A program made the position numbers and the translations under genes. 64,000 nt of DNA from Aeromonas enteropelogenes (GTDB lineage: Bacteria > Pseudomonadota > Gammaproteobacteria > Enterobacterales > Aeromonadaceae), in NCBI RefSeq assembly GCF_000819845.1, contig NZ_CDCG01000046.1, positions 1 to 64,000 on the forward strand, given 5' to 3'. Positions 1 through 64,000 of the stretch are shown piece by piece. The notes beneath the pieces are model-generated. The model saw nothing but the letters and a program-made list of their open reading frames with translations. It was not told the origin of the DNA and did not search any database. Numbering within the stretch: position 1 is the stretch's first letter; each line of letters starts with the position of its first letter.

Positions 1-1205
1 TCCCCCGCCAGACCCACCCTGGCCAACAGCCGCTGCCCGAGCCAGCGCAGCATGCGCCCGTAGGGGGGCTGCTCCGGATTGTCCCAGCGCCCCGCCAGCG
101 CCGCCGACCAGAGCTCGCTCACCTTCTCCACATAACGCCGGACAGTGAACAGCTGGTTAGCCCGCGTCTGCCCTGCCCGCCCCAACCGGCTGCGCAGGGC
201 GGGATCGCCCAATCGCTGCCAATGAGCCGCCATCTGGCGCCAGTCGCCGGGGTCGGCCAGAAGGCCCGTCACCGTGTGTTCCACTACCTCGGGGATCCCC
301 CCCACCCGATAGGCGCTGACCGGCAGCCCCAGCATACCCGCCTCGGCCAGGGTCAACCCGAACACCTCCTCGCGGGCGCCGGAAACCAGCAGATCCACCC
401 CGCCGCGCAGGATGGCGGCGCTGTCAGGCCGCTCCCCGAGAAAGTGCACCCGCCCGGCCACTCCCAGCTCAGCGGCCAATGCAGTTAGCGCTGCCAGCTC
501 GGGGCCGCTGCCAATCACCAGCAGCTGTGCCTCCTCCCCCTGTCGGGTCAGCTCGGCCAGGGAGCGGATCAGCAGATCCACCCCCTTGCGCTTGATCAGC
601 GACCCTATGGTGGCCAGGATCAGCTCCCCCGGCGGCAAATCCAGCATGCCGAGCACGGGCCAGTGGCGCCCCTCGCTCAGGCGCGCGCTGTCCACCCCGT
701 TGGCGATATGAACGAGACGGCCATGCTCGCAGCCATCCTCCCGCCAGGGGGCCAGCACCGGCTGGCTCACCCCGATCAGCACGTTGGCCTGATGCACCCG
801 CAGGCTGAACCTGTCTCTGGGCTGATAACGGGCGTGCAGATGGCACACCAGCGGCACCTTCATCTTGCGGCACACCCCGGCCAGCCACTGGCAGGGGGCG
901 GCGCTGTTGGCGTGCACCAGAGTGATGCCATGCTCCTCGATCAGCGCCTGCGCCCGCTGGCACAGGGCCCGATGGGCGGCCAGATCGAAGCGGGGGGCCT
1001 GCCACCCCAGCAGCAGAGAGAAGGGCTCAACCACCGCCTTCACCCCGAGCAGGGCGGCCTCCTCTGCCAACTGCTGGCTGTTGCACCAGAGCAGGGGGGC
1101 AAAGCGGCTGCGATCCAGGTGGGCCAGCAGATCCAGCAGGCAGCGCTCGCTGCCGCGGATCCAGTTCTCGCCGTAATGCACCAGCAAAATGGGGGTTGCG
1201 CTCAT
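1..1205 (-). CDS. Glycosyltransferase, GT4/GT1 type (3' end outside window)
   Basis: The reading frame opens with ATG at 1205 and stays open to the left edge, so the C-terminus is missing (at least 401 codons seen). It begins MSATPILLVHYGENWIRG and has the two-domain GT-B layout. The C-terminal half carries an E-x7-E motif (EEVFGLTLAEAG) typical of retaining GT4 enzymes that bind the nucleotide sugar. The start overlaps the stop of the upstream ligase gene by ATGA, so it is the third gene of a leftward flippase-ligase-transferase operon. It probably adds one sugar to the lipid-linked EPS repeat unit at the inner membrane face. The sugar specificity cannot be read from sequence. Confidence 0.85.
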   Translation of the reverse strand, partial: MSATPILLVHYGENWIRGSERCLLDLLAHLDRSRFAPLLWCNSQQLAEEAALLGVKAVVEPFSLLLGWQAPRFDLAAHRALCQRAQALIEEHGITLVHANSAAPCQWLAGVCRKMKVPLVCHLHARYQPRDRFSLRVHQANVLIGVSQPVLAPWREDGCEHGRLVHIANGVDSARLSEGRHWPVLGMLDLPPGELILATIGSLIKRKGVDLLIRSLAELTRQGEEAQLLVIGSGPELAALTALAAELGVAGRVHFLGERPDSAAILRGGVDLLVSGAREEVFGLTLAEAGMLGLPVSAYRVGGIPEVVEHTVTGLLADPGDWRQMAAHWQRLGDPALRSRLGRAGQTRANQLFTVRRYVEKVSELWSAALAGRWDNPEQPPYGRMLRWLGQRLLARVGLAG

Positions 1206-2590
1206 GACTCAGCTCCCTTGTTTGGTTTATCCCGCTCCGCCCCGGCCATGGCCATTTCCGTTTCTCTGGCCTGCCGGACATATTTGATGGCTGCCACCGC
1301 CAGCGACAGCTCCAGATAGATGGGCCAGGTAAAGCCCTGGGTCAGGAAGGATCCCGAGATGACGAACCCCACCATGCTCGCCATCACCCCCTGCATGGCA
1401 GTCACTACTGCAGGAGGCATGCCATCCAGTGAGCAGCGCCAGGTCCGGTAGAGGGTGACCACCACCATGCCGATGAAGATGAACAGCCCCACGAAGCCGG
1501 TTTCCGCCAGCACCCCGAACCAGGTGGAGTGCACCGCGTGGTTGAGGCCGTCCCAGTGGGGGCTGAAGAAGAAGTAGTTGTAGTAGAAGTTGGAGAGCCC
1601 CACCCCGATGAGCGGATGGGCCAGCGCCATGCCCCAGGCGGCCTGCCAGGCATAAAGCCGCCCCATGGCCGAGGCGTCCACCCCGCTCTCTGCCGCCCCG
1701 CCGGAGGCCCGATCGCTTATCCCGGCGGCGGCAAAGAGCACCAGCAGCGCCAGCGAGCCGCACAGGATCAACACGGTTTTCGACTGCACCCGCTGCCAGG
1801 CAAAAATGCCGCTCACCGCGCAGATCCCGAGCAGACCGCCGCGACTCTGGGTGGCGATGATGGCGGCAGCCACCAGCACGAACCCCACCGCCCCCAGGAT
1901 GCGCCCTCCCAGGCCATTACCCCGGTTGAGCAGCAGACTCAGGGAGAAGCCGGCGGGAAACAGCAGCACCAGCGCCAGATCGTTGGGATCCCCCAGCACC
2001 GAACCGAGCTCGCGCCCTATGGTGACCCGGGTCCCCTCCACCAGCCCGATGCCGCTGCTCTTGTTGTAGAGCGCCACCAGGGCCACCATGCAGCCGGCCA
2101 CCACGAAGGCCCGCACCGCCAGGGCGAAGTCCTCTGGCCTGCGCACCAGCCAGGCGGTGGCCAGCGTCATCAGGTAGATCTTGCTGTAGCTGCCGGTCCA
2201 GGTGGCGATCGCCTCCCCCCGGTTGCTGGCAAACAGCACCCCGATGGAGACGACGATGAAAAAAGCGGTCAACCAGCTGAGGGGCTGGCTCCAGTAGGGC
2301 TTGATGCGACCGGTCAGCAGGGTGTGCCAAACCAGGGCGCCGATCGCCGCCAGCGAGAAGAGCAGCGGGATCTTGAGGGGATAGAGCTGGGGAAACACCT
2401 CGTGCAGGCGGAAAAACGAGAAGGTGACGAACCCCAGCACCATCAGAAACGGCCAGCGCAGGGCAAACCAGATGGCGGGAATGGCCAGCCCCAGCACCGG
2501 TAGCAGCAGCGGGTGCGGCAGCCGCCACCAGAGTCCGGCCACCACCAGGGTGGCAGTCAGCCCCCAGAGGGCGTGGCTCAGGCGGCCCAT
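1202..2590 (-). CDS. O-antigen ligase / EPS polymerase family membrane protein (Wzy_C, SypL-like)
   Basis: A 462-residue polytopic membrane protein with about a dozen hydrophobic segments. Near the C-terminus it has the Wzy_C signature: HPLIGVGLSNFYYN, then HAVHSTWFGVLAETG. Such proteins polymerise or ligate undecaprenyl-linked polysaccharide in the periplasm. The ATG at 2590 was chosen because it has a purine-rich ribosome site (GGGCAGGG) and overlaps the flippase 3' end by 13 bases. The longer open frame upstream lies inside the flippase gene. Placement next to a Wzx-type flippase supports a role in EPS chain assembly, equivalent to SypL of Vibrio fischeri. Ligase versus polymerase cannot be decided here. 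Confidence 0.83.
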   Translation of the reverse strand: MGRLSHALWGLTATLVVAGLWWRLPHPLLLPVLGLAIPAIWFALRWPFLMVLGFVTFSFFRLHEVFPQLYPLKIPLLFSLAAIGALVWHTLLTGRIKPYWSQPLSWLTAFFIVVSIGVLFASNRGEAIATWTGSYSKIYLMTLATAWLVRRPEDFALAVRAFVVAGCMVALVALYNKSSGIGLVEGTRVTIGRELGSVLGDPNDLALVLLFPAGFSLSLLLNRGNGLGGRILGAVGFVLVAAAIIATQSRGGLLGICAVSGIFAWQRVQSKTVLILCGSLALLVLFAAAGISDRASGGAAESGVDASAMGRLYAWQAAWGMALAHPLIGVGLSNFYYNYFFFSPHWDGLNHAVHSTWFGVLAETGFVGLFIFIGMVVVTLYRTWRCSLDGMPPAVVTAMQGVMASMVGFVISGSFLTQGFTWPIYLELSLAVAAIKYVRQARETEMAMAGAERDKPNKGAES

Positions 2591-3897
2591 TGCCCTGCCC
2601 ACCACTGGCCGAGCCACATCATGGCAAGGGAGCCGGCACCGCTCGCCCACAGCGCCGAGAGGCGGTAAGGCAATGGCAGCAACCGCTGGCTCACCAGATA
2701 GAAGGCGAGCGCCCGCACCAGATAGACCAGCAGCAGGGTCCAGATCACCCCGGCCACCCCGAAACGCGGAATGGCGAGCAAAAAGCCAAGGACGCCGAGC
2801 AAACTGCATCCCAGATTGATAACCATCTGGGCCTTGCTCTCCTCCCCGCTGAAGCAGCCGACATTGAGCAGGTCAGAGACGTTGCGCACCGCCATCCCCA
2901 GCACCAGCAGCGGGATATAGGCGATGGCCCCGTGATAGCTCTCCGGGGTGAGCCAGCGAATGAGCAGGGGGGCGGTGAGCCCCACCACCCCGGCGGTGGC
3001 AAACCCCAGCACGGAGCCCAGCACGCTGTAGTGGGCGTTGAGGCGCAGGCCGTCCGGCTCCTTGAGCAGCATGAAGCGGCGCGGATACCACCAGAGGGCG
3101 AAGGGTTGCAGCAAGAGTCCCACCGCCAGCGCCAGCTTGCCCGCCACCGCATAGTAGGCCAGCAGGGCCTCGCCGACGTGTTCGGCCAGCAGCCAGCGAT
3201 CCAGCCCGCTCAGGGCAAAGCCCGCCAGCCCGCTCACCACCAGCGGCATGCCGTAGCGCAGCAGGGGGCGATAGTATTGCCAGTCAAAGCGAATGCCACC
3301 ATCGCGCCACTGCCAGAGGCTCAGCAGCAGCGCCAATCCGACACAGGTAAGGGTGCCGGAGGCGAGCACTCCGCTCACTCCCCAGCCAAGCCAGAGCCAC
3401 CAGGCGGTCAGCAGGGACTGGATCACCGCCTTGCCGGCGGTGGCCACGAAGAAGAGGCGGGCCTGATTGCGCATCCGCAGCCAGGCCAGCGGCACCCCGA
3501 TCACCCCCTCGAACGGCAAGGCGCTGAGCACCCAACGCACATCGGCAAGGCGGGTTTCGGTTGGCAGCAGCCGCTGCACCAGGGGCGCCAGCCACCAGAG
3601 CAGCACCAGGCTGGCCAGGGCGATGATCCAGACCAGGCCGAACACCCGCGCCACCACCTGCTTACGCTCGCCTTCATCTGCCGCCATCCCGGCGAAGCGA
3701 TAGAGGGCGTCCACCAGCCCGAACCCCAGGATGAGGGAGCCCAGGTTGATGATGGTCAAGAGCACCTCCAGCTGGCCATACTCCCGGGGCGCCAGCAGGT
3801 GGGTCAGCACCGGCAGCATCAGCAGGGAGATCCCCTTCATCAGCAAGAGGCCGGCGGCGTAATAGATCATGGCTATCTGGTTTACTCCGAGTCTCAT
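2578..3897 (-). CDS. Polysaccharide flippase, MATE/Wzx-type (SypK-like)
   Basis: A 439-residue membrane protein starting MRLGVNQIAMIYYAAGLLLM, with roughly 12-14 hydrophobic segments and the PST/MATE-like motif LTHLLAPREYGQLEVL near the N-terminus. Members translocate undecaprenyl-diphosphate-linked repeat units across the inner membrane. The ATG at 3897 has a GGGAGG ribosome site just upstream; the extra 26 codons of open frame before it look non-genuine. It is the first gene of the leftward operon with the ligase and a glycosyltransferase. A strong sigma-54-like promoter lies at 3950-3965. By position it corresponds to SypK of the Vibrio fischeri syp locus. Confidence 0.84.
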   Translation of the reverse strand: MRLGVNQIAMIYYAAGLLLMKGISLLMLPVLTHLLAPREYGQLEVLLTIINLGSLILGFGLVDALYRFAGMAADEGERKQVVARVFGLVWIIALASLVLLWWLAPLVQRLLPTETRLADVRWVLSALPFEGVIGVPLAWLRMRNQARLFFVATAGKAVIQSLLTAWWLWLGWGVSGVLASGTLTCVGLALLLSLWQWRDGGIRFDWQYYRPLLRYGMPLVVSGLAGFALSGLDRWLLAEHVGEALLAYYAVAGKLALAVGLLLQPFALWWYPRRFMLLKEPDGLRLNAHYSVLGSVLGFATAGVVGLTAPLLIRWLTPESYHGAIAYIPLLVLGMAVRNVSDLLNVGCFSGEESKAQMVINLGCSLLGVLGFLLAIPRFGVAGVIWTLLLVYLVRALAFYLVSQRLLPLPYRLSALWASGAGSLAMMWLGQWWAGQWAA

Positions 3898-3949
3898 AGG
3901 GCCTCCCAGCCACCAGGCAACGGATCTTGGGTCATCTGTGATCAGCCAA

Positions 3950-3965
3950 TGCAAGGGGCACGCCA
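3950..3965 (-). promoter_or_regulatory. Sigma-54 (-24/-12) promoter for flippase operon
   Basis: On the minus strand the site reads TGGCGTGCCCCTTGCA, which matches 10 of 12 defined positions of TGGCACG-N4-TTGCW and has exact GG-N10-GC spacing. Transcription would start near 3940, leaving about a 43-base leader before the flippase ATG at 3897. The downstream half CCCTTGCATT is shared with the sites at 15248 and 25071. Confidence 0.65.
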
Positions 3966-4149
3966 GCCGGTGCAATTCCCCGTGCTGCCCTATATGCCGC
4001 GCTCTCGACCCTCACAGCAACGCACATCAGGCCCAAAATGAATCTGATTTTTGCGTTTTGCAGCCCGGCCGGCGCAATTTGCACAGCGCCTTGCCATCCA
4101 ACCCCCTGGCAGGCGGCCGGCGCGAGCCAGCAGCGTGCTGAGCGTCAGT

Positions 4150-4165
4150 TGGCCCGATCCCTGCT
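4150..4165 (+). promoter_or_regulatory. Sigma-54 (-24/-12) promoter for acetyltransferase operon
   Basis: The site reads TGGCCCGATCCCTGCT and matches 10 of 12 defined positions of TGGCACG-N4-TTGCW, with GG-N10-GC spacing. The predicted start is near 4176, about 40 bases before the ATG at 4217. Confidence 0.6.
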
Positions 4166-4216
4166 AGTGCCTGACTGGTCGGCCATGACGGCAGCAGAGC
4201 CAAGGGAGAGCACACC

Positions 4217-4993
4217 ATGAACAGCATCAGCCTGTACCGGATGAAAACCTGGGCCAAGCAGGGAGAGACGCCGCTGGCCCGCCTGCTGTGGCGCCTCGCC
4301 AAGGGGGCCCGCAGCTGGAGCTGTCCGCTCATCCCGCCCCTGCACGGCCTGCTCTATCGCCTCTATCGGCTGACAAGCCAGACTCTCGCGACCCTGGCCC
4401 GCACCCTCTGGTGGACGCCGCTGTTCCAGTCTCGCCTGCGCGCCCCCGCCCCCCGCCTCTATCTCTATGGCGGCATCCCCTTTATCAGCGGCCCCGTGTC
4501 GATCGACATCGGGACGGATTGTCGCCTCAGCGCCGCCATGACCATCAGCGGCCGCCCCTCGAGCAAGGGGCCCGCTCTCAGGATTGGCAACAACGTCGGC
4601 ATCGGCTGGCAGACCACCATCGCCGTGGGCAGCAAAGTTGTGCTCGGCGATAACGTACGCATCGCCGGGCGTGCCTTCCTCGCGGGCTATCCTGGCCACC
4701 CGCTGGATGCCCAGGAGCGGGCCCGGGGACTGCCGGATCGGGACGAGCAGGTCGGCGACATCGTGCTCGAAAACGATGTCTGGCTCGGCACCGGCGCCAT
4801 GGTGATGGCGGGGGTGACCATAGGAGCCGGTACCGTGGTCGCCGCCGGCAGTATCGTGACCCACAGCCTGCCTGCCGGGGTGCTGGCCGCCGGGGTGCCG
4901 GCCCGGGTGCTGCGCCCCCTCGATGCACAAGATTGCCGCGACGCGCTGGCAGAGAGTGCCGCCAGCCGCCCGAGTGAGGAGAAACAGCCATGA
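4217..4993 (+). CDS. Hexapeptide-repeat acyltransferase, WcaF/CysE-type (SypM-like)
   Basis: A 258-residue protein whose second half is a left-handed beta-helix built from hexapeptide repeats (for example the GNNVGIGWQ and GAGTVVAAGS stretches near residues 127 and 205). Such enzymes transfer acetyl groups from acetyl-CoA to sugars, here probably onto the EPS repeat unit in the cytoplasm. The ATG at 4217 has GGGAG ten bases upstream. The stop overlaps the next glycosyltransferase start by ATGA. It is first in a rightward operon behind a sigma-54-like promoter. By family and neighbours it corresponds to SypM. Confidence 0.82.
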   Translation: MNSISLYRMKTWAKQGETPLARLLWRLAKGARSWSCPLIPPLHGLLYRLYRLTSQTLATLARTLWWTPLFQSRLRAPAPRLYLYGGIPFISGPVSIDIGTDCRLSAAMTISGRPSSKGPALRIGNNVGIGWQTTIAVGSKVVLGDNVRIAGRAFLAGYPGHPLDAQERARGLPDRDEQVGDIVLENDVWLGTGAMVMAGVTIGAGTVVAAGSIVTHSLPAGVLAAGVPARVLRPLDAQDCRDALAESAASRPSEEKQP

Positions 4994-6189
4994 AACCGTC
5001 GAGCGCACAGCCCCAACTGGTGGTACTGGGGGAAGACTGGGGTCAGCACCCCTCCAGCACCCAGCACCTGATCAAGCGCCTGCTGCCGGACTATCGGGTG
5101 CTCTGGGTCAACTCCATCGGCCTGCGCCGCCCCCGCCTCAATGTGCGAGATCTCGGCCGCCTAGGGCGCAAGCTGGGGGCCGTGCTGCGCCGCCCGGACA
5201 AAGGCGAGGTGCAGTCAGCCGCCATCCAGAGCGGGCCGACGCCCCAGGTGATGCCGCCGCTGGCGCTGCCCCTGCCCGGCAGCCGACTGGCGGGGCGGAT
5301 CAACGGCCACTGGCTGGCGGCCCAGATCCGCCGCCATCTGCCCGAGCTCGACAGGCCCCTGCTCTGGATCTCCTTGCCAAGCGCCGTGGATCTGGTGGGC
5401 AAGCTCGGTGAGCGGGCGGTGATCTACTACTGCGGCGACGACTTCTCGGCCCTGGCGGGGGTAGATCACGCCGCCATTGCCCGCTGCGAGGCCAGGCTGG
5501 TAGAAAAAGCGGACCTTATCCTGGCCGCCAGTCCGGCGCTGGCCAGCCGCTTTCCCCCCCACAAGACCCGGCTGCTGAGCCACGGGGTGGATCTCGGCCT
5601 CTTTATGCCACCCCAACCCAGGCCGGCGGATCTGCCGAGCGGGCGCCCCATCACCGGTTTTTACGGCAGCCTGAGCGACTGGATAGACGTTCCCCTGTTG
5701 GCGGAGACCGCTCGCGCCCTGCCCCACTGGGATCTGGTGCTGATAGGGCCCAGGCAGACTGACCTGAGCCCGCTGGCCGGACTGCCCAATGTGCACCTGC
5801 TCGGCCCCAGACCTCACCACACCCTGGCCGCCTACGCCCAACACTGGCAAGTGAGCCTGCTCCCCTTCGTCGACAATGCCCAGATCAGGGCCTGCAATCC
5901 GTTGAAGCTGCGCGAGTATCTGGCGACTGGCCGGCCCGTCGTCAGCACCGACTTTCCGGCGCTGGACGGCTATCGGGAGCTGGTACACCTGCCCCGCCCG
6001 GGCGACACCCTGGCCCAGGCCATCCAGCGCGCCGCCCTCGACGCCCCCGGGCAGGACTGGTTTCAGCGCTACGAGTGGGAGGCGCTGACCCGGCACGAGG
6101 GAAAAGCGCAGCGCCAGCAGGCGGTGGCGCAGCAGAGCTGGGATCACAGGGCCGATGAGCTGAAAAACTGGTTGGCGGGGCTGCTCTGA
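4990..6189 (+). CDS. Glycosyltransferase, GT-B fold (SypN-like)
   Basis: A 399-residue cytosolic transferase. The N-terminal half includes LLWISLPSAVDLVGKLGERAVIYY-type sequence in separate strands. The C-terminal half has GFYGSLSDWIDVPLL and CNPLKLREYLATGRPVVSTD, where the P-x-K-xx-E-Y pattern is typical of nucleotide-sugar binding in these EPS enzymes. It is translationally coupled on both sides: ATGA with the acetyltransferase and TGATG with the downstream DUF4091 gene. It likely adds one sugar of the EPS repeat unit. Substrate is unknown. Confidence 0.83.
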   Translation: MKPSSAQPQLVVLGEDWGQHPSSTQHLIKRLLPDYRVLWVNSIGLRRPRLNVRDLGRLGRKLGAVLRRPDKGEVQSAAIQSGPTPQVMPPLALPLPGSRLAGRINGHWLAAQIRRHLPELDRPLLWISLPSAVDLVGKLGERAVIYYCGDDFSALAGVDHAAIARCEARLVEKADLILAASPALASRFPPHKTRLLSHGVDLGLFMPPQPRPADLPSGRPITGFYGSLSDWIDVPLLAETARALPHWDLVLIGPRQTDLSPLAGLPNVHLLGPRPHHTLAAYAQHWQVSLLPFVDNAQIRACNPLKLREYLATGRPVVSTDFPALDGYRELVHLPRPGDTLAQAIQRAALDAPGQDWFQRYEWEALTRHEGKAQRQQAVAQQSWDHRADELKNWLAGLL

Positions 6190-8732
6190 TGATCTGGCTG
6201 GCGGCGCGTTTGCACAGAGCATGCTGGCTGCAGGTACTCGGCCTGATAACTCTCTGCCTGATAACAGGGAGCCCGGTGAGGGCGGCGAGCCGCCTTGATG
6301 GCCCCACCCCCTTGCCACTGAGCGGCGAGCAGACGCCCCAGCGGCTCCCCTTCGAACGCCTGCCCTGGCCCATCGGGGCGGATGACGAACTGGTGATCGA
6401 GGGTCACAATCCCGCGGCAGGCCCCCAGACCCTGATCCTGCGGGTCGATGACGCCGCCTCGGTCAACTACCGCAGCCGGGTCAATCTGGAGCGGATCATC
6501 CCCCCGGGTCCCTTCACCCTGCGCTTTTCGTTAAGCGACTGGCGCACCGCCCAGCCCAGGGCCCTGGCCCTCGACCAGCTCACCAAGCTCTATCTCTTTA
6601 TGGCTGACGGGGCGACGCCGCTCACCCTGACACGCTGGTACTGGTCCCCCGGGCTGACCCTGCCCACCGGCACCATAGCCCTCGACCTGGGGGCGAGCGA
6701 CTCGCCCCGCTTCACCGGTTTCGAGACCCTGGCACCGGGGGATCCGCGTCTGCTGGGCCACCCCAGCCCCATATTGCGCCCCTCCGGCGATGCGCTGATC
6801 CGCGACGGGCTGCGCAACCTCGACGGCGTCAGGCTGGAGGTTCCCAAGGGGCGCTACCAGCTCACCCTCTGGCTCGACGATCCGGGCGAGTGGGAGTACC
6901 TGCCCCACCCCCTCGAGCGCAGCGTGTTGATCGATGGCGAGCCGGTCTGGGCCGAGCGGTTGCAGCCGGGCGAGTGGCTGGCCCAGCGCTATCTCGCCGG
7001 CCAGCAGCAGGAGGCGCTGCCCAATCCCGACCCCTGGCAGCTGTTTGGTGCCCGCCAGGGGGGGCCGGTCAGCCTGGTGCTCGAGCACCCGGGCGGCCCG
7101 CTCACCCTCACCCTGGGGGGCAATTCGCCGGATGCGAAATTCCTCGCCGGCCTGCTGCTTGCTCCCTATCCGGCGGCGGACAAGCAGGCTGATGCCAAGG
7201 CTAACCCGCTGGCCGAAGCCACCCGGCGGGTGCTGGCCAAGCAGCGTCAGCTCTTTACGGAGAAGTGGGCCCTGGCTCCCTATTCGCTGCCAGAATCCCC
7301 CGCTCGCCTCACCCTGACCCCCATCGCGCCGGGGCAGCCGACCTTGAGTGCCAGGGCCAGCCCGGCCCCCCCCGCCACTCCCGTACTGGCCGCCCAAGGC
7401 AGCCAGCTGCTGCTGGAGTTTGTCATCGAGACGCCCGAGGATGACGCCGCCCCCCTGCTGGTGATCCAGCCGCCGGCGGCCAACGGCGTCACCCTGCCGC
7501 TGACCCCCTACCACGGCCAGTGGCATCTGGTGCGCCCCCAGGCGAGCGGCACCCTGCTGCTCCCCTCGGATCAGGAGCTGGTGGAGGGAGTGGCGGGGCT
7601 CACCCTCAAACGCCAAGTGCCGAGGCGCCTGGTGCTGCATATCCCCATTTCGCGAGATGCGCCGGCAGGGCGCTATCAGGGCAATATCCAGCTGCTCAGC
7701 CACCAGCAGCTGGTGCAGCTCCCGTTGGCCATCGAGGTGCAGCCCCTGACCCTGCCCGCCGCCAGCAAGCCGGTCGGCATCTACCTCGACACGCCCCCCT
7801 ACCTTGGCTGGTTCGGCCAGGGCCCGGATCTGGCCAGCGCCCAGCTGGCCGCCAGTCGCTGCGATCTGGCGCGGCTTGCCGGGCTTGGGATAAGTGGCGT
7901 GGCCCCCGCCCTGCCCCAGGATGAGGCCGGGATGCGCACCACCCAGGAGGAGGCCATCGGCCTTGGTTTTCACATGCCGCTGCTGGCCTACGCTTCGCTT
8001 AAGCGCTGGGGCAGCGACACCAACAGCCGGCTCGATGCCTGGCAGCAGCGCCAGGCGGCCTTTCGCGCCCAGGGACTGCCCCCCCTGGCCTGGAGCCTGT
8101 TTGACGAGCCGGATCTCGGCGCCCTGCCCGCCATCCTGGCCATGGCCCGCGAGATGAAACAGCGGGATCCTGCCGTGGTGCGGGCCGGTCACTTCAACCA
8201 TCCCGCCCAGGCGCCCTTGCTTGCCGAGGTGGAGATAGCCCTGGTCAACGCAGGCTTTGGCGCCGACAAGGCCGATGTGGAACGGGTCAGGGCCGCCGGG
8301 GCTGCCCCCTGGTTTTACAACCTCGGCACCCCGCGCGCCGCCGGCTTCTACCTCTGGCAGAGCGGGGCCGAGGGTTACCTGCAGTGGCACGGGCGCATGC
8401 CCACCGCCCTGCCCTACGACCCCACCGACGGGCGCGAGAGCGATTTTCTGCTGCTGGGCCCGCAGGCCTGCGAGGCCCATCGCCTCTCCTACGATCTGCT
8501 GCTGCTGCAACAGGGCATCGAGGATCTGCGCTGGCTCACCTGGCTCGAGCAGGCGGCGCGCCAACAGGTGGATGCAGCCCTGCTGCTGCAGCGGCTGCGC
8601 GAGGCGGTGCCCACCCGCTGGCAGCAGGCCGAAGCGCTCCCCACCAGCCGCTGGGCCAGCTTTCGCGGCGAGATTGAACAACTGGCCAAGCGCTTGAAAA
8701 CATTGCAAACTGGAGCCAATTCATCCCCCTGA
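6189..8732 (+). CDS. Exported DUF4091-type glycoside-hydrolase-like protein
   Basis: An 847-residue protein with a signal peptide (cut probably after SPVRA, about residue 34) and a long beta-rich N-terminal half. A C-terminal barrel-like region resembles DUF4091. It contains SLFDEPD (acidic pair D639/E640), then APWFYNLGTPRAAGFYLWQ, and ends with the family-typical LLLQQGIEDLRWLTWL helix. DUF4091 domains lie in a glycosidase-like clan. Inside an EPS operon the likely role is periplasmic or extracellular trimming or degradation of the polysaccharide, but activity is inferred. The start overlaps the previous stop (TGATG). I do not know a syp counterpart for this gene. Confidence 0.72.
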   Translation: MIWLAARLHRACWLQVLGLITLCLITGSPVRAASRLDGPTPLPLSGEQTPQRLPFERLPWPIGADDELVIEGHNPAAGPQTLILRVDDAASVNYRSRVNLERIIPPGPFTLRFSLSDWRTAQPRALALDQLTKLYLFMADGATPLTLTRWYWSPGLTLPTGTIALDLGASDSPRFTGFETLAPGDPRLLGHPSPILRPSGDALIRDGLRNLDGVRLEVPKGRYQLTLWLDDPGEWEYLPHPLERSVLIDGEPVWAERLQPGEWLAQRYLAGQQQEALPNPDPWQLFGARQGGPVSLVLEHPGGPLTLTLGGNSPDAKFLAGLLLAPYPAADKQADAKANPLAEATRRVLAKQRQLFTEKWALAPYSLPESPARLTLTPIAPGQPTLSARASPAPPATPVLAAQGSQLLLEFVIETPEDDAAPLLVIQPPAANGVTLPLTPYHGQWHLVRPQASGTLLLPSDQELVEGVAGLTLKRQVPRRLVLHIPISRDAPAGRYQGNIQLLSHQQLVQLPLAIEVQPLTLPAASKPVGIYLDTPPYLGWFGQGPDLASAQLAASRCDLARLAGLGISGVAPALPQDEAGMRTTQEEAIGLGFHMPLLAYASLKRWGSDTNSRLDAWQQRQAAFRAQGLPPLAWSLFDEPDLGALPAILAMAREMKQRDPAVVRAGHFNHPAQAPLLAEVEIALVNAGFGADKADVERVRAAGAAPWFYNLGTPRAAGFYLWQSGAEGYLQWHGRMPTALPYDPTDGRESDFLLLGPQACEAHRLSYDLLLLQQGIEDLRWLTWLEQAARQQVDAALLLQRLREAVPTRWQQAEALPTSRWASFRGEIEQLAKRLKTLQTGANSSP

Positions 8733-8743
8733 CTGGCCAGCTT

Positions 8744-9271
8744 ATGCCGCATCAGAACGTCACCAACATAAAGGCTTTTGGGCGCCAGAGTACCGGGCGT
8801 CGTCCCCGTCACATCAAGCTTGCCGCAGGCTTGCTGCTCTCCTTGCTGCCCTCTTTGCTACCCTCTTTGCTACTCACAGGCTGTGCCCGCCAGACACCCA
8901 CCGAGGATCCCTTCCCCATGCTGGCGCAGTTGCGCCAGCAGCAGCTGGCCGAGCAGGCCCAGCTGTCGCTGACCTATCAGGAAGAAGCGGTGATGTTGGC
9001 GGCGGATCAGGAGCAGCAGTTGCACCAGTTTCTCGGCCAGCGGGATCCGGCGAAGATAGCCCTTATCAGCGGCCCCGGGCCGCAGACCGACATGCTGGAA
9101 AGTGCGCGCCTTGCCAGCAGCCGCCTTGGCAAACTGGCCAGCTTGCTCAGTGCCCGCGCCATCGAGCTTGAACCACGCTACGACCCCATGCTGGCCCCGA
9201 ACAGCCTGCTGATCCGGGTGCTGCCGGCCAATGCGGCCAGCCCCCTCAGCGAAGCTGGCCAGGCGCAATAA
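8744..9271 (+). CDS. Predicted lipoprotein of unknown function in EPS operon
   Basis: A 175-residue protein with a long positively charged N-region, a leucine-rich signal segment and the lipobox LLTGC (Cys47), so it is probably anchored to a membrane as a lipoprotein. The mature part is helical and Gln-rich with no family I recognise. The signal segment is encoded by near-identical tandem 12-mers (around 8839-8875), giving the repeated residues SLLPSLLPSLL. The ribosome site is weak; no better start was seen. It is last in the operon, and its 3' end overlaps the convergent gene by 26 bases. An envelope role in EPS export is possible but unproven. Confidence 0.65.
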   Translation: MPHQNVTNIKAFGRQSTGRRPRHIKLAAGLLLSLLPSLLPSLLLTGCARQTPTEDPFPMLAQLRQQQLAEQAQLSLTYQEEAVMLAADQEQQLHQFLGQRDPAKIALISGPGPQTDMLESARLASSRLGKLASLLSARAIELEPRYDPMLAPNSLLIRVLPANAASPLSEAGQAQ

Positions 9272-9698
9272 GGGCAAGACAGGTCGCAGGCAGCGCGACC
9301 CGATAGAGGGGCGCCGGCGCATCGCCCCACAGCTTGTGCCAACCCTGATTGAATCGATAGGCCAGCAGTGGCGGCTCCGGGTGCCACTGCCCCCGAAACA
9401 TTACCCCCTGCAGCTGGCTAGCGCCTGCAAGCCGCACCGACATGGCCTCCCGATCCGGGGCCACCGCCATCGCCTGCAAGACCCCGTCACAATCTGGGTG
9501 GCGCAGCCGGTAGCCGACATAGGTGCCCCCCAGCAAGGGGCTGGCCCCCTGCCGCTGCCAGCCGAGCTGGCGGAGCTCCTGCAGCATCTGGCGCGCGCCA
9601 TCCACCGGCTGGCGGTGCTGATAGCGCCACCCCATGGCGCCGGTGGAGGCCAGTGCCAGCAGCAACAGCCAGAGATATCCCCTAATCGGTGGTGACAT
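9246..9698 (-). CDS. Small membrane-anchored periplasmic protein downstream of exosortase
   Basis: A 150-residue protein with one N-terminal hydrophobic segment (about residues 7-23, WLLLLALASTGAMGW) and a periplasmic remainder. Its start overlaps the exosortase gene by 17 bases, so the two are co-translated. The arrangement of an exosortase followed by a single-span periplasmic partner recalls EpsI-type exosortase companions. I cannot confirm homology: the protein is shorter than usual EpsI and no diagnostic motif is visible. Two mature cysteines (in HPDCDG and LPATCLAL) could form a disulfide. The function is best stated as an unknown partner of the exosortase. Confidence 0.6.
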   Translation of the reverse strand: MSPPIRGYLWLLLLALASTGAMGWRYQHRQPVDGARQMLQELRQLGWQRQGASPLLGGTYVGYRLRHPDCDGVLQAMAVAPDREAMSVRLAGASQLQGVMFRGQWHPEPPLLAYRFNQGWHKLWGDAPAPLYRVALPATCLALIAPGQLR

Positions 9699-10449
9699 GG
9701 CGCCCCCTGTTAAACAGCAGAGTCATCAGCAGCAGCAGCACCAGCCACTGGTAGAGCTGGGCGAGCGTGCCGGTATGCAGCCAGCCGTACCAGCGCAGAT
9801 CCAGGCTCATCAGCACCAGCCGCAGCTGGTTGCTGCCGATGTAGAGCAGCAAGACCAGCCCCAGCAGGGGCAGCTGACGGTGCAGCGCCCGCCCCGGAGC
9901 CAGCCAGCAGGAGGAGACCAGCCAGGCCAGCGCCACCAGATAGAGCTGGGAGAACGAGGAGCAGCCCTTGAGCACGATCAGGGCATGCCCCCCCACCCGC
10001 TCGATGCGATTGCCGCTTTGCACCGTCTCCCACCCCAGCAGTTGCAGCCACTGGCCCACTCCCCAGGCATCGAGCGCCAGCACGGGGCCGGAGCAGAGGG
10101 CAAAGAGTTGCTGCCCCCACAGCACAGCCAGGGTGAAGGCCACCACTATGTGCAGCGCGGCGCGCTCGTCCCAAGGCTGCTGGCGCCGCCACAGGCTCGC
10201 GGCCAGCAGCAGGCAGGCCAGCGCCTTGCAACTGGCGCTCGGGATCAATAGCAGCAGCGAGAAGAGCAGCAGAGCGGCGCGGCCAGGTTGCCAGGCTGGC
10301 GCAACCCGCGATGCAATTTGCCACCAGATGGCAATCAGCAACACCACCAGCAGGTTGAAATGGCTCGTGTTGAGCCACACCATGGCCCACTGATTGAGCA
10401 GGCCCAACAGCAACCAGTTGGGCGCCCACTGCCAGGGACGGATCTCCAT
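9682..10449 (-). CDS. Exosortase-like integral membrane transpeptidase
   Basis: A 255-residue, multi-span membrane protein with the three residues that define the exosortase/archaeosortase superfamily in the right order. Cys163 lies in KGCSSFSQLY, Arg210 in SNQLRLVLM and His225 in WLHTGTLAQLY. Family members cleave C-terminal sorting signals of secreted proteins and usually sit in EPS loci, as here. ATG 10449 was chosen because it has GGTGAGG just upstream. An earlier in-frame ATG at 10503 falls inside the sigma-54-like promoter at 10492-10507. The divergent neighbour is a VWA protein with a matching C-terminal tripartite tail. I cannot assign it to a named exosortase subfamily. Confidence 0.78.
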   Translation of the reverse strand: MEIRPWQWAPNWLLLGLLNQWAMVWLNTSHFNLLVVLLIAIWWQIASRVAPAWQPGRAALLLFSLLLLIPSASCKALACLLLAASLWRRQQPWDERAALHIVVAFTLAVLWGQQLFALCSGPVLALDAWGVGQWLQLLGWETVQSGNRIERVGGHALIVLKGCSSFSQLYLVALAWLVSSCWLAPGRALHRQLPLLGLVLLLYIGSNQLRLVLMSLDLRWYGWLHTGTLAQLYQWLVLLLLMTLLFNRGRHVTTD

Positions 10450-10491
10450 CGCCTCACCCCGCACTTGTTCGTTTTCATCCTGTGCGAAGAC

Positions 10492-10507
10492 CGCAAATTT
10501 CATGCCT
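10492..10507 (-). promoter_or_regulatory. Sigma-54-like promoter for exosortase gene
   Basis: The minus strand reads AGGCATGAAATTTGCG. It matches 9 of 12 defined positions with exact GG-N10-GC spacing. Its -24 element AGGCATG is identical to that before the STAS gene at 25071-25086. The predicted start near 10481 gives about a 32-base leader to ATG 10449 and supports that start codon over the upstream ones. Confidence 0.5.
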
Positions 10508-10597
10508 GCTGCTGATACCTGCAAAGTGGCACGCTTTATTCATTCTCCCCATCGGCACTGAGGATCAGGGCCAGGCCCCAAGGAGAAGGAGTGAGTT

Positions 10598-11446
10598 ATG
10601 AGACTAAAACCGTTGGCAGGGCTGGTGGGGATGCTGCTGGTCAGCGCCCCCGCCTACGCTTTGACCGAAGTGGATACCGAACTGCAACTGCTGATGGATG
10701 TGTCGGGCAGCGTCAGCGCGTCCGAATTCAACCTGCAGTTGCAGGGCTATGTGGACGCTTTTTACAGTCAAGCGGTGCAAGACGCCATCCTGGATACCAG
10801 CGACGGCAAGCTGGGCACCATCGCCGTGCAGATGGTGATGTGGAGCGGCTCGACCCAGCAGGCGGTGATGACCGACTGGTTCTACCTCTATGACATGACC
10901 TCCATCAACGAGTTTGCCGCCACCCTGGACGCCCTGACACGCCCCTACTCGGGGATGACGGCGCCGGGCTCGGCCATGCAATTTGGCGCCCTGCAGTTCG
11001 ATACCAACGACTTCACCGCCACGCGCCAGGTGATGGATGTCTCCGGTGACGGGATCCAGAATGCCGGGCTCGACACCGCCACGGTGCGGGATCAGCTGCT
11101 CGCCTCCGGCATCGACACCATCAACGGCATCACCATAGGCCAGGACTACCCCGATGGGGTGCTGCAGGATTGGTATCTGAACAATATCGCCGGCGGCGAG
11201 GATGCTTTTGTCATCAACGCCACCACCTTCGCCGATTTTGGCAGCGCCCTGGAGCTGAAACTCGCGGCCGAGATTGAGGGGGGTATTATCCCGGAGGGTG
11301 CACTGGCGGCCCCCATCGAAGAGATCCCGCTGGCGGCCCAGCTGCTGCTTGGCATGCCCTTGCTGCTGGCCTGGCGTTATCAGCGCCGTACTCAAGGTCA
11401 CAACCAGCAGAACGCCGAATGGCAACGGATGCCGGTCATCGGCTAG
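10598..11446 (+). CDS. Secreted VWA-domain (DUF1194-like) protein with exosortase-type C-terminal tail
   Basis: A 282-residue protein with a signal peptide (cleavage probably AYA|LTE at 21/22) and a von Willebrand A domain. The MIDAS motif is DVSGSVS (Asp34, Ser36, Ser38), and DVSGDGIQN later in the domain is typical of DUF1194 proteins. The C-terminus has the tripartite plan of an exosortase substrate: a Pro/Glu motif (APIEEIP, 238-244), a hydrophobic segment to about residue 259, then RYQRR. An 18-residue tail follows. It has a strong AAGGAGAAGGAG ribosome region and is divergent from the exosortase gene. It is the best candidate substrate in this window, perhaps an EPS-associated surface adhesin. 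Substrate status is inference. Confidence 0.8.
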   Translation: MRLKPLAGLVGMLLVSAPAYALTEVDTELQLLMDVSGSVSASEFNLQLQGYVDAFYSQAVQDAILDTSDGKLGTIAVQMVMWSGSTQQAVMTDWFYLYDMTSINEFAATLDALTRPYSGMTAPGSAMQFGALQFDTNDFTATRQVMDVSGDGIQNAGLDTATVRDQLLASGIDTINGITIGQDYPDGVLQDWYLNNIAGGEDAFVINATTFADFGSALELKLAAEIEGGIIPEGALAAPIEEIPLAAQLLLGMPLLLAWRYQRRTQGHNQQNAEWQRMPVIG

Positions 11447-11511
11447 CAGTTACACCGTCTGTAACTTTTGTTATGAGTAGGGAGCCATAGCTCCCTGTTT
11501 TGTTAACGAAC

Positions 11512-12144
11512 TTACTGATTTCTTTGTGCGGCCATACGCTCCCTAACCTCTGGCGGTACGTGATCTAACCACTCAATAACCCCGGTTTCTGGATTTACAT
11601 GAACTAATATTATCCCTCCGGGTGAACCGCTTTTTTCAATTTCGAGAGATGCTGCCGAATGGCCATTAACATGATACTCTGCAATAAACTCCATAAACTT
11701 GACCACTATATTTTCATAGTCGATGTCTGGTGAAAACTTTGGAATCAACAGCTTGAAGTTATATCCATCCTTTCCTTCTGCCATAATGGAGTAAGCCATG
11801 GAATATGGGTTGTTTTGGCGAACTTTCCCTTTAGTTCCCATTAACACAGGTTCAAAACGGGGCTGACTAATTGTTTTTTTGGTTAGTTTTGCCAGTGACG
11901 ATTTCAGTGCTTTATAATGATCGCTACCCATATCTTTGAGAAATTCTTGAAAATAGGCTTTGGCAACAAATGCAATAATTGCTGTTGGAAGAAACCACTC
12001 AACTGCAGCATAAGGCCCAGGCTCAGGCCTCTCATGTATTTTCAATTCTAATTTATCGTGCTCAACTTCCGTTTCAAAATCACCAAAAAAAGTTCGGTCT
12101 ATACTATCAAGATATATTATTGACACATGAGGTTTCTGCTGCAT
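11512..12144 (-). CDS. Hypothetical protein, AT-rich insert gene 1
   Basis: A 210-residue protein of unknown family, starting MQQKPHVSIIYLDSIDRTFF at an ATG with GGAGAAAAT upstream. A mildly hydrophobic helix (VEWFLPTAIIAFVAKAYF) lies near residues 49-66 and may be membrane associated. The C-terminus is acidic and ends EWLDHVPPEVRERMAAQ. Base composition is clearly AT-richer than the flanking EPS genes, and it belongs to a three-gene leftward set between the VWA and chain-length genes. This suggests later acquisition. No function can be given. Confidence 0.65.
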   Translation of the reverse strand: MQQKPHVSIIYLDSIDRTFFGDFETEVEHDKLELKIHERPEPGPYAAVEWFLPTAIIAFVAKAYFQEFLKDMGSDHYKALKSSLAKLTKKTISQPRFEPVLMGTKGKVRQNNPYSMAYSIMAEGKDGYNFKLLIPKFSPDIDYENIVVKFMEFIAEYHVNGHSAASLEIEKSGSPGGIILVHVNPETGVIEWLDHVPPEVRERMAAQRNQ

Positions 12145-12209
12145 ATTTTCTCCTATACATAAACAGCTCGTTCAGCCTGAAAAAAACGTACCTTTACTTG
12201 TTATATATT

Positions 12210-12698
12210 TCATACCTTTGGAATCATTTTCAGAGCTCTTAGCCGCTCATCATTGGCGGCCTCTGCACCAATACATGTTTGGCTGATGAAGGTTGACACC
12301 GCTGGGCCAGCGTGAATTTTATTTATTCTTTCTTTAGCTGCATAAACATGTTTTAGCCGAGAAAAAACATCTTCCCACCATTCACGACTATATTTTTTGA
12401 TCAGGCTATCTTTTATCTTGTACATTCTTTCCTTACTATTGGAACTTTCATCAGAACCTATAACACTGGCCCATATCATTCTTTTCTGTAAATCATTAGG
12501 AACCCAGCATTGCTTTTCAAGCTTCATTATAACGTCAGGGTGTAGATAGAGTTTATGTTCTCGGAGCATCCTATGAACCCATAATGGCTGTGCCTCTTTA
12601 TATGCTTGAGCCACTTCTAATCTAGAAGCCCCTTGAACGTGATCTTTCCATGTTTCTAGTTGATCTATATTGCTCAATTTCGTGGATAATTTTTCCAT
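12210..12698 (-). CDS. Hypothetical protein, AT-rich insert gene 2
   Basis: A 162-residue soluble, charged protein with many helices predicted by eye and no signal peptide. I recognise no family. It starts at 12698 with a weak ribosome site (AGAGACC) and is 65 bases from the neighbouring insert gene in the same direction. Low GC matches the other two insert genes. The C-terminus (NDERLRALKMIPKV) carries no tag or motif. Confidence 0.55.
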   Translation of the reverse strand: MEKLSTKLSNIDQLETWKDHVQGASRLEVAQAYKEAQPLWVHRMLREHKLYLHPDVIMKLEKQCWVPNDLQKRMIWASVIGSDESSNSKERMYKIKDSLIKKYSREWWEDVFSRLKHVYAAKERINKIHAGPAVSTFISQTCIGAEAANDERLRALKMIPKV

Positions 12699-12833
12699 AG
12701 GTCTCTTACATCTAATGCTGGATAATAACCTGACAATAACTCACCACCAAGCTCAACCACAACAACCGTGGTTCATAGGAAATTGAAATTATACGTATTG
12801 ACACCCACTCTTGAACCATTTGTTATAACCACC

Positions 12834-13406
12834 CTAAAGCAACAACTCTGCAGCTTCAAGTACATGCTGCTGTGCACCTTTATCATTACTTAACAAAGCT
12901 AACTGTCCCGCTGCTAAAAGCCCATAATTATTAGCAAAGGAAATAAGATCCCTAACAAAACCATCTGTATAGTTTGGTTCAATATTTGAGCCAGATATTC
13001 GTTTGGCGATTTGTGCCGGGCCTGAATGCGTATAATTATTTAGACTTTCCCAAATGTGTTTCTTAGCATCTGACAAACCAGTGACATTACCATTTCGACT
13101 ACTCTCAAGATCAATTACCAAGGAACTAAATTTTTTGTTGAACTTATCTTTTCTTAGTTTCTCGATGTCTTGTGGTAATGCACAATATTGAAACCAAAGT
13201 CCTTTCACATAACTCTCAAATAAGCATCTAAGTAAGGAACTAGCAGAACCATAAAGTTTTAATTCTATGAGTGTCAAAATAGACCTCTGGTGTTCCATAC
13301 AGATTGAGAAGTAAGACGATGCAATCATCACCTTTTCGGATTTAGGCAATTTAATTTCATTTAAACCGGACTCTAGCTTAATCAAAATCTCTCTCGAATG
13401 TTGCAT
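12834..13406 (-). CDS. DUF6988/DUF5677-like hypothetical protein, AT-rich insert gene 3
   Basis: A 190-residue helical protein. The pattern SSLLRCLFESYVKGLWF followed later by NNYTHSGPAQIAKR resembles a widespread family of unknown function (DUF6988/DUF5677-like). The family name is from memory and not searched. The ATG at 13406 is preceded by GGGGGT. Family members are often scattered in accessory regions. It is the promoter-proximal gene of the low-GC leftward set, and I do not infer a role in EPS synthesis. Confidence 0.6.
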   Translation of the reverse strand: MQHSREILIKLESGLNEIKLPKSEKVMIASSYFSICMEHQRSILTLIELKLYGSASSLLRCLFESYVKGLWFQYCALPQDIEKLRKDKFNKKFSSLVIDLESSRNGNVTGLSDAKKHIWESLNNYTHSGPAQIAKRISGSNIEPNYTDGFVRDLISFANNYGLLAAGQLALLSNDKGAQQHVLEAAELLL

Positions 13407-13792
13407 TCTTTACCCCCAGGTTATAACAGTAATGAGCTGAAAGGTGCTATTAATACACTATCATCACCCTCAATATGACTCCCCCCATCACTTTTCAGCA
13501 CAACCAATATATAACTTTAAAATCAATATTTTATAAACCAGCACATGATTTATGAGTATATTATCAACGTTTTATGTCGGCTCCACTTGTATCACTATGT
13601 AAAACCACAGTCAATAAGCGAAATAAGAAACTGCCACCAGACCTTAGCTTTGCAATCACATCCTAATTCGACGCAAACCATAGTCGTTGGTCAAGGCGCT
13701 ATCTGAGTGACATAAAAAAGGCCTCATTACGAGGCCTTATCAGAAATATTCAGGTTCAACGTGGTGGCCTGCCTTGACGGCATGGGCAAATA
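13407..13792. other. AT-rich intergenic region at edge of insert
   Basis: This 386-base stretch between the insert genes and the chain-length gene has no supported coding sequence. It is AT-rich up to about 13660, consistent with the promoter side of the insert, and contains the leftward terminator at 13713-13738. I saw no tRNA, attachment-site repeat or IS end. Confidence 0.5.
13713..13738 (-). terminator. Rho-independent terminator of chain-length gene
   Basis: An 8-bp stem (AAGGCCTC / GAGGCCTT, loop ATTAC, 13718-13738) is flanked on the left by a run of A, which is a U-tract on the minus strand. It lies 55 bases after the stop at 13793. Confidence 0.8.
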
Positions 13793-15196
13793 TCAACCCG
13801 GCACCTCCACCAGTGGCGGCTGGGCATGGGCCGTCTGGCCGCTGTGAGCATGCACCGGTTCGCAATAGGGAATGCGGCTGAGCACCGGCGCCTTGATAAG
13901 CGCTGCCAGCTGATCGGTGCGGCGCAGGCTGGTGTCCGCCAGTTCAATCAGCAACGCCAGGCCGCAGCCGAGCCCGAAGCCCCCCACCATGCCGGCAATC
14001 AGAAACAGCCAGAGCGGGTAGTTGCTGGGTTTGCTCGGAGCGAAGGGTCTGTCGATCACCTTGATCCGCTCGCCGGGCTCAAAACTGCCAAGCGCCCCGG
14101 TCACCTTGGCCTTCTCGTAGCGCAGCAGCAGATCTTGGTAGAGGGAGCGCTTGACCTCAAGATCGCGCTCCAGCTCCGCCAGCTGGCTCTCCGTTTCGCC
14201 CTGGGAGGCCACCACCTTGTTCAGATCGTCTAGCTGGACCTGCAGCGCGGCGGTATTCTGCTCGGCCTCGGCCAGCTGTGCCCTGGCCTGATCCCACTCG
14301 GGCCCAACCGCCACGCCGGGTTTGTTCTTCTGCTGTTCCAGCTCCTGCTGCAACTGCTCAATCTGGTAGCGCAGGCTCTGCACCTCGCTGTGCTGATCGC
14401 TGTAACGCACCCGCAGCAGGGCCAGCTCGGTCTGCATCTGTTGCAGCTTCTCCTCCAGGCTGCGGGCCGTCGTCCCCTCCTGGCCGTGGGAGAGCTGCTC
14501 GACCCGGGTCTTGGCCTGCTGCAACTGGAGCAGGCTCTCGGCGTGGCGATCTTTCAGGCCGTAGAGCCGGGCGGCGTTGGCATTTTGCTGATCCGGCAGG
14601 GCGCTGGCATGTTCGCGCTTGAAATCCGCCAGCAGCTGTTCGGCCCCCTGCAGTTCGCTGCGCCGGCTGTCGAGCTGGCTTTGCAGAAAGCGCTCGGACG
14701 ACTCGGCCGACTGGCGCCCCTTGTTCAGGAGGTTGAAGAAGAAGCGGCGCGAGACGGCCTCCAGCAGGCCGGCACTGCTCTCTGCCGAGTCTGCCTTTAC
14801 CTTCAGCTCGATCACCTCGTCCCCGATGAGGCGGATGGAGACGGACGCCGAGAGCCAGTCCATGATGGCGTCGCGCTTGGCCGGCGGGGTGTTGTCATCC
14901 ACCAGCTTGCGGTCCCGCGCCACCCCGTCCATCACGTAGCGGCTGCGCAGCATGGCCTCCAGCACCGCAAAGCGATCCTTGAGGCTCTCCTGGGTGATCA
15001 GATCCTTGAGGGTCGGCATCTGGTTGGAATCCTGCGGCACCATGAAGGTGGTGCGGCTCTCGTACACCTTGGGGCTCAAGAGGCCAATCCCCACCCCCAC
15101 CAGCGGCATGACCAGGGCCGGCATCAGAATGAGATAACGGCGCCGCCAGGCGGCGAAGAGGATGATGTAGAGGTTGTAGTAGAACTGAACCGGCAT
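13793..15196 (-). CDS. Polysaccharide chain-length determinant, Wzz/PCP family (SypO-like)
   Basis: A 467-residue inner-membrane protein with a transmembrane segment near residues 19-41 and another near the C-terminus (YPLWLFLIAGMVGGFGLG). Between them is a long periplasmic coiled-coil rich in Gln/Glu/Leu, the layout of PCP-2-type chain-length proteins. A Pro-rich motif (DRPFAPSKPSNYP) precedes the second membrane span, as in the family. No kinase domain is fused; the CpsD-like partner is encoded separately at 21449-22117. ATG 15196 has GGGGAG upstream; the longer frame is rejected because it would include the promoter at 15248-15263. It corresponds to SypO. Confidence 0.86.
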   Translation of the reverse strand: MPVQFYYNLYIILFAAWRRRYLILMPALVMPLVGVGIGLLSPKVYESRTTFMVPQDSNQMPTLKDLITQESLKDRFAVLEAMLRSRYVMDGVARDRKLVDDNTPPAKRDAIMDWLSASVSIRLIGDEVIELKVKADSAESSAGLLEAVSRRFFFNLLNKGRQSAESSERFLQSQLDSRRSELQGAEQLLADFKREHASALPDQQNANAARLYGLKDRHAESLLQLQQAKTRVEQLSHGQEGTTARSLEEKLQQMQTELALLRVRYSDQHSEVQSLRYQIEQLQQELEQQKNKPGVAVGPEWDQARAQLAEAEQNTAALQVQLDDLNKVVASQGETESQLAELERDLEVKRSLYQDLLLRYEKAKVTGALGSFEPGERIKVIDRPFAPSKPSNYPLWLFLIAGMVGGFGLGCGLALLIELADTSLRRTDQLAALIKAPVLSRIPYCEPVHAHSGQTAHAQPPLVEVPG

Positions 15197-15247
15197 GGCG
15201 TCACTCCCCTCAAGGCAGGTATGGCATTCCACGAATGGATGGGGAAA

Positions 15248-15263
15248 TGCAAGGGTAATGCCA
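15248..15263 (-). promoter_or_regulatory. Sigma-54 (-24/-12) promoter for chain-length gene
   Basis: The minus strand reads TGGCATTACCCTTGCA, matching 10 of 12 defined positions with GG-N10-GC spacing. The predicted start is near 15238, about 42 bases before ATG 15196. Confidence 0.62.
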
Positions 15264-15290
15264 GCAAGCGGGCCAACATGGCAGACGTTG

Positions 15291-15306
15291 TGGTACAGGA
15301 TTCGCA
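15291..15306 (+). promoter_or_regulatory. Sigma-54-like promoter for glycosyltransferase/sugar-transferase operon
   Basis: The site reads TGGTACAGGATTCGCA, matching 9 of 12 defined positions with GG-N10-GC spacing. The predicted start near 15317 is about 42 bases before ATG 15359. It is divergent from the minus-strand site 28 bases away. Confidence 0.45.
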
Positions 15307-15358
15307 TAGTCATCACCAAGGGGGCCCGGGAAGGGCCGACAACAGTGAGGAGAGCGCC

Positions 15359-16459
15359 ATGCCCACCACCGCCAGGTCAGCCAGCACCGCCATCGTGCAA
15401 ATCGTCCAGCACCTGCAGCCTGGGGGGCTGGAGACCATGGTGCTCAACCTCAGCCAGGCCAACGAGTGCCACCAGCCCATGCACATCGTCTCGCTGGAGG
15501 GGAGCAAGGAGGCGCTGCTCGCCGCCTGGCCCGCCCTGAGGCCGTTCGCCGGGCGGATCCACTGTCTGGACAAGCCCGCCGGCTGGTCGCTGACCACCCT
15601 CTATCGCCTGATCCGCCTGCTGCGCCAGCTGCAACCGGCGGCGGTGCACACCCACCATCTGGGCCCGCTGCTCTATGGCGGGCTGGCCGCCCGGCTGGCC
15701 CGGGTGGCGAGCCTTATCCACACCGAACACGACGCCTGGTATCTCGACGATCCCCGCCAGCGCAAACTGGCGGGGCTGGGACTGCGCACCTTCAAACCGA
15801 CTCTGGTGGCAGACGCCACCCCGGTGGCGCACCAGCTGCAGGTGAGGCTCGGCGCCCTCTCGGCCAAAGTGATCCCCAATGGCATCGACGAGGGGCGCTT
15901 TGTCCCCGGCCCCAGCGAGCTGGCGCGCCAGGCGCTGGGCTTGCCCCTTGGGGTGAGGATCATCGGCTGCGCCGCACGCCTTGAGGCAGTCAAGGGGCAC
16001 AGCCTGTTGCTGGAGGCCATGGCGCGCCTCTCCCCCGGGGTGCATCTTGCACTGGCCGGGGTAGGCAATTTGCAAAATGCGTTGCAGCAGCAATGCCAGC
16101 AGCTGGGGATTGCCCATCGGGTCCACTTTCTCGGTCTGGTGGAGCAGATGCCCCGCTTCTATCAGGGGCTGGATCTCTTCTGCCTGCCGTCACTGGCGGA
16201 GGGGATGCCATTGTGCGTGCTGGAGGCCCAGGCCTGCGGCGTGCCCGTGGTGATGAGCGCCGTGGGTGCCGCTGCCGAGATCGTCTGTCCGGCCAGCGGC
16301 CAGTTGCTTGAGGAGCGGGATCCCGCCCTCCTGGCGACACTTCTGGCACAGGGGTTGCTCAAGTCTCATGGCCTGCGCACCGTCACCCGTGCCTTTGTCT
16401 GCAAGCAGGGCAGCCTGAGCCAGATGGCTCAAGCCTATCAGGCGCTGTACGCCCGCTGA
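15359..16459 (+). CDS. Glycosyltransferase, GT4-type (SypP-like)
   Basis: A 366-residue GT-B enzyme. Visible motifs are the N-terminal HLQPGGLETMVLNL loop, VIPNGIDEGRF at the domain junction, and the C-terminal SLAEGMPLCVLEAQACGVPVV, an E-x7-E variant that binds the donor sugar diphosphate. ATG 15359 is preceded by AGTGAGGAG. The much longer open frame upstream is antisense to the chain-length gene and was rejected. It starts a three-gene rightward operon with a GT2 enzyme and the initiating sugar transferase, the same order as sypPQR in Vibrio fischeri. Confidence 0.85.
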   Translation: MPTTARSASTAIVQIVQHLQPGGLETMVLNLSQANECHQPMHIVSLEGSKEALLAAWPALRPFAGRIHCLDKPAGWSLTTLYRLIRLLRQLQPAAVHTHHLGPLLYGGLAARLARVASLIHTEHDAWYLDDPRQRKLAGLGLRTFKPTLVADATPVAHQLQVRLGALSAKVIPNGIDEGRFVPGPSELARQALGLPLGVRIIGCAARLEAVKGHSLLLEAMARLSPGVHLALAGVGNLQNALQQQCQQLGIAHRVHFLGLVEQMPRFYQGLDLFCLPSLAEGMPLCVLEAQACGVPVVMSAVGAAAEIVCPASGQLLEERDPALLATLLAQGLLKSHGLRTVTRAFVCKQGSLSQMAQAYQALYAR

Positions 16460-16504
16460 GGCGATGCCACCAACACGCGAAGAGACAGCAAAAAGGAGCC
16501 TCCC

Positions 16505-17698
16505 ATGGAATGGATCATGATCGTGTTCTGGTTGTGCGCAGCCCTGGTGGTGTACCACCATGTCGGCTATCCCCTGCTGCTCAAGTACTTCGGCAAACGG
16601 GTACGCGCACAGCTTCACCAGCCGGCGCCGCGCCAGCGCGGGTTTCGGGAGGAGGCCGGCGACGTCCAGCTTCCCACCATCACCCTGGTGATGCCCATCT
16701 ACAACGAGGCGGCGACCCTGGCAGCCAAGCTGCAGAATCTGGCCAGTCTCGACTACCCGGCTGACCGGCTGGCGGTGCATCTCCATTTCGATGGCTGCAC
16801 CGATGACAGCTACCCCATTGCGCTGTGCCAACTGGGGGATCCGGCCCTGCAACAACTGCAGATCCAGCTGTTCGACCACCCGCGCAATCGCGGCAAGGTG
16901 GCGGTGCTCAACGAGGCGATGGCCCGTGTCGAGAGCGATCTGGTGGCCCTGACCGATGTCTCCGCCCTGCTGCCCATCGACAGCCTGCTGCTGGCCGTGG
17001 CCCACTTTCAGGATCCCGAAGTCGGCGTGGTGGGCGAAGCCTATCGCTTCTGGCAAGCGGGCTCCCAGGGTGAGGCCAGCTACTGGCACTACCAGAGCCA
17101 GATCAAGCTGTGCGAATCCGCCCTTGGCAGCATGCTGGGGGCCCATGGCGCCTTCTACGTGATGCGCCGCGACTGCCTGGCGCCGCTGCCATCAGACACC
17201 ATCAACGATGACTTCATCCTGCCGATGCAGGCCATCGCCAGGGGCTACAAGGCTGTCTATGACAACCGCTGCGCCGCGCTGGAACTGGAAGTCTCCGATG
17301 CCCTGCTGGAAGCGAAGCGCCGCCAGCGCATCGGCGCGGGCAACACCCAGCAGCTGCTGCGTCTGCTGCCCCTGCTCCATCCCAAATTTGGCTGGGTGGC
17401 GTTCAACTTTGCCAGTGGCAAGGGCTTGAGGGTACTGATGCCCCTCTGCCTGACCCTGCTCTGGCTGTGCGCCATTCCGCTGGCCATCCACTCGCCCCTG
17501 TTCGTGGCGCTGCTGGCCGGTCAACTGCTGGGCTATGCCCTGGTGATGCTGATCCAGCTCACCCCTGTGCATCCCTGGCCCTCGTTGTTTCGCAAGATCC
17601 ACTATCTGGTCCTCGGACACTGGTACAACGGCATCGGCACCCTGCGCTACGGCCTGCGGATGCTGGCGCGCCCCACCGCACAGGAGAGAGCAGCATGA
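16505..17698 (+). CDS. Membrane glycosyltransferase family 2 (SypQ-like)
   Basis: A 397-residue GT-A enzyme with an N-terminal hydrophobic anchor and C-terminal membrane segments. It carries the donor-site motif LVMPIYNEAATLAAKL, the DXD-like FDGCTDDS and the late acidic INDDFILPM. It resembles processive or single-addition GT2 transferases that work at the inner membrane. ATG 16505 has AAAAAGGAG upstream. Its stop overlaps the next gene by ATGA. It probably extends the lipid-linked EPS intermediate. Confidence 0.84.
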   Translation: MEWIMIVFWLCAALVVYHHVGYPLLLKYFGKRVRAQLHQPAPRQRGFREEAGDVQLPTITLVMPIYNEAATLAAKLQNLASLDYPADRLAVHLHFDGCTDDSYPIALCQLGDPALQQLQIQLFDHPRNRGKVAVLNEAMARVESDLVALTDVSALLPIDSLLLAVAHFQDPEVGVVGEAYRFWQAGSQGEASYWHYQSQIKLCESALGSMLGAHGAFYVMRRDCLAPLPSDTINDDFILPMQAIARGYKAVYDNRCAALELEVSDALLEAKRRQRIGAGNTQQLLRLLPLLHPKFGWVAFNFASGKGLRVLMPLCLTLLWLCAIPLAIHSPLFVALLAGQLLGYALVMLIQLTPVHPWPSLFRKIHYLVLGHWYNGIGTLRYGLRMLARPTAQERAA

Positions 17699-18330
17699 AA
17701 CACCCCATCCCCAAAGCAACCCTGGTGATCAAACGCACCATGGATCTGGTCGGCGCCAGCCTCGGCCTGCTGCTGACCCTGCCCCTGTGGCCACTCATCA
17801 TGCTGGCCATACGGCTCGACAGTCCGGGCCCGGTGTTCTTTCGCCAGCTGCGCATTGGCCGCAGCCACGCCAGCCACACTGAGCTCTTCTTCATGATCAA
17901 GTTTCGCACCATGCGATCCGATGCCGAGGCGGGTACCGGGCCTGTCTGGTGCGGCAAGGCCGACAGCCGGATCACCCGCTGCGGCAACTTTTTGCGCAAG
18001 ACCCGGCTCGACGAGCTGCCCCAGTTCCTCAATGTACTGAAGGGGGAGATGTCGCTCATCGGGCCGCGGCCGGAGCGCCCCGGCATCGCCAACCGGCTGG
18101 AGGATGCGGTGCCCTTCTTTATCGAGCGCACCTATGAGATTGCCCCCGGCATCACAGGGCTGGCCCAGGTCAATCAGGGCTACGACGAGTCGCTTGACGA
18201 TGTACGCAGCAAGCTTGCCTTCGATCTGGCCTACTCGGTCGCCCTGCTCCACCCCTGGCGCTGGCTGCTGCAGGACGTGCACATCATCGGCAAGACGGTC
18301 GCCATCATGGTGGGCAAGAAGGGACGCTGA
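17695..18330 (+). CDS. Undecaprenyl-phosphate sugar-1-phosphate transferase (SypR-like)
   Basis: A 211-residue protein of the bacterial sugar transferase (PF02397, small monotopic PGT) family. It has one N-terminal hydrophobic segment after KRTMDLVGA, then KFRTMR, LRKTRLDELPQFLNVL and LIGPRPERPG, the hallmark catalytic and binding motifs. It starts EPS repeat-unit synthesis by moving a sugar phosphate to undecaprenyl phosphate. Length fits the catalytic core without the extra membrane domain of WcaJ/WbaP. ATG 17695 overlaps the GT2 stop. It is last in the operon, followed by a hairpin at 18352-18377. Confidence 0.9.
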   Translation: MKHPIPKATLVIKRTMDLVGASLGLLLTLPLWPLIMLAIRLDSPGPVFFRQLRIGRSHASHTELFFMIKFRTMRSDAEAGTGPVWCGKADSRITRCGNFLRKTRLDELPQFLNVLKGEMSLIGPRPERPGIANRLEDAVPFFIERTYEIAPGITGLAQVNQGYDESLDDVRSKLAFDLAYSVALLHPWRWLLQDVHIIGKTVAIMVGKKGR

Positions 18331-18351
18331 TCTTCCCCCTCCGCCTTCTCT

Positions 18352-18385
18352 CGGGCCACTGCCAGGGCAGTGGCCCGATGCTTTT
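18352..18385 (+). terminator. Terminator after sugar-transferase operon
   Basis: A GC-rich stem of about 11-12 bp (CGGGCCACTGCC / GGCAGTGGCCCG, 18352-18377) is followed by ATGCTTTTC. The U-tract is short, so strength is uncertain. Confidence 0.6.
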
Positions 18386-18780
18386 CACCCCTCATGCTGA
18401 TCCTGCCTGCAAAGCCGGCATCCCCTTGTGGCCATTGCCGCTTATGAGCCGCCGACAATGGCTGACCAGCAGGGGGCCTTGCTGACATGTCCACCTCACC
18501 AAGCCGCCGTCTATATCAGGGCACTGCTGATATCAGCAGATAGGCAAGCTCTGTTTGCCCCAGACCAAGCAGATAGCAACGCTTCGCAAACCCCTTCTTT
18601 TCCAAGACTCTCTTCTGTGATCCTTTCGCGGCTGCCCGATACGGCCACAAACCGTCAGGCCCATCACGGACAAGACGGAGCATATCCGGCAGCCTGACTG
18701 TTCAGACTATTGCCAAATACCGGGGACGAGGGTGAGCCGCAGCAGGGATTGCACTTGAATGACAACCCCAAGGCCATAAA
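18386..18780. other. Non-coding stretch between convergent EPS units
   Basis: I found no supported gene in these roughly 400 bases. An 89-codon open frame (18428-18697) has no ribosome site and no recognisable product. A perfect 16-base palindrome, CTGCTGATATCAGCAG, lies at 18524-18539 and has no assigned function. Confidence 0.45.
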
Positions 18781-18851
<71 letters not shown>

Positions 18852-18866
18852 GCGGAGGATAGAGAT

Positions 18867-19868
18867 TCAGGCGGTATAAACCGCCAGGATATCGCTCACC
18901 CTGTGGTTGACGCTGTAGCCCCGGGCGATGGTCTGGCGGGCCGCCCGGCTCATGGCCCCGCGCACCCGCTCGTCACTGCGCAGCCAGTAATTGACGATAT
19001 CCGCCATGTCGTGCACCTGGCCAGGTGCCACCAGCCAGCCGTTGGACTTGTTGTCGATAAGGGAGACCAGCCCCCCTACCGCGAAAGTGCAGACCGGGAT
19101 GCCGTGAGCCATGGCCTCAAGGGCCACCAGGGGCAAGCCTTCGAAGCGGGAGGTGATGCAGAGCAGATCGATCTGCTGCCACTCATCGGCCATCTTGCGA
19201 AAGCCGTGAAACGCCACCCTGTCCCCGTATTGCATGCTGAGATCCCCCATGAGTGGGCCTTCGCCATAGAGGTGAAAATCCCCCCCGGGGCAGAAGGCAG
19301 CAAGCTGACAGAACGCCTGCGGCCCCTTCTCGGGAGAGAGACGGCCGACGAAGGCGATGCGGTTGCCCGCCACCGCCGCGGGGGCGGCGGGCAGGGGCAC
19401 AAAGTTGCTGATGACGGTGCTCGGCACAGGCAATCTGCGAGCGATGGGCTCGCTCACTGCAATGCACTTCGCAAAGCGCGCCGTGATCCGGTCGAGCCAG
19501 CTGTAGAACTTCAGCCACCCCTCCCCCTCGTCACCGCTATGAAAGGTCGAGACCACCGGCTTGCCGCTGCACCAGGCGGTGAGGCGCCCCAGGATCCCGG
19601 CCTTGTAGCCGTGGGTGTGCAGCAGCACGAAGCCGGGCTGGCGGGCCAGCACTTGCACAAAGTCCCGGCTGTTGCGACAGACCCGGTATGGCAATCCTTG
19701 TTGCCTTAGCAGGGCGACAAAGGGAGTCATGCCGTGATCGGCCACCAGCACTATGGTGACCTCCAGCCCCCTTGCCAGCAGATCGCTGGCGAGGTGGGTG
19801 ATGTGAACCTCGATCCCGCCGACCTGGCGGGCATCGATGGCGAGCCAGACCTGATGTGTGGGCAACAT
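18867..19868 (-). CDS. Glycosyltransferase, GT4-type (SypH-like position)
   Basis: A 333-residue GT-B transferase. FVGRLSPEKGPQAF and the C-terminal SRFEGLPLVALEAMAHGIPV (E-x7-E) are visible and typical of GT4 donor binding. ATG 19868 is favoured because GGAGG lies six bases upstream; a TTG two codons earlier would sit right against it. It lies 82 bases after the kinase-phosphatase gene and is last of the leftward STAS operon. This is the position that the first glycosyltransferase follows in syp-type loci, but one-to-one orthology with SypH is not established. Confidence 0.84.
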   Translation of the reverse strand: MLPTHQVWLAIDARQVGGIEVHITHLASDLLARGLEVTIVLVADHGMTPFVALLRQQGLPYRVCRNSRDFVQVLARQPGFVLLHTHGYKAGILGRLTAWCSGKPVVSTFHSGDEGEGWLKFYSWLDRITARFAKCIAVSEPIARRLPVPSTVISNFVPLPAAPAAVAGNRIAFVGRLSPEKGPQAFCQLAAFCPGGDFHLYGEGPLMGDLSMQYGDRVAFHGFRKMADEWQQIDLLCITSRFEGLPLVALEAMAHGIPVCTFAVGGLVSLIDNKSNGWLVAPGQVHDMADIVNYWLRSDERVRGAMSRAARQTIARGYSVNHRVSDILAVYTA

Positions 19869-19950
19869 GGGCAACCTCCTCTCGTGGCACCAGACCAGGT
19901 GCAGCGGGATGTTGCATAGAGCGGGCCAGACAGGCCGTGGTGACGAGCTT

Positions 19951-21438
19951 TCAGTCGGCGGGAAAGGCCACCAGCAACAGGGTCATGTCGTCCGGAGCGC
20001 TGTCGGCCCTGTCATCAAACCAGTTGGCGATGCGCTGGGCCAGCCGGGCAAGGTCGGGCTCGGGGGCAAGACAGATCTGCTGCAATTGCGCCTCCCACAA
20101 CTGGCGCTCGGCACTATCCCGGCTCTCCAGCAGGCCATCGGTCCAGAACAGCAGGCGCTCACCCGGTTGGAGCAGATGCTCGCAGGTTTCGAATTGGGGA
20201 TCCGGTCGCAGGCCGGGCAAGGGCCCGGTGACGCCGAGCTGGCGCATACCGTCCGCCCCGATCAGCCAGGGCGCCGGATGCCCCGCGCTGGCCCAGCGGA
20301 TCCATCCGCCCTCCCCCAGCTCGATGCAGAGGGTGGTGAGCAGGGTCGCCCCCAGCAGAGGGTCGCTGTGGACGGCGGTGGAGAGGGTGGTCAGCAGGCT
20401 GGCAGGCGATCGCTGCTCGCTCTGGGCGGTCAGCAGGCCGCGCAGATACCCCGCGTAGGCATGGGCGAAGAACTTGGCCTCGGCGTCGTGCCCCATCACA
20501 TCCCCCAGCCAGAGCACCCGATCCCTGGCCAGCAGAAAATCCCCCCCGCCCACGGCGGCGGCACGGGTCTGCAACGCCAGCTGATAGCCGTGCAACTGGT
20601 CGGCCGGCAGCAGGGGGCGCAGGGCCGAGGTCATCCGCTGATCCAGCTGATCCCCCCACTGGGCCTTGAGCTGGGCCGAGCGTTGCAGCACCCGGGAGAC
20701 CGCCAGCTGCAGCGCCTGCTTGGTGATGGGCTTGACCAGAAAATCATCGATGCCGAGGGCGCCGGCCCGGCTCTGGGTCCATTGATCCTGATGGCCGGTC
20801 AGGAAGATAAAGGGCACGCCGCGCATTTTGGGATCCTTCATCAGCTGCTGGCGCAGGGCGAAGCCGTCGATCCCCTCCATCTCGATATCGGAAAGCACCA
20901 GGGCCGGCGGCTGGCGGCCGAGCGCCTGCAGGGCGGCGCAGGGGTCGGCATAGCTCTCGACCCGATAGTTGTCGTGCAGATAGCCGGTGAGCAGGGTACG
21001 CATCACCTTGTCATCGTCGATCACCGCCACCACGGGCGCCTGCCTGACACAGCCGCGGGCCCGCAGCATCACCCGGTTGCGATCCCCCTCCCGGCTGAAG
21101 TTCACCTCATCAAACAGCTGGTGCACCAGCGCCAGACCATAGCCCCCCTCCTGCGGCTCGTCCGGCAGGGGGGTCGCCGCCAGTGCAGGCTGGGGCCCGC
21201 CATCGTCATCAAGCAGCAGGCTCAGACCGGACTCGTCCTGCTGCAGGGTGAGCCAGAGGTGGCTCGCCGGCGGCGAGCCATGGCGCACAATATTGGTGGC
21301 CAGCTCGCTGAAACAGAGCAGCCAGTTGGCCTGCTCACGGGAAGGCACCTGAAACAGCGCCAACCCCTGGGCCAGGCGGGCGCGCAGGTCGCGCACCGAC
21401 TGCAGGGTGGCGGGGGCAGATCGCAGCCACTCTTCCAT
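19951..21438 (-). CDS. Kinase-receiver-PP2C partner-switch regulator (SypE-like)
   Basis: A 495-residue cytosolic protein with three domains. Residues 1-130 are an RsbW-like HATPase (N-box SELATNIVRH with Glu45/Asn49, glycine boxes near 77 and 98). Residues 135-250 are a response-regulator receiver (acidic cluster at 141-143, phospho-acceptor Asp184, Lys236). Residues 275-495 are a PP2C/SpoIIE phosphatase (GGGD at 297-300, GDVMGHD at 312-318, PDDMT near 482). This is the unusual architecture of Vibrio fischeri SypE, which phosphorylates or dephosphorylates the STAS protein SypA according to receiver state. Key residues of both catalytic domains appear intact. ATG 21438 has GAAGGAG. It lies three genes downstream of the STAS gene. 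Confidence 0.88.
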   Translation of the reverse strand: MEEWLRSAPATLQSVRDLRARLAQGLALFQVPSREQANWLLCFSELATNIVRHGSPPASHLWLTLQQDESGLSLLLDDDGGPQPALAATPLPDEPQEGGYGLALVHQLFDEVNFSREGDRNRVMLRARGCVRQAPVVAVIDDDKVMRTLLTGYLHDNYRVESYADPCAALQALGRQPPALVLSDIEMEGIDGFALRQQLMKDPKMRGVPFIFLTGHQDQWTQSRAGALGIDDFLVKPITKQALQLAVSRVLQRSAQLKAQWGDQLDQRMTSALRPLLPADQLHGYQLALQTRAAAVGGGDFLLARDRVLWLGDVMGHDAEAKFFAHAYAGYLRGLLTAQSEQRSPASLLTTLSTAVHSDPLLGATLLTTLCIELGEGGWIRWASAGHPAPWLIGADGMRQLGVTGPLPGLRPDPQFETCEHLLQPGERLLFWTDGLLESRDSAERQLWEAQLQQICLAPEPDLARLAQRIANWFDDRADSAPDDMTLLLVAFPAD

Positions 21439-21448
21439 CGCGTCTCCT

Positions 21449-22117
21449 TCAGATCCGGAAATTGAGCAGGGCGCTGCGCCGGCACCAGCGCTTGAGCCAC
21501 TCGGTCAACCGGTTGCTCGGCAGCCGGTTGAGTTCGCGCAGGATCTCGCTGGCCAGCCCCGGATTGACTCTGTCGTTGAACACGGCTCCCAGCAGGTTGG
21601 CCTCGGCCCGGGTCAGCTTCTCCACCGCGCTTTGCACCATGGTGGTCGGCGTCACCCCGGCCAGCACCACCAGCAGAGCGCCCTCACAGGCGGCGCACAC
21701 CAGATCCGCCGGGATATTGCCCCGGTTGAGGGCATTGAGGGGGGAGGTATCGAACAGCACCACATCATAGTGTTCGAGCCAGCGCACCAGTAGCTGGCGC
21801 AGGGTCTCCTTGTTGCGAAAGGCCATCAGATCCTTGCCCGGTGCCGGCAGCACCGCCAGGGCCTGACCCTGGCTCAGGGGTTCGGGCACATCGTTCGGGC
21901 CCCAGGCCTGCGCGGCGGGCCGGCCCGGGTGGTAGAGATTGAGATCCACCAGCAGGGTCTTGAGGCCGTCCGCCTCGGCGCGCCTGGCCAGCGCCTCGCA
22001 GATGGTGCTGACCCCCTCGCCCCCCTCGGCCGAGGTCACCGCCAGGGAGCGGATCCCCCGCGCCAGGGTCGAGGCGTAGAGCGACTCCAGTTCCAGGTAC
22101 TGGATTGGGATGCTCAT
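21449..22117 (-). CDS. CpsD/BY-kinase-like ATPase with altered Walker A (SypD-like)
   Basis: A 222-residue ParA/BY-kinase-fold protein. The Walker A region reads SAEGGEGVSTI (29-39): the usual GEGKST lysine is valine (Val36). A Walker A'-like LLVDLN (Asp58) and a Walker B LFDTSP (Asp123) are present. The C-terminus has no tyrosine cluster for autophosphorylation. In EPS loci such ATPases work with the chain-length protein to control polymerisation and export. The altered P-loop and missing tyrosines suggest a degenerate or regulatory version rather than an active tyrosine kinase. It begins one base after the exporter gene stop. It corresponds to SypD by context. Confidence 0.78.
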   Translation of the reverse strand: MSIPIQYLELESLYASTLARGIRSLAVTSAEGGEGVSTICEALARRAEADGLKTLLVDLNLYHPGRPAAQAWGPNDVPEPLSQGQALAVLPAPGKDLMAFRNKETLRQLLVRWLEHYDVVLFDTSPLNALNRGNIPADLVCAACEGALLVVLAGVTPTTMVQSAVEKLTRAEANLLGAVFNDRVNPGLASEILRELNRLPSNRLTEWLKRWCRRSALLNFRI

Positions 22118-22118
22118 C

Positions 22119-24224
22119 TCACAGGGTTCCTATCAGGGCGACGACCGAGATGGTGGTGAGAATGTCCCGCATCCCGTCCATGAAGATGGCCCAGTTGCTG
22201 CTCTTGCTGTCGGGGATAAAGACGGTGTCCCCTGCCCTGAGCACCGGCAACTGGCTGAAATCGGGCTCCTTGGCAAAGCCGTCGAGATCGAAGGTGCGCG
22301 CCTGATCCCCCTGCCCGCTGGCCGCCATGTTAATCACCACGATTTTCTTGATGTAGGCCGAACTGGTCGGCCCGCCGGCTTCTGCCAGCAGATCCAGCAA
22401 CGTCATGGAGGAGTTGAAGCGATAGCGCCCCGGCCGGGCGATGGCGCCCAGCACCCGTATGGTGTTCTCCTTGGGCTCGTCGAGCCAGGGGCGGTTCTTC
22501 TCCGGCAGGTAGATGGAGTCCCCCGGCAACACTTTTGGCAAGAGTGTCTCGTCGCCGGTCTCGAAGTAGAGGGCCAGATCCAGCTTGCTCACCCGCGCCG
22601 TGCTGCCGTTGCGATGGGCGATGCGCACGTTGCGCAAATCCGCCGCGGCGGTGGGGCCATCGGCGGCGGAGAGGATGTCGATAAAACCCATCTGATCGTT
22701 GAAGGCGTAGCGGCCGGGGGCACCGACCTGGCCGAAGATGTAGATGGAGCTCTCCGGCGACTGGCGTACCCACTGGGATTTGTTGTCGCTGGGATCGGTA
22801 GGCAGCTCGGGGATCATGATGGTGAAACCGGCGTGAATCTTCGGCAGGCTGCCAAGCGCCCCCCCCTGATGGAGGAACTTGTCGAGATCGAAGAGTGTGG
22901 GCGTCGCCATTCCCCCGTCCGAGGTCAGGATCTGCACCTTAGCGATATCGGCCCGTTCGCTCGGGCCGCCGGCGTGGGCGATGAGATCGAGCAGGGACAT
23001 CTCGTCAGACCATTCATAGCGCCCGGGAATGCGCACCGCCCCCATCACCATCACCGCCCGCCCCGGGGCGACCTTCAGCCAGGACTTTTCGTTGATGTCG
23101 GTCTTCTCGGGGATAAAGATGGCATCCCCCGGCCTTATCTGGGGCAGCGCTTTGTGCATCCCCTCGGTGTAGGCCTGTAGATCGATGGGTTCGACGGTGC
23201 CATCGGTGCGCAGCAAGCGGATCTGGCGGCTCTCGGCATAACGGGTCGGACCGCCGGCGTTGGCCAGGATGTCGAGGAAGGAGTCCCCCTCCCGCCCCTC
23301 ATAGGCGCCGGGTTTGAACACTTCCCCCATGATGTAGATGGTGCGCGCCCCCCGCTTGATCTGCTCCTCATCCTTGGGCACGAAGATGGTGGCGCCGGGA
23401 GCCAGGGTGGGCAGCAGCTTGTTGTTGCCCGAATCCAGATAGGCCTTGAGATCGAACAGCTCGGGGGCATCCCCGTTGATCACCCGGATCCGCTCCACCC
23501 CGGCAAAGCGGGTCACGCCACCGGCCCGCATCAGCAGATCCACGATGGAGTTGCCACTCTTGAAGCTGAAGGCGCCCGGGCTGTTCACCTCGCCAAACAC
23601 CTTGATCGCCTTGCCGGTGTCGCCATCGCCCCCGGCCGCCAAAGTGGCCGCATCGAAATCAATCTGGACGTTGCCGATGAGGGGGGATGCGGGCACGAAC
23701 ACCACATCAAGGGATTGCAGCGGGGGCAGCAGGCTGGCGTCGCCGGTATCGAGATAGCGCTTGTAGTCGAAGCTGGAAACGCGGTCGCCACGGCGCACCT
23801 GCATGTTGTTGAGCTGGGCCCCCGGCACCAGGCCGCCGGCGGCATCGAGCGCCATCTGGATGTTGCCGTCGGGCGCCAGATCATAGCTGCCGGGCTTTTT
23901 CACATACCCCATGACGCTGATGAGCAGGCGTTTTTCCAGGAGCGTGACAGTCAGTTGGGAGAGGTTGTTGTAGACGGGTTTGAGGGCGGTACGGATGATG
24001 GCGTCAGCCTGTGGGAGCGTCTTGCCCCCGACCACCACGTCCCCCACCTCGGGCAGTTTGATCTCCCCCTGCTTGTTGATCTGGAAGGGCTGATCGAACG
24101 CCGCCTCCCCCGGTTGCACTATCGCCAGTCGATCCCCGGGCGCCAGCAGGGTACTGGCCAGCAGAGGGCAGGTAAACAGCAAGAAAACAAGACCAATCAA
24201 TCCTTTGATAGCGCCCCGATTCAT
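22119..24224 (-). CDS. Polysaccharide export protein with six SLBB repeats (SypC/Wza-like)
   Basis: A 701-residue exported protein. It has a signal peptide (about residues 1-23), a Poly_export domain (about 27-105, APGDRLAIVQPGE), then six SLBB-type repeats. Each repeat has a G-x-V/A-xx-PG core, for example VMGYVKKPGSY, VFGEVNSPGAF, IMGEVFKPGAY, VMGAVRIPGRY, IFGQVGAPGRY and VLGAIARPGRY. A hydrophobic tail (DILTTISVVALIGTL) ends the protein. It likely forms the periplasmic and outer-membrane conduit for EPS. Six SLBB domains make it much longer than Wza (about 380 residues). There is no lipobox cysteine at the signal cleavage site. ATG 24224 has AAGGAT upstream. Confidence 0.88.
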   Translation of the reverse strand: MNRGAIKGLIGLVFLLFTCPLLASTLLAPGDRLAIVQPGEAAFDQPFQINKQGEIKLPEVGDVVVGGKTLPQADAIIRTALKPVYNNLSQLTVTLLEKRLLISVMGYVKKPGSYDLAPDGNIQMALDAAGGLVPGAQLNNMQVRRGDRVSSFDYKRYLDTGDASLLPPLQSLDVVFVPASPLIGNVQIDFDAATLAAGGDGDTGKAIKVFGEVNSPGAFSFKSGNSIVDLLMRAGGVTRFAGVERIRVINGDAPELFDLKAYLDSGNNKLLPTLAPGATIFVPKDEEQIKRGARTIYIMGEVFKPGAYEGREGDSFLDILANAGGPTRYAESRQIRLLRTDGTVEPIDLQAYTEGMHKALPQIRPGDAIFIPEKTDINEKSWLKVAPGRAVMVMGAVRIPGRYEWSDEMSLLDLIAHAGGPSERADIAKVQILTSDGGMATPTLFDLDKFLHQGGALGSLPKIHAGFTIMIPELPTDPSDNKSQWVRQSPESSIYIFGQVGAPGRYAFNDQMGFIDILSAADGPTAAADLRNVRIAHRNGSTARVSKLDLALYFETGDETLLPKVLPGDSIYLPEKNRPWLDEPKENTIRVLGAIARPGRYRFNSSMTLLDLLAEAGGPTSSAYIKKIVVINMAASGQGDQARTFDLDGFAKEPDFSQLPVLRAGDTVFIPDSKSSNWAIFMDGMRDILTTISVVALIGTL

Positions 24225-24242
24225 AGAGATCCTTTTTGTTCG

Positions 24243-24659
24243 CTACGTTTGCCCCCACTGGCGCAAGGGGAGTCCCGACCAGTCGGCGCGACAGCCCTCA
24301 CGGCTTGTCTGCTCCAGCTGCAAACGTACCTGTTGTAATGATTGTGCCAGCATGGCCTGACGCCAGGCGACCTCTGACCAGAGCCGGCCATGCATATCCC
24401 GTACGATGTCAACTCGTTGAGATTGTAGTAGTTTCAGCCCGGCAGGCATACAGTCGCGCAAATGGGCTTGCTGCAGGGTGGCCAGTTGCTGATCGAGCTC
24501 CTGTTGACGCTCATCATACCCTGACCAGAGGCGACGTTCATCCTCGTTCACCGGCAAACGGGTCGGCCTGACCTCGGCCAGCCCGCCATACCCTTGTGGC
24601 GGCCACTGGGTACAACCGGCGAGCAGCAGGCAGGTCAACAACAGGCCCCACCCTTTCAT
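24243..24659 (-). CDS. Small lipoprotein in STAS-exporter operon
   Basis: A 138-residue predicted lipoprotein: MKGWGLLLTCLLLAGC has a clear lipobox (LAGC, Cys16). The mature part is helical, Gln/Arg-rich and carries two more cysteines, in RDCMPAG and REGCRAD. Its start overlaps the STAS gene stop by ATGA, and it sits where sypB lies in Vibrio fischeri, but I see no OmpA-type peptidoglycan-binding domain. It may help assemble or stabilise the export pore. The function is unknown. Confidence 0.7.
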   Translation of the reverse strand: MKGWGLLLTCLLLAGCTQWPPQGYGGLAEVRPTRLPVNEDERRLWSGYDERQQELDQQLATLQQAHLRDCMPAGLKLLQSQRVDIVRDMHGRLWSEVAWRQAMLAQSLQQVRLQLEQTSREGCRADWSGLPLRQWGQT

Positions 24660-25006
24660 GATGCGGCCGCCATCATGCCGCGGGTGCGCATATAGGCTTT
24701 CACGCTATCATGGCAGGGGATCACCTTGTCTATATGTAACATTTCCAGCAGATCATGGGGTTGACCCGGCCCACAAATCAGCGCCAGCTGATGCCCATTC
24801 ATGATCAGTCGCTTGTAGAGAAAGACCAGCGCCCCGATCCCGGACGAATCGATGAAGTGGACATCGCTGATGTCGGCGAGCACATTGCCCCCGTGCAGCG
24901 ACAGTTTCTCGAACAGGGGACGCAGTTCGGTGACGGCCATCGCATCGAGTTCACTCTCCAGAACGACGACCTGGGTATCGTTGATGGTGTAGGTCATGCT
25001 TTCCAT
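24656..25006 (-). CDS. STAS-domain anti-sigma-factor-antagonist-like protein (SypA-like)
   Basis: A 116-residue single STAS domain. The conserved phosphorylation loop reads FIDSSGIGALVFL; by analogy with SpoIIAA Ser58, Ser55 is the likely phospho-site. Such proteins are switched by RsbW-type kinases and PP2C phosphatases, and a fused kinase-phosphatase is encoded three genes downstream. In Vibrio fischeri, unphosphorylated SypA promotes syp-dependent biofilm formation. ATG 25006 has AAGGAG seven bases upstream. It is the first gene of the leftward operon and lies behind a strong sigma-54-like promoter. Its target in this organism cannot be read from sequence. Confidence 0.88.
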   Translation of the reverse strand: MESMTYTINDTQVVVLESELDAMAVTELRPLFEKLSLHGGNVLADISDVHFIDSSGIGALVFLYKRLIMNGHQLALICGPGQPHDLLEMLHIDKVIPCHDSVKAYMRTRGMMAAAS

Positions 25007-25070
25007 GGTTACGCTCCTTGTCTCTGCCAGATATGCCGGGACGGCTCACTTTTCACGACAGTGGGGACAA

Positions 25071-25086
25071 TGCAAGGGCCATGCCT
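25071..25086 (-). promoter_or_regulatory. Sigma-54 (-24/-12) promoter for STAS (SypA-like) operon
   Basis: The minus strand reads AGGCATGGCCCTTGCA, matching 10 of 12 defined positions with GG-N10-GC spacing. The predicted start is near 25060, about 55 bases before ATG 25006. Upstream, between 25147 and 25208, TTGCA-type half sites recur, including the inverted repeat ATTGCA-AAG-TGCAAT (25194-25208). These are candidate activator sites at a typical enhancer distance. Confidence 0.65.
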
Positions 25087-25271
25087 GGACAAATCGGCCC
25101 CATAAGATTCCCTGTTATCCCTCGTTAGCCTCTCCATTTGAAGCACCTTGCACCCGATTTCGTTGCCAATTTGCAACTTGACCCGACCGGCCCATTGCAA
25201 AGTGCAATGAAAATGGGTTTGATGAGCGCCCTTTTCGCTCGCAAGGCCCGCCAATAGGGGATCTGACCGTT

Positions 25272-25287
25272 CGGCCCGCTTCTTGCT
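25272..25287 (+). promoter_or_regulatory. Sigma-54-like promoter for pterin-protein/hybrid-kinase operon
   Basis: The site reads CGGCCCGCTTCTTGCT, matching 10 of 12 defined positions with GG-N10-GC spacing. The predicted start near 25298 leaves about 56 bases before ATG 25354. It is divergent from the STAS operon promoter. Confidence 0.5.
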
Positions 25288-25353
25288 TTACCCTCTCTGC
25301 CGGTGCTTGCCGTTGCCCTGGTGTCAGCTTCGAACGGATTCATGGAGGAAGGT

Positions 25354-25845
25354 ATGAGATTCACTTTGTATGTGGCACCACTTCTGGTCGCCCTTTGCGG
25401 GGCCGCGCAGGCCACCCCGACTCCCGACAGCGCCCTGCTCAAGGTGGAAGGCGCCATCACCCAACCCAACTACCAGCAGCTGGCCCTGTGGGACAGCGCC
25501 ATGCTGGATCAACTGCCCGAATACGAGATCAAGACCCACACCCCCTGGTATGACGAAGAGAAGACCTTCCGCGGCCCGCGCCTGAGCGATCTGCTGGCCA
25601 AAGTCGGCGCCAGCGGCAAGCAGCTGACCATCACCGCCCTCAATGACTATTCGGTCCAGGTCCCCACCAGCGATGCCAGGCAATACGAGGTGATCCTGGC
25701 CCGCAGCATAGATGGCAAACCGCTCTCGGTGCGTGACAAGGGGCCGCTGTTTCTGATCTATCCGTTCGATCAGTACCCGGAGCTTCGCAACAAGCTCTAT
25801 TACGGCCGGGCCATCTGGCAGATCAGCCAGATCAAGGTGGAGTAA
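25354..25845 (+). CDS. Exported molybdopterin/pterin-binding-like (SUOX-fold) protein
   Basis: A 163-residue periplasmic protein with a signal peptide (MRFTLYVAPLLVALCGAAQA). The mature sequence resembles the small sulfite-oxidase-fold proteins often annotated as putative pterin-binding. Examples are FRGPRLSDLLAKVGA, ITALNDYSVQVP and DKGPLFLIYPFD. No obvious molybdenum-ligating cysteine is visible, so it is more likely a ligand-binding sensor than an enzyme. ATG 25354 has GGAGG upstream. It lies five bases before the hybrid kinase gene, suggesting that it supplies the periplasmic signal to that kinase. This pairing is inferred from context. Confidence 0.72.
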   Translation: MRFTLYVAPLLVALCGAAQATPTPDSALLKVEGAITQPNYQQLALWDSAMLDQLPEYEIKTHTPWYDEEKTFRGPRLSDLLAKVGASGKQLTITALNDYSVQVPTSDARQYEVILARSIDGKPLSVRDKGPLFLIYPFDQYPELRNKLYYGRAIWQISQIKVE

Positions 25846-25849
25846 CCCC

Positions 25850-27673
<1,824 letters not shown>

Positions 27674-27743
27674 GGAAGCGCCACTGCGCCAGGTTCAGCG
27701 CCTGAATGCAGCGGCTCGATGGTTCAGTATTTGGTTCGACAAT

Positions 27744-27772
27744 ACGGGCGCCTTGCTGGGGCGCCCGTTTTC
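27744..27772 (+). terminator. Terminator after hybrid kinase gene
   Basis: A stem of nine base pairs (ACGGGCGCC / GGCGCCCGT, 27744-27768) is followed by TTTTC. It lies about 70 bases after the kinase stop. Confidence 0.82.
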
Positions 27773-27793
27773 ATCCTTGAGCCAGACCATGGC

Positions 27794-28822
27794 TCACTCC
27801 CGCCACCAAGTGCTGCCACCATGGGGAGACAGAAAGGACAGAGACTCGCCCATCATGGGGGTGGTCAGCGGGATCTGCTGCTCGGCCGCCAGCCGGGTGA
27901 TGTGCTCCAGCGGCTCATCCCATGGGTGCATGGCGAGATCAAAGGTGCCGTTGTGGATGGGATAGAGCCAGGCGGCGCGAAGATCGTGAAACGCCTGTGT
28001 GGTCTGGGCCGGAAACATGTGCACATGGGCCCAGCGCTCGTTGTAGGCACCCGTCTCGAGGAAGGCCATGTCAAACGGGCCATGGCGCTGCCCTATCTCC
28101 TTGAAGCCGGCGAAATAGCCGCTGTCACCGCTGAAGAACAGTTTGAAATCGTCGCTGCGAATGACCCAGGAGGCCCACAGGGTCTGGTTGCCATCACCCA
28201 GGCCCCGGCCGGAGAAGTGCTGGGCCGGTGTGGCGATGAGTTCAATGCCATCAACTCGGGTCTGCTGCCACCAGTCCAGCTCCCTGATCTTGTGCGCAGG
28301 TACGCCCCAGGCACGGAGCCGGGCCCCGACGCCGAGCGGGGTGATGAAGTGCGCCACCCTATCCTGCAGCGCCACTATGGTGGCGTGATCAAGGTGGTCA
28401 TAGTGATCGTGGGAGAGGATCACCCCTTCAAGAGGCGGCAGATCGGCCAAGGCAATGGGCGGTGCGTGCCAACGCCTGGGGCCGAGCCATGAGAGCGGTG
28501 AGGCGCGCTCGCTGAAGACGGGATCGGTCAACCAGAACTTGCCGCGCAATTTGAGCAGCAGGCTGGAGTGACCCAGCCGCCAGACGCTGAAATCTGGAGC
28601 CGCCATGACATCCGCAAGGGTCATGGCCTGCACCGGAATAGCGCGATCCGGCAGGGTGCCGGCGGGCTTGCCAAAGAGGAAGTCACGCCAGATCCCGACC
28701 TCTTCCCAGACACTGCGTGCGGGGGGCGCCACCAGATTGTGAAACCGGCCCGCCCGATACTGGGTTGACTCCTGGTGTTCGGGCAGACCCGATTGCAATA
28801 CAGACGAGATAATACCGGCCAT
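27794..28822 (-). CDS. Metallo-beta-lactamase-fold hydrolase (UlaG/NAPE-PLD-like)
   Basis: A 342-residue MBL-fold protein. The zinc-binding motif is LSHDHYDHLDH, later ligands include the histidine of PAQHFSGRG and the aspartate of FFSGDSGYF, and PIHNGTFDL is near the C-terminus. N-terminal sequence with a WRLGHSSLLLKL core is typical of the UlaG/NAPE-hydrolysing phospholipase D-like branch. It is probably a cytosolic hydrolase of a phosphodiester or lactone; the substrate is not predictable. ATG 28822 has AGGAG. It stands alone, converging on the kinase operon. Confidence 0.85.
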   Translation of the reverse strand: MAGIISSVLQSGLPEHQESTQYRAGRFHNLVAPPARSVWEEVGIWRDFLFGKPAGTLPDRAIPVQAMTLADVMAAPDFSVWRLGHSSLLLKLRGKFWLTDPVFSERASPLSWLGPRRWHAPPIALADLPPLEGVILSHDHYDHLDHATIVALQDRVAHFITPLGVGARLRAWGVPAHKIRELDWWQQTRVDGIELIATPAQHFSGRGLGDGNQTLWASWVIRSDDFKLFFSGDSGYFAGFKEIGQRHGPFDMAFLETGAYNERWAHVHMFPAQTTQAFHDLRAAWLYPIHNGTFDLAMHPWDEPLEHITRLAAEQQIPLTTPMMGESLSFLSPHGGSTWWRE

Positions 28823-28853
28823 CGCGGCTCCTGTGAGTCATAACAACATAAGG

Positions 28854-28871
28854 GCCCCGGCGAACCGGGGC
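28854..28871 (-). terminator. Possible terminator hairpin after aldo/keto reductase
   Basis: A compact hairpin with a seven-bp GC stem and a CGAA loop (GCCCCGG CGAA CCGGGGC). On the minus strand it is followed by a weak U-containing stretch, so it is only a tentative terminator. Confidence 0.4.
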
Positions 28872-28941
28872 GACGCGAGCGTTGCCCAGACACGCGGCAG
28901 TGGCCGGGTGCCTTGCAGGGCTCGCTTTCAAACAGGGCGCC

Positions 28942-29991
<1,050 letters not shown>

Positions 29992-30118
29992 TCAACCAAC
30001 CCGAAGGGGAGTCAAGCGCTAAAGGCTGGCGCGGTCGATGGACGCACTATAGAGATGGGATAAACATCGAACTAGACGGTAAATGACGGAATCAGTTACA
30101 ACCAAATGATGTAAATCC

Positions 30119-31114
30119 ATGAGCCAGACCATGATCAACGAATTGCGCTCCATCACCACCTTCGTACACACGGCCGAGCTGGGCAGCCTCAGCAAGGCGG
30201 CCGAGGCCCAGCAGATCTCTCCCCAGGCCGCCAGCAAGGCGCTCGGGCAGTTGGAAAGCTATCTGGGGGTACGCCTGTTTCATCGCACCACCCGCAGCAT
30301 GTCGCTGACCGAAGAGGGACAACGATTTCTGGAGGCGGCGCAGCCCGCCCTGCTCGGCCTGCAGCAGGCCCTGACGGCGGCGCGCCAGACCCGTGAGGAG
30401 TTCGCCGGCCCGCTGCGAATAGTGGGCCCGCGCTCCGTGGTGCAGACGGTCATAGGTCCGCTGCTGGAGCAGTACTGCCGGCGCTATCCCGATGTACAGC
30501 CGGATATCCAGCTCGATGACAGGGTCGGCAACTGGGTGGAGGAGCGGGTCGATGTGGGGCTGCGCATCGGCATCTCGCCCCAGGAGGGGCTGATCGCGCG
30601 CCGCCTGTTCCCCATGCAGCTCATCATCTGCGCCGCCCCCGCGTATCTGCGCAAATATGGCGTGCCCCTCACCCTGCACGATCTTGCCCTGCATCGCTGC
30701 AGTGCCTTTCGCCACGCGGGCAACGGTCGCCTGATCCCCTGGTACGTCAAGATGGGAGACGAGCTGCAGGAGCATCCGGTGCGCCCGGCACTCTCCACCA
30801 ACGACGAGATGGTGGAGCTGGGGGCCGTGCTGGCCGGCGATGTCATCGGCCAGCTGGCCGGGCCAACGGCGGCGGCGCATATCCGCGCCGGCCGCCTGGT
30901 GCCTTTGTTGCTCGAGCACATGACCCAGATGCACGGCCTGTTTCTCTACTACGGCAGTCGCGCCGCCCAGCCCGCCCGGGTACGCCATTTCATCGATCTC
31001 GCAATAGCCTGTCTTGCGGACAACCGGGAATATGTGCTCGACATGGATGAACTGGAGCAGGCCCACCGGGTCGGCACGGCCTTGCCATACGAAGAGTCGC
31101 CGACAGGGGATTGA
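30119..31114 (+). CDS. LysR-family transcriptional regulator
   Basis: A 331-residue regulator. The N-terminal winged helix-turn-helix spans about residues 5-66 (GSLSKAAEAQQISPQAASKAL, then LFHRTTRSMSLTEEG). A LysR substrate-binding domain follows (IVGPRSVVQTVIGPLL onward) and a non-conserved tail. It belongs to the group that includes regulators of oxidoreductase genes. It is divergent from the aldo/keto reductase with a 193-base shared intergenic region, the standard LysR arrangement. The start at 30119 has only a weak ribosome site; ATG at 30131 is an alternative. Confidence 0.87.
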   Translation: MSQTMINELRSITTFVHTAELGSLSKAAEAQQISPQAASKALGQLESYLGVRLFHRTTRSMSLTEEGQRFLEAAQPALLGLQQALTAARQTREEFAGPLRIVGPRSVVQTVIGPLLEQYCRRYPDVQPDIQLDDRVGNWVEERVDVGLRIGISPQEGLIARRLFPMQLIICAAPAYLRKYGVPLTLHDLALHRCSAFRHAGNGRLIPWYVKMGDELQEHPVRPALSTNDEMVELGAVLAGDVIGQLAGPTAAAHIRAGRLVPLLLEHMTQMHGLFLYYGSRAAQPARVRHFIDLAIACLADNREYVLDMDELEQAHRVGTALPYEESPTGD

Positions 31115-31355
31115 CGAGATGACCGGTGCTTCGATGGCTGCGGTGGATAACCGTGGTCCCCTTCCTCCACAACACACGGCTTTTGTGCCCTCGAGAACAG
31201 GATCTATCCCACCTCCTTAGTCCCCCTTTCAGGAGGGCTGAAATCAAACAGCTCCGTTTCCTGCCAGCTACGGGCTCTCTCCAGCTTGCTGATAGATAGA
31301 GCAGTTAATGCTTTGTTGACGGCATTCACCAAATTGCAAAAAACCGTTGAAAGCT

Positions 31356-31378
31356 CAAATGATAATTAATATCATTTG
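31356..31378. promoter_or_regulatory. Fur-box-like palindrome (distal)
   Basis: A perfect nine-base inverted repeat, CAAATGATA-ATTAA-TATCATTTG, resembles the Fur consensus built on GATAAT units. It lies 558 bases before the receptor ATG, so it may control the small ORF that follows or a lost gene. Confidence 0.55.
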
Positions 31379-31405
31379 TTCGTTTGCAAGAGAATGAGAA
31401 AGAGG

Positions 31406-31474
31406 ATGGATCCTGATAGCAACCGGCTCGACTTGGATCATGTACCCACGTGGTTAGCTCCGCCTTATCTGTGA
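31406..31474 (+). CDS. Possible 22-residue leader peptide or gene remnant
   Basis: A short frame, ATG at 31406 to TGA at 31474, preceded by a purine-rich AAAGAGG ribosome site and lying just downstream of the Fur-like palindrome. The product starts MDPDSNRLDLDHVP. It could be a leader, a remnant of an iron gene, or chance. There is no homology evidence. Confidence 0.2.
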   Translation: MDPDSNRLDLDHVPTWLAPPYL

Positions 31475-31864
31475 TTGCACCTGCTCTCCATTTTAGTTAT
31501 GGAGCGCCAGTCGGCACCGGTTATGCGCAGCAATGATGACAGTCACTTTTATCCATGTGTGTTTGCCGAGCGCTCGAGATATTCATATTCCGCCGAGTAG
31601 CTGTCCGGTATTTGGCACTCATGAAGACTCTTCATATGCATTAGTGCTCACTCGAAATCAGTTTGATGTGCTTGCTTTGAATCACCTACAAATGACATGG
31701 AAGGATATTTATAAAACACGTATTTGTGAATAATCACTTTGCAAAACAGGCGGGTATCCATTGCCCATATAGAGTCTGTTATTTACCTAACGCCTGAACT
31801 TAAAAATACAACCGAATGGGTAATTTAAACGGCTCTGAGTTGGCACTGCCAAAAATTATTTTTA

Positions 31865-31883
31865 GATAAGCACACTGCTTATC
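31865..31883. promoter_or_regulatory. Fur-box-like site before receptor gene
   Basis: A 19-base inverted repeat, GATAAGCACACTGCTTATC, keeps the outer GATAA/TTATC arms of the Fur consensus with a divergent centre. It ends 52 bases before the receptor ATG, a normal position for iron repression. Confidence 0.6.
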
Positions 31884-31935
31884 ATCATTGTAAAACTGAT
31901 TTTTACGGATTTATTACTATAAAATAGGGAAGGAA

Positions 31936-34092
31936 ATGAAAATCAATAATGAAAAATTGCGCTTGTCCACAGCCGCATTAGCGGTAGCAAGTGCACTCCT
32001 AACGACTCCTGCTCTAGCATCAGAGTCCACCTCGTTCGATGAAATGGTTGTCGTCTCAAGTCGCACGCCAAAAGCCATCAGCGATATTCCCGGTACAGTC
32101 TGGTATATCGATTCAGAGCGCATCGAACAGGAGTACCGTGGTGGTAAATCCTTAGGAGAAATTCTGGCATCATCGATTCCTTCCCTGGATATCAGCAGCG
32201 GAGCACGAACCAATTACGGCCAAAACCTGCGCGGGCGCAAGATGCTGGTGATGATTGATGGCATTTCCCTGCAATCATCCCGTCAAATCAGCCGTTATAT
32301 GGACTCTATTGATCCATTCAACATTGAGCGCATTGAAGTGTTGTCAGGAGCCACCTCTATCTATGGTGCCGGCGCGTCTGGCGGGGTGATCAACATCGTC
32401 ACTAAAAAAGCAACGAATGAAGAACTCGAGTTTGAATCCTATGTCGGCACCACCTCCGGATTTAACTCGGGTGAAGACCTTGACTACAAGCTCGCCCAAT
32501 CTATTTCTGGAGGAAATGACAAGGTAAAAGCACGCACCTCTGTCGTTTACTCGGAATCACAAGGCTTTTTTGATGCCGATGGCGAGATCATTACGCCGGA
32601 TATTTCGCAAGGTTCACTGCAGTTCAATCAGACCGTTGATTTCTTGACCACTGTGGGTATCAACCTGTCAGATACCAAACACCTCAACCTGCTGGCCCAA
32701 TACTATGACAGCCAACAGGACTCCCCTTATGGCCTATATATTGAAAATGGCGACTTTATTGACGTAAGAAAAGGCTTCGACTCGGATCGCGAACATGGCA
32801 CGACGCGGGTAATGCTCAGCACATCTTATATTGATGATAAGTTTTTGGGTCACCAGCTGATCACCGAAGCGTCCTATCGCAAGGAAGATCAGACCTACAC
32901 CCCTTATTTCAGCTCATCGGGCCAGCAAATTAGCGACGTTTTTTCGGTAAAGGCTGCACTGGCGAAAAAATTTGACAAACTCAACCTGGTATATGGCCTT
33001 GATGCATACCAGGACAAACTGGAAAGCAATCAGGCGCTCTATGACCCTGTTCTTGCAAATAACACGGGGAGCCTTCTCAACCGCACCTACGCACAAGTCG
33101 GCCGCTATCCGGGCATTGAAGTGGGCTCGGTGGCCGGGTTTGTGCAGGCAGACTACGCCATCACTGATGACTGGATCGTGGAAGGCGGCTTTCGCTATCA
33201 ATACATGACCAATAAAATCGATGATTTTGTCGGTTATCAGCAGCAGCAGAGGATCGCCGCAGGTAAAGGCTCTTCCGCAGACGCCGTGCCCGGGGGCGAG
33301 ACAGACTACAGTGTTGGCTTGTTCAACCTCGGCACCATTTATCATCTGAACGATAGCTCGCAGGTATGGGCAAACTTCTCGCAAGGTTTCGATCTTGCCG
33401 ATCCGGCCAAGTACTATGGTCAGGGGGAATATACCCGGGTCGGCGATCACTGGAAGCTCAACAAGAGCATCAACGTCAACGACTCCAAAATGTCCGGCAT
33501 AAAGACCAATAGCGTTGAACTTGGCTATCGCCTTGATCAGGGTGGTTTCAATTTCCAGACTGCTGCTTACTACTCTCACTCGGACAAGTCAGTGGAGTAC
33601 AACAAAAAGACCCTGCTTATCGAAGAGCTGGAAGACAAGAAACGCGTGTATGGCCTGGAAGGCATGGCTTCCTACTGGGTTCATGACAACATCCAGCTAG
33701 GGACAGCTGGCCACTATGTTGTCTCTGAAATCAAGGGAGATAACGGCTGGCAAGATATGACCGCCGGTGAAGCCAGTACCTCAAAAGCCAGCGCCTGGGC
33801 AGGCTGGTATGGTTCAGCCCTCTCGCTCAAGGTGCAGAGCCAAACCATGTTTGACTACGAAGACAGCGAACAGAATAAGTTGAATGGTTACACTGTGTTT
33901 GACTTGTTGGGCAGTTACCAACTTCCGATCGGGAGCCTGGGTTTTGGCGTCCAGAACCTGTTTGACCGGGACTACACCACCATCTGGGGACAACGCGCCC
34001 AGATTGTCTACTCGGCTCACTATGAACCGGCCGCCTACGACTACAAGGGTCGTGGCCGAACATACACATTGAACTATCAAGTGAAGTTCTAA
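31936..34092 (+). CDS. iutA: TonB-dependent ferric aerobactin receptor, IutA-type
   Basis: A 718-residue outer-membrane receptor. It has a signal peptide (cut probably PALA|SES), a TonB box-like DEMVVVSSR, a plug domain with TNYGQNLRGRKMLVMIDG and SIDPFNIERIEVLSGATSIYG, and a barrel ending RTYTLNYQVKF. Many segments match Escherichia coli IutA as I recall it, including KIDDFVGY, IAAGKGSSADAVPGG, LFDRDYTTIWGQRA and YDYKGRGRTY. It would import ferric aerobactin or a similar hydroxamate. No aerobactin synthesis or ABC-uptake genes are nearby, so it may scavenge foreign siderophore. Lower GC than its neighbours suggests transfer. A Fur-like box precedes it. Confidence 0.88.
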   Translation: MKINNEKLRLSTAALAVASALLTTPALASESTSFDEMVVVSSRTPKAISDIPGTVWYIDSERIEQEYRGGKSLGEILASSIPSLDISSGARTNYGQNLRGRKMLVMIDGISLQSSRQISRYMDSIDPFNIERIEVLSGATSIYGAGASGGVINIVTKKATNEELEFESYVGTTSGFNSGEDLDYKLAQSISGGNDKVKARTSVVYSESQGFFDADGEIITPDISQGSLQFNQTVDFLTTVGINLSDTKHLNLLAQYYDSQQDSPYGLYIENGDFIDVRKGFDSDREHGTTRVMLSTSYIDDKFLGHQLITEASYRKEDQTYTPYFSSSGQQISDVFSVKAALAKKFDKLNLVYGLDAYQDKLESNQALYDPVLANNTGSLLNRTYAQVGRYPGIEVGSVAGFVQADYAITDDWIVEGGFRYQYMTNKIDDFVGYQQQQRIAAGKGSSADAVPGGETDYSVGLFNLGTIYHLNDSSQVWANFSQGFDLADPAKYYGQGEYTRVGDHWKLNKSINVNDSKMSGIKTNSVELGYRLDQGGFNFQTAAYYSHSDKSVEYNKKTLLIEELEDKKRVYGLEGMASYWVHDNIQLGTAGHYVVSEIKGDNGWQDMTAGEASTSKASAWAGWYGSALSLKVQSQTMFDYEDSEQNKLNGYTVFDLLGSYQLPIGSLGFGVQNLFDRDYTTIWGQRAQIVYSAHYEPAAYDYKGRGRTYTLNYQVKF

Positions 34093-34105
34093 ACCTCACA
34101 CATAT

Positions 34106-34133
34106 AAAACCGCCCAAATGGGCGGTTTTATTC
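34106..34133 (+). terminator. Terminator of receptor gene
   Basis: A ten-bp stem (AAAACCGCCC / GGGCGGTTTT, loop AAAT) is followed by ATTCTTTT, 13 bases after the stop codon. Confidence 0.9.
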
Positions 34134-34504
34134 TTTTGCATCTTCACATGCCATTCAATCCGGATACTTTACCAAGTCGATGGCTTTTTTGATTGCCCAG
34201 TGCTTTCCCCTGAGCAACGCTTTCTCGTTCAACCAAGGATCGCTGAGTTCTGACTACTATCCAGGTTGAGCGAATGCCACTGACCGCTGCAATGGGCAAT
34301 GGGGAGAATGACGGCTGGATAAGTACAAATTCGCACCACGACGAGCACAATGAAGCCACTGGATCAGCTTGCGGTAGTTGCCAGAGATCATGCAAAGGGA
34401 ACGGTAGAGTCGCCAGGAAGCGTGCTTAACTATCCACACAAAGTGGATGACCAAGAGGTCTGAAGGGGTGCTGGGAGCTAACTTATTGAATGGCAGAAAC
34501 AAGT
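34134..34504. other. Unassigned stretch between receptor gene and ffs
   Basis: About 370 bases with only short open frames of 80-odd codons on the minus strand and no ribosome site, motif or family that I recognise. It could be remnants of a mobile element downstream of the 4.5S RNA gene, but I cannot show this. Confidence 0.4.
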
Positions 34505-34614
34505 GGTGGCCCTACCAGCCACATCCCGGCACTCGAGTCCCCCGCCTTGGCTGCTACCTTCCGGTCCTGACCAGGTCGACGGGTTATCAATGCGAGAGGA
34601 CCAATAGGACCACC
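34505..34614 (-). ncRNA. ffs: 4.5S signal recognition particle RNA
   Basis: The minus strand folds as a long hairpin whose ends pair (5' GGTGGTCC with 3' GGGCCACC). The apical part contains the universally conserved SRP core: CCTGGTCAGGACCGGAAGG, then AGCAGCCAAGGC. Only two bases differ there from Escherichia coli 4.5S RNA as I recall it. Length about 110 nt fits the gamma-proteobacterial RNA. It binds Ffh and targets membrane proteins to the translocon. Ends were set from the terminal pairing, so they may be off by a few bases. Confidence 0.93.
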
Positions 34615-34621
34615 GGCGAGG

Positions 34622-34650
34622 AGAATAGGCAAACTGGCGTATCAATGCAA
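34622..34650 (-). promoter_or_regulatory. Sigma-70 promoter of ffs
   Basis: The minus strand has TTGCAT (34645-34650) and TATTCT (34622-34627) separated by 17 bases. The expected start is seven bases downstream of the -10, at the GGTGG 5' end of the RNA. Confidence 0.65.
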
Positions 34651-34708
34651 CGGCTTTCTGCACCACGGCTGTTCGTTTGCCTTATTTTTCAACAATCTGC
34701 CGAACAGA

Positions 34709-35497
34709 TCAGCTAAACAGCATAAATTTCGCCCCCACCAGCAGCATCAACAGGGCAAATGCCTGCTTGAGGCGCTGGGGCGAGAGGCGGTGCGCCAACC
34801 TGGCCCCCACCCGGGCAAACTGGGTGCTGGTGAGCACGATGCCGACGAGGGCCGGCAGATAGATGTAACCCAGACTCCACTCGGGCAGATCGGGGTTGCC
34901 CCAACCGGCATAGAGATAACTGAGACTGCCTGCAAAGGCGATGGGCATGCTGCAAGCCGCAGACGCTGCCACCGCGTTGCGCATCGGCACCGAGTTCCAG
35001 CTCAGATAAGGCACGGTGAGCGAGCCGCCACCGATGCCAAACAGCGCTGACATCCAGCCGATGATGGAGCCCGCGATGCCAGTGCCCACCGGCCCCGGCA
35101 TTTGACGCTCCGCTTTGGGCTTTAGATTGAGCCCCATCTGTAGCGCCATAGTCCAGGCGAAGCAGCCGATGATGATGTTGAGGGTGCTGGCGCTCAGCAG
35201 ATTGGCGGTCATGCCGCCAAGCCAGGCCCCCAGCAGCATGCCGACAGCGAGGCGGCGGATCATCACCCAGTCCACTGCGCCCGCTTCCTGATGCGCCCGA
35301 AGCGAACTGAAGCCGGTGAAAATCATGGTGGGCAGCGAGGTACCGAGTGCCAGGTGGGTCACGATGTCGGGCGCCACCCCCTGGGCATGAAAACTGAGTA
35401 CCAGCACGGGCACTATGATGAGACCGCCGCCGATGCCGAACAGCCCCGCCAGCATGCCAGCAAACGCCCCCAGCAACAGATAACCCATAAACAGCAT
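34709..35497 (-). CDS. TauE/SafE-family sulfite/organic anion permease
   Basis: A 262-residue membrane protein with about eight hydrophobic segments arranged as two similar halves. Each half begins with the family's glycine-rich motif: LAGLFGIGGGLIIVPVLVL near the N-terminus and MSALFGIGGGSLTVPYL in the second half. TauE/SafE proteins export or import sulfite, sulfoacetate or related anions; the substrate here is unknown. ATG 35497 has AAGGAAT upstream. It is a single gene. Confidence 0.9.
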   Translation of the reverse strand: MLFMGYLLLGAFAGMLAGLFGIGGGLIIVPVLVLSFHAQGVAPDIVTHLALGTSLPTMIFTGFSSLRAHQEAGAVDWVMIRRLAVGMLLGAWLGGMTANLLSASTLNIIIGCFAWTMALQMGLNLKPKAERQMPGPVGTGIAGSIIGWMSALFGIGGGSLTVPYLSWNSVPMRNAVAASAACSMPIAFAGSLSYLYAGWGNPDLPEWSLGYIYLPALVGIVLTSTQFARVGARLAHRLSPQRLKQAFALLMLLVGAKFMLFS

Positions 35498-35547
35498 AAC
35501 GATTCCTTACGAGACGGCGCAGCCACACACTGGCTCATGCTGCGCAT

Positions 35548-35578
35548 AAAAAAAGAGATGGCCATCAGGCCATCTCTT
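35548..35578 (-). terminator. Terminator of basic amino-acid antiporter gene
   Basis: An 11-bp stem (AAGAGATGGCC / GGCCATCTCTT, loop ATCA, 35553-35578) has an A-run on its left side, giving a U-tract on the minus strand, 11 bases after the antiporter stop. Confidence 0.85.
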
Positions 35579-35589
35579 CATTGTGCCGT

Positions 35590-37026
35590 TTAATTGAGGG
35601 GAATGGTACCGTCCATCACCTTGTAGAAGGCCAGCACGGCAAACCCGAGCAGGGCCGCCGTCATGCCCTGCTCCAGCCGGTTGAGGCTGCGCAGGGCATG
35701 GTGCTGACGGGCTTTCCAGTAGATGAAGATACCCGGGCTGTAGAGCAGCGCTACCAGCAGCAGGTACTCCACCCCGGCGGCATAGACCAGCCAGCAGCCG
35801 TATACGGTAGCGACCAGGGCCAGCAGCATGTCACGATTGCGCTGATGAGGCTGGCCCTCGTAGGTCTCGCCCTTGAGTGCCAGCTTGAGACCATAGGCAC
35901 CGGAGAAGACATAAGGCACCAGGGCGGCCGACGTGGCGATGTTGACCAGCGCCAGATAGGTACTGCTCTGGAAGTAGATGATGATGAGGAAAATCTGCAC
36001 CAGACAGGTGGAGCACCAGAGCGACACCTGGGGCGAGCCGTTCTTGTTCTCCTTGGCGAACCAGGCCGGGAACACGCCGGTCTTGCCCGCGATGTAGGGC
36101 ACTTCGGCCGCCAGCACGGTCCAGCTCAGCAGCGCCCCCATCACGGAGATCACCAAGCCGATATTGATGAGCCAGGCACCCCAGGGACCGACGACCGCTT
36201 CCAGGATCATGGCGGTGGACGGGTTCTTGAGCTGGGCCAGTTGGGGCTGGTTCATCACCCCCAGGGAGAACAGGGTCACCATCACGTAGAGCGCCAAGGC
36301 ACCAAGCAGCGCCAGCACGGTGGCGCGCCCCACATCCTTGCGATGACGGGCTCGAGCGGAAACCACCACGGCCCCCTCGATCCCGATGAAGACCCAGAGG
36401 GTGACCTTCATGGTCGACTTGACCTGTTCCATCACGGAGCCCAGCTCGGGATTACCCTGCCCCCAGATATCCAGGTTGAAGGTATCCAGATTGAAAGCCA
36501 GCAAAATGGCGACGCAGAACACGATGAGGGGCACCATCTTGGCGATGGTGGTCACGATATTGACCAGCGCGGCAACCTGGATCCCGCGCAGCACCAGAGC
36601 ATGCACCGACCAGATGAGCAGCGAAGCCAGGGTGATGGCCAGCGGTGTGTTGCCGTCACCGAAGATGACGTTGTCAGGCGTATCGAAGAAGTAGCCGAGC
36701 GCACTGAATACCACGATGGCGTAGGAGACGTTGGCCAGCAGCTGGCAGAGCCAGTAGCCCCAGGCTGCGTTGAAGCCGATGAAATCACCGAAACCCGCCT
36801 TGGCGTAGCTGAAGATACCGCCATCGAGATCCGGGCGGCGCATGGAGAGGTTCTGATAGACCAGCGCAAGACAGATCATGCCGATGCCCGTGATGGTCCA
36901 CCCCAGGGCGACGGCCCCGGCACTGGCGTGGGCGGCGATGTTTTGTGGCAGACTGAAAACCCCGGCGCCGACCATGGAGCCGATCACCAGCGAAATGAGG
37001 GCGCCCAGCCCTAGTTTCTTGTCCAT
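35590..37026 (-). CDS. APC-family basic amino-acid/polyamine antiporter (ArcD/YdgI-like)
   Basis: A 478-residue transporter with about 12 membrane segments. The start LGLGALISLVIGSMVGAGVFSLP carries the APC GSMVGAGVF loop in the first helix. FIGIEGAVVVSARARHRKDVG and the overall length match the arginine:ornithine antiporter group, exchanging arginine or lysine for ornithine or an amine. No arginine-deiminase genes are adjacent, so the exact exchange is uncertain. ATG 37026 is preceded by AGGATTGAG. Confidence 0.82.
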   Translation of the reverse strand: MDKKLGLGALISLVIGSMVGAGVFSLPQNIAAHASAGAVALGWTITGIGMICLALVYQNLSMRRPDLDGGIFSYAKAGFGDFIGFNAAWGYWLCQLLANVSYAIVVFSALGYFFDTPDNVIFGDGNTPLAITLASLLIWSVHALVLRGIQVAALVNIVTTIAKMVPLIVFCVAILLAFNLDTFNLDIWGQGNPELGSVMEQVKSTMKVTLWVFIGIEGAVVVSARARHRKDVGRATVLALLGALALYVMVTLFSLGVMNQPQLAQLKNPSTAMILEAVVGPWGAWLINIGLVISVMGALLSWTVLAAEVPYIAGKTGVFPAWFAKENKNGSPQVSLWCSTCLVQIFLIIIYFQSSTYLALVNIATSAALVPYVFSGAYGLKLALKGETYEGQPHQRNRDMLLALVATVYGCWLVYAAGVEYLLLVALLYSPGIFIYWKARQHHALRSLNRLEQGMTAALLGFAVLAFYKVMDGTIPLN

Positions 37027-37124
37027 CTCAATCCTGTTTAATTAGGCGGCGGCAGAGCGTCCCTATTCATACTGCACGCGATATGGGAGGGGCGAGAAAT
37101 CCATACCCCGTGAAAAAGGCGGCA

Positions 37125-37153
37125 ACTATATTGCATGATTATTCCGGCCGCAA
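37125..37153 (-). promoter_or_regulatory. Sigma-70-like promoter for antiporter gene
   Basis: The minus strand has TTGCGG (37148-37153) and TATAGT (37125-37130) with a 17-base spacer. The start would be near 37118, leaving a leader of about 90 bases. The rest of the intergenic region (37154-37340) shows no gene. Confidence 0.5.
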
Positions 37154-37341
37154 TCCTTCGTGCCATCAATCATGCGCCACCTTGACCGCGCGCAATTTTA
37201 CAGCACTGACCATGAGTGCCTGTGAGCTGAGTCAAATTAAGCAAGACCCATTGATATTTATGATAATTTGGCAAAACAAAAGGGACTCGAACTTATCTAT
37301 TCAGCGGTATGCAGTCGCCTCGGTTTCGACCTGGCTGCATA

Positions 37342-37373
37342 AAAAATCCCCGGCTACCAGACCGGGGATTTTT
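37342..37373 (-). terminator. Terminator of valine-catabolic operon
   Basis: A 12-bp stem (AAAAATCCCCGG / CCGGGGATTTTT) with A/T runs on both sides, 10 bases after the stop of the leftward SDR gene. It would work in both directions. Confidence 0.88.
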
Positions 37374-37383
37374 CTGCTCGCCG

Positions 37384-38145
37384 TTACAAACGCAGGCCGC
37401 CGTCGAGCTCAATCATCCGCCCCGACAAGTAGTCATTGGCGAGGATGAACTGCACCGTCTCGGCCAGCTGGCGCGCCTCCCCCAGCACACCAACCGGTAT
37501 GGCCTGCTGCATGCGGGCCATCGCCTCCGGTTTCATCGCAGCCGTCATGTCGGTGGCAAATACCCCGGGGGCGATCCCCATCACCCGGATGCCGTGACGG
37601 GAGAGTTCCCGTGCCCAGGTCACCACCAGCGAGGCCACCCCCGCCTTGCTGGCGGCATAGTTGCTCTGGCCGATATTGCCGGCGCGGGCGATGGACGAGA
37701 CGTTGATGATGACGCCCCCCTGCCCTCCTTGCGCCATCAGGGCGGCCCCCTCACGCCCGCACAGGAAGGTGCCGGTCAGGTTGACGTCGATGACACTCTG
37801 CCACTGGCTCAAGCTCATCTTCTCCTGCAGTGCTCCCTCTTTTACCTTGATCAACATGCCATCCCGCAGGATGCCGGCGCAGTTGATGAGGCCATGCAAG
37901 GCGCCGTATTGCTCCTTGATCGCGGCAAAGGTCGCCTCTACCTCGGGTTCGCTCGCCACGTTGCAGACGAACAGGCCACACTGGCCATCTCGGCTGCGCA
38001 GTTCGGCCTCGGTCACCTCCAGATCGGCGCGGTTGACGTCGATAAGCGCCAACTGGGCACCTTGCTCTGCCAGACTCAGGGCGATGGCCCGACCAAGTCC
38101 CCGTCCTGCCCCCGTGATGGCGATGACCTTCTGCTTGATGTCCAT
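37384..38145 (-). CDS. SDR-family NAD(P)-dependent dehydrogenase (FabG-like)
   Basis: A 253-residue short-chain dehydrogenase. The cofactor motif is TGAGRGLG, followed by LINCAGILRDG (variant of NNAG), catalytic Ser in NVSSIARAG, YAASKAG with the Tyr-xxx-Lys pair, and a C-terminal LSGRMIELDGGL. It likely oxidises a 3-hydroxyacyl intermediate. As the last gene of the leftward valine operon it may act on a branched-chain acyl-CoA, but the substrate is not certain. ATG 38145 has AAGGAG. Confidence 0.85.
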   Translation of the reverse strand: MDIKQKVIAITGAGRGLGRAIALSLAEQGAQLALIDVNRADLEVTEAELRSRDGQCGLFVCNVASEPEVEATFAAIKEQYGALHGLINCAGILRDGMLIKVKEGALQEKMSLSQWQSVIDVNLTGTFLCGREGAALMAQGGQGGVIINVSSIARAGNIGQSNYAASKAGVASLVVTWARELSRHGIRVMGIAPGVFATDMTAAMKPEAMARMQQAIPVGVLGEARQLAETVQFILANDYLSGRMIELDGGLRL

Positions 38146-38196
38146 GCATGCTCCTTGTGTTGTCACTGGGTTATTCGGGTGATGGCAACGGCGCCG

Positions 38197-39117
38197 CTAG
38201 CTGTCTTGTTTTTTATCCAGATAAAGCTCGACGATGCTGGAAAAATCTCGCGTATCCTGCCCCTGCGTCGCATGCAGGTTGAACAGGTTGCGAGCGAGCG
38301 CTCCCATGGGCACGGCGCTATGGGCATGTTCGGCCAGGGCCATGGCCAGCCCCAGGTCCTTCACCATCAGCCGGGTCATAAAGCCCCCCTGATAGTTGCG
38401 GGAGGCCGGTGCGTTCTCCATCACCCCGGGCCAGGGGTTGTAGCGCTCCAGACTCCAGTTGTTGCCAGAACTCTTGCCCATGATGGTGGAGAGCACGCTC
38501 GGATCCAGCCCCTCCTTCACCCCGAGGGCCAGCGCTTCTGCGGTGCCCGCCATGTGGATGGCGAGCAGCATGTTGTTGCACATCTTGGCGATCTGCCCCG
38601 CCCCGAGGGCACCGGCATGGAACAGGTTCTGCCCCATGTGGGCGAGCACGAATTTGGCGGCCTCAAAATCGGCAAACTCGCCCCCCACGATAAAGGTCAG
38701 CGTTCCGGCCGCCGCCCCAGCCACGCCCCCCGATACAGGGGCATCGATAAAGCGGATGCCGCGCGCCCTGGCCGCCTCCCCAACCTGGCGGGCCGAGGCC
38801 ACGTCTATGGTGGAGCAGTCGATGACCAGGGTGCCTGCCGGCAAGGCCGCCAGCAGATCCTGACCGCCCCTCTTTCCGGCATCTTCGCCAAGCCAGAGGG
38901 CCCGCACATGTTCCCCTGCGGGCAGCATGCTGATCACCACCTCACAGTCGCTCACCGCCTCCCTGGCATCTGCGGCGGCGATGCAACCGGCGGCGATCGC
39001 CCGGTTTACGCTCTCATCCACCAGATCAAACACCTGCACCCTGTGACCCGCCCGGGCCAGGTTGGCAGCCATGGGGCCTCCCATGTTGCCAAGCCCGATA
39101 AATCCTATTCTTGTCAT
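38197..39117 (-). CDS. mmsB: 3-hydroxyisobutyrate dehydrogenase
   Basis: A 306-residue beta-hydroxyacid dehydrogenase that oxidises 3-hydroxyisobutyrate to methylmalonate semialdehyde in valine breakdown. It shows the N-terminal FIGLGNMGGPMAANL NAD site, DAPVSGGVAGAAAGTL substrate loop and the catalytic lysine region GAGQIAKMCNNMLL. ATG 39117 follows AAGGAG. It lies between the 3-hydroxyisobutyryl-CoA hydrolase, which makes its substrate, and an SDR. No mmsA is present in the window. Confidence 0.93.
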   Translation of the reverse strand: MTRIGFIGLGNMGGPMAANLARAGHRVQVFDLVDESVNRAIAAGCIAAADAREAVSDCEVVISMLPAGEHVRALWLGEDAGKRGGQDLLAALPAGTLVIDCSTIDVASARQVGEAARARGIRFIDAPVSGGVAGAAAGTLTFIVGGEFADFEAAKFVLAHMGQNLFHAGALGAGQIAKMCNNMLLAIHMAGTAEALALGVKEGLDPSVLSTIMGKSSGNNWSLERYNPWPGVMENAPASRNYQGGFMTRLMVKDLGLAMALAEHAHSAVPMGALARNLFNLHATQGQDTRDFSSIVELYLDKKQDS

Positions 39118-39164
39118 CCTTTGCTCCTTGCGTTGTCCCTTGTCCGGCGCACCTTCCCACTCTC

Positions 39165-40277
39165 TTAAGGCAGCAGGGGATTGGTCCCATCTGGCCAGCG
39201 ATAGAAGGCATCCAGCCATACCTCCCCCGTTTGGGCTGGCTGCCAGCGGGGAGACTTGTCCTTGTCGATAAGCAGCGCCCGCACCCCTTCCACAAAATCC
39301 CCCTTGAGCACGCAGTTGACCGAGAGGATCAACTCATCGGCAAACACCTCGGCGAGCGACTGGCGGCGGGCCTGCCAATATTGGCGCCACAGGATGGCGC
39401 GACTGATGGGGCTGCCGCTGCGACAGGTATCGCGGGCCTTCGCCAGGCTCCCCTCACCGGACTCGAGATCGAAGCGGGCATCGAACAGGCGATCCAGTAC
39501 CCCTTGCAGGGAGCGCCCAGCCAGCAGGGCATCAATTCTGGCTTGATGGGGCAAAACCACTGGCTCAGGCAGTGCGGCAAGCACCTCGCGATGCAGCCCT
39601 TGCAGCAGTTGATCGATCTGCTCGCGGGGATCCCTGGCTTGGGACCAGTCGAGGGCCGCGAGCCGGGGCAGTAGCGCCTCCCGCTCACGGCTGGCGATGG
39701 CGTGATCCGCGAGCCCCAGAGCAATGGCATCCTGGCCATTGAAGCGGGCGCCGGTGAGGCCGAGCCAGAGCCCGAGGCGCCCCGGCATCCGGCTCAAGAA
39801 CCAGCTGGCCCCCACATCCGGATAGAGGCCGATGGTCACCTCCGGCATGGCGAACAGGCTCTTCTCGGTCACCACCCGAAAATCGGCGCCGGCAAAGAGG
39901 CCAATGCCGCCCCCCATGCAGATGCCATCCGCCACGCAGACAAGTGGCTTGTCATAGCAGTGGATCAGGTGATCGAGCCGGTATTCCTGCTCAAAAAAAT
40001 CGCGGGCATAGCCAAACAGTGCCGACTCGCTCGCCTCCTGCTTGCGGTAATAAAAAGAGCGGATATCGCCGCCGGCGCAGAAGGCCTTCTCACCTGCCCC
40101 CTGCAGTAAGACGCAGACGATGGCGGGATCCTGCTGCCACTCTACGAGAGTGCGCTGCAGGATCTGGATCATCTCAAGGCTTAACGCATTGAGCGAGGCG
40201 GGACTGTCGAGGGTCAACACACCAATCTGCCGACCATCGCTAGTGGGATAACAACTGACCTTGACCGGTTCACTCAT
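39165..40277 (-). CDS. 3-hydroxyisobutyryl-CoA hydrolase (HIBCH-like)
   Basis: A 370-residue crotonase-superfamily thioesterase that frees 3-hydroxyisobutyrate from its CoA ester. The oxyanion and active-site segments read FCAGGDIRSFY, GICMGGGIGLFAGADFRV and TIGLYPDVGASWFL, the pattern of HIBCH rather than of hydratases. The C-terminal extension is also typical. ATG 40277 is preceded by GGAG and overlaps the enoyl-CoA hydratase stop by eight bases. Confidence 0.88.
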   Translation of the reverse strand: MSEPVKVSCYPTSDGRQIGVLTLDSPASLNALSLEMIQILQRTLVEWQQDPAIVCVLLQGAGEKAFCAGGDIRSFYYRKQEASESALFGYARDFFEQEYRLDHLIHCYDKPLVCVADGICMGGGIGLFAGADFRVVTEKSLFAMPEVTIGLYPDVGASWFLSRMPGRLGLWLGLTGARFNGQDAIALGLADHAIASREREALLPRLAALDWSQARDPREQIDQLLQGLHREVLAALPEPVVLPHQARIDALLAGRSLQGVLDRLFDARFDLESGEGSLAKARDTCRSGSPISRAILWRQYWQARRQSLAEVFADELILSVNCVLKGDFVEGVRALLIDKDKSPRWQPAQTGEVWLDAFYRWPDGTNPLLP

Positions 40278-41091
40278 GAGGGGCTCCATCTTGGGCATTG
40301 GATGAAACGCTGGTAGAGGCACCGTAGTGCCAACGGGGCGGCCGTTTCTCCAGGAAGGCAACGACCCCCTCACGCTGGTTGGCGTCGGCAAACAGCTCGA
40401 GAAACAGGCTGCGCTCAAGGGGCAGGGCGGCATCCCGGGGGCCGCTGCGCCCCTGATTGATGAGGGTCTTGCAGGCGCGCAGGGCGCTCGGGCTCTGACG
40501 TTCCACCAGCTGCGCCATCTGGTGGGCGGCTTCCCAGGCGTGGCCGGTTTTCACCACCTCCTCCACCAGCCCCATCTCGTAGGCCAGGGTGGCATTGACC
40601 TTTTCGCCGCACAGGATCATCCGCTTGGCCCAGCCCGGCCTCACCAGCTCGGTGAGCCTCTGAGTACCGCCGGCGCAGGGCAACAAGCCCACCGAGGCCT
40701 CTGGCAACCCCAGCAGGACCTGCTGCTCGGCGATGCGGATGTCGCAGGCCAGCGCCACCTCCAGCCCGCCTCCCATGGCATAGCCATTGATGGCGGCGAT
40801 GCTGACGCCGTGGAACCGGGTCAGTGCCTCAAACGCCTGGCCAAACGCCTCGGCCACCTCACGGGCATGCTCCACATTGCCGTCGGCAAACATCTTGAGA
40901 TCGGCGCCGGCGCAGAAAAACTTGTCTCCCGCCCCTCGGATCACCAGGGCCACCACATCGGGGCGGCTGTCGAGCTCCACCATCATCTGCAAGAAGGCCT
41001 GCAGGCTGGCGAGGGTCCAGGTGTTGGCGGGGGGGTGATCCAGGGTGATGTAGGCGACGTGGCCATGATATTCGAGCCTGATCCTTGTCAT
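40270..41091 (-). CDS. Enoyl-CoA hydratase (valine/short-chain branch)
   Basis: A 273-residue crotonase. Both catalytic glutamates of enoyl-CoA hydratase are present, in GGGLEVALACDIRIA and LPEASVGLLPCAGGTQRL, and the oxyanion hole is in FCAGADLKMF. In this operon it probably hydrates methacrylyl-CoA formed by the upstream acyl-CoA dehydrogenase. The C-terminal 15 residues after the usual KRPPRWHYG end are Ser/Asn-rich and look non-essential. ATG 41091 has AAGGA upstream. Confidence 0.88.
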   Translation of the reverse strand: MTRIRLEYHGHVAYITLDHPPANTWTLASLQAFLQMMVELDSRPDVVALVIRGAGDKFFCAGADLKMFADGNVEHAREVAEAFGQAFEALTRFHGVSIAAINGYAMGGGLEVALACDIRIAEQQVLLGLPEASVGLLPCAGGTQRLTELVRPGWAKRMILCGEKVNATLAYEMGLVEEVVKTGHAWEAAHQMAQLVERQSPSALRACKTLINQGRSGPRDAALPLERSLFLELFADANQREGVVAFLEKRPPRWHYGASTSVSSNAQDGAPHE

Positions 41092-41193
41092 TGCGTTGTC
41101 CTTGTCAAAAAACCTGTCCCATGATGACAGGGTTGCATGGCACCAAACCGGGTCTGGTTCACAAAGCGATCCCGCACGCCGGGAGCATGCCCG

Positions 41194-42351
41194 TCACCCC
41201 AGCGCCAGACCGGCGTCCGCCAGCAGACGGCGGGCGATGATGAGCCGCATCACCTCGTTGGTCCCTTCCAGAATGCGGTGTACCCGGGTATCACGCAGGT
41301 AGCGTTCCAGCGGATACTCGCGGATATAACCATAGCCGCCAAAGAGTTGCAGAGCCTCGTCGCAGACCCGGTAGCCCACATCGGTGGCAAAGCGCTTGGC
41401 CATGGCGCACCAAGCGCTCTTGTCCGGACTGCCCCGATCCAGCTTGTCGGCGGCCTGGCGCACCATCAAGCGGGCGGCGGCCAGCTCGGTGGCCATGTCG
41501 GCCAGACGAAACTGCACGCTCTGAAATTCGCTGATCGGACGCCCGAATTGCTGGCGCTGCTGGACATAGGCCAGCGCGTCATCAAGTGCCTGCTGGGCGG
41601 TGCCCACCGAACAGGTGGCGATATTGATGCGTCCGCCATCGAGGGCCTGCATGGCGAACTTGAAGCCTTCCCCCTCTTGGCCCAGCCGGTAGCTGGCGGG
41701 GATGCGCACGCCGTTGAAGGCCACCTCACGGGTCGGCTGGCTGTTCCAGCCCATCTTCTCCTCCGCCTTGCCATAACTCACGCCCTGAGTATCCGCCGGC
41801 ACCATAAAGGCGGAGATCCCCCCCGCCCCCTCGCCGCCGGTGCGCGCCATCACCACCAGTACATCCGTGCTGCCCGCCCCCGAGATAAACACCTTGTTGC
41901 CCTCAATGAGATAGCTATCCCCATCGCGCACGGCCCGGGTCTTGAGGGCCGCGGCATCGGAGCCCGCCCCCGGTTCGGTGAGACAATAAGAGCCCAGCAA
42001 CTCGCCGCTGGCGAGCCTGGGTACCCACACCTCGGCGACATCGGCTGGTAGCCAGCTGCCCAGCATCCAGCTCACCATGTTGTGGATGGTGAGATAAGCC
42101 GTGGTGGAGGTGCACCCCATGGCGAGACGCTCGAAAATAAGGCTGGCATCGAGCCGTGAGAGCGCGAGACCGCCATATTGCTCCTGGGTGTAGAGGCCGC
42201 AAAAACCCAGCTCCGCCGCCTGCTTGATGGTGGGGATGGGGAATTCGTGCTGCCGATCCCAGCGGGCGGCATGGGGTTTGAGCGCCTCGTTGGCAAAGGC
42301 GGTCGCCGCCTCGACATAAGCCTGCTGATCGTCTGTCAGGGTAAAGTCCAT
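41194..42351 (-). CDS. Acyl-CoA dehydrogenase, isobutyryl-CoA type
   Basis: A 385-residue FAD flavoprotein. Signatures are CLTEPGAGSDAAALKT, QFGRPISEFQSVQFRLADM and the C-terminal catalytic-base segment RILEGTNEVMRLIIAR. The glutamate just before GTNE places it with short/branched-chain enzymes such as isobutyryl-CoA dehydrogenase, unlike the isovaleryl type encoded divergently. It starts the leftward valine operon. ATG 42351 was chosen by homology; its ribosome site (GGGAG, 12 bases away) is weak. Confidence 0.87.
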   Translation of the reverse strand: MDFTLTDDQQAYVEAATAFANEALKPHAARWDRQHEFPIPTIKQAAELGFCGLYTQEQYGGLALSRLDASLIFERLAMGCTSTTAYLTIHNMVSWMLGSWLPADVAEVWVPRLASGELLGSYCLTEPGAGSDAAALKTRAVRDGDSYLIEGNKVFISGAGSTDVLVVMARTGGEGAGGISAFMVPADTQGVSYGKAEEKMGWNSQPTREVAFNGVRIPASYRLGQEGEGFKFAMQALDGGRINIATCSVGTAQQALDDALAYVQQRQQFGRPISEFQSVQFRLADMATELAAARLMVRQAADKLDRGSPDKSAWCAMAKRFATDVGYRVCDEALQLFGGYGYIREYPLERYLRDTRVHRILEGTNEVMRLIIARRLLADAGLALG

Positions 42352-42506
42352 CTGCTGTTTGCACTCCCTTTCACGTTCTTGATGGGCACGACCGGCTTGG
42401 CCCGCCACTATCCGTTCATCCATCCGGCACGCGCTCCCGACCAGAAAGGCCAGCAGGTTTGCCGTCGCCCGGATTGGATTTTACCTTAGACTAACAATTG
42501 ATTTAC

Positions 42507-42524
42507 GTTTACGCTAACGTAAAC
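42507..42524. promoter_or_regulatory. Likely LiuR operator between divergent catabolic operons
   Basis: An inverted repeat, GTTTACG-CTAA-CGTAAAC, with seven-base arms lies between the two operons. It sits in a longer ACGT/TAAA-rich stretch (42501-42531). It suits a dimeric MerR-family regulator, and the liuR gene closes the rightward operon. It can control both directions. Confidence 0.65.
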
Positions 42525-42612
42525 TTAAACGCAAATGGACTGACCAGTCTGGCGCTGCCACTCCCGGGGAGCCACACCAGCAGGCCAGTTTACCCACCGA
42601 AGGAGAGCAAGG

Positions 42613-43761
42613 ATGCATGCAGTGATGGATGAGACCCTCTGCGCCCTGACCGAGCAGGTCGCGGCCTTCTGCCAGAAAGTGATCGCGCCGCGGGCCGGCG
42701 AGATCGATCAGAGCAACGCCTTTCCGCGCGATCTCTGGCCCCTGATGGGGGAGCTGGGGCTGCACGGCATCACGGTGGCAGAGGAGTATGACGGGGTGAA
42801 CCTCGGCTATCTCGCCCATGTGCTGGTGATGGAGCAGGTGAGCCGCGCCAGCGCCTCGGTCGGTCTCTCCTACGGCGCTCACTCCAACCTCTGCATCAAC
42901 CAGATCCACCGCCACGGCACCCCTGATCAGAAGGCGCGCTACCTGCCTGATCTGGTCAGCGGCAAGCATGTGGGGGCACTCGCCATGAGCGAGCCGGGAG
43001 CCGGTTCCGACGTGGTCAGCATGCGCCTCACGGCCGAGCGCGATGGCGATCACTTCGTGCTCAATGGCAACAAGATGTGGATCACCAACGGCCCGGATGC
43101 CGATACCTTCGTCATCTATGCCAAAACGGATGCCAGCGCCGGGCCCAAGGGCATCTCCGCCTTTATCGTCGAGGCGGGCACAAAGGGCTTCACCACTGCC
43201 CAGAAACTCGACAAGCTCGGCATGCGCGGCTCCAGCACTTGTGAGCTGGTGTTCGACAACTGCCGTATTCCGAAAGAGAGCCTGCTCGGCCCATTACACG
43301 GCGGCGTCAAAGTGCTGATGAGCGGTCTCGATTACGAGCGGGTGGTGCTGGCGGCCGGCCCCCTTGGCATCATGCAGGCCTGCATGGACGTGGTACTGCC
43401 TTATGTGCGCGAGCGCAAGCAGTTCGGCCAGGCCATCGGCGAGTTCCAGCTGGTGCAGGGAAAATTGGCCGACATGTATACCCGCCTCGCCAGCAGCCGG
43501 GCCCTGGTCTACTCGGTGGCGAGCGCCTGCGACGCCGGTCACACCAGTCGCAGGGATTGCGCCGCCGCCATCCTGTTTGCCGCTGAAAACGCCACCCAGA
43601 TGGCGCTCGATGCCATCCAGCTGCTGGGGGGCAACGGCTACATCAACGAATACCCCACCGGCCGCCTGCTGCGGGATGCCAAGCTCTATGAAATTGGCGC
43701 CGGCACCTCGGAAATTCGCCGTTGGCTCATTGGTCGCGAGCTGATGGGAGACAACGCATGA
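42613..43761 (+). CDS. liuA: Isovaleryl-CoA dehydrogenase
   Basis: A 382-residue acyl-CoA dehydrogenase that oxidises isovaleryl-CoA to 3-methylcrotonyl-CoA, passing electrons to ETF. It has [31 protein letters not shown] and [18 protein letters not shown]. In that last segment the glutamate is the catalytic base position specific to isovaleryl-CoA dehydrogenases. ATG 42613 has AAGGAG. First gene of the rightward leucine operon. Confidence 0.94.
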
Positions 43762-43826
43762 ACCGCCTCGCTCCAGCCACAGCCACAGCCATCGGCAGTC
43801 ATTTGCAACTGGGAACAGACGCATGA
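43758..43826 (+). CDS. Possible 22-residue linking ORF between liuA and liuB
   Basis: This frame starts in ATGA overlap with the liuA stop and ends in ATGA overlap with the liuB start. Its product begins [15 protein letters not shown]. It may simply carry ribosomes across the 61-base gap and couple translation of liuB, whose own ribosome site is poor. A functional peptide is not supported. Confidence 0.3.
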
Positions 43827-45457
43827 GCAGACTTCACTCCCGCCTCGATACCGCAAGCCCGGAATATGCGGCCAATCGAGCTGCCATGCAGGCGCTGGTC
43901 GACGACCTCAATGCCCGTCTGGACGAGATATCCCAGGGTGGCGGCGCCACCAACAATGCCCGTCATCAGGCCCGCGGCAAGCTGCTGCCCCGCGAGCGCA
44001 TCAACCAATTGCTGGACCCGGGCTCCCCCTTCCTCGAGCTCTCGGCGCTGGCTGGCTGGCAGGTCTATGACGAGCCGGTGCCCGCCGCCGGCATCATCAC
44101 CGGCATCGGGCTCATCTCGGGCAGGCTCTGCATGCTGGTAGTGAACGATGCCACCGTGAAGGGGGGCACCTACTACCCGCTCACGGTGAAAAAGCACCTG
44201 AGGGCCCAGGCGATCGCCGAAAGGCTGCGCCTACCCTGCCTCTATCTGGTGGATTCCGGCGGCGCCTTTCTGCCGATGCAGGACGAGGTGTTTCCCGACC
44301 GCGATCATTTTGGTCGCATCTTCTACAACCAGGCCCGCATGTCGGCCCAGAACATCCCCCAGCTGGCGGTGGTGATGGGGCTCTGCACCGCAGGCGGCGC
44401 CTATGTACCCGCCATGGCGGACGAGTCCATCATGGTCAAGGAACAGGCCACCATCTTTCTGGCTGGCCCGCCGCTGGTCAAGGCAGCGACCGGCGAGGAG
44501 ATCAGCGCAGAAGCCCTCGGCGGCGCCGAGGTGCACTGCGCCCACTCAGGCGTCGCCGATCACCTGGCCCGTGATGATGCCCATGCCTTGGCCATCGCCC
44601 GCACCCTGGTTCGCAACCTGGGGGCGAGCGATCCGGGCGAAGACCCGTTTCCGATATCAGATGTCGCTTCGCGCTCCCCGACCTTTGAAGAACCCGGCTA
44701 TCCGGTTGAGGAGCTATACGGCCTGGTGGGCACCAGCCTCAAGCGTCCTTACGATGCCCGCGAGCTCATCGCCCGCCTGGTGGATGGCTCCGAGTTTGAC
44801 GAGTTCAAGGCACTGTTCGGCACTACCCTGGTGACCGGCTTCGCCCGGATTGCGGGCATGAAGGTGGGGATCCTCGCCAATAACGGCGTGTTGCACAGCG
44901 ATAGCGCCCAGAAAGGAGCCCACTTCATCCAGCTTTGCAACCGACGCACCATCCCGCTGCTCTTCCTGCAGAACATCACCGGGTTTATGGTAGGGAGCAC
45001 AGCGGAAAAAGAGGGGATCGCCAAGCATGGTGCCAAGCTGGTTACCGCCGTCGCCTGCAGTCGGGTGCCCAAAATTACCCTGATCGTTGGCGGCAGCTTT
45101 GGCGCCGGCAACTATGGCATGTGTGGTCGCGCCTATGAGCCAGACTTTCTCTTTAGCTGGCCCAACAGTCGCATCTCGGTGATGGGGGGCGAGCAGGCCG
45201 CCGGGGTGCTGGTGCAAGTGCGCCGGGACAAGCTGGCCGCGGAAGGAAAAACCCTGGGCGAGCAGGAGGCTGCCGCCATCCGCGCCCCAGTGATCGACCA
45301 GTATGAACGACAGGGCCATCCCTATTACGCCAGCGCCCGCCTGTGGGATGACGGCATCATCGACCCCGCCCAGAGCCGCACCGTGCTGGCGCTGGCACTG
45401 GCTGCCTGCCAGGGGGCCGGGACGGGCCCGGAACAGTACGGCATCTTCCGGATGTAA
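43823..45457 (+). CDS. liuB: 3-methylcrotonyl-CoA carboxylase beta subunit
   Basis: A 544-residue carboxyltransferase subunit that moves CO2 from carboxybiotin to 3-methylcrotonyl-CoA. It contains the acyl-CoA carboxylase features [26 protein letters not shown], and late [12 protein letters not shown] and [16 protein letters not shown]. Length fits MccB. It lies between isovaleryl-CoA dehydrogenase and methylglutaconyl-CoA hydratase genes, the usual liu order. Confidence 0.94.
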
Positions 45458-45467
45458 GGAGTTCGAC

Positions 45468-46307
45468 ATGTCCGACCCAATCTGCAATGACCCCCTGGCC
45501 GGTTTTCGCCTGGAGCGGCACGGCCCGCTGATCGAGCTGATCCTGGCGCGTCCGGCCCGCCACAACGCCTTCGATGACGATCTCATGCTGGGTCTGCTCG
45601 ATTGCCTCGACGATCTGGCCCATCGCCACGGGCAATCCCTCGCCGAGCGACCTCACGCCCTGATCCTGCGGGCGGAGGGCAAACATTTTTGCGCCGGCGC
45701 CGATCTCAACTGGATGCGCAATCTGGCCCACGCGGATTTCGAGCACAACCGAGAGGATGCCCGGGTGCTGGCGCGGCTGATGCAAACCCTGGACGAGCTC
45801 CCCTTCCCCACCATCGCCCTGGTGCAGGGCGCCGCCTACGGTGGGGCGCTCGGCCTTATCTGCGCCTGTGATCTGGTGCTGGCGAGCGACGATGCCCGCT
45901 TCTGCCTCTCCGAGGTAAGCCTGGGGCTGGTGCCTGCGGTGATCAGCCCCTACGTGGTACGCGCCATGGGGATGCGCCAAGCCCGCGCCTACATGCTGAG
46001 CGCCGAACCGTTCGATGCCATCACCGCCTGCCGGCTCAATGTGGTACATCGGCTCAGCAAACCGGAACAACTGCTGCACGACGGGCGGGCCCTGGCCCTG
46101 CGGCTGTGTCGCAACGGTCCGGAGGCGATGAAGGAGACCAAGCGACTGCTGGCCGCCATCGAACACCACGCGCCTGCGCTTCATGAAGAGAGAACCGTCG
46201 AGACCATCGCCCGGGTGCGGGTCGGTCTCGAAGCCCAGGAGGGGATGCAAGCCTTCTTCGACAAACGCCCCCCCGCCTGGCGTCCCCGTTTCAAGGATGA
46301 AACATGA
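45468..46307 (+). CDS. liuC: Methylglutaconyl-CoA hydratase
   Basis: A 279-residue crotonase. It has LRAEGKHFCAGADLNWM (oxyanion hole) and CLSEVSLGLVPAVISPYV with the second catalytic Glu. The first Glu position reads GGALGLICACD, a pattern I associate with LiuC-type enzymes. It converts 3-methylglutaconyl-CoA to HMG-CoA. ATG 45468 has AAGGAG; the longer frame inside liuB is rejected. Its stop overlaps liuD by ATGA. Confidence 0.91.
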   Translation: MSDPICNDPLAGFRLERHGPLIELILARPARHNAFDDDLMLGLLDCLDDLAHRHGQSLAERPHALILRAEGKHFCAGADLNWMRNLAHADFEHNREDARVLARLMQTLDELPFPTIALVQGAAYGGALGLICACDLVLASDDARFCLSEVSLGLVPAVISPYVVRAMGMRQARAYMLSAEPFDAITACRLNVVHRLSKPEQLLHDGRALALRLCRNGPEAMKETKRLLAAIEHHAPALHEERTVETIARVRVGLEAQEGMQAFFDKRPPAWRPRFKDET

Positions 46308-48274
46308 CTCATATCAGCCCCATCAAACGACTGCTCATCGCCAATCGCGGTGAAATCGCGGTGCGCATCATCAAGACCGCCCGCCGGATCGGCATCCATA
46401 CCATCGCCCTCTACTCGGATGCGGACGCCCGCGCCATGCATGTGCGCGAAGCCGACGAAGCCTGGCATCTGGGGCCCGCCCCCGCGCGCGAAAGCTACCT
46501 CGACACCGCCAAGGTGCTGCGCATCGCCAAAGAGGCCAACGCTGATGCCATTCATCCGGGCTACGGTTTTTTGTCGGAGAATAGCGACTTTGCCCACGCC
46601 TGCGAACAGCAAAACCTGCGCTTTATCGGGCCAAGCGGCGACGCCATCCTCGCCATGGGGGACAAATCGGGCGCCAAGGCGCTGATGCAGGCGGCAGGGG
46701 TGCCCGTGTTGCCGGGCTACCACGGCGCGGACCAGTCACCCGAGGTGTTGCGCGAGCAGGCGCGACTGACCGGTTTTCCGCTCCTTATCAAGGCGGCCAG
46801 CGGCGGCGGTGGCAAGGGGATGCGTCGGGTCGAGCAGATAGAGACCTTCGACGAGTCGCTGGCGGCGGTGAAACGGGAAGCATTGGCCGCCTTCGGCGAT
46901 GATACCGTGCTCGTTGAGCGCTATCTGGCCAGGGCTCGCCATGTGGAGGTGCAGGTATTTGCCGACAGCCTTGGCAATACCATCTATCTGGGGGACAGGG
47001 ACTGCTCCTTGCAGCGCCGCCACCAGAAAGTCATTGAAGAGGCACCCGCCCCCGACATCTCCCCTTCCCTGCGCCGCGCCATGGGCGAAGCGGCCGTCGC
47101 TGCCGCCCGGGCCATCGATTACCGGGGCGCTGGCACCATCGAGTTTCTGCTGTGCGGGGAGGAGTTCTTCTTTATGGAGATGAACACCCGATTGCAGGTA
47201 GAGCATCCGGTGACCGAGTGCATCACCGGCCAGGATCTGGTGGCCTGGCAACTGGTGGTAGCCGAGGGAAAAGCGCTGCCGCTCACCCAGGAGGAGGTGC
47301 GCTTGCAAGGCCACGCGGTGGAAGCGCGCCTCTACGCCGAGGATGTGGCTGCCGGTTTTTTGCCCGCCAGCGGCCCCATCGAGTGGCTCAACTGGCCGAA
47401 CGGGGTACGCATCGATACCGGCGTTGCCGCCGGCGATGCGGTGAGTCCCTATTACGACCCCATGATCGCCAAGCTGATCGCCCACGGCCAGAGCCGCGTC
47501 GAGGCTTTTGCCAGCCTGGCCGACGCCCTGGCGGCGCTGGAGCTGGGCCCTCTGGTGCACAATGGCTCTCTGCTGCTGCGCCTGTGTGAAGAGCCCGATG
47601 TGCTGGCGATGCGCCACCACACCCAGTGGCCCATTCCGACCGAGTCACGAGTCATTCCAGAGCTCGCCTGGCCGCTCGCAACTCTCTGGCTTGCCAGTCG
47701 CCCCACCGGCCCCTCGCCCTGGCAACAGGCCGTCGGCTTTCGTCTGGGACAGACCAAAAGCTTTGCGGCGGCGGTGCGAATTGGCGAGAAGGCCAAGGTC
47801 GTGACCCTGCATGAGCGTGCGGGCACCTTGTTCTGGCAAGAGGAACCACACGCCTATGAGCTGGGCGCCGATCATATCCGTCTTCAGCAAGGGGGGAGCT
47901 GGCAGCGCTACCCCATCCACTCGCTGACCGGGGGCGATTATGTGCTGCAGCTGGCCGGTCAACGCATTCACTTCTCGGCCGATGATCAACGCCATCAGCA
48001 CCACCATGATCAGGGTGTGGACGCCGCCAGGGGCGCGATTGCCCCCATGCACGGCATCGTGGTTGCGTTGCAAGTCGAGGCTGGCCAGCACGTCAATAAG
48101 GGGCAACCCCTGCTGGTGCTGGAGGCGATGAAGATGGAGCATGTCTTGCGGGCAGATAGAGACGGGATGATCGAGGCCCTGCAGTGCAGGCAGGGGGAGC
48201 AGGTGAGCCAGGGAGCCATGCTGGTGCGATTTGCCGGGGATCAGTCAACAGACAGTCAGGAGAGCAGTCGATGA
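46304..48274 (+). CDS. liuD: 3-methylcrotonyl-CoA carboxylase alpha (biotin) subunit
   Basis: A 656-residue biotin-dependent subunit. The N-terminal biotin carboxylase begins LLIANRGEIAVRI, with the ATP-grasp loop KAASGGGGKGMRRV and NTRLQVEHPVTE. The C-terminal biotin carrier domain has the EAMKMEH motif in which Lys is biotinylated. It uses ATP and bicarbonate to charge biotin for LiuB. It overlaps both neighbours by ATGA, showing tight translational coupling. Confidence 0.95.
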   Translation: MTHISPIKRLLIANRGEIAVRIIKTARRIGIHTIALYSDADARAMHVREADEAWHLGPAPARESYLDTAKVLRIAKEANADAIHPGYGFLSENSDFAHACEQQNLRFIGPSGDAILAMGDKSGAKALMQAAGVPVLPGYHGADQSPEVLREQARLTGFPLLIKAASGGGGKGMRRVEQIETFDESLAAVKREALAAFGDDTVLVERYLARARHVEVQVFADSLGNTIYLGDRDCSLQRRHQKVIEEAPAPDISPSLRRAMGEAAVAAARAIDYRGAGTIEFLLCGEEFFFMEMNTRLQVEHPVTECITGQDLVAWQLVVAEGKALPLTQEEVRLQGHAVEARLYAEDVAAGFLPASGPIEWLNWPNGVRIDTGVAAGDAVSPYYDPMIAKLIAHGQSRVEAFASLADALAALELGPLVHNGSLLLRLCEEPDVLAMRHHTQWPIPTESRVIPELAWPLATLWLASRPTGPSPWQQAVGFRLGQTKSFAAAVRIGEKAKVVTLHERAGTLFWQEEPHAYELGADHIRLQQGGSWQRYPIHSLTGGDYVLQLAGQRIHFSADDQRHQHHHDQGVDAARGAIAPMHGIVVALQVEAGQHVNKGQPLLVLEAMKMEHVLRADRDGMIEALQCRQGEQVSQGAMLVRFAGDQSTDSQESSR

Positions 48275-49227
48275 CGAGGGAACATGACGTGAGGGACGAC
48301 AGGGTCAGCCTGGTGGAGATGGGGCCGCGGGACGGTCTGCAGAATGAAGCCAATACCCTGTCCCTGGTGCAGCGGCTGGAACTTATCCAGCGGCTGGCCG
48401 AGAGCGGCCTGCAACGGATCGAGGTGGGGGCCTTCGTCTCCCCGAAGAAGGTACCCCAGATGGCGGATTCCGCCGCCCTGTTTGCGGCGCTGCCCCGCAA
48501 GGGCCCGACCCGCTATGGCGCCCTGGTGCCCAACCTGCAGGGATTGCAGGCGGCCCTTGCCGCCCGCGCCGACGAGATTGGCCTCTTCACTGCCTGCTCG
48601 GATGGATTTACCCGAGCCAATATCGGCATCAGCGTCGAGGAGTCGCTGGTGCGCTTCGCGCCCCTGGTGCAGGAGGCGCGCCAACTTGGCATCAAGGTGC
48701 GCGGTTATCTCTCCACCGTGATCGCCTGCCCGTTCGACGGCCCCACTCGACCAAAGCGAGTCTCGGCCATGGCCGAACGCCTGCTGGATCTCGGCTGTCA
48801 CGAGATATCCCTGGGCGACACCATAGGAGTCGGCACCCCGGGCACGGTTGCCCCCATGCTGGATGCGGTACTGCACGAGATCCCGGCTGGCCGGCTCGCG
48901 GTGCATTTTCACGACACCTATGGTCAGGGGCTGGCCAACCTGCTGCCAGCGCTGGAGCGCGGCATCCGCACCATCGACTGCTCGGTAGCCGGGCTCGGCG
49001 GTTGCCCCTATGCACCGGGGGCCTCCGGCAATGTCGCCTCGGAGGAGGTGGTCTATCTGCTGCACGGCCTTGGCATGAGTACCGGGGTGGATCTCGACAA
49101 GCTGGCCGCCACCGGTCAGTGGGTGAGCGAGCGGCTCGGTCGCCCCAACGGCTCCCGGGTCGGTCAGGCCCTCCATGCCAATGCCGAGCGGTTGCGAGCA
49201 CGGCTTTGCCAGCCATCCCCTCACTAA
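48271..49227 (+). CDS. liuE: Hydroxymethylglutaryl-CoA lyase
   Basis: A 318-residue HMGL-like TIM-barrel enzyme that cleaves HMG-CoA to acetoacetate and acetyl-CoA, the last step of the leucine branch. VEMGPRDGLQNE holds catalytic Arg/Asp, HFHDTYGQG the metal-binding histidines, and GLGGCPYAPGASGNVA the active-site cysteine loop. ATG 48271 overlaps the liuD stop. Confidence 0.95.
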   Translation: MTREHDVRDDRVSLVEMGPRDGLQNEANTLSLVQRLELIQRLAESGLQRIEVGAFVSPKKVPQMADSAALFAALPRKGPTRYGALVPNLQGLQAALAARADEIGLFTACSDGFTRANIGISVEESLVRFAPLVQEARQLGIKVRGYLSTVIACPFDGPTRPKRVSAMAERLLDLGCHEISLGDTIGVGTPGTVAPMLDAVLHEIPAGRLAVHFHDTYGQGLANLLPALERGIRTIDCSVAGLGGCPYAPGASGNVASEEVVYLLHGLGMSTGVDLDKLAATGQWVSERLGRPNGSRVGQALHANAERLRARLCQPSPH

Positions 49228-49242
49228 CTGGAGTCCATCACC

Positions 49243-49653
49243 ATGGCCAATGCCCTGCCCGGCAAGGAGATCACCTACAGCATCTCCGAGCTGGCCCACG
49301 AATTTGACATTACGCCGCGCACCATCCGCTACTACGAAGATGAAGGGCTGCTCACCCCGACCCGGGAGGGACAAGCCCGCATCTACCGCCACAAGGACAA
49401 GATCCGCCTGAAGCTTACCCTGCGTGGCAAGCGGCTGGGCTTTACGCTGGCGGAGATCCGCGAGCTGTTCGACATGTATGACACCGACCGCTCGAGCAAA
49501 AACCAGCTCCACTCCATGATCCAGCTGATCGATTCCAGGCGCCAGGTACTGCGCCAGCAGCTCGAAGATATCCAGATGGTGATGGCCGAGCTGGACGCGG
49601 CCGAGCAGCGCTGCGTTAATTCCCTTAACGGCTTGAAAACCAGCGCAGATTAA
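49243..49653 (+). CDS. liuR: MerR-family regulator of branched-chain amino-acid catabolism
   Basis: A 136-residue MerR protein. The N-terminal winged helix is YSISELAHEFDITPRTIRYYEDEGLL, split here over about residues 11-38. A dimerising coiled-coil follows (QLIDSRRQVLRQQLEDIQ). There is no metal-binding cysteine cluster. In gamma-proteobacteria LiuR represses liu genes. It closes the rightward operon, 15 bases after liuE, with GGAG before ATG 49243. The palindrome at 42507-42524 is its likely target. Confidence 0.9.
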   Translation: MANALPGKEITYSISELAHEFDITPRTIRYYEDEGLLTPTREGQARIYRHKDKIRLKLTLRGKRLGFTLAEIRELFDMYDTDRSSKNQLHSMIQLIDSRRQVLRQQLEDIQMVMAELDAAEQRCVNSLNGLKTSAD

Positions 49654-49690
49654 CCGAATCTGGGATCATTTCCCCCTTTCGGGACATCCC

Positions 49691-50452
49691 ATGACACGCT
49701 GGTGCTGGTTACTGCTGTTGCTCTGCTCTACGGCGTGGGGCCATCCCCTGATCCGGGTCGGTGGCTACCCCTACGCGCCCTTCGTGGTCAAGGAGGGAGA
49801 CAACCGCTACAGCGGACTGACGCTGGATCTCATCGCACTGCTCAACAAGGCCCAGCAGGAAGTGCATTTCGTCTTCGTCCCCACCTCCGCCATCCACCGC
49901 AGCCGGGCCATGGCCCTTGGTCGCTACTCCCTCATCCTGTTTGAAGAGATCCGCTGGGGTTGGGATGCCGGCGCAGTGCGCATGACCCGGCCACTGCTGC
50001 TGGGCGGCGAGAAGTATGTCGCCCTGAGGGAACCCAACCGGGATCAATCCTTTTTCAAGGATATCGCCAGGCGCCAGCTGATCGGCGTCAGCGGTTATCA
50101 CTACGGCATCGCCGATTGGAATGCCTCGCCGGAAGAGCTCAAACGCCGCTTCAACATCACCCTGGTCAAGGACAACATCAGCGCCCTGCAAGGGCTCTTC
50201 AAGGGGCGCGGTGAGGTGGTCATTCTCAATTTCTCCTACCTGAACCAGTTCCGTATCCAGTACCCGGAGCAGGCGGCGCAGCTTTTCTATTCCGACAAAT
50301 GGGATCAGCACTACCTGCTCAGGGCCCTGCTGAGCCCCACGGCGATCATCACTACGGATCAACTGGAAACCTGGCTGAACAAACTCGAGAAAAATGGACA
50401 ATTGACCCAACTCTGGACAAAGTACGGCGTACAGCATCAAGTGGCACCATGA
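49691..50452 (+). CDS. Periplasmic solute-binding protein, SBP_bac_3-like
   Basis: A 253-residue protein with a signal peptide (MTRCWWLLLLLCSTAWG-like, cut near residue 17). Its extracellular fold resembles family 3 amino-acid-binding proteins: VGGYPYAPFVVKEGDNRYSG at the start and LFKGRGEVVILNFSYL in the second lobe. No ABC permease or ATPase gene is adjacent, so it may be an orphan binding protein or a sensor partner. The ligand is unknown. The ribosome site is weak. Confidence 0.78.
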   Translation: MTRWCWLLLLLCSTAWGHPLIRVGGYPYAPFVVKEGDNRYSGLTLDLIALLNKAQQEVHFVFVPTSAIHRSRAMALGRYSLILFEEIRWGWDAGAVRMTRPLLLGGEKYVALREPNRDQSFFKDIARRQLIGVSGYHYGIADWNASPEELKRRFNITLVKDNISALQGLFKGRGEVVILNFSYLNQFRIQYPEQAAQLFYSDKWDQHYLLRALLSPTAIITTDQLETWLNKLEKNGQLTQLWTKYGVQHQVAP

Positions 50453-50500
50453 TTGTGCCCCGACAATTTGTTATCCTGTGCGCATCAATTGGAGACCCCC

Positions 50501-53419
50501 ATGCCCAAGCCCCTGCGCACCCGCCTTCTACGCTACGCCCTCTATCTGTGCGCCGCCCTGTTCATCGCCCTTGGCATCCTGCTTTGGCAGGCGCCGACCC
50601 TCACCCAGCGTTACTTGCCTGACTGGCTGGCCACCCACTACGGCCTGAAGCTCACCCTGGGGGAGATTGACGTCACCCTGCGCTCCCCGTCACTCACCAT
50701 AGGCCCCTCGGCCCTGCTCGATGACAAGCAGCAACCCATCGTCGCCTTCGAGCGATTGCAGGTCATACCGGCCTTCGGCGAAAGCTGGCGCCAGCGCGCC
50801 ATCATCCTGAGCGATGCCACCCTCACCAAGCCAACCATCACCCTGGTGCGCCTTGCCGACAACAAAGAGGGAGTCCGCTTAAACCTGACCGATGCCCTCG
50901 CCCGGGTCCTGAGTCCCAGCGAAACGACCGCTGACAGCGGCGACACTCCGCTCGTCCTGCAGATAACCAAGCTGGCGGCGCACGAGGGACATGTCATTTA
51001 CCAGGACAATCGCAAGTCCAGCGCGCCAGGCTGGGTGCCCACCCTTGCGCTTGGTGGCATTGACTTGCAGTTGCCAGGCTTCACGACGGCAACGGGGGGC
51101 TCCAACCACTTTCAGCTGGGCGCTACCCTCAACAAACAGAGCCCGCTCAAGGCGAGCGGCCAGTTCGATCTCTTGACCGGGGCCGGCAAAGGCAGCGTCA
51201 GCCTCGGCAAGCTGGCGCTGGCCCCCTTCGCCCCGCTCTGGGCTCCCTACCTCAAGGTCAATCTGGCCAAAGGGAGCGCCAGTGCCGAATTTGACTACCG
51301 CCTCGACCAGAGCAAACAGGGGCTGGGCTGGCAGCTGAGCAAGGGCAAGCTGCAGCTGGACAACTGGCAGTTGCAACACCCGAAAGGGGCCAAATTTGCC
51401 CGCTTCAAGCGGCTGGCCCTGAGCGGGATCGCGCTGGATGGCACCAGGCAGTCGTTCAAGGCCGAGCGGCTTGCCTTGAGCGCCCCGTCCCTCACCGCCA
51501 ATCTCAATGCCAAACAGGAGCTGGATCTGGCCGCGTTGCTGATCCCGCAGCCTGCCGCCAAACCGGCAGGCAAAAAGGCAAGCAAGCAGGCCGAAGGTGG
51601 CAAGCCCTGGCAGTGGACGCTCAAACAGAGCAAGATCACCCAGGGCAACTTCAAGCTGACCGAATCGAGCAGCGGCAAGCCCTTGCAGCGGGAGCTCGCA
51701 AACCTTGATCTCACCTTGGGCCCGCTGGGCAGCGAGCGTGCTCAGCGCAGCCCCCTCACCCTGCAGGCAACCCTCAATAGCCAGGGCACCAAAAACCCGA
51801 GTTCGCTGGGGTTTAACGGCGCCCTGGTCCTTGACCCCTTCAGCCTCGACGGGGAGCTCAAGCAACAAGGAGTGCCCCTCAAATGGGCCCAGCCTTATCT
51901 GCAGGATCTGCTGCGCATCAGCGTGCGTGACGGCCTGCTCGCCAGTCGTACCAAGCTTGCCCTGGCCACCGATGCCAAGGGAGATCTCAGCAAGCTTGAG
52001 GTGAGCGGCGGGCTCGACATCGAGAGGCTCAACGTGCTGGATCGGGCCGACAACCAGCGCCTGCTGCAGATTGAGCGCCTGCAACTGAGCGGCCTGCACT
52101 ATGACGGCATCCGCCAGCAGGTGAATATTGAGGATATCCTGCTGCGCAAGCCCTTCGCTCGCATCGAGATCAACGAGGATCGCGTCACCAACCTCCAGCA
52201 ACTGTTGCTGCCACAGCCTGCCGGCGACAAGCCCGCCAGCGGCCCGGCCCCCCGCGTCACCATAGGCCAGATCCGCACCGAGCAGGGCAACCTGCGCTTT
52301 GCCGATCGCAGCCTGAGCTCGGATTTTGTGGCAGATATTGCCTCCCTCAATGGCCAGAGCCGCCATATCAGCAATATCCCGGGTCAGCGCTCGGAGCTCT
52401 CTTTCAACGGCAAGGTGGATCGCTACGCACCTGTTACCATTCGCGGGGGCACCAACCTGCTCATCGAGCACCCGGTACTGGATGTGGCCGTCACCTTCAC
52501 CAATCTGGAGCTCACCACCTTCAGCCCCTACTCCACCACCTATGCCGGTTACGCCATCGACAAGGGTCAACTCTCCATGAAGCTCAACTACAAGTTGCAG
52601 GGCAGCAAGCTGGAGGGTGACAACGACATTACCATCAAGAAGCTGCAACTGGGTGAAAAGGTGAAAAGCGAGCAGGCCAAGGATCTGCCGCTGGGGCTGG
52701 CCGTCGCCCTGCTGAGCGACGCCAACGGCGTCATTCAGATGAACCTGAAAGTCAAAGGGGATCTGGATCAGCCCGACTTCAGCCTCGGCAACATCTTCTG
52801 GAACGTGCTCGGCAATACCCTGAGCAAGGCCATTACCTCCCCCTTCTCCCTGCTGGCTTCCCTGGCGGGGGGCACGAAAGATCTGGACGAGCTTCCCTTC
52901 CTGCCCGGCAGCCCCGAGCTGACCCCCACCCAGCAAGCGAAGCTGGCCAAACTGGCCCAGGCCCTCAAGGAGCGTCCCAAGCTCAGCCTGAACATTCGTG
53001 GCAGGGTCAATTTCAATGAAGAGCGTCCCATATTGCAGCGCCAGAAGCTGGAGCGGGTGCTGGCCAAGATCACCGGCAACCCGGTCGACCTCAATCTGCT
53101 GGAGCAAGACCCCGCAATGCAGGCCGCGCTGGCCGATGCCTACGAGGCGCGCTTTGACGAAGATCTGGGGGAGCTGGCCGATCGCCTCCATATGGACGAA
53201 GAGAGTGCCCCCCTGCGGGCCCAGGCGGTGATCCTGCTGCGGGATCAGCAACTGATCACCGCCAAATCCCTGCGCAATCTGGCCATGCGCCGCGCCCAGA
53301 ATACCAAGGAGTTTCTGGTCGATAACCAGGGCATAGCACCGGAGCGGTTGTTCGTGCTCGACAGCCAGGTCAAGGAGGAGGACAAGGAGGCCAAGGTGGT
53401 GCTGACCCTGGATGAGTGA
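50501..53419 (+). CDS. DUF748/AsmA-like envelope protein
   Basis: A 972-residue protein anchored by one N-terminal transmembrane segment (YALYLCAALFIALGILLW) with a long beta-rich periplasmic part. Sequence such as SFNGKVDRYAP, LELTTFSPYSTTYAGY and LPLGLAVALLSDANGVI is characteristic of DUF748 proteins, now grouped with the AsmA-like lipid-transfer family. The C-terminal 150 residues are charged and OmpA-like in style (LSLNIRGRVNF, then QNTKEFLVDNQGI). It probably acts in outer-membrane lipid homeostasis; this is inference from the family. ATG 50501 has GGAG six bases upstream. Confidence 0.82.
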   Translation: MPKPLRTRLLRYALYLCAALFIALGILLWQAPTLTQRYLPDWLATHYGLKLTLGEIDVTLRSPSLTIGPSALLDDKQQPIVAFERLQVIPAFGESWRQRAIILSDATLTKPTITLVRLADNKEGVRLNLTDALARVLSPSETTADSGDTPLVLQITKLAAHEGHVIYQDNRKSSAPGWVPTLALGGIDLQLPGFTTATGGSNHFQLGATLNKQSPLKASGQFDLLTGAGKGSVSLGKLALAPFAPLWAPYLKVNLAKGSASAEFDYRLDQSKQGLGWQLSKGKLQLDNWQLQHPKGAKFARFKRLALSGIALDGTRQSFKAERLALSAPSLTANLNAKQELDLAALLIPQPAAKPAGKKASKQAEGGKPWQWTLKQSKITQGNFKLTESSSGKPLQRELANLDLTLGPLGSERAQRSPLTLQATLNSQGTKNPSSLGFNGALVLDPFSLDGELKQQGVPLKWAQPYLQDLLRISVRDGLLASRTKLALATDAKGDLSKLEVSGGLDIERLNVLDRADNQRLLQIERLQLSGLHYDGIRQQVNIEDILLRKPFARIEINEDRVTNLQQLLLPQPAGDKPASGPAPRVTIGQIRTEQGNLRFADRSLSSDFVADIASLNGQSRHISNIPGQRSELSFNGKVDRYAPVTIRGGTNLLIEHPVLDVAVTFTNLELTTFSPYSTTYAGYAIDKGQLSMKLNYKLQGSKLEGDNDITIKKLQLGEKVKSEQAKDLPLGLAVALLSDANGVIQMNLKVKGDLDQPDFSLGNIFWNVLGNTLSKAITSPFSLLASLAGGTKDLDELPFLPGSPELTPTQQAKLAKLAQALKERPKLSLNIRGRVNFNEERPILQRQKLERVLAKITGNPVDLNLLEQDPAMQAALADAYEARFDEDLGELADRLHMDEESAPLRAQAVILLRDQQLITAKSLRNLAMRRAQNTKEFLVDNQGIAPERLFVLDSQVKEEDKEAKVVLTLDE

Positions 53420-53488
53420 CATTGGTATGCCAGGAACGAGTAACGAGTGCGTAAGAAAAATACAGCCAATCAACTATTTTGACACCTT

Positions 53489-53520
53489 TTGCTCACAAAA
53501 CGGGCTATTCTGGTGAGCAA
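53489..53520. promoter_or_regulatory. Inverted repeat in satP promoter region
   Basis: Eight-base arms TTGCTCAC (53489-53496) and GTGAGCAA (53513-53520) are separated by 16 bases. A perfect -35 hexamer TTGACA is just upstream (53479-53484). It could be an operator or a stem in the long satP leader; which one is not known. Confidence 0.4.
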
Positions 53521-53653
53521 TTGTGCCGGCATGCAAAAAAACACGTAATTTTTTTACTGTTTATCTTCTTTTCCCCCTTGCGATGGGCTGCCAGCCTGCC
53601 TAAAATCGCGCGTCTTTTGTTAACCCCCACCTCTATTTTTTGGAGAACGCTAC

Positions 53654-54250
53654 GTGAGCGAAAAATTGGCCAACCCTGCCCCCCTGGGTCTGATGGGTTT
53701 CGGTATGACCACCATTCTGCTGAACATCCATAACGCAGGTTTCTTCCCCATAAGTGCCATGATCCTGGCCATGGGCCTGTGCTATGGCGGCCTGGCCCAG
53801 ATCATTGCCGGCATCATGGAGTACAAGCGTGGCAACACCTTCGGTGTCACCGCTTTCATCTCCTACGGCACCTTCTGGTGGAGCCTGGTGTTCCTGATGG
53901 TGATGCCGACCATGGGTCTGGCCGAAGCCACTCCGCACGCCTACATGGGCTGGTACCTGCTGATGTGGGGTGTGTTCACCCTGTTCATGCTGATCGGCAC
54001 CGTCAACTACCCGCGCGTGAAGCAGTTCGTGTTCGCCTCCCTGACCGTGCTGTTCTTCCTGCTGGCCGCCCGTGACTTCACCGGCAGCGAGCTGATCGGC
54101 ACCATCGCCGGTTTCGAAGGTATCATCTGCGGCGCCAGCGCCATCTACCTGGCCATGGCCACCGTACTGAACGAACAGTATGGCCGCACCATCCTGCCCA
54201 TCGGCGATCACAAGAAAGCCGCTGCCGTGCAGCTCAAAGCCGCCGCCTGA
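53654..54250 (+). CDS. satP: Acetate/succinate uptake protein, GPR1/FUN34/YaaH family
   Basis: A 198-residue protein with six membrane segments and the family signature [21 protein letters not shown] at the N-terminus. AceTr proteins such as SatP import acetate or succinate with protons. The start is a GTG at 53654, with TGGAG eight bases upstream. It is a single gene with a long AT-rich leader and its own terminator. Confidence 0.93.
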
Positions 54251-54269
54251 TTGTGCGCAACTTGAAATG

Positions 54270-54296
54270 AAAAAGGCACCTTCGGGTGCCTTTTTG
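54270..54296 (+). terminator. Terminator of satP
   Basis: An 11-bp stem (AAAAAGGCACC / GGTGCCTTTTT) with a stable TTCG loop and T-run. It can serve both the satP gene and the convergent mtfA gene. Confidence 0.92.
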
Positions 54297-54325
54297 CTAT
54301 CTGTACATTCTCGTATTTGCCTGGC

Positions 54326-55132
54326 TCAGACGGACGATTCCCCTTCGTGATCCCCCGCCAACAGGCGCGTGGCCGGAAAACGCGCCGCGGGATCCTGACC
54401 AAAGAGCTGTTCCAGCTGTTGATAGACGGCCGGATAGACGCTGCGCAAGCGCAGTGGATCGGTAAAGAAGCTCTCGCAGCAGACGGCGAAAAATTCGGCC
54501 GGATGCTCGGCGGCATAGGGATCGATGGCCGCCTCTTCCCCCGCCTCCAGCTGCCTATTCAATGCATCAAACGCCCCCTGAAAGGCCTGCTGCCACTGCT
54601 GATGACTCATCTTGCCCGGCAATGGCGGCGCCCCGTCGGCCTCCCCACCCAGCATGTCGATTTTGTGGGCCAGCTCGTGAATAACGAGGTTGAAGCCATC
54701 CCAGTCCCCATCCTGCTGCAGCTCGCTCCAGGCCAGTACCAGCGGCCCCTGGGGCCAGGACTCGCCAGCGTTCTCTTCTTCCACCTCACTCACCAGACCA
54801 AACTCGTCCTGCACCTCCTGGCGGCGGGTGACCGGTTCCGGGATCAGGATGATTTCGTGAAAGCCGCGATACCAGTCAAGGCCCAGATGCAGGATGGGCA
54901 GCACCGCCTGCAGCGCCAGCACCGCCTGCTGGCGCGCCGTGAGCTCAACCCCGAGCTGGGTCAGGGTCTTGCGCTTGAGTAACTGGCGCCCCAGCCTGAT
55001 GAGCCTCGCCTGCTCCTCATCACGTAACCCTTGCAAGATGGGGACGGCTGCCAGCGCCTGCTCCCAGATCTCCGCATCTTCATGGTGTTGCGTCCCTGCC
55101 GGGCGACGCAACCATTTGAACAATCCCAGCAC
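54326..55132 (-). CDS. mtfA: MtfA-type zinc peptidase (Mlc titration factor A)
   Basis: A 268-residue protein that matches Escherichia coli MtfA in length (about 265) and motifs: VLELGLEW-like ILHLGLDWYRGFHEI, GPLVLAWSELQ, and the zinc-binding IHELAHKID (HExxH). MtfA is a cytosolic aminopeptidase that also binds the repressor Mlc and so affects sugar PTS control. The start is GTG 55132 with GAAGGAG upstream; the longer open frame would run into the neighbouring acetyltransferase gene. It lies 20 bases after that gene. Confidence 0.9.
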   Translation of the reverse strand: MLGLFKWLRRPAGTQHHEDAEIWEQALAAVPILQGLRDEEQARLIRLGRQLLKRKTLTQLGVELTARQQAVLALQAVLPILHLGLDWYRGFHEIILIPEPVTRRQEVQDEFGLVSEVEEENAGESWPQGPLVLAWSELQQDGDWDGFNLVIHELAHKIDMLGGEADGAPPLPGKMSHQQWQQAFQGAFDALNRQLEAGEEAAIDPYAAEHPAEFFAVCCESFFTDPLRLRSVYPAVYQQLEQLFGQDPAARFPATRLLAGDHEGESSV

Positions 55133-55152
55133 GCCTGCTCCTTCTCTTTGCG

Positions 55153-55590
55153 TTACAACTGCTTGACGAACCGCTTGGGTCGTTCCTGATAATTTTGCGC
55201 CAGATAGAAACGGTGGGCCCCCTCCCGTTTCAGACTGCTGGATAGCTCCAGCTGGCTGCATCCCGCCACCCGGGCCTGGGCCTCGGCGTACGCCAGCAAG
55301 CCGGCCCCAACCCCCTCTCCCCTTGCCCTCTCTTCGACAACCAGCGCCGAGATCAGGCCCCATGCTGGTGCAACATGCAGGGGTTGCAGCCGGTGCCATA
55401 CCAACACACCGACCACACTGTCTGCCAGGATGGCCAACAGGACAGAAGTGGCCGAGTCCGGATGCAGCAGACGCACCACCAGCTGATCACCGTCGGCAGG
55501 ATACCCCAATTGCACGAACAAGGGGGCAAGGGTTGCGCCATCAGCAGGCTGCGCCGAGCGAAATTGCAGGTTTTCAACATGATTTGTCAT
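55153..55590 (-). CDS. GNAT-family N-acetyltransferase
   Basis: A 145-residue acetyltransferase. The central beta-strand SALVVEERARGEGVGAGLLAYAE carries the acetyl-CoA loop (R/Q-x-x-G-x-G/A variant), and HRFYLAQNYQERPKRF is a typical end. The substrate is unknown. It lies directly upstream of mtfA in the same direction and is probably co-transcribed. Confidence 0.85.
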   Translation of the reverse strand: MTNHVENLQFRSAQPADGATLAPLFVQLGYPADGDQLVVRLLHPDSATSVLLAILADSVVGVLVWHRLQPLHVAPAWGLISALVVEERARGEGVGAGLLAYAEAQARVAGCSQLELSSSLKREGAHRFYLAQNYQERPKRFVKQL

Positions 55591-55913
55591 GGTTGGCCTT
55601 ATGTTTGCTTATGTCTGACTCTCACTACACATATCAACAAGGAGAGCGTCATCTTTACTCACATAAATCACTGCCTGCCATCATCCGGCCACTGGTGTCA
55701 ATTCACAAATTTGCAACAAGGCGGATTTTTTTGCTGGGCAGAAATGCGACAAATAGATATGTTACATCCCACGCAGACCGTGGTTTTTCCACCGTCTGAC
55801 AGAGTGTCACTCTATCCCGTTTGCTAACTAGCTTGTTAACAAACTGGACATAATAACGACAGGGAGCGAGGCAGAGACCTCGCCAAGACAGCGCAACAAA
55901 GGAGTTGTTGTAC
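55591..55913. other. Leader/intergenic region before AGCS symporter gene
   Basis: These 323 bases hold no supported gene. A ten-base hairpin with one mismatch (CAGACCGTGG / CCACCGTCTG, loop TTTTT, 55774-55798) lies about 115 bases before the symporter ATG and has no following U-tract. I looked for a glycine riboswitch and saw no matching core. Confidence 0.45.
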
Positions 55914-57412
55914 ATGAATGAAATCGTCAATGCCATCAATGGCGTAATCTGGAGCCCTGCGCTCATCTATCTGTGTCTCGGGGTCGGCCTCTACTTCTCC
56001 CTGCGCAGCCGTTTTTTGCAAGTGCGTCACATCAAAGGCATGATCCGCCTGATGTTCCAGGGCAAGGGCAACGAAGCGGGCGTCTCCTCCTTCCAGGCGC
56101 TCTCCATGACCCTGGCAGGCCGGGTCGGTACCGGTAACATCGCCGGTGTCGCCACCGCCATCACCTTCGGTGGTCCGGGTGCCCTGTTCTGGATGTGGAT
56201 GGTGGCCTTCCTCGGCGCCAGCTCCGCCTTCGTGGAGTCCACCCTGGGTCAGGTCTACAAAGAGAAGCTCAACGGCGAGTATCGCGGTGGTCCGGCCTTC
56301 TACATCGATAAAGGGCTTGGCATGAGCTGGTTCGCCTGGATCTTTGCCATCGCCACCATCTTCGCCTGCGGTGTCCTGCTGCCGGGTGTACAGGCCAACT
56401 CCATCGGCTCCAGCCTGCAGACCGCCTTCGCCATCGATCCGAACGTGACGGCTGCCGCGCTGGCGCTGCTGCTCGGTTTCATCATCTTTGGCGGCGTGAA
56501 GCGGATCGCCAACTTTGCCAGTACCGTGGTGCCCTTCATGGCGCTCGGCTACATCATCGTTGCCTGCGTCATCATCGCCCTCAACATCGGCCAACTGCCC
56601 TCCATCATCCTGCTGATCTGGAAGAGCGCCTTCGGTCTGGACGCCGGCTTCGGCGCCATCCTGGGTCTGGCCATCATGTGGGGGGTAAAACGTGGCGTCT
56701 ACTCCAACGAAGCCGCCCAAGGAACAGGCCCGCACGCCTCCTCCGCCGCCGCGGTGAGCCACCCGGCCAAGCAGGGCCTGGTGCAGGCGTTCTCCGTCTA
56801 CATCGACACCCTGTTCGTCTGCTCCGCCACCGGCTTCATGCTGCTCATCACCGGCCTGTACAACGTACAGGGTCCGGAAGGTGCCGCCCTCTACACCGGG
56901 ATCGCCGGCGTGGCCGCTGGCCCGGGTTACGTGCAGACCGCCATGGAGAGCATGATGCCGGGCTTTGGCAACTACTTTGTCGCCATCGCACTGTTCTTCT
57001 TTGCCTTTACCACCATCGTCGCCTACTACTACATCGCCGAGACCAACATCGCGTTCGTCAATCGCAAGATTAACCGTCCCTGGCTCACCTTCCTGTTGAA
57101 GATCGGCCTGATGGCGGCGACCGTCTACGGCACCGTCAAGACGGCGGATCTCGCCTGGGGTCTGGGTGATATCGGTGTGGGTCTGATGGCCTGGCTCAAC
57201 ATCATCGCCATCCTGCTGCTGCAAAAACCGCCTTCATCTGCCTGAAGGACTATGAAGCCCAGCTGGCACAAGGGATCGACCCGGTATTCCACCCCGAAAA
57301 ACTGGGGATCAAGAATGCAGACTACTGGATCGACAACCGCGCCGAAGTCAACCTGATGCGCGAGAATACCGGCCACCCGTTCGAAGCGGACGTGGATACC
57401 GTCGCCAAGTAA
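55914..57412 (+). pseudogene. AGCS sodium:alanine/glycine symporter with -1 frameshift near C-terminus
   Basis: The frame from ATG 55914 (AAAGGAG upstream) encodes an AGCS transporter. Motifs are RVGTGNIAGVATAITFGGPGA and GPHASSAAAVSHPAKQGL, with about 11 membrane segments. At an A5 run (57223-57227) the frame breaks and stops early at 57245. The expected end continues in the -1 frame as TAFICLKDYEAQLAQGIDP and on to TAA 57412. One missing A explains it. All transmembrane helices precede the break, so only about 58 cytosolic C-terminal residues are lost; the truncated protein could still fold. A sequencing error, a real mutation, or slippage at the A-run are all possible. Confidence 0.85.
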
Positions 57413-57430
57413 GCGCAGACATGACACAAC

Positions 57431-57458
57431 AAAATGGCAGCCCAGGCTGCCATTTTTC
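57431..57458 (+). terminator. Terminator of AGCS symporter gene
   Basis: A stem AAAATGGCAGC / GCTGCCATTTT (57431-57456) ends in a T-rich run. It lies 18 bases after the expected TAA at 57412, which supports that as the original gene end. Confidence 0.85.
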
Positions 57459-57491
57459 TTTTGTACTTTTTCCTATTTGAAAGTCGCTGCG

Positions 57492-58298
57492 TCACAGGGC
57501 ATTGCGTCTGGGCCCGAACGGCAAGCGCCAGCGAAACAGGCTGTTGAGGGTGGCGCGCCACTGGTTGGGGCGCCCCAGGATCTGCTTTTGCAAGCGGGTC
57601 TCCTCCTTGAGCATCGCCTCGTCGCTGCGCGCCCACGCCTGACTGTAGAGCTGCTTGATCCCCGCGAGCGCATCGGGGGACTTGGTGATGAGCGTTCTGG
57701 CAAACTCTCGCGCCTCCCCCAGCGGATCCGGGCAAACCCGGCTGACCAGACCGAGGCCTTTCGCCTCCGGGGCTAGCAGCTCGCGGCCCGTCATGGCCAG
57801 CTCCATGGCGGTATCCACTCCCATCAGGTTACGCATGGTGACGCTGCCGCTCATGTCGGGGATGATGCCCCACTTGATCTCCATCACCGAGAAGCGGCAA
57901 TCCGGCGTGCTGAAGCGAAAATCGGCACCGAGCGCGATCTGCAGGCCGCCACCGAAACAGACCCCTTGAGTCACCGCGATGACAGGCACAGGTAACTGAT
58001 GCCAGCCATAGGCCACCCGCTGGGCCAGGTTGGTGGCTTCGTCCGCCTCGCGCCTGAGGATCTCGAGGGCCGCCACCGGCTGCTTGAGCATGGACTTCAC
58101 ATCAAGCCCGGCACAAAATGCCCGCCCCTCGCCATGGAGGATCACCGCCCGCAAGCCCTTGTGCCGCTGCAACTGGCCGAGCGTCTCGTCGATGGCACTG
58201 AACATGGCCCTGTCCAGCGCATTGAGTTTGTCTCCTCGCGTCAGCATCACCTCGGCGATGCCGTCCCGGATCTCGCACTTGACCCTTGGTTTATCCAT
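57492..58298 (-). CDS. Crotonase-family enoyl-CoA hydratase/isomerase
   Basis: A 268-residue crotonase with GRAFCAGLDVKSM (oxyanion hole) and CFGGGLQIALGADFRF. The first catalytic Glu of hydratases is replaced (GGLQ). The pair MEIKWG and IIPDMSG resembles the Glu/Asp acids of dienoyl-CoA isomerases, so an isomerase activity is plausible. It stands alone and leftward. ATG 58298 has AGAGGAAA upstream. Confidence 0.82.
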   Translation of the reverse strand: MDKPRVKCEIRDGIAEVMLTRGDKLNALDRAMFSAIDETLGQLQRHKGLRAVILHGEGRAFCAGLDVKSMLKQPVAALEILRREADEATNLAQRVAYGWHQLPVPVIAVTQGVCFGGGLQIALGADFRFSTPDCRFSVMEIKWGIIPDMSGSVTMRNLMGVDTAMELAMTGRELLAPEAKGLGLVSRVCPDPLGEAREFARTLITKSPDALAGIKQLYSQAWARSDEAMLKEETRLQKQILGRPNQWRATLNSLFRWRLPFGPRRNAL

Positions 58299-58485
58299 TT
58301 TCCTCTGCCTCTCCTGAGTATCAACTGGTCATACCACAACGTTATCAGAGTGTTACCGGCAGGTACAGGGAGCCCACCATTTTCCTGCTCGGGAGTACGT
58401 GCGAGCGCCCAGTGCGACTAAAGTCGGCTGGCTGCCCCCCGGTCACTTTGTCAGACTGAGTCCATATCACTGGCCAGGGATCGCC

Positions 58486-60273
58486 ATGACCACACTCTTC
58501 AACTTCACCCGCCCACCGTTTGACAATCTGGCCGCCGACGCCCGTCAGCGGCTCGAGCAGAGCCTCTCAATCTGTTACTTTCGCGCCGGCGAGACGGTAC
58601 TCAGCGCAGGCGACACGCCCCCCGGCCTCTATCTCATCATCAAGGGCGCGGTGGAAGAGTCCGCCCCCCATCATCAATTTGGTGACTATGGTTGCGATGA
58701 TCTGTTCGATGTGCGGGCCCAGTTTGATGGCCACTGCCGCCACACCTTCACCGCTCTGGAAGATACCCTCTGCCAGCTGATCCCCAGGCAAACCTTTCTG
58801 GCGCTGTGCGAGCAAGATCCCGCCTTTGCCGGCTACTTCACCGCCAACCTGGCAGAGCGTCAGCGCCAGCAGGAGCAGCGTGAACAACTGGGCCAGAAGA
58901 ACCTGGCGGAGTTTATCCTGACCCGGATCGCCCCCGAACACCTGCAGCCGCCCCTTGTCGTCGACAATCGCCTATCGCTGCTGGCGGCCACCGAAGCCAT
59001 GGTGGCCAAGGGCACCGACTGCCTCATCTATCCCGCCCGGGACGGCAGCCTGAGCCTTGCCACCCGCAAGACCCTGTTACATGCCCTGACGCTCAAAGGG
59101 CTGCCCCTGACGGCGCCACTCTCCCTGCTGACACCAGCCCCTCTGATCGGCCTGCCGCAGGAGAGTTATCTGTTCGATGCGCTGCTGCTGATGACCCGTC
59201 ATCGCATCAAGCGGCTGGTGATCTGGCATCAAGGAGAGGTCGCCGGGATCCTGCAGCTCACGCAAGTACTGGGGCTCTTCTCCACCCACTCCCATGTACT
59301 GACCCTGCGCATCGCCCGTGCCGATACACTCCCTGCGCTGGAGGCGGTGGCCCGCGAGCAGCTGCAACTGACCCGTTCCCTGTTTGCTCAGGGCATTCAC
59401 ACCGCCTTTTTGATGAGGCTCATCGCCACCGTCAACGAGCAGCTGATCGCCAAGGCGTTCGCCCTGGTGATCCCGCCCGAAGTGCAGGAGAAGGTGTGCC
59501 TGCTGATGCTGGGCTCGGAGGGGCGCGGCGAGCAGATCCTCAAGACCGATCAGGACAATGCCCTGATCCTGCCTACCGATCTGCACTGGCCCGGCCAAGA
59601 AGCAGATCTGGCCGCCTTCAGCGCCCTGCTGGAGCGCCTCGGCTATCCTCTCTGCCCCGGCCAGGTGATGGTCAACAACCCGGAGTGGGTCAAAACGGGG
59701 GAGCAGTGGCAAAGCGCCATCACCCGCGCCTGCACCATGGCCAGTGAGGCAGAGCTGCTCTGGCTTGCCACCCTGGCCGATGCCCATCCCATTGCCGGGG
59801 ATCGCACTCTGCTCTCCCCCATTGCCCGCACCTTGCGGGAGCAACTGGGAGACAGGCGGGATCTGTTGGCGGAGATGGTGAGGCCGGCGGTGGCCTTTCA
59901 TGCTCCCCTCACCCTGTTTGGCAGGCTGGAACGTTCGGCCGAGGGGTTGGATCTCAAGCGGGGCGGACTCTTCCCGCTGGTGCACGGGATCCGCATGCTG
60001 GCGCTGGAGGCCGGCATACTGGAAACCGCCACCCTGGCTCGCATCGATGCCCTGGTGGCGGCCGAGCGCATCAGCGCCGAGTATGGCAGCAATCTGGCGG
60101 AGGCATTCCGGCTGTTTATCCGCCTGCGCTTGCGCAACCAGCTCAAAAATGGCGACAGCCGGGTACAGGTCAATGAGCTCAGCCACAGCGAGCGGGATCT
60201 GCTGCGCCATGCCCTGCATCAGGTGAAAAAATTCCAGCAGTGGCTCACCTTGCACTTTCGTCTGAGGCAATGA
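58486..60273 (+). CDS. DUF294 nucleotidyltransferase with cNMP-binding and CBS domains
   Basis: A 595-residue cytosolic signalling-type protein. Residues about 15-135 are a cyclic-nucleotide-binding-like domain (AGETVLSAGDTPPGLYLI). A CBS pair follows (about 170-300, TDCLIYPARDGS and HRIKRLVIWHQGEVAGIL). The DUF294 nucleotidyltransferase core has LGSEGRGEQILKTDQDNALI (GS and D-x-D catalytic pattern), and a helical C-terminal substrate-binding domain completes it. In several gamma-proteobacteria this gene precedes a DnaQ-like exonuclease and an acetate symporter, as here. The substrate is unknown. ATG 58486 has AGGG upstream. Confidence 0.85.
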   Translation: MTTLFNFTRPPFDNLAADARQRLEQSLSICYFRAGETVLSAGDTPPGLYLIIKGAVEESAPHHQFGDYGCDDLFDVRAQFDGHCRHTFTALEDTLCQLIPRQTFLALCEQDPAFAGYFTANLAERQRQQEQREQLGQKNLAEFILTRIAPEHLQPPLVVDNRLSLLAATEAMVAKGTDCLIYPARDGSLSLATRKTLLHALTLKGLPLTAPLSLLTPAPLIGLPQESYLFDALLLMTRHRIKRLVIWHQGEVAGILQLTQVLGLFSTHSHVLTLRIARADTLPALEAVAREQLQLTRSLFAQGIHTAFLMRLIATVNEQLIAKAFALVIPPEVQEKVCLLMLGSEGRGEQILKTDQDNALILPTDLHWPGQEADLAAFSALLERLGYPLCPGQVMVNNPEWVKTGEQWQSAITRACTMASEAELLWLATLADAHPIAGDRTLLSPIARTLREQLGDRRDLLAEMVRPAVAFHAPLTLFGRLERSAEGLDLKRGGLFPLVHGIRMLALEAGILETATLARIDALVAAERISAEYGSNLAEAFRLFIRLRLRNQLKNGDSRVQVNELSHSERDLLRHALHQVKKFQQWLTLHFRLRQ

Positions 60274-60902
60274 GCATGCTGGACTGCCTGCGACGCTACT
60301 GGTATGGCCGCCCCTTTCGAAATGGGGAGTTTGCCCCGCTCTTTGCCGCGCCGCCGCAAGATGAGCGGGTTGCCCTCGATTTCGAGACCACCAGCCTGGA
60401 TCCCGCCCGCGCCGAGATCGTTGCCATTGGAGCAGTACGGCTCCAGGGTAACCGGCTGCTGACCGGCGAGGCGCTCGCCATCAAGGTGCTTCCCCCCGCC
60501 AGCCTGACCGCCCAGTCCGTGACCATCCACGGCTTGCGCCACCAGGATCTGCAGCAGGGCATGCCGCTGGAAGCCGCGCTGCGCCAGCTGCTGGCCTTTA
60601 TCGGGCCACGCGAACTGGTGGGTTATCACATCGCCTATGATCTGCGCATCCTCAACCTGGCCTGCCAGAAACAATGGGGCTTGACCCTGCCCCAACGGGG
60701 CATAGAGGTGAGCCGTCTCTATCACGACAGCCTATATCGGCATTACCCGGATGCAGTCATCGATCTGCACCTAGCCGCCATCTGCCACCATCTGGCTCTG
60801 CCTACCCTGCCCGCCCACGATGCCCTTGCCGACGCCATCACGGCGGCGCTCATCTACCTGCGCCTCACCCGGGGCGGGCCACTGGCTTATCCCAAAGTCT
60901 AA
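60270..60902 (+). CDS. DnaQ-like 3'-5' exonuclease
   Basis: A 210-residue DEDDh-type exonuclease. ExoI reads VALDFETTSLDP (Asp/Glu), ExoII VGYHIAYDLRIL (Asp) and ExoIII HDALADA (His/Asp), so all five metal or catalytic residues are present. It overlaps the DUF294 gene by ATGA and is presumably co-translated. It resembles the epsilon subunit of DNA polymerase III but is encoded away from replication genes. The target is unknown. Confidence 0.88.
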   Translation: MSMLDCLRRYWYGRPFRNGEFAPLFAAPPQDERVALDFETTSLDPARAEIVAIGAVRLQGNRLLTGEALAIKVLPPASLTAQSVTIHGLRHQDLQQGMPLEAALRQLLAFIGPRELVGYHIAYDLRILNLACQKQWGLTLPQRGIEVSRLYHDSLYRHYPDAVIDLHLAAICHHLALPTLPAHDALADAITAALIYLRLTRGGPLAYPKV

Positions 60903-61011
60903 TTGTCCACAAATAACATTTAATTCACATTTTGATTACATGGGCAGCCAAGCTGCTCGTCAGGGCAACCCCCTTTATCCACCGCTGACACTCATGTCAT
61001 GGAGAACTGCA

Positions 61012-61323
61012 ATGGAACAGCAAAGCTATCTGAGGATCCAGCAAGATCCCAACTTCCAGGAGCTGGTCGCCAAACGCCAGCGTTTTGCCTGGGCCCTCTC
61101 GGCCTTGATGCTGGGGCTCTACCTGGCGTTTATCCTGCTCATCGCCTTTGACCCTGCCTGGCTCGGCACCCCGCTGAGCGAAGGCTCCAATATTACCCGC
61201 GGCATCCCGGTCGGGGTGGGGCTGATCCTCGCCTCCTTCCTGCTGACCGGCATCTATGTGTTCCGTGCCAACGGCGAGTTTGACGAGCTGAACCAGAAGA
61301 TCCTCAAGGGAGTGCAATCATGA
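61012..61323 (+). CDS. yjcH: YjcH-type DUF485 membrane protein, ActP partner
   Basis: A 103-residue protein with two membrane segments. It matches Escherichia coli YjcH closely in memory: [33 protein letters not shown] and [13 protein letters not shown]. It is always next to actP and is presumed to assist that symporter. ATG 61012 has GGAG; the stop overlaps actP by ATGA. In Escherichia coli acs precedes it, but here an exonuclease gene does. Confidence 0.92.
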
Positions 61324-62975
61324 AAGGCAAGTCTTTGCTGCTGTTGGCCTCTCTGGCCTCTTCCCCCCTGCTGGCAGCCGATGCGCTGACTGGCGACGTC
61401 CAGCGCCAGCCCCTCAACATCCCGGCCATCGTGATGTTTGTGGCGTTCGTGGCGGCGACCCTGTTCATTACCTACTGGGCCTCCAAGCGCAACCGCTCGG
61501 CCTCCGACTACTATGCGGCAGGCGGGCGTATCACCGGCTTCCAGAACGGTCTGGCCATCGCCGGTGACTATATGTCCGCCGCCTCCTTCCTCGGCATCTC
61601 CGCCCTGGTTTATACCTCGGGCTATGACGGCCTCATTTACTCCATCGGCTTCCTGGTGGGCTGGCCCATCATCCTGTTCCTGATCGCGGAGCGGCTGCGC
61701 AACCTTGGCAAGTACACCTTTGCCGATGTGGCCTCCTACCGCCTCAAGCAGACCGAGGTGCGTACCCTCTCCGCCTGCGGCTCTCTGGTGGTGGTCTCCC
61801 TCTACCTGATCGCCCAGATGGTGGGTGCCGGCAAGCTCATCGAACTGTTGTTCGGCCTGCAATACCACATCGCCGTGGTGCTGGTCGGCATCCTGATGGT
61901 GCTCTACGTGCTGTTTGGCGGCATGCTGGCCACCACCTGGGTACAGATCATCAAGGCAGTGATGCTGCTCTCCGGTGCCAGCTTCATGGCGCTGATGGTG
62001 ATGAAGTCGGTCAACTTCGATTTCGGCACCCTGTTCTCCGAGGCGGTCAAGGTGCACGCCAATGGCGCCGCCATCATGAGCCCGGGTGGTCTGGTCTCCG
62101 ACCCCGTCTCCGCCATCTCGCTCGGATTGGCATTGATGTTCGGTACCGCCGGTTTGCCCCATATCCTGATGCGTTTCTTCACCGTGAGCGACGCCAAGGA
62201 AGCGCGTAAATCCGTGTTCTACGCCACCGGCTTCATCGGCTACTTCTACATCCTGACCTTCATCATCGGCTTTGGTGCCATCCTGCTGGTCAGCACCAAC
62301 CCGGCCTTCAAGGACGCCACCGGCGCCCTGCTCGGCGGCACCAACATGGCCGCAGTCCACCTGGCCGACGCCGTGGGTGGCAGCCTGTTCCTGGGCTTTA
62401 TCTCCGCCGTCGCCTTTGCCACCATCCTGGCGGTTGTGGCAGGCCTGACTCTGGCGGGTGCCTCTGCGGTCTCCCATGACCTCTATGCCAGCGTGCTGAA
62501 GAAGGGCAAGGCCAACGAAGCCGACGAGTTGCGCGTCTCCAAGATGACTACCCTGGTGCTGGGCGTGGTCGCCATCGGTCTTGGCATCCTGTTCGAGAAG
62601 CAGAACATCGCCTTCATGGTGGGTCTGGCCTTCTCCATCGCGGCGAGTTGCAACTTCCCGGTGCTGTTCCTCTCCATGTTCTGGTCCCGTCTGACCACCC
62701 GTGGCGCCGTCTACGGTGGCTGGCTGGGTCTGGCGAGCGCAGTCACCCTGATGGTGTTGGGCCCGACCGTGTGGGTGAAGGTGTTGGGTCATGCCCAGGC
62801 CATCTTCCCCTACGAGTACCCGGCGCTCTTCTCCATGGGGCTGGCATTTGTCGGGATCTGGTTCTTCTCTATCACCGACAAGTCCCAGGCTGCCGCCGAC
62901 GAACACGCCAAGTTCCTGCCGCAGTTCGTCCGCTCCCAGACCGGGCTCGGCGCCTCCGGTGCGACCTCCCACTAA
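61320..62975 (+). CDS. actP: Cation/acetate symporter
   Basis: A 551-residue solute:sodium symporter with a cleavable-looking N-terminus ([16 protein letters not shown]) and 13-14 membrane segments. ActP features include [32 protein letters not shown] spread over residues 60-92, [15 protein letters not shown] and [16 protein letters not shown]. It takes up acetate at low concentration. It is translationally coupled to yjcH and followed by a terminator. Confidence 0.94.
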
Positions 62976-62993
62976 CAGTTAAGGTCTTGAGAC

Positions 62994-63018
62994 AAGCCGG
63001 CCCAGTGCCGGCTTTTTC
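62994..63018 (+). terminator. Terminator of yjcH-actP
   Basis: An eight-bp stem (AAGCCGGC / GCCGGCTT) with loop CCAGT and a following T-run, 19 bases after the actP stop. Confidence 0.88.
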
Positions 63019-63072
63019 TTTCCCTCTTGTCATTGCCGTTCATAAACTCGTTTTCCCAACCCTCACTGACGC

Positions 63073-64000
63073 CTAGTCGGCAACCCAGGCTGGATTTTGC
63101 GTGCAAATATTATCAACCGTCATGCCGCTCATGACCTGATAGGCCGCATGGATCAGCGAATACTCAGGTTTCGCCGCATCGAGAGGCGCCTCCCAAAACA
63201 TGACACCACCCAGTTTCGTTGATAATGCAAGCTCGGTTTTCTTAATAATAAGGGGGAGTCCATTATAATAATTGGTTTTGGTTTCTGCTGGCTCGGCCAC
63301 ATCAGGTATAAATTTAAAGCTATTTCTGCACGCATTCACGACGCTGTAGCCCTGCGGAGAGACAAGCTCGCCAAATTCATTCTGGTTCCAGCTCGACGTA
63401 TCTTCATTTTCCTGGTCCGGATGTTGTAAAGTGATGTAGCTCCAATCTTGCCAGTTGTTTCGGCTATAGACGGGCAACCCCAACATCACTTTCTGCGGTG
63501 GTACTTCTCTTTTGTTCACCCAGTAATCAATACTGTCTATCGCATGTTGAAAAGTACTGTGGTTTTCAAATTCCATGTCGTATGCCATGAGATTGATACT
63601 ATCAAAATCTCTTAACGTTGAATCCAGATATGCGTCGGCATTCCCGCTATCTGTCATCTTATCTCTGGTACCAATGACTGCTGACGACAAATACTTACTC
63701 CGTCTATGTAATTCATTGGCAAGTTCTCTGACAAATAAAGCGTATTCGTCTGCAAATTGAACCCTAGGGTATTCCCAGTCAATATCAATACCATCAACAC
63801 CATACTCTTTAACCAGTGCCATTATGGCAGAGATAAATAATGTTCGTTTTTCAAAATTGCGCGCTATCTCTTCAAATACCAGATCGAAACCGTCATCATC
63901 TCCTCTCCAACCGCCTATCGCGATATATATCCTGGCATTCGGATTGGATTCCTCTCTATAGGAAACCAGCTTATCCAGATCTTGTTTCTGGGCTGGCGTC
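63073..64000 (-). CDS. Glycoside hydrolase family 18 chitinase, C-terminal part (5' end outside window)
   Basis: The frame is open from the right edge to the stop at 63073 (at least 308 codons), so the N-terminus is missing. It has a GH18 barrel strand IYIAIGGWRGDD, the catalytic signature GVDGIDIDWEYP (D-x-x-D-x-D-x-E, with Glu as proton donor), SINLMAYDMEF (MxYD) and VMFWEAPLDAA. It would hydrolyse chitin or a related glycan after secretion. GC content is lower than the neighbouring acetate genes, suggesting acquisition. Extra domains, if any, lie outside the window or are absent at this end. Confidence 0.88.
   Translation of the reverse strand, partial: TPAQKQDLDKLVSYREESNPNARIYIAIGGWRGDDDGFDLVFEEIARNFEKRTLFISAIMALVKEYGVDGIDIDWEYPRVQFADEYALFVRELANELHRRSKYLSSAVIGTRDKMTDSGNADAYLDSTLRDFDSINLMAYDMEFENHSTFQHAIDSIDYWVNKREVPPQKVMLGLPVYSRNNWQDWSYITLQHPDQENEDTSSWNQNEFGELVSPQGYSVVNACRNSFKFIPDVAEPAETKTNYYNGLPLIIKKTELALSTKLGGVMFWEAPLDAAKPEYSLIHAAYQVMSGMTVDNICTQNPAWVAD

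Follow-up and report, generated by a model that had tools for sequence, protein, structure and literature searches.

The window (the whole 64,000-nucleotide stretch analysed, positions 1–64000) begins with a syp/scv-type exopolysaccharide locus, which occupies positions 1–27,700 and has its genes arranged in divergent units (Table 1). Base 1 of the window is also base 1 of the contig, so the left end of the locus is missing; other carriers have at least one further glycosyltransferase-like gene at this end. As 13 further Aeromonas genomes carry the same block, it is not a chance assembly. An earlier note had proposed syp-type gene families in divergent units, interspersed with exosortase, VWA, DUF4091-like and two lipoprotein genes. 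All the named syp types were located by domain or profile matches, and the interspersed genes are present as described, with the VWA protein belonging to DUF1194.

Table 1 Genes and features of the exopolysaccharide locus in the window
Feature	Position	Strand	Evidence or remark
GT4 glycosyltransferase, SypI/J place	3..1205	-	PF00534/PF13439; truncated by contig end
Wzy/O-antigen-ligase-like, SypL counterpart	1202..2590	-	PF04932; TIGR03097 120 bits (cut-off 188)
Wzx flippase, SypK counterpart	2578..3897	-	PF13440/PF01943
Hexapeptide acetyltransferase, SypM counterpart	4217..4993	+	PF00132
GT4 glycosyltransferase, SypN counterpart	4990..6189	+	PF13692; after SypM in other loci
Secreted GH123-like (DUF4091-like) putative glycosidase	6189..8732	+	Foldseek, VIA-align; no Pfam match
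Lipoprotein Lpp1	8744..9271	+	Lipobox by sequence
Small membrane-anchored protein, cassette gene, EpsI place	9246..9698	-	Directly behind exosortase
Divergent exosortase, cassette gene	9682..10449	-	Invariant Cys163, Arg210, His225
DUF1194/VWA protein, cassette gene, putative single substrate	10598..11446	+	PF06707 E=1.4e-56; signal peptide; PEP-CTERM-like tail
Low-GC insertion, three ORFs, variable spot	11512..13406	-	GC 41% for 12001-14000; PDC-S52
Wzz/GNVR chain-length protein, SypO counterpart	13793..15196	-	PF02706/PF13807; TIGR03007 226 bits (cut-off 279)
GT4 glycosyltransferase, SypP counterpart	15359..16459	+	Domain and profile match to other loci
GT2 glycosyltransferase, SypQ counterpart	16505..17698	+	Domain and profile match to other loci
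Initiating sugar transferase, SypR counterpart	17695..18330	+	PF02397 E=2.2e-54
GT4 glycosyltransferase, SypH counterpart	18867..19868	-	Domain and profile match to other loci
SypE counterpart: RsbW-like kinase, receiver, PP2C	19951..21438	-	PF13581, PF00072, PF07228; alignment
CpsD-like ATPase, SypD counterpart	21449..22117	-	TIGR01007 60 bits (cut-off 108)
SLBB/Poly_export exporter, SypC counterpart	22119..24224	-	PF02563, PF10531, PF22461
Short SypB, lipoprotein half without OmpA domain	24243..24659	-	hhalign to SypB of 7 loci
STAS protein, SypA counterpart	24656..25006	-	PF01740; conserved FIDSSGIG serine (alignment)
Periplasmic molybdopterin-binding-domain-like protein, adjoins kinase	25303..25845	+	PF00174
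Hybrid histidine kinase	25850..27673	+	PF00512, PF02518, PF00072

Syp names are assigned here from domain content and from what we take to be the Vibrio fischeri gene order, which makes the comparison with V. fischeri SypA–R an indirect one. On this basis the locus resembles V. fischeri syp and scv/rbd in having counterparts of SypA–E, H, the I/J place and K–R. SypA-B-C-D-E are consecutive, with SypC being the long SLBB exporter, and the H, K, L, M, N, O, P, Q, R set is present by profile matches to loci of other genera rather than to V. fischeri. Profiles of the Aeromonas genes recovered H, GT4a, K, L, M, N, O, P, Q, R, A, B, C, D and E in collinear order in G277, G259 and G148, and most of the H-to-E order in further loci of other genera. 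A counterpart of the left-end GT4 gene lies between H and K in the same three loci and in G313. SypB found no match in the G292 locus; in other genera (G086, G292) a kinase may lie between D and E. The SypA/SypE pair, with conserved residues, is a further likeness to V. fischeri syp, the SypA serine used for comparison being Ser56 as given in PMC4517449.

The Aeromonas locus differs from V. fischeri syp in its divergent units, in a SypB without the OmpA domain (hhalign covers the N-terminal part alone), in the addition of the glycosidase, Lpp1 and the exosortase cassette, and in having no SypG-type sigma54 regulator among the genes called in 1–27,700, where the left end is lost at the contig edge. 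It is very improbable that the locus makes a surface polysaccharide of the capsule or O-antigen kind instead of a biofilm matrix, with the likeness to syp being one of families only. SypL-, SypO- and SypC-type families do also serve other exopolysaccharide systems, and the missing SypG, the OmpA-less SypB and the indirect nature of the V. fischeri comparison fit such a reading; however, loci of other genera have both this gene order and the SypA/SypE pair, and scv/syp loci are described as acting in biofilm where tested (PMC8941931). The objection that most of the genes might match unrelated capsule loci is, by this indirect route, not upheld.

The genes for the molybdopterin-binding-domain-like protein and the hybrid kinase accompany the locus in all 13 other carriers. 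The low-GC insertion has no counterpart at the other 13 loci save one weak 24% match, and lies outside the conserved locus. A tRNA-linked island was considered and rejected, tRNA genes being present in only 1 of 24 stretches (A. sobria).

The genes that the earlier note had regarded as extra to syp fall into two groups: the exosortase and VWA genes are indeed foreign to it, whereas both lipoproteins and the putative glycosidase belong to a syp sub-lineage common to Plesiomonas. One of the two lipoproteins is the short SypB, which hhalign aligned to SypB of seven loci over the N-terminal half only (probability 97.9, E=3.9e-13) and which is found in the same OmpA-less form in Plesiomonas (97 bits). 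The other, Lpp1, also precedes SypO in Plesiomonas (90 bits), as does a weakly matching protein in G292 (22 bits, E=5e-6); Lpp1 looks by eye like a relocated OmpA half of SypB, an identity rejected on the hhalign result (probability 2.3). The Plesiomonas glycosidase is 38% identical to that of Aeromonas and retains Asp639-Glu640, a putative catalytic pair that does not vary among the 10 Aeromonas orthologues. Pfam (E≤10, GH123_cat included) gave no DUF4091/GH123 match in any of these ten or in the Plesiomonas protein, and sequence comparison with solved structures gave no useful match. The fold predicted by a poor model may be that of GH123 (Foldseek rows 1–20, VIA-align ranks 2–10): the best 20 Foldseek PDB rows, which represent about seven distinct enzymes, consist entirely of beta-N-acetylgalactosaminidases/hexosaminidases, and ten rows bear the label family 123. 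The protein is unlike GH123 beta-N-acetylgalactosaminidases in its extra N-terminal beta domains and its lack of a sequence-family match. A search with PF13320 over 398 genomes returned zero matches for targets and controls alike and is uninformative.

The Plesiomonas shigelloides plasmids NZ_CP062197.1 and NZ_CP027853.1 share the left end of the Aeromonas locus (GT4a-L-K against M-N-glycosidase-Lpp1) and the short SypB, but carry O-P-Q-R-A-B-C-D-E in one line, unlike the divergent units of Aeromonas, and lack the genes for exosortase, small protein and VWA protein. The glycosidase and Lpp1, whose pairwise identities track those of exosortase and small protein, were accordingly dropped as parts of an exosortase module, Lpp1 occurring in G292 and both in Plesiomonas without an exosortase. 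The true extra is a three-gene cassette between Lpp1 and SypO, composed of the exosortase, the small membrane protein and the DUF1194/VWA protein. Neither the Plesiomonas loci nor ten syp-type loci from other genera showed it, and relative to them it is an addition.

From its sequence, the exosortase of the window appears to be a divergent, unnamed member of its kind. It has no match in Pfam (E≤10) and none of its own in NCBIfam, where only TIGR04178 is reached at E=4.4. PF09721 is matched by 3 of 11 aligned orthologues (Pfam, E≤10); among four Aeromonas genomes searched with this family (cut-off 25.7 bits), the proteins of G006 (36.8) and G009 (26.2) pass, and those of G000, the window genome, and G008 do not, neither giving a match. 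hhalign against canonical exosortases gave a moderate probability of 75.7 (E=2.4e-5, 153 columns) and placed the catalytic Cys and Arg in register. Cys163, Arg210 and His225 are invariant in 11 of 11 aligned orthologues, yet His225 lies six residues off the canonical His in the hhalign alignment. The predicted model has eight long helices (mean pLDDT 71.3), with about eight membrane helices being usual for the family; it has no Foldseek match at E≤0.001, and the protein has no sequence match among solved structures at E≤1. A contig scan with two short patterns, whose reach is close relatives, found 11 loci, all in Aeromonas; 369 genomes of the class yielded a single 39-residue match (E=0.006), and 72,556 plasmid records none.

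It is improbable that this homologue no longer cuts and acts as a membrane chaperone or anchor partner of the VWA protein. Its scores under the family cut-offs and the canonical Asp-His out of register would agree with such a role, but the three invariant residues and the two orthologues above the PF09721 cut-off argue against it, as does the finding that dN stays under dS for every usable cassette-gene pair (ratio 0.08–0.62; the G006 pairs are saturated). The small protein stands at the EpsI place, though with no detectable EpsI homology; its assignment to EpsI (TIGR02914) was rejected after hhalign against EpsI-fused exosortases gave a probability of 0.1.

The VWA protein carries a signal peptide and, as judged from sequence and alignment, a C-terminal tail motif followed by a membrane helix and a basic end, the last being weaker in the proteins of A. 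diversa and G030. The Pro-Glu-Pro motif is absent from the tail, which has APIEEIPL instead; the protein thus resembles a PEP-CTERM substrate in predicted layout, but is not classed as PEP-CTERM. It has no sequence match among solved structures at E≤0.01. A search with the tail motif found one strong match per genome in the 13 VWA carriers (E≤7.1e-23), the next best (E=0.016) being reached both in G000 and in a non-carrier, and candidate further substrates sharing the tail were rejected, none being convincing in 37 genomes. With a single such tail in each carrier genome, exosortase and VWA protein look like a dedicated enzyme–substrate pair. Five of the seven DUF1194 proteins from other genera with E≤1e-20 were inspected; four end in classical V/IPEP tails, which suggests that this substrate family consists of sorted proteins, and the fifth has a different hydrophobic-basic tail.

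The exosortase was found in 14 of 75 genomes of the family, all within Aeromonas (14/37), and SypE orthologues (at least 48% identity) occur in the identical 14 genomes, the next best being a 37% match in G062 of another genus. The co-conservation of exosortase and syp-like genes on which the earlier proposal depended is therefore borne out (14/14 carriers of SypE orthologues, 0/23 other Aeromonas genomes). In 11 of these genomes both genes are on the same contig; in G006, G012 and G030 they are on separate contigs. The VWA gene is present in 13 of the 14 exosortase carriers and in none of the remaining 61 family genomes; besides the window genome, the small protein accompanies the exosortase in 13/13 carriers and the VWA gene in 12/13. 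Pairwise identities, with G009 left out, correlate at r 0.94–0.98 among glycosidase, Lpp1, exosortase and small protein, at r 0.81–0.87 between these four and the VWA protein, and at r 0.61–0.94 between the four and the syp genes plus kinase.

We favour, at slightly better than even chances, the reading that the product of the locus, which it also modifies and exports, is a SYP-type biofilm polysaccharide, and that Aeromonas has gained a protein-sorting cassette that would serve the same matrix. An Aquincola PEP-CTERM protein described as moving polysaccharide from the soluble to the bound state (PMC9850573) was counted in its favour. A less probable alternative, which we hold as tentative, is that the cassette is a self-contained display system that anchors a VWA adhesin and shares the island with a polymer that is neither acceptor nor partner. 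The Plesiomonas loci, with the same polymer genes and Lpp1 directly before SypO, mark the cassette as a separable insert; the co-occurrence of exosortase and SypE is expected from linkage alone; and in A. fluvialis (G013) the cassette persists without SypA–D. Against this, the cassette lies between Lpp1 and SypO wherever contigs cover the stretch, A. diversa included, it is never apart from polymer genes among the 37 genomes, and exosortase genes are reported to be nearly always among exopolysaccharide genes (PMC1569441). The occurrence of Lpp1 and glycosidase without an exosortase elsewhere slightly lowered our estimate for a matrix-serving cassette and raised that for separate display.

Under the matrix-serving reading, we infer each biochemical step as follows. 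Activity would be set by the SypE–SypA partner switch together with the hybrid kinase and the periplasmic protein encoded next to it; SypR and the glycosyltransferases would assemble a lipid-linked repeat that SypK flips, SypL polymerises or ligates and SypM acetylates, and SypO, D and C would export the polymer, with the putative GH123-like enzyme trimming a polymer that contains N-acetylhexosamine. The signal peptide would export the VWA/DUF1194 protein, and the C-terminal tail would hold it in the inner membrane until the exosortase, perhaps assisted by the small protein, cuts or transpeptidates near APIEEIPL through its invariant cysteine. The VWA protein would then be released towards the outer membrane and joined to an acceptor, and its VWA domain there may help to hold matrix or cells together. 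It is doubtful that this acceptor is the lipid-linked repeat of the SYP-type polymer or the polymer itself, so that a covalent protein–polysaccharide matrix would result; the enzyme would then represent an exosortase family that has no name yet and that, within the searches made, is confined to Aeromonas, and its tail motif would be new. The Lpp1 and glycosidase result lowered this estimate slightly too.

Exosortases beside exopolysaccharide genes have been known since 2006 (Haft et al., PMC1569441). The cassette resembles the PEP-CTERM/EpsH (XrtA) system described there in that its exosortase gene lies amid exopolysaccharide genes and is directly followed by a small gene, and also in that DUF1194 proteins of other bacteria bear PEP-CTERM tails; it differs in its single substrate in place of many, in APIEEIPL replacing PEP, in an exosortase mostly under the family cut-offs and in a small protein unlike EpsI. 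Dedicated sorting pairs such as the single-target rhombosortase (PMC3237569) are alike in that the enzyme adjoins its target, and belong to an unrelated protease family. In 2022 Liu et al. described scv loci in Aeromonas (PMC8941931), where A. sobria CECT 4245 and A. popoffii CIP 105493, carriers here, are scv carriers, and where all scv-positive Aeromonas are described as lacking an scvB (OmpA) orthologue and still counted as scv. The main text of that paper contains none of the terms 'exosortase', 'sortase', 'hydrolase' and 'DUF'. The Aeromonas syp inventory is corrected here in that SypB is shortened, not absent, and in that the GH123-like enzyme and a lipoprotein belong to the syp sub-lineage. 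Among the papers listed in literature searches on Aeromonas syp/biofilm and on exosortases with Aeromonas or syp, no report of a syp-type locus combined with an exosortase was found.

To our knowledge, the acceptor of exosortase substrates in Gram-negative bacteria is still an open question, and many exosortase hosts carry many substrates. In Aeromonas a single enzyme and a single putative substrate sit within a polymer locus, a cassette-free sister locus is found in Plesiomonas, and the substrate is missing from one carrier, G035; the acceptor question thereby becomes testable on one protein, and the locus could serve as a simple model for what exosortases attach proteins to. In G035, besides the loss of the VWA gene, the exosortase lacks approximately its first 20 residues, and transposase-like sequence, recognised by eye, lies in between.

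The syp-type exopolysaccharide locus of Aeromonas enteropelogenes (G000; genome of 4.47 Mb in 46 contigs, bases 1–64,000 of contig C46 being the window) is the syp/scv locus of a sub-lineage common to Plesiomonas. A three-gene cassette, composed of a small membrane protein, an exosortase and a DUF1194/VWA protein, is an Aeromonas insertion between the lipoprotein Lpp1 and SypO, relative to the Plesiomonas locus. A SypE match at E ≤ 1e-30 was found in 2 of 72,556 plasmid records, both of Plesiomonas shigelloides (41% identity). The gene order of these plasmids, obtained by profile match and annotation for the first and by annotation only for the second, is GT4a-L-K against M-N-glycosidase-Lpp1-O-P-Q-R-A-short B-C-D-E, GT4a being a glycosyltransferase. 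Lpp1 lies immediately before SypO, and no match to the exosortase, small protein or VWA protein was found in 37 kb of the plasmid locus. The GH123-like glycosidase (38% identity over 790 columns), Lpp1 (90 bits) and the short SypB (97 bits) are matched there and are thus common to both loci. Of the extras that the earlier note did not know from syp, the exosortase and VWA protein, unmatched in the Plesiomonas plasmid locus, remain so, whereas the glycosidase and both lipoproteins occur in Plesiomonas syp-type loci. The short SypB matches SypB from seven loci over their N-terminal part (97.9% probability, E = 3.9e-13; two SypB-place ORFs, in G198 and G157, excluded) and lacks the OmpA part; Liu et al. 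2022 (PMC8941931) describe an scvB orthologue as absent from scv-positive Aeromonas. In both plasmids, of 302 and 396 kb, the full locus (stretches L247 and L248) stands beside formate dehydrogenase genes.

Features of the locus and its right flank in the window
Feature	Coordinates	Remarks
Glycosidase	6189–8732	GH123-like
Lpp1	8744–9271	lipoprotein
Small membrane protein	9246–9698	cassette, between Lpp1 and SypO
Exosortase	9682–10449	cassette, between Lpp1 and SypO
VWA protein	10598–11446	cassette, between Lpp1 and SypO
VWA–SypO spot	11446–13793	three low-GC ORFs
ORF in VWA–SypO spot	12834–13406	candidate defence family PDC-S52, E = 2.2e-24
Short SypB	24243–24659	lipoprotein
Molybdopterin-domain-like periplasmic protein and hybrid histidine kinase	25303–27673	14/14 carriers
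Right-flank gene	34731–35497	TauE/SafE type by eye; 37/37 genomes

Gene calling in the window used ORFs together with GC by codon position, and the genes were annotated against Pfam, NCBIfam and PADLOC. Syp names follow domains and the V. fischeri gene order; the loci compared are those of other genera. Profiles built from Aeromonas genes were run over ten such SypE-bearing loci. The order H, GT4a, K, L, M, N, O, P, Q, R, A, B, C, D, E was recovered in G277, G259 and G148, in G313 without an L match, and in G128 from GT4a onward, where the fetched stretch starts within the locus. Other arrangements were A–E, H, L–R (G315) and O–R, A, C–E, H, K–N (G292, with a weak Lpp1 match just upstream of SypO; 22 bits, E = 5e-6); G086 matched at M–R and A–E, and G198 and G157 at A–E only. 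In these last two (L171 and L173; large genus g6), SypA–E is isolated, with no H–R match within the surrounding 58 kb. Genes that run in one line in G277, G259 and G148 are held in divergent units in the window, bearing out the rearrangement of syp-like genes that the earlier note had described.

The exosortase is present in 14 of 75 family genomes, all within Aeromonas (n = 37), and SypE orthologues of at least 48% identity occur in the identical set, so that the co-conservation put forward for checking holds in the same 14 of 37 genomes. Besides G000, G034 and G035, the carriers are A. australiensis (G003), A. cavernicola (G006), A. dhakensis (G008), A. diversa (G009), A. finlandensis (G012), A. 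fluvialis (G013), A. popoffii CIP 105493 (G021), A. sobria CECT 4245 (G028), an Aeromonas MAG (G030), A. taiwanensis (G031) and A. veronii CECT 4257 (G033). The next-best SypE match is 37% (G062), other matches listed being receiver-domain matches. The VWA protein is found in 13 of the 14 carriers and in none of the remaining 61 family genomes; in the carrier G035, its gene and approximately the first 20 exosortase residues are replaced by other sequence, transposase-like by eye. That stretch (L086:11900–18400) also holds an EAL-type ORF, by eye. Genes absent at contig ends (for example, SypK, L and M in G012, G031 and G033) are uninformative for presence or absence. In A. fluvialis (G013, L076:1–13100), SypA–D and the front of SypE are missing within one contig, with exosortase and VWA retained, which therefore looks like real loss from a decaying locus.

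None of the three cassette genes had a match at E ≤ 1e-3 in the ten other-genus loci. SypE-like matches were present in 22 genomes outside Aeromonas, and 9 of these encode a canonical exosortase, always away from the SypE-like locus: on another contig, or 79 kb (G075) and 49 kb (G234) distant. In the genus g6 genomes G075, G100 and G234, it is EpsI-fused. The window exosortase is not recognized by Pfam or NCBIfam; its orthologues in A. cavernicola and A. diversa score above the PF09721 cut-off. Its alignment profile matches canonical exosortases of syp-positive genomes at 75.7% probability (E = 2.4e-5). Cys163, Arg210 and His225 are invariant in 11 of 11 orthologues, the first two in register with the canonical Cys and Arg and His225 out of register. 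The AlphaFold model was mediocre (71.3) and matched no solved structure. A two-pattern scan of 84,980 species genomes, which reaches close relatives only, returned 11 loci, all Aeromonas.

The VWA tail, APIEEIPLAAQLLLGMPLLLAWRYQRR, is almost constant across the genus in alignment, and a tail search gave one strong match per VWA carrier (13/13) and no other convincing match. DUF1194 was matched in 94 of 369 class genomes at E ≤ 0.001, many matches being partial. Seven places outside Aeromonas reached E ≤ 1e-20, of which five were inspected and two, very long ORFs, excluded. Four of the five proteins have C-terminal V/IPEP tails of the PEP-CTERM kind, and the fifth, a 609-residue ORF, has a different hydrophobic-basic tail. 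Judged by these tails, the VWA protein appears to be a member of a sorted-protein family with a changed motif.

NCBIfam models of the XrtA exporter, chain-length protein and ligase score on syp proteins generally; the exporter model exceeded its cut-off in 3 of 3 other loci scanned, as the sum of several repeats, and scored below it in the window (166.5 versus 180). Likeness to XrtA models is a property of syp loci, with no special tie of the Aeromonas locus. Exosortases among exopolysaccharide genes are already known from Haft et al. 2006 (PMC1569441), and scv loci in Aeromonas are published in PMC8941931. No report of an exosortase cassette in a syp-type locus was found in literature on exosortase with Aeromonas or with syp; the locus itself is known and the cassette is undescribed in the literature searched. 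Its interest lies mainly in offering a minimal system for the exosortase acceptor question.

In alignment, the FIDSSGIG serine is retained in Aeromonas SypA, and SypE retains its kinase, receiver and PP2C motifs. In V. fischeri, SypA Ser56 is the phosphorylation target of SypE, according to PMC4517449. No SypG-like regulator was among the genes called in the locus. The hybrid kinase and its molybdopterin-domain-like neighbour, a possible input to the locus, lie at its edge in all carriers but A. diversa, where the order differs. Beyond the locus in the carrier G034 (L067:9400–20000) lie a GGDEF diguanylate cyclase by motif (9427–10500), a hybrid kinase and two ORFs that the SypE profile matches weakly.

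In seven carriers (G000, G003, G008, G013, G028, G033 and G034), no more than approximately 12 kb separates the right-flank gene from the locus; the gene is on a separate contig in six others and approximately 380 kb away in G035. Among five non-carriers with closed chromosomes, sequence found at the opposite flank of the A. dhakensis (G008) locus follows this gene after approximately 4 kb in G014 and 17 kb in G023; G010, G015 and G036 gave no left-flank match within the 19.5 kb fetched. The locus thus often occupies one chromosomal site, filled otherwise in other species. Between window and A. dhakensis, the left part is nearly identical (exosortase 98%, SypO 98%) and the right part diverged (SypA 77%, short SypB 74%), a mosaic pattern. 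The VWA–SypO spot varies in length among carriers, from 46 bp in A. diversa (L090) through approximately 2–2.4 kb in G000, G008, G031, G033 and G034 to 5.5 kb in G003 and 9.1 kb in G013. dN was below dS in every usable pair (ratio 0.08–0.62), pairs with A. cavernicola (G006) being saturated. Between locus and flank gene, the window encodes a TonB-dependent receptor-like protein, by eye (31936–34092), in a stretch of lower GC (50%).
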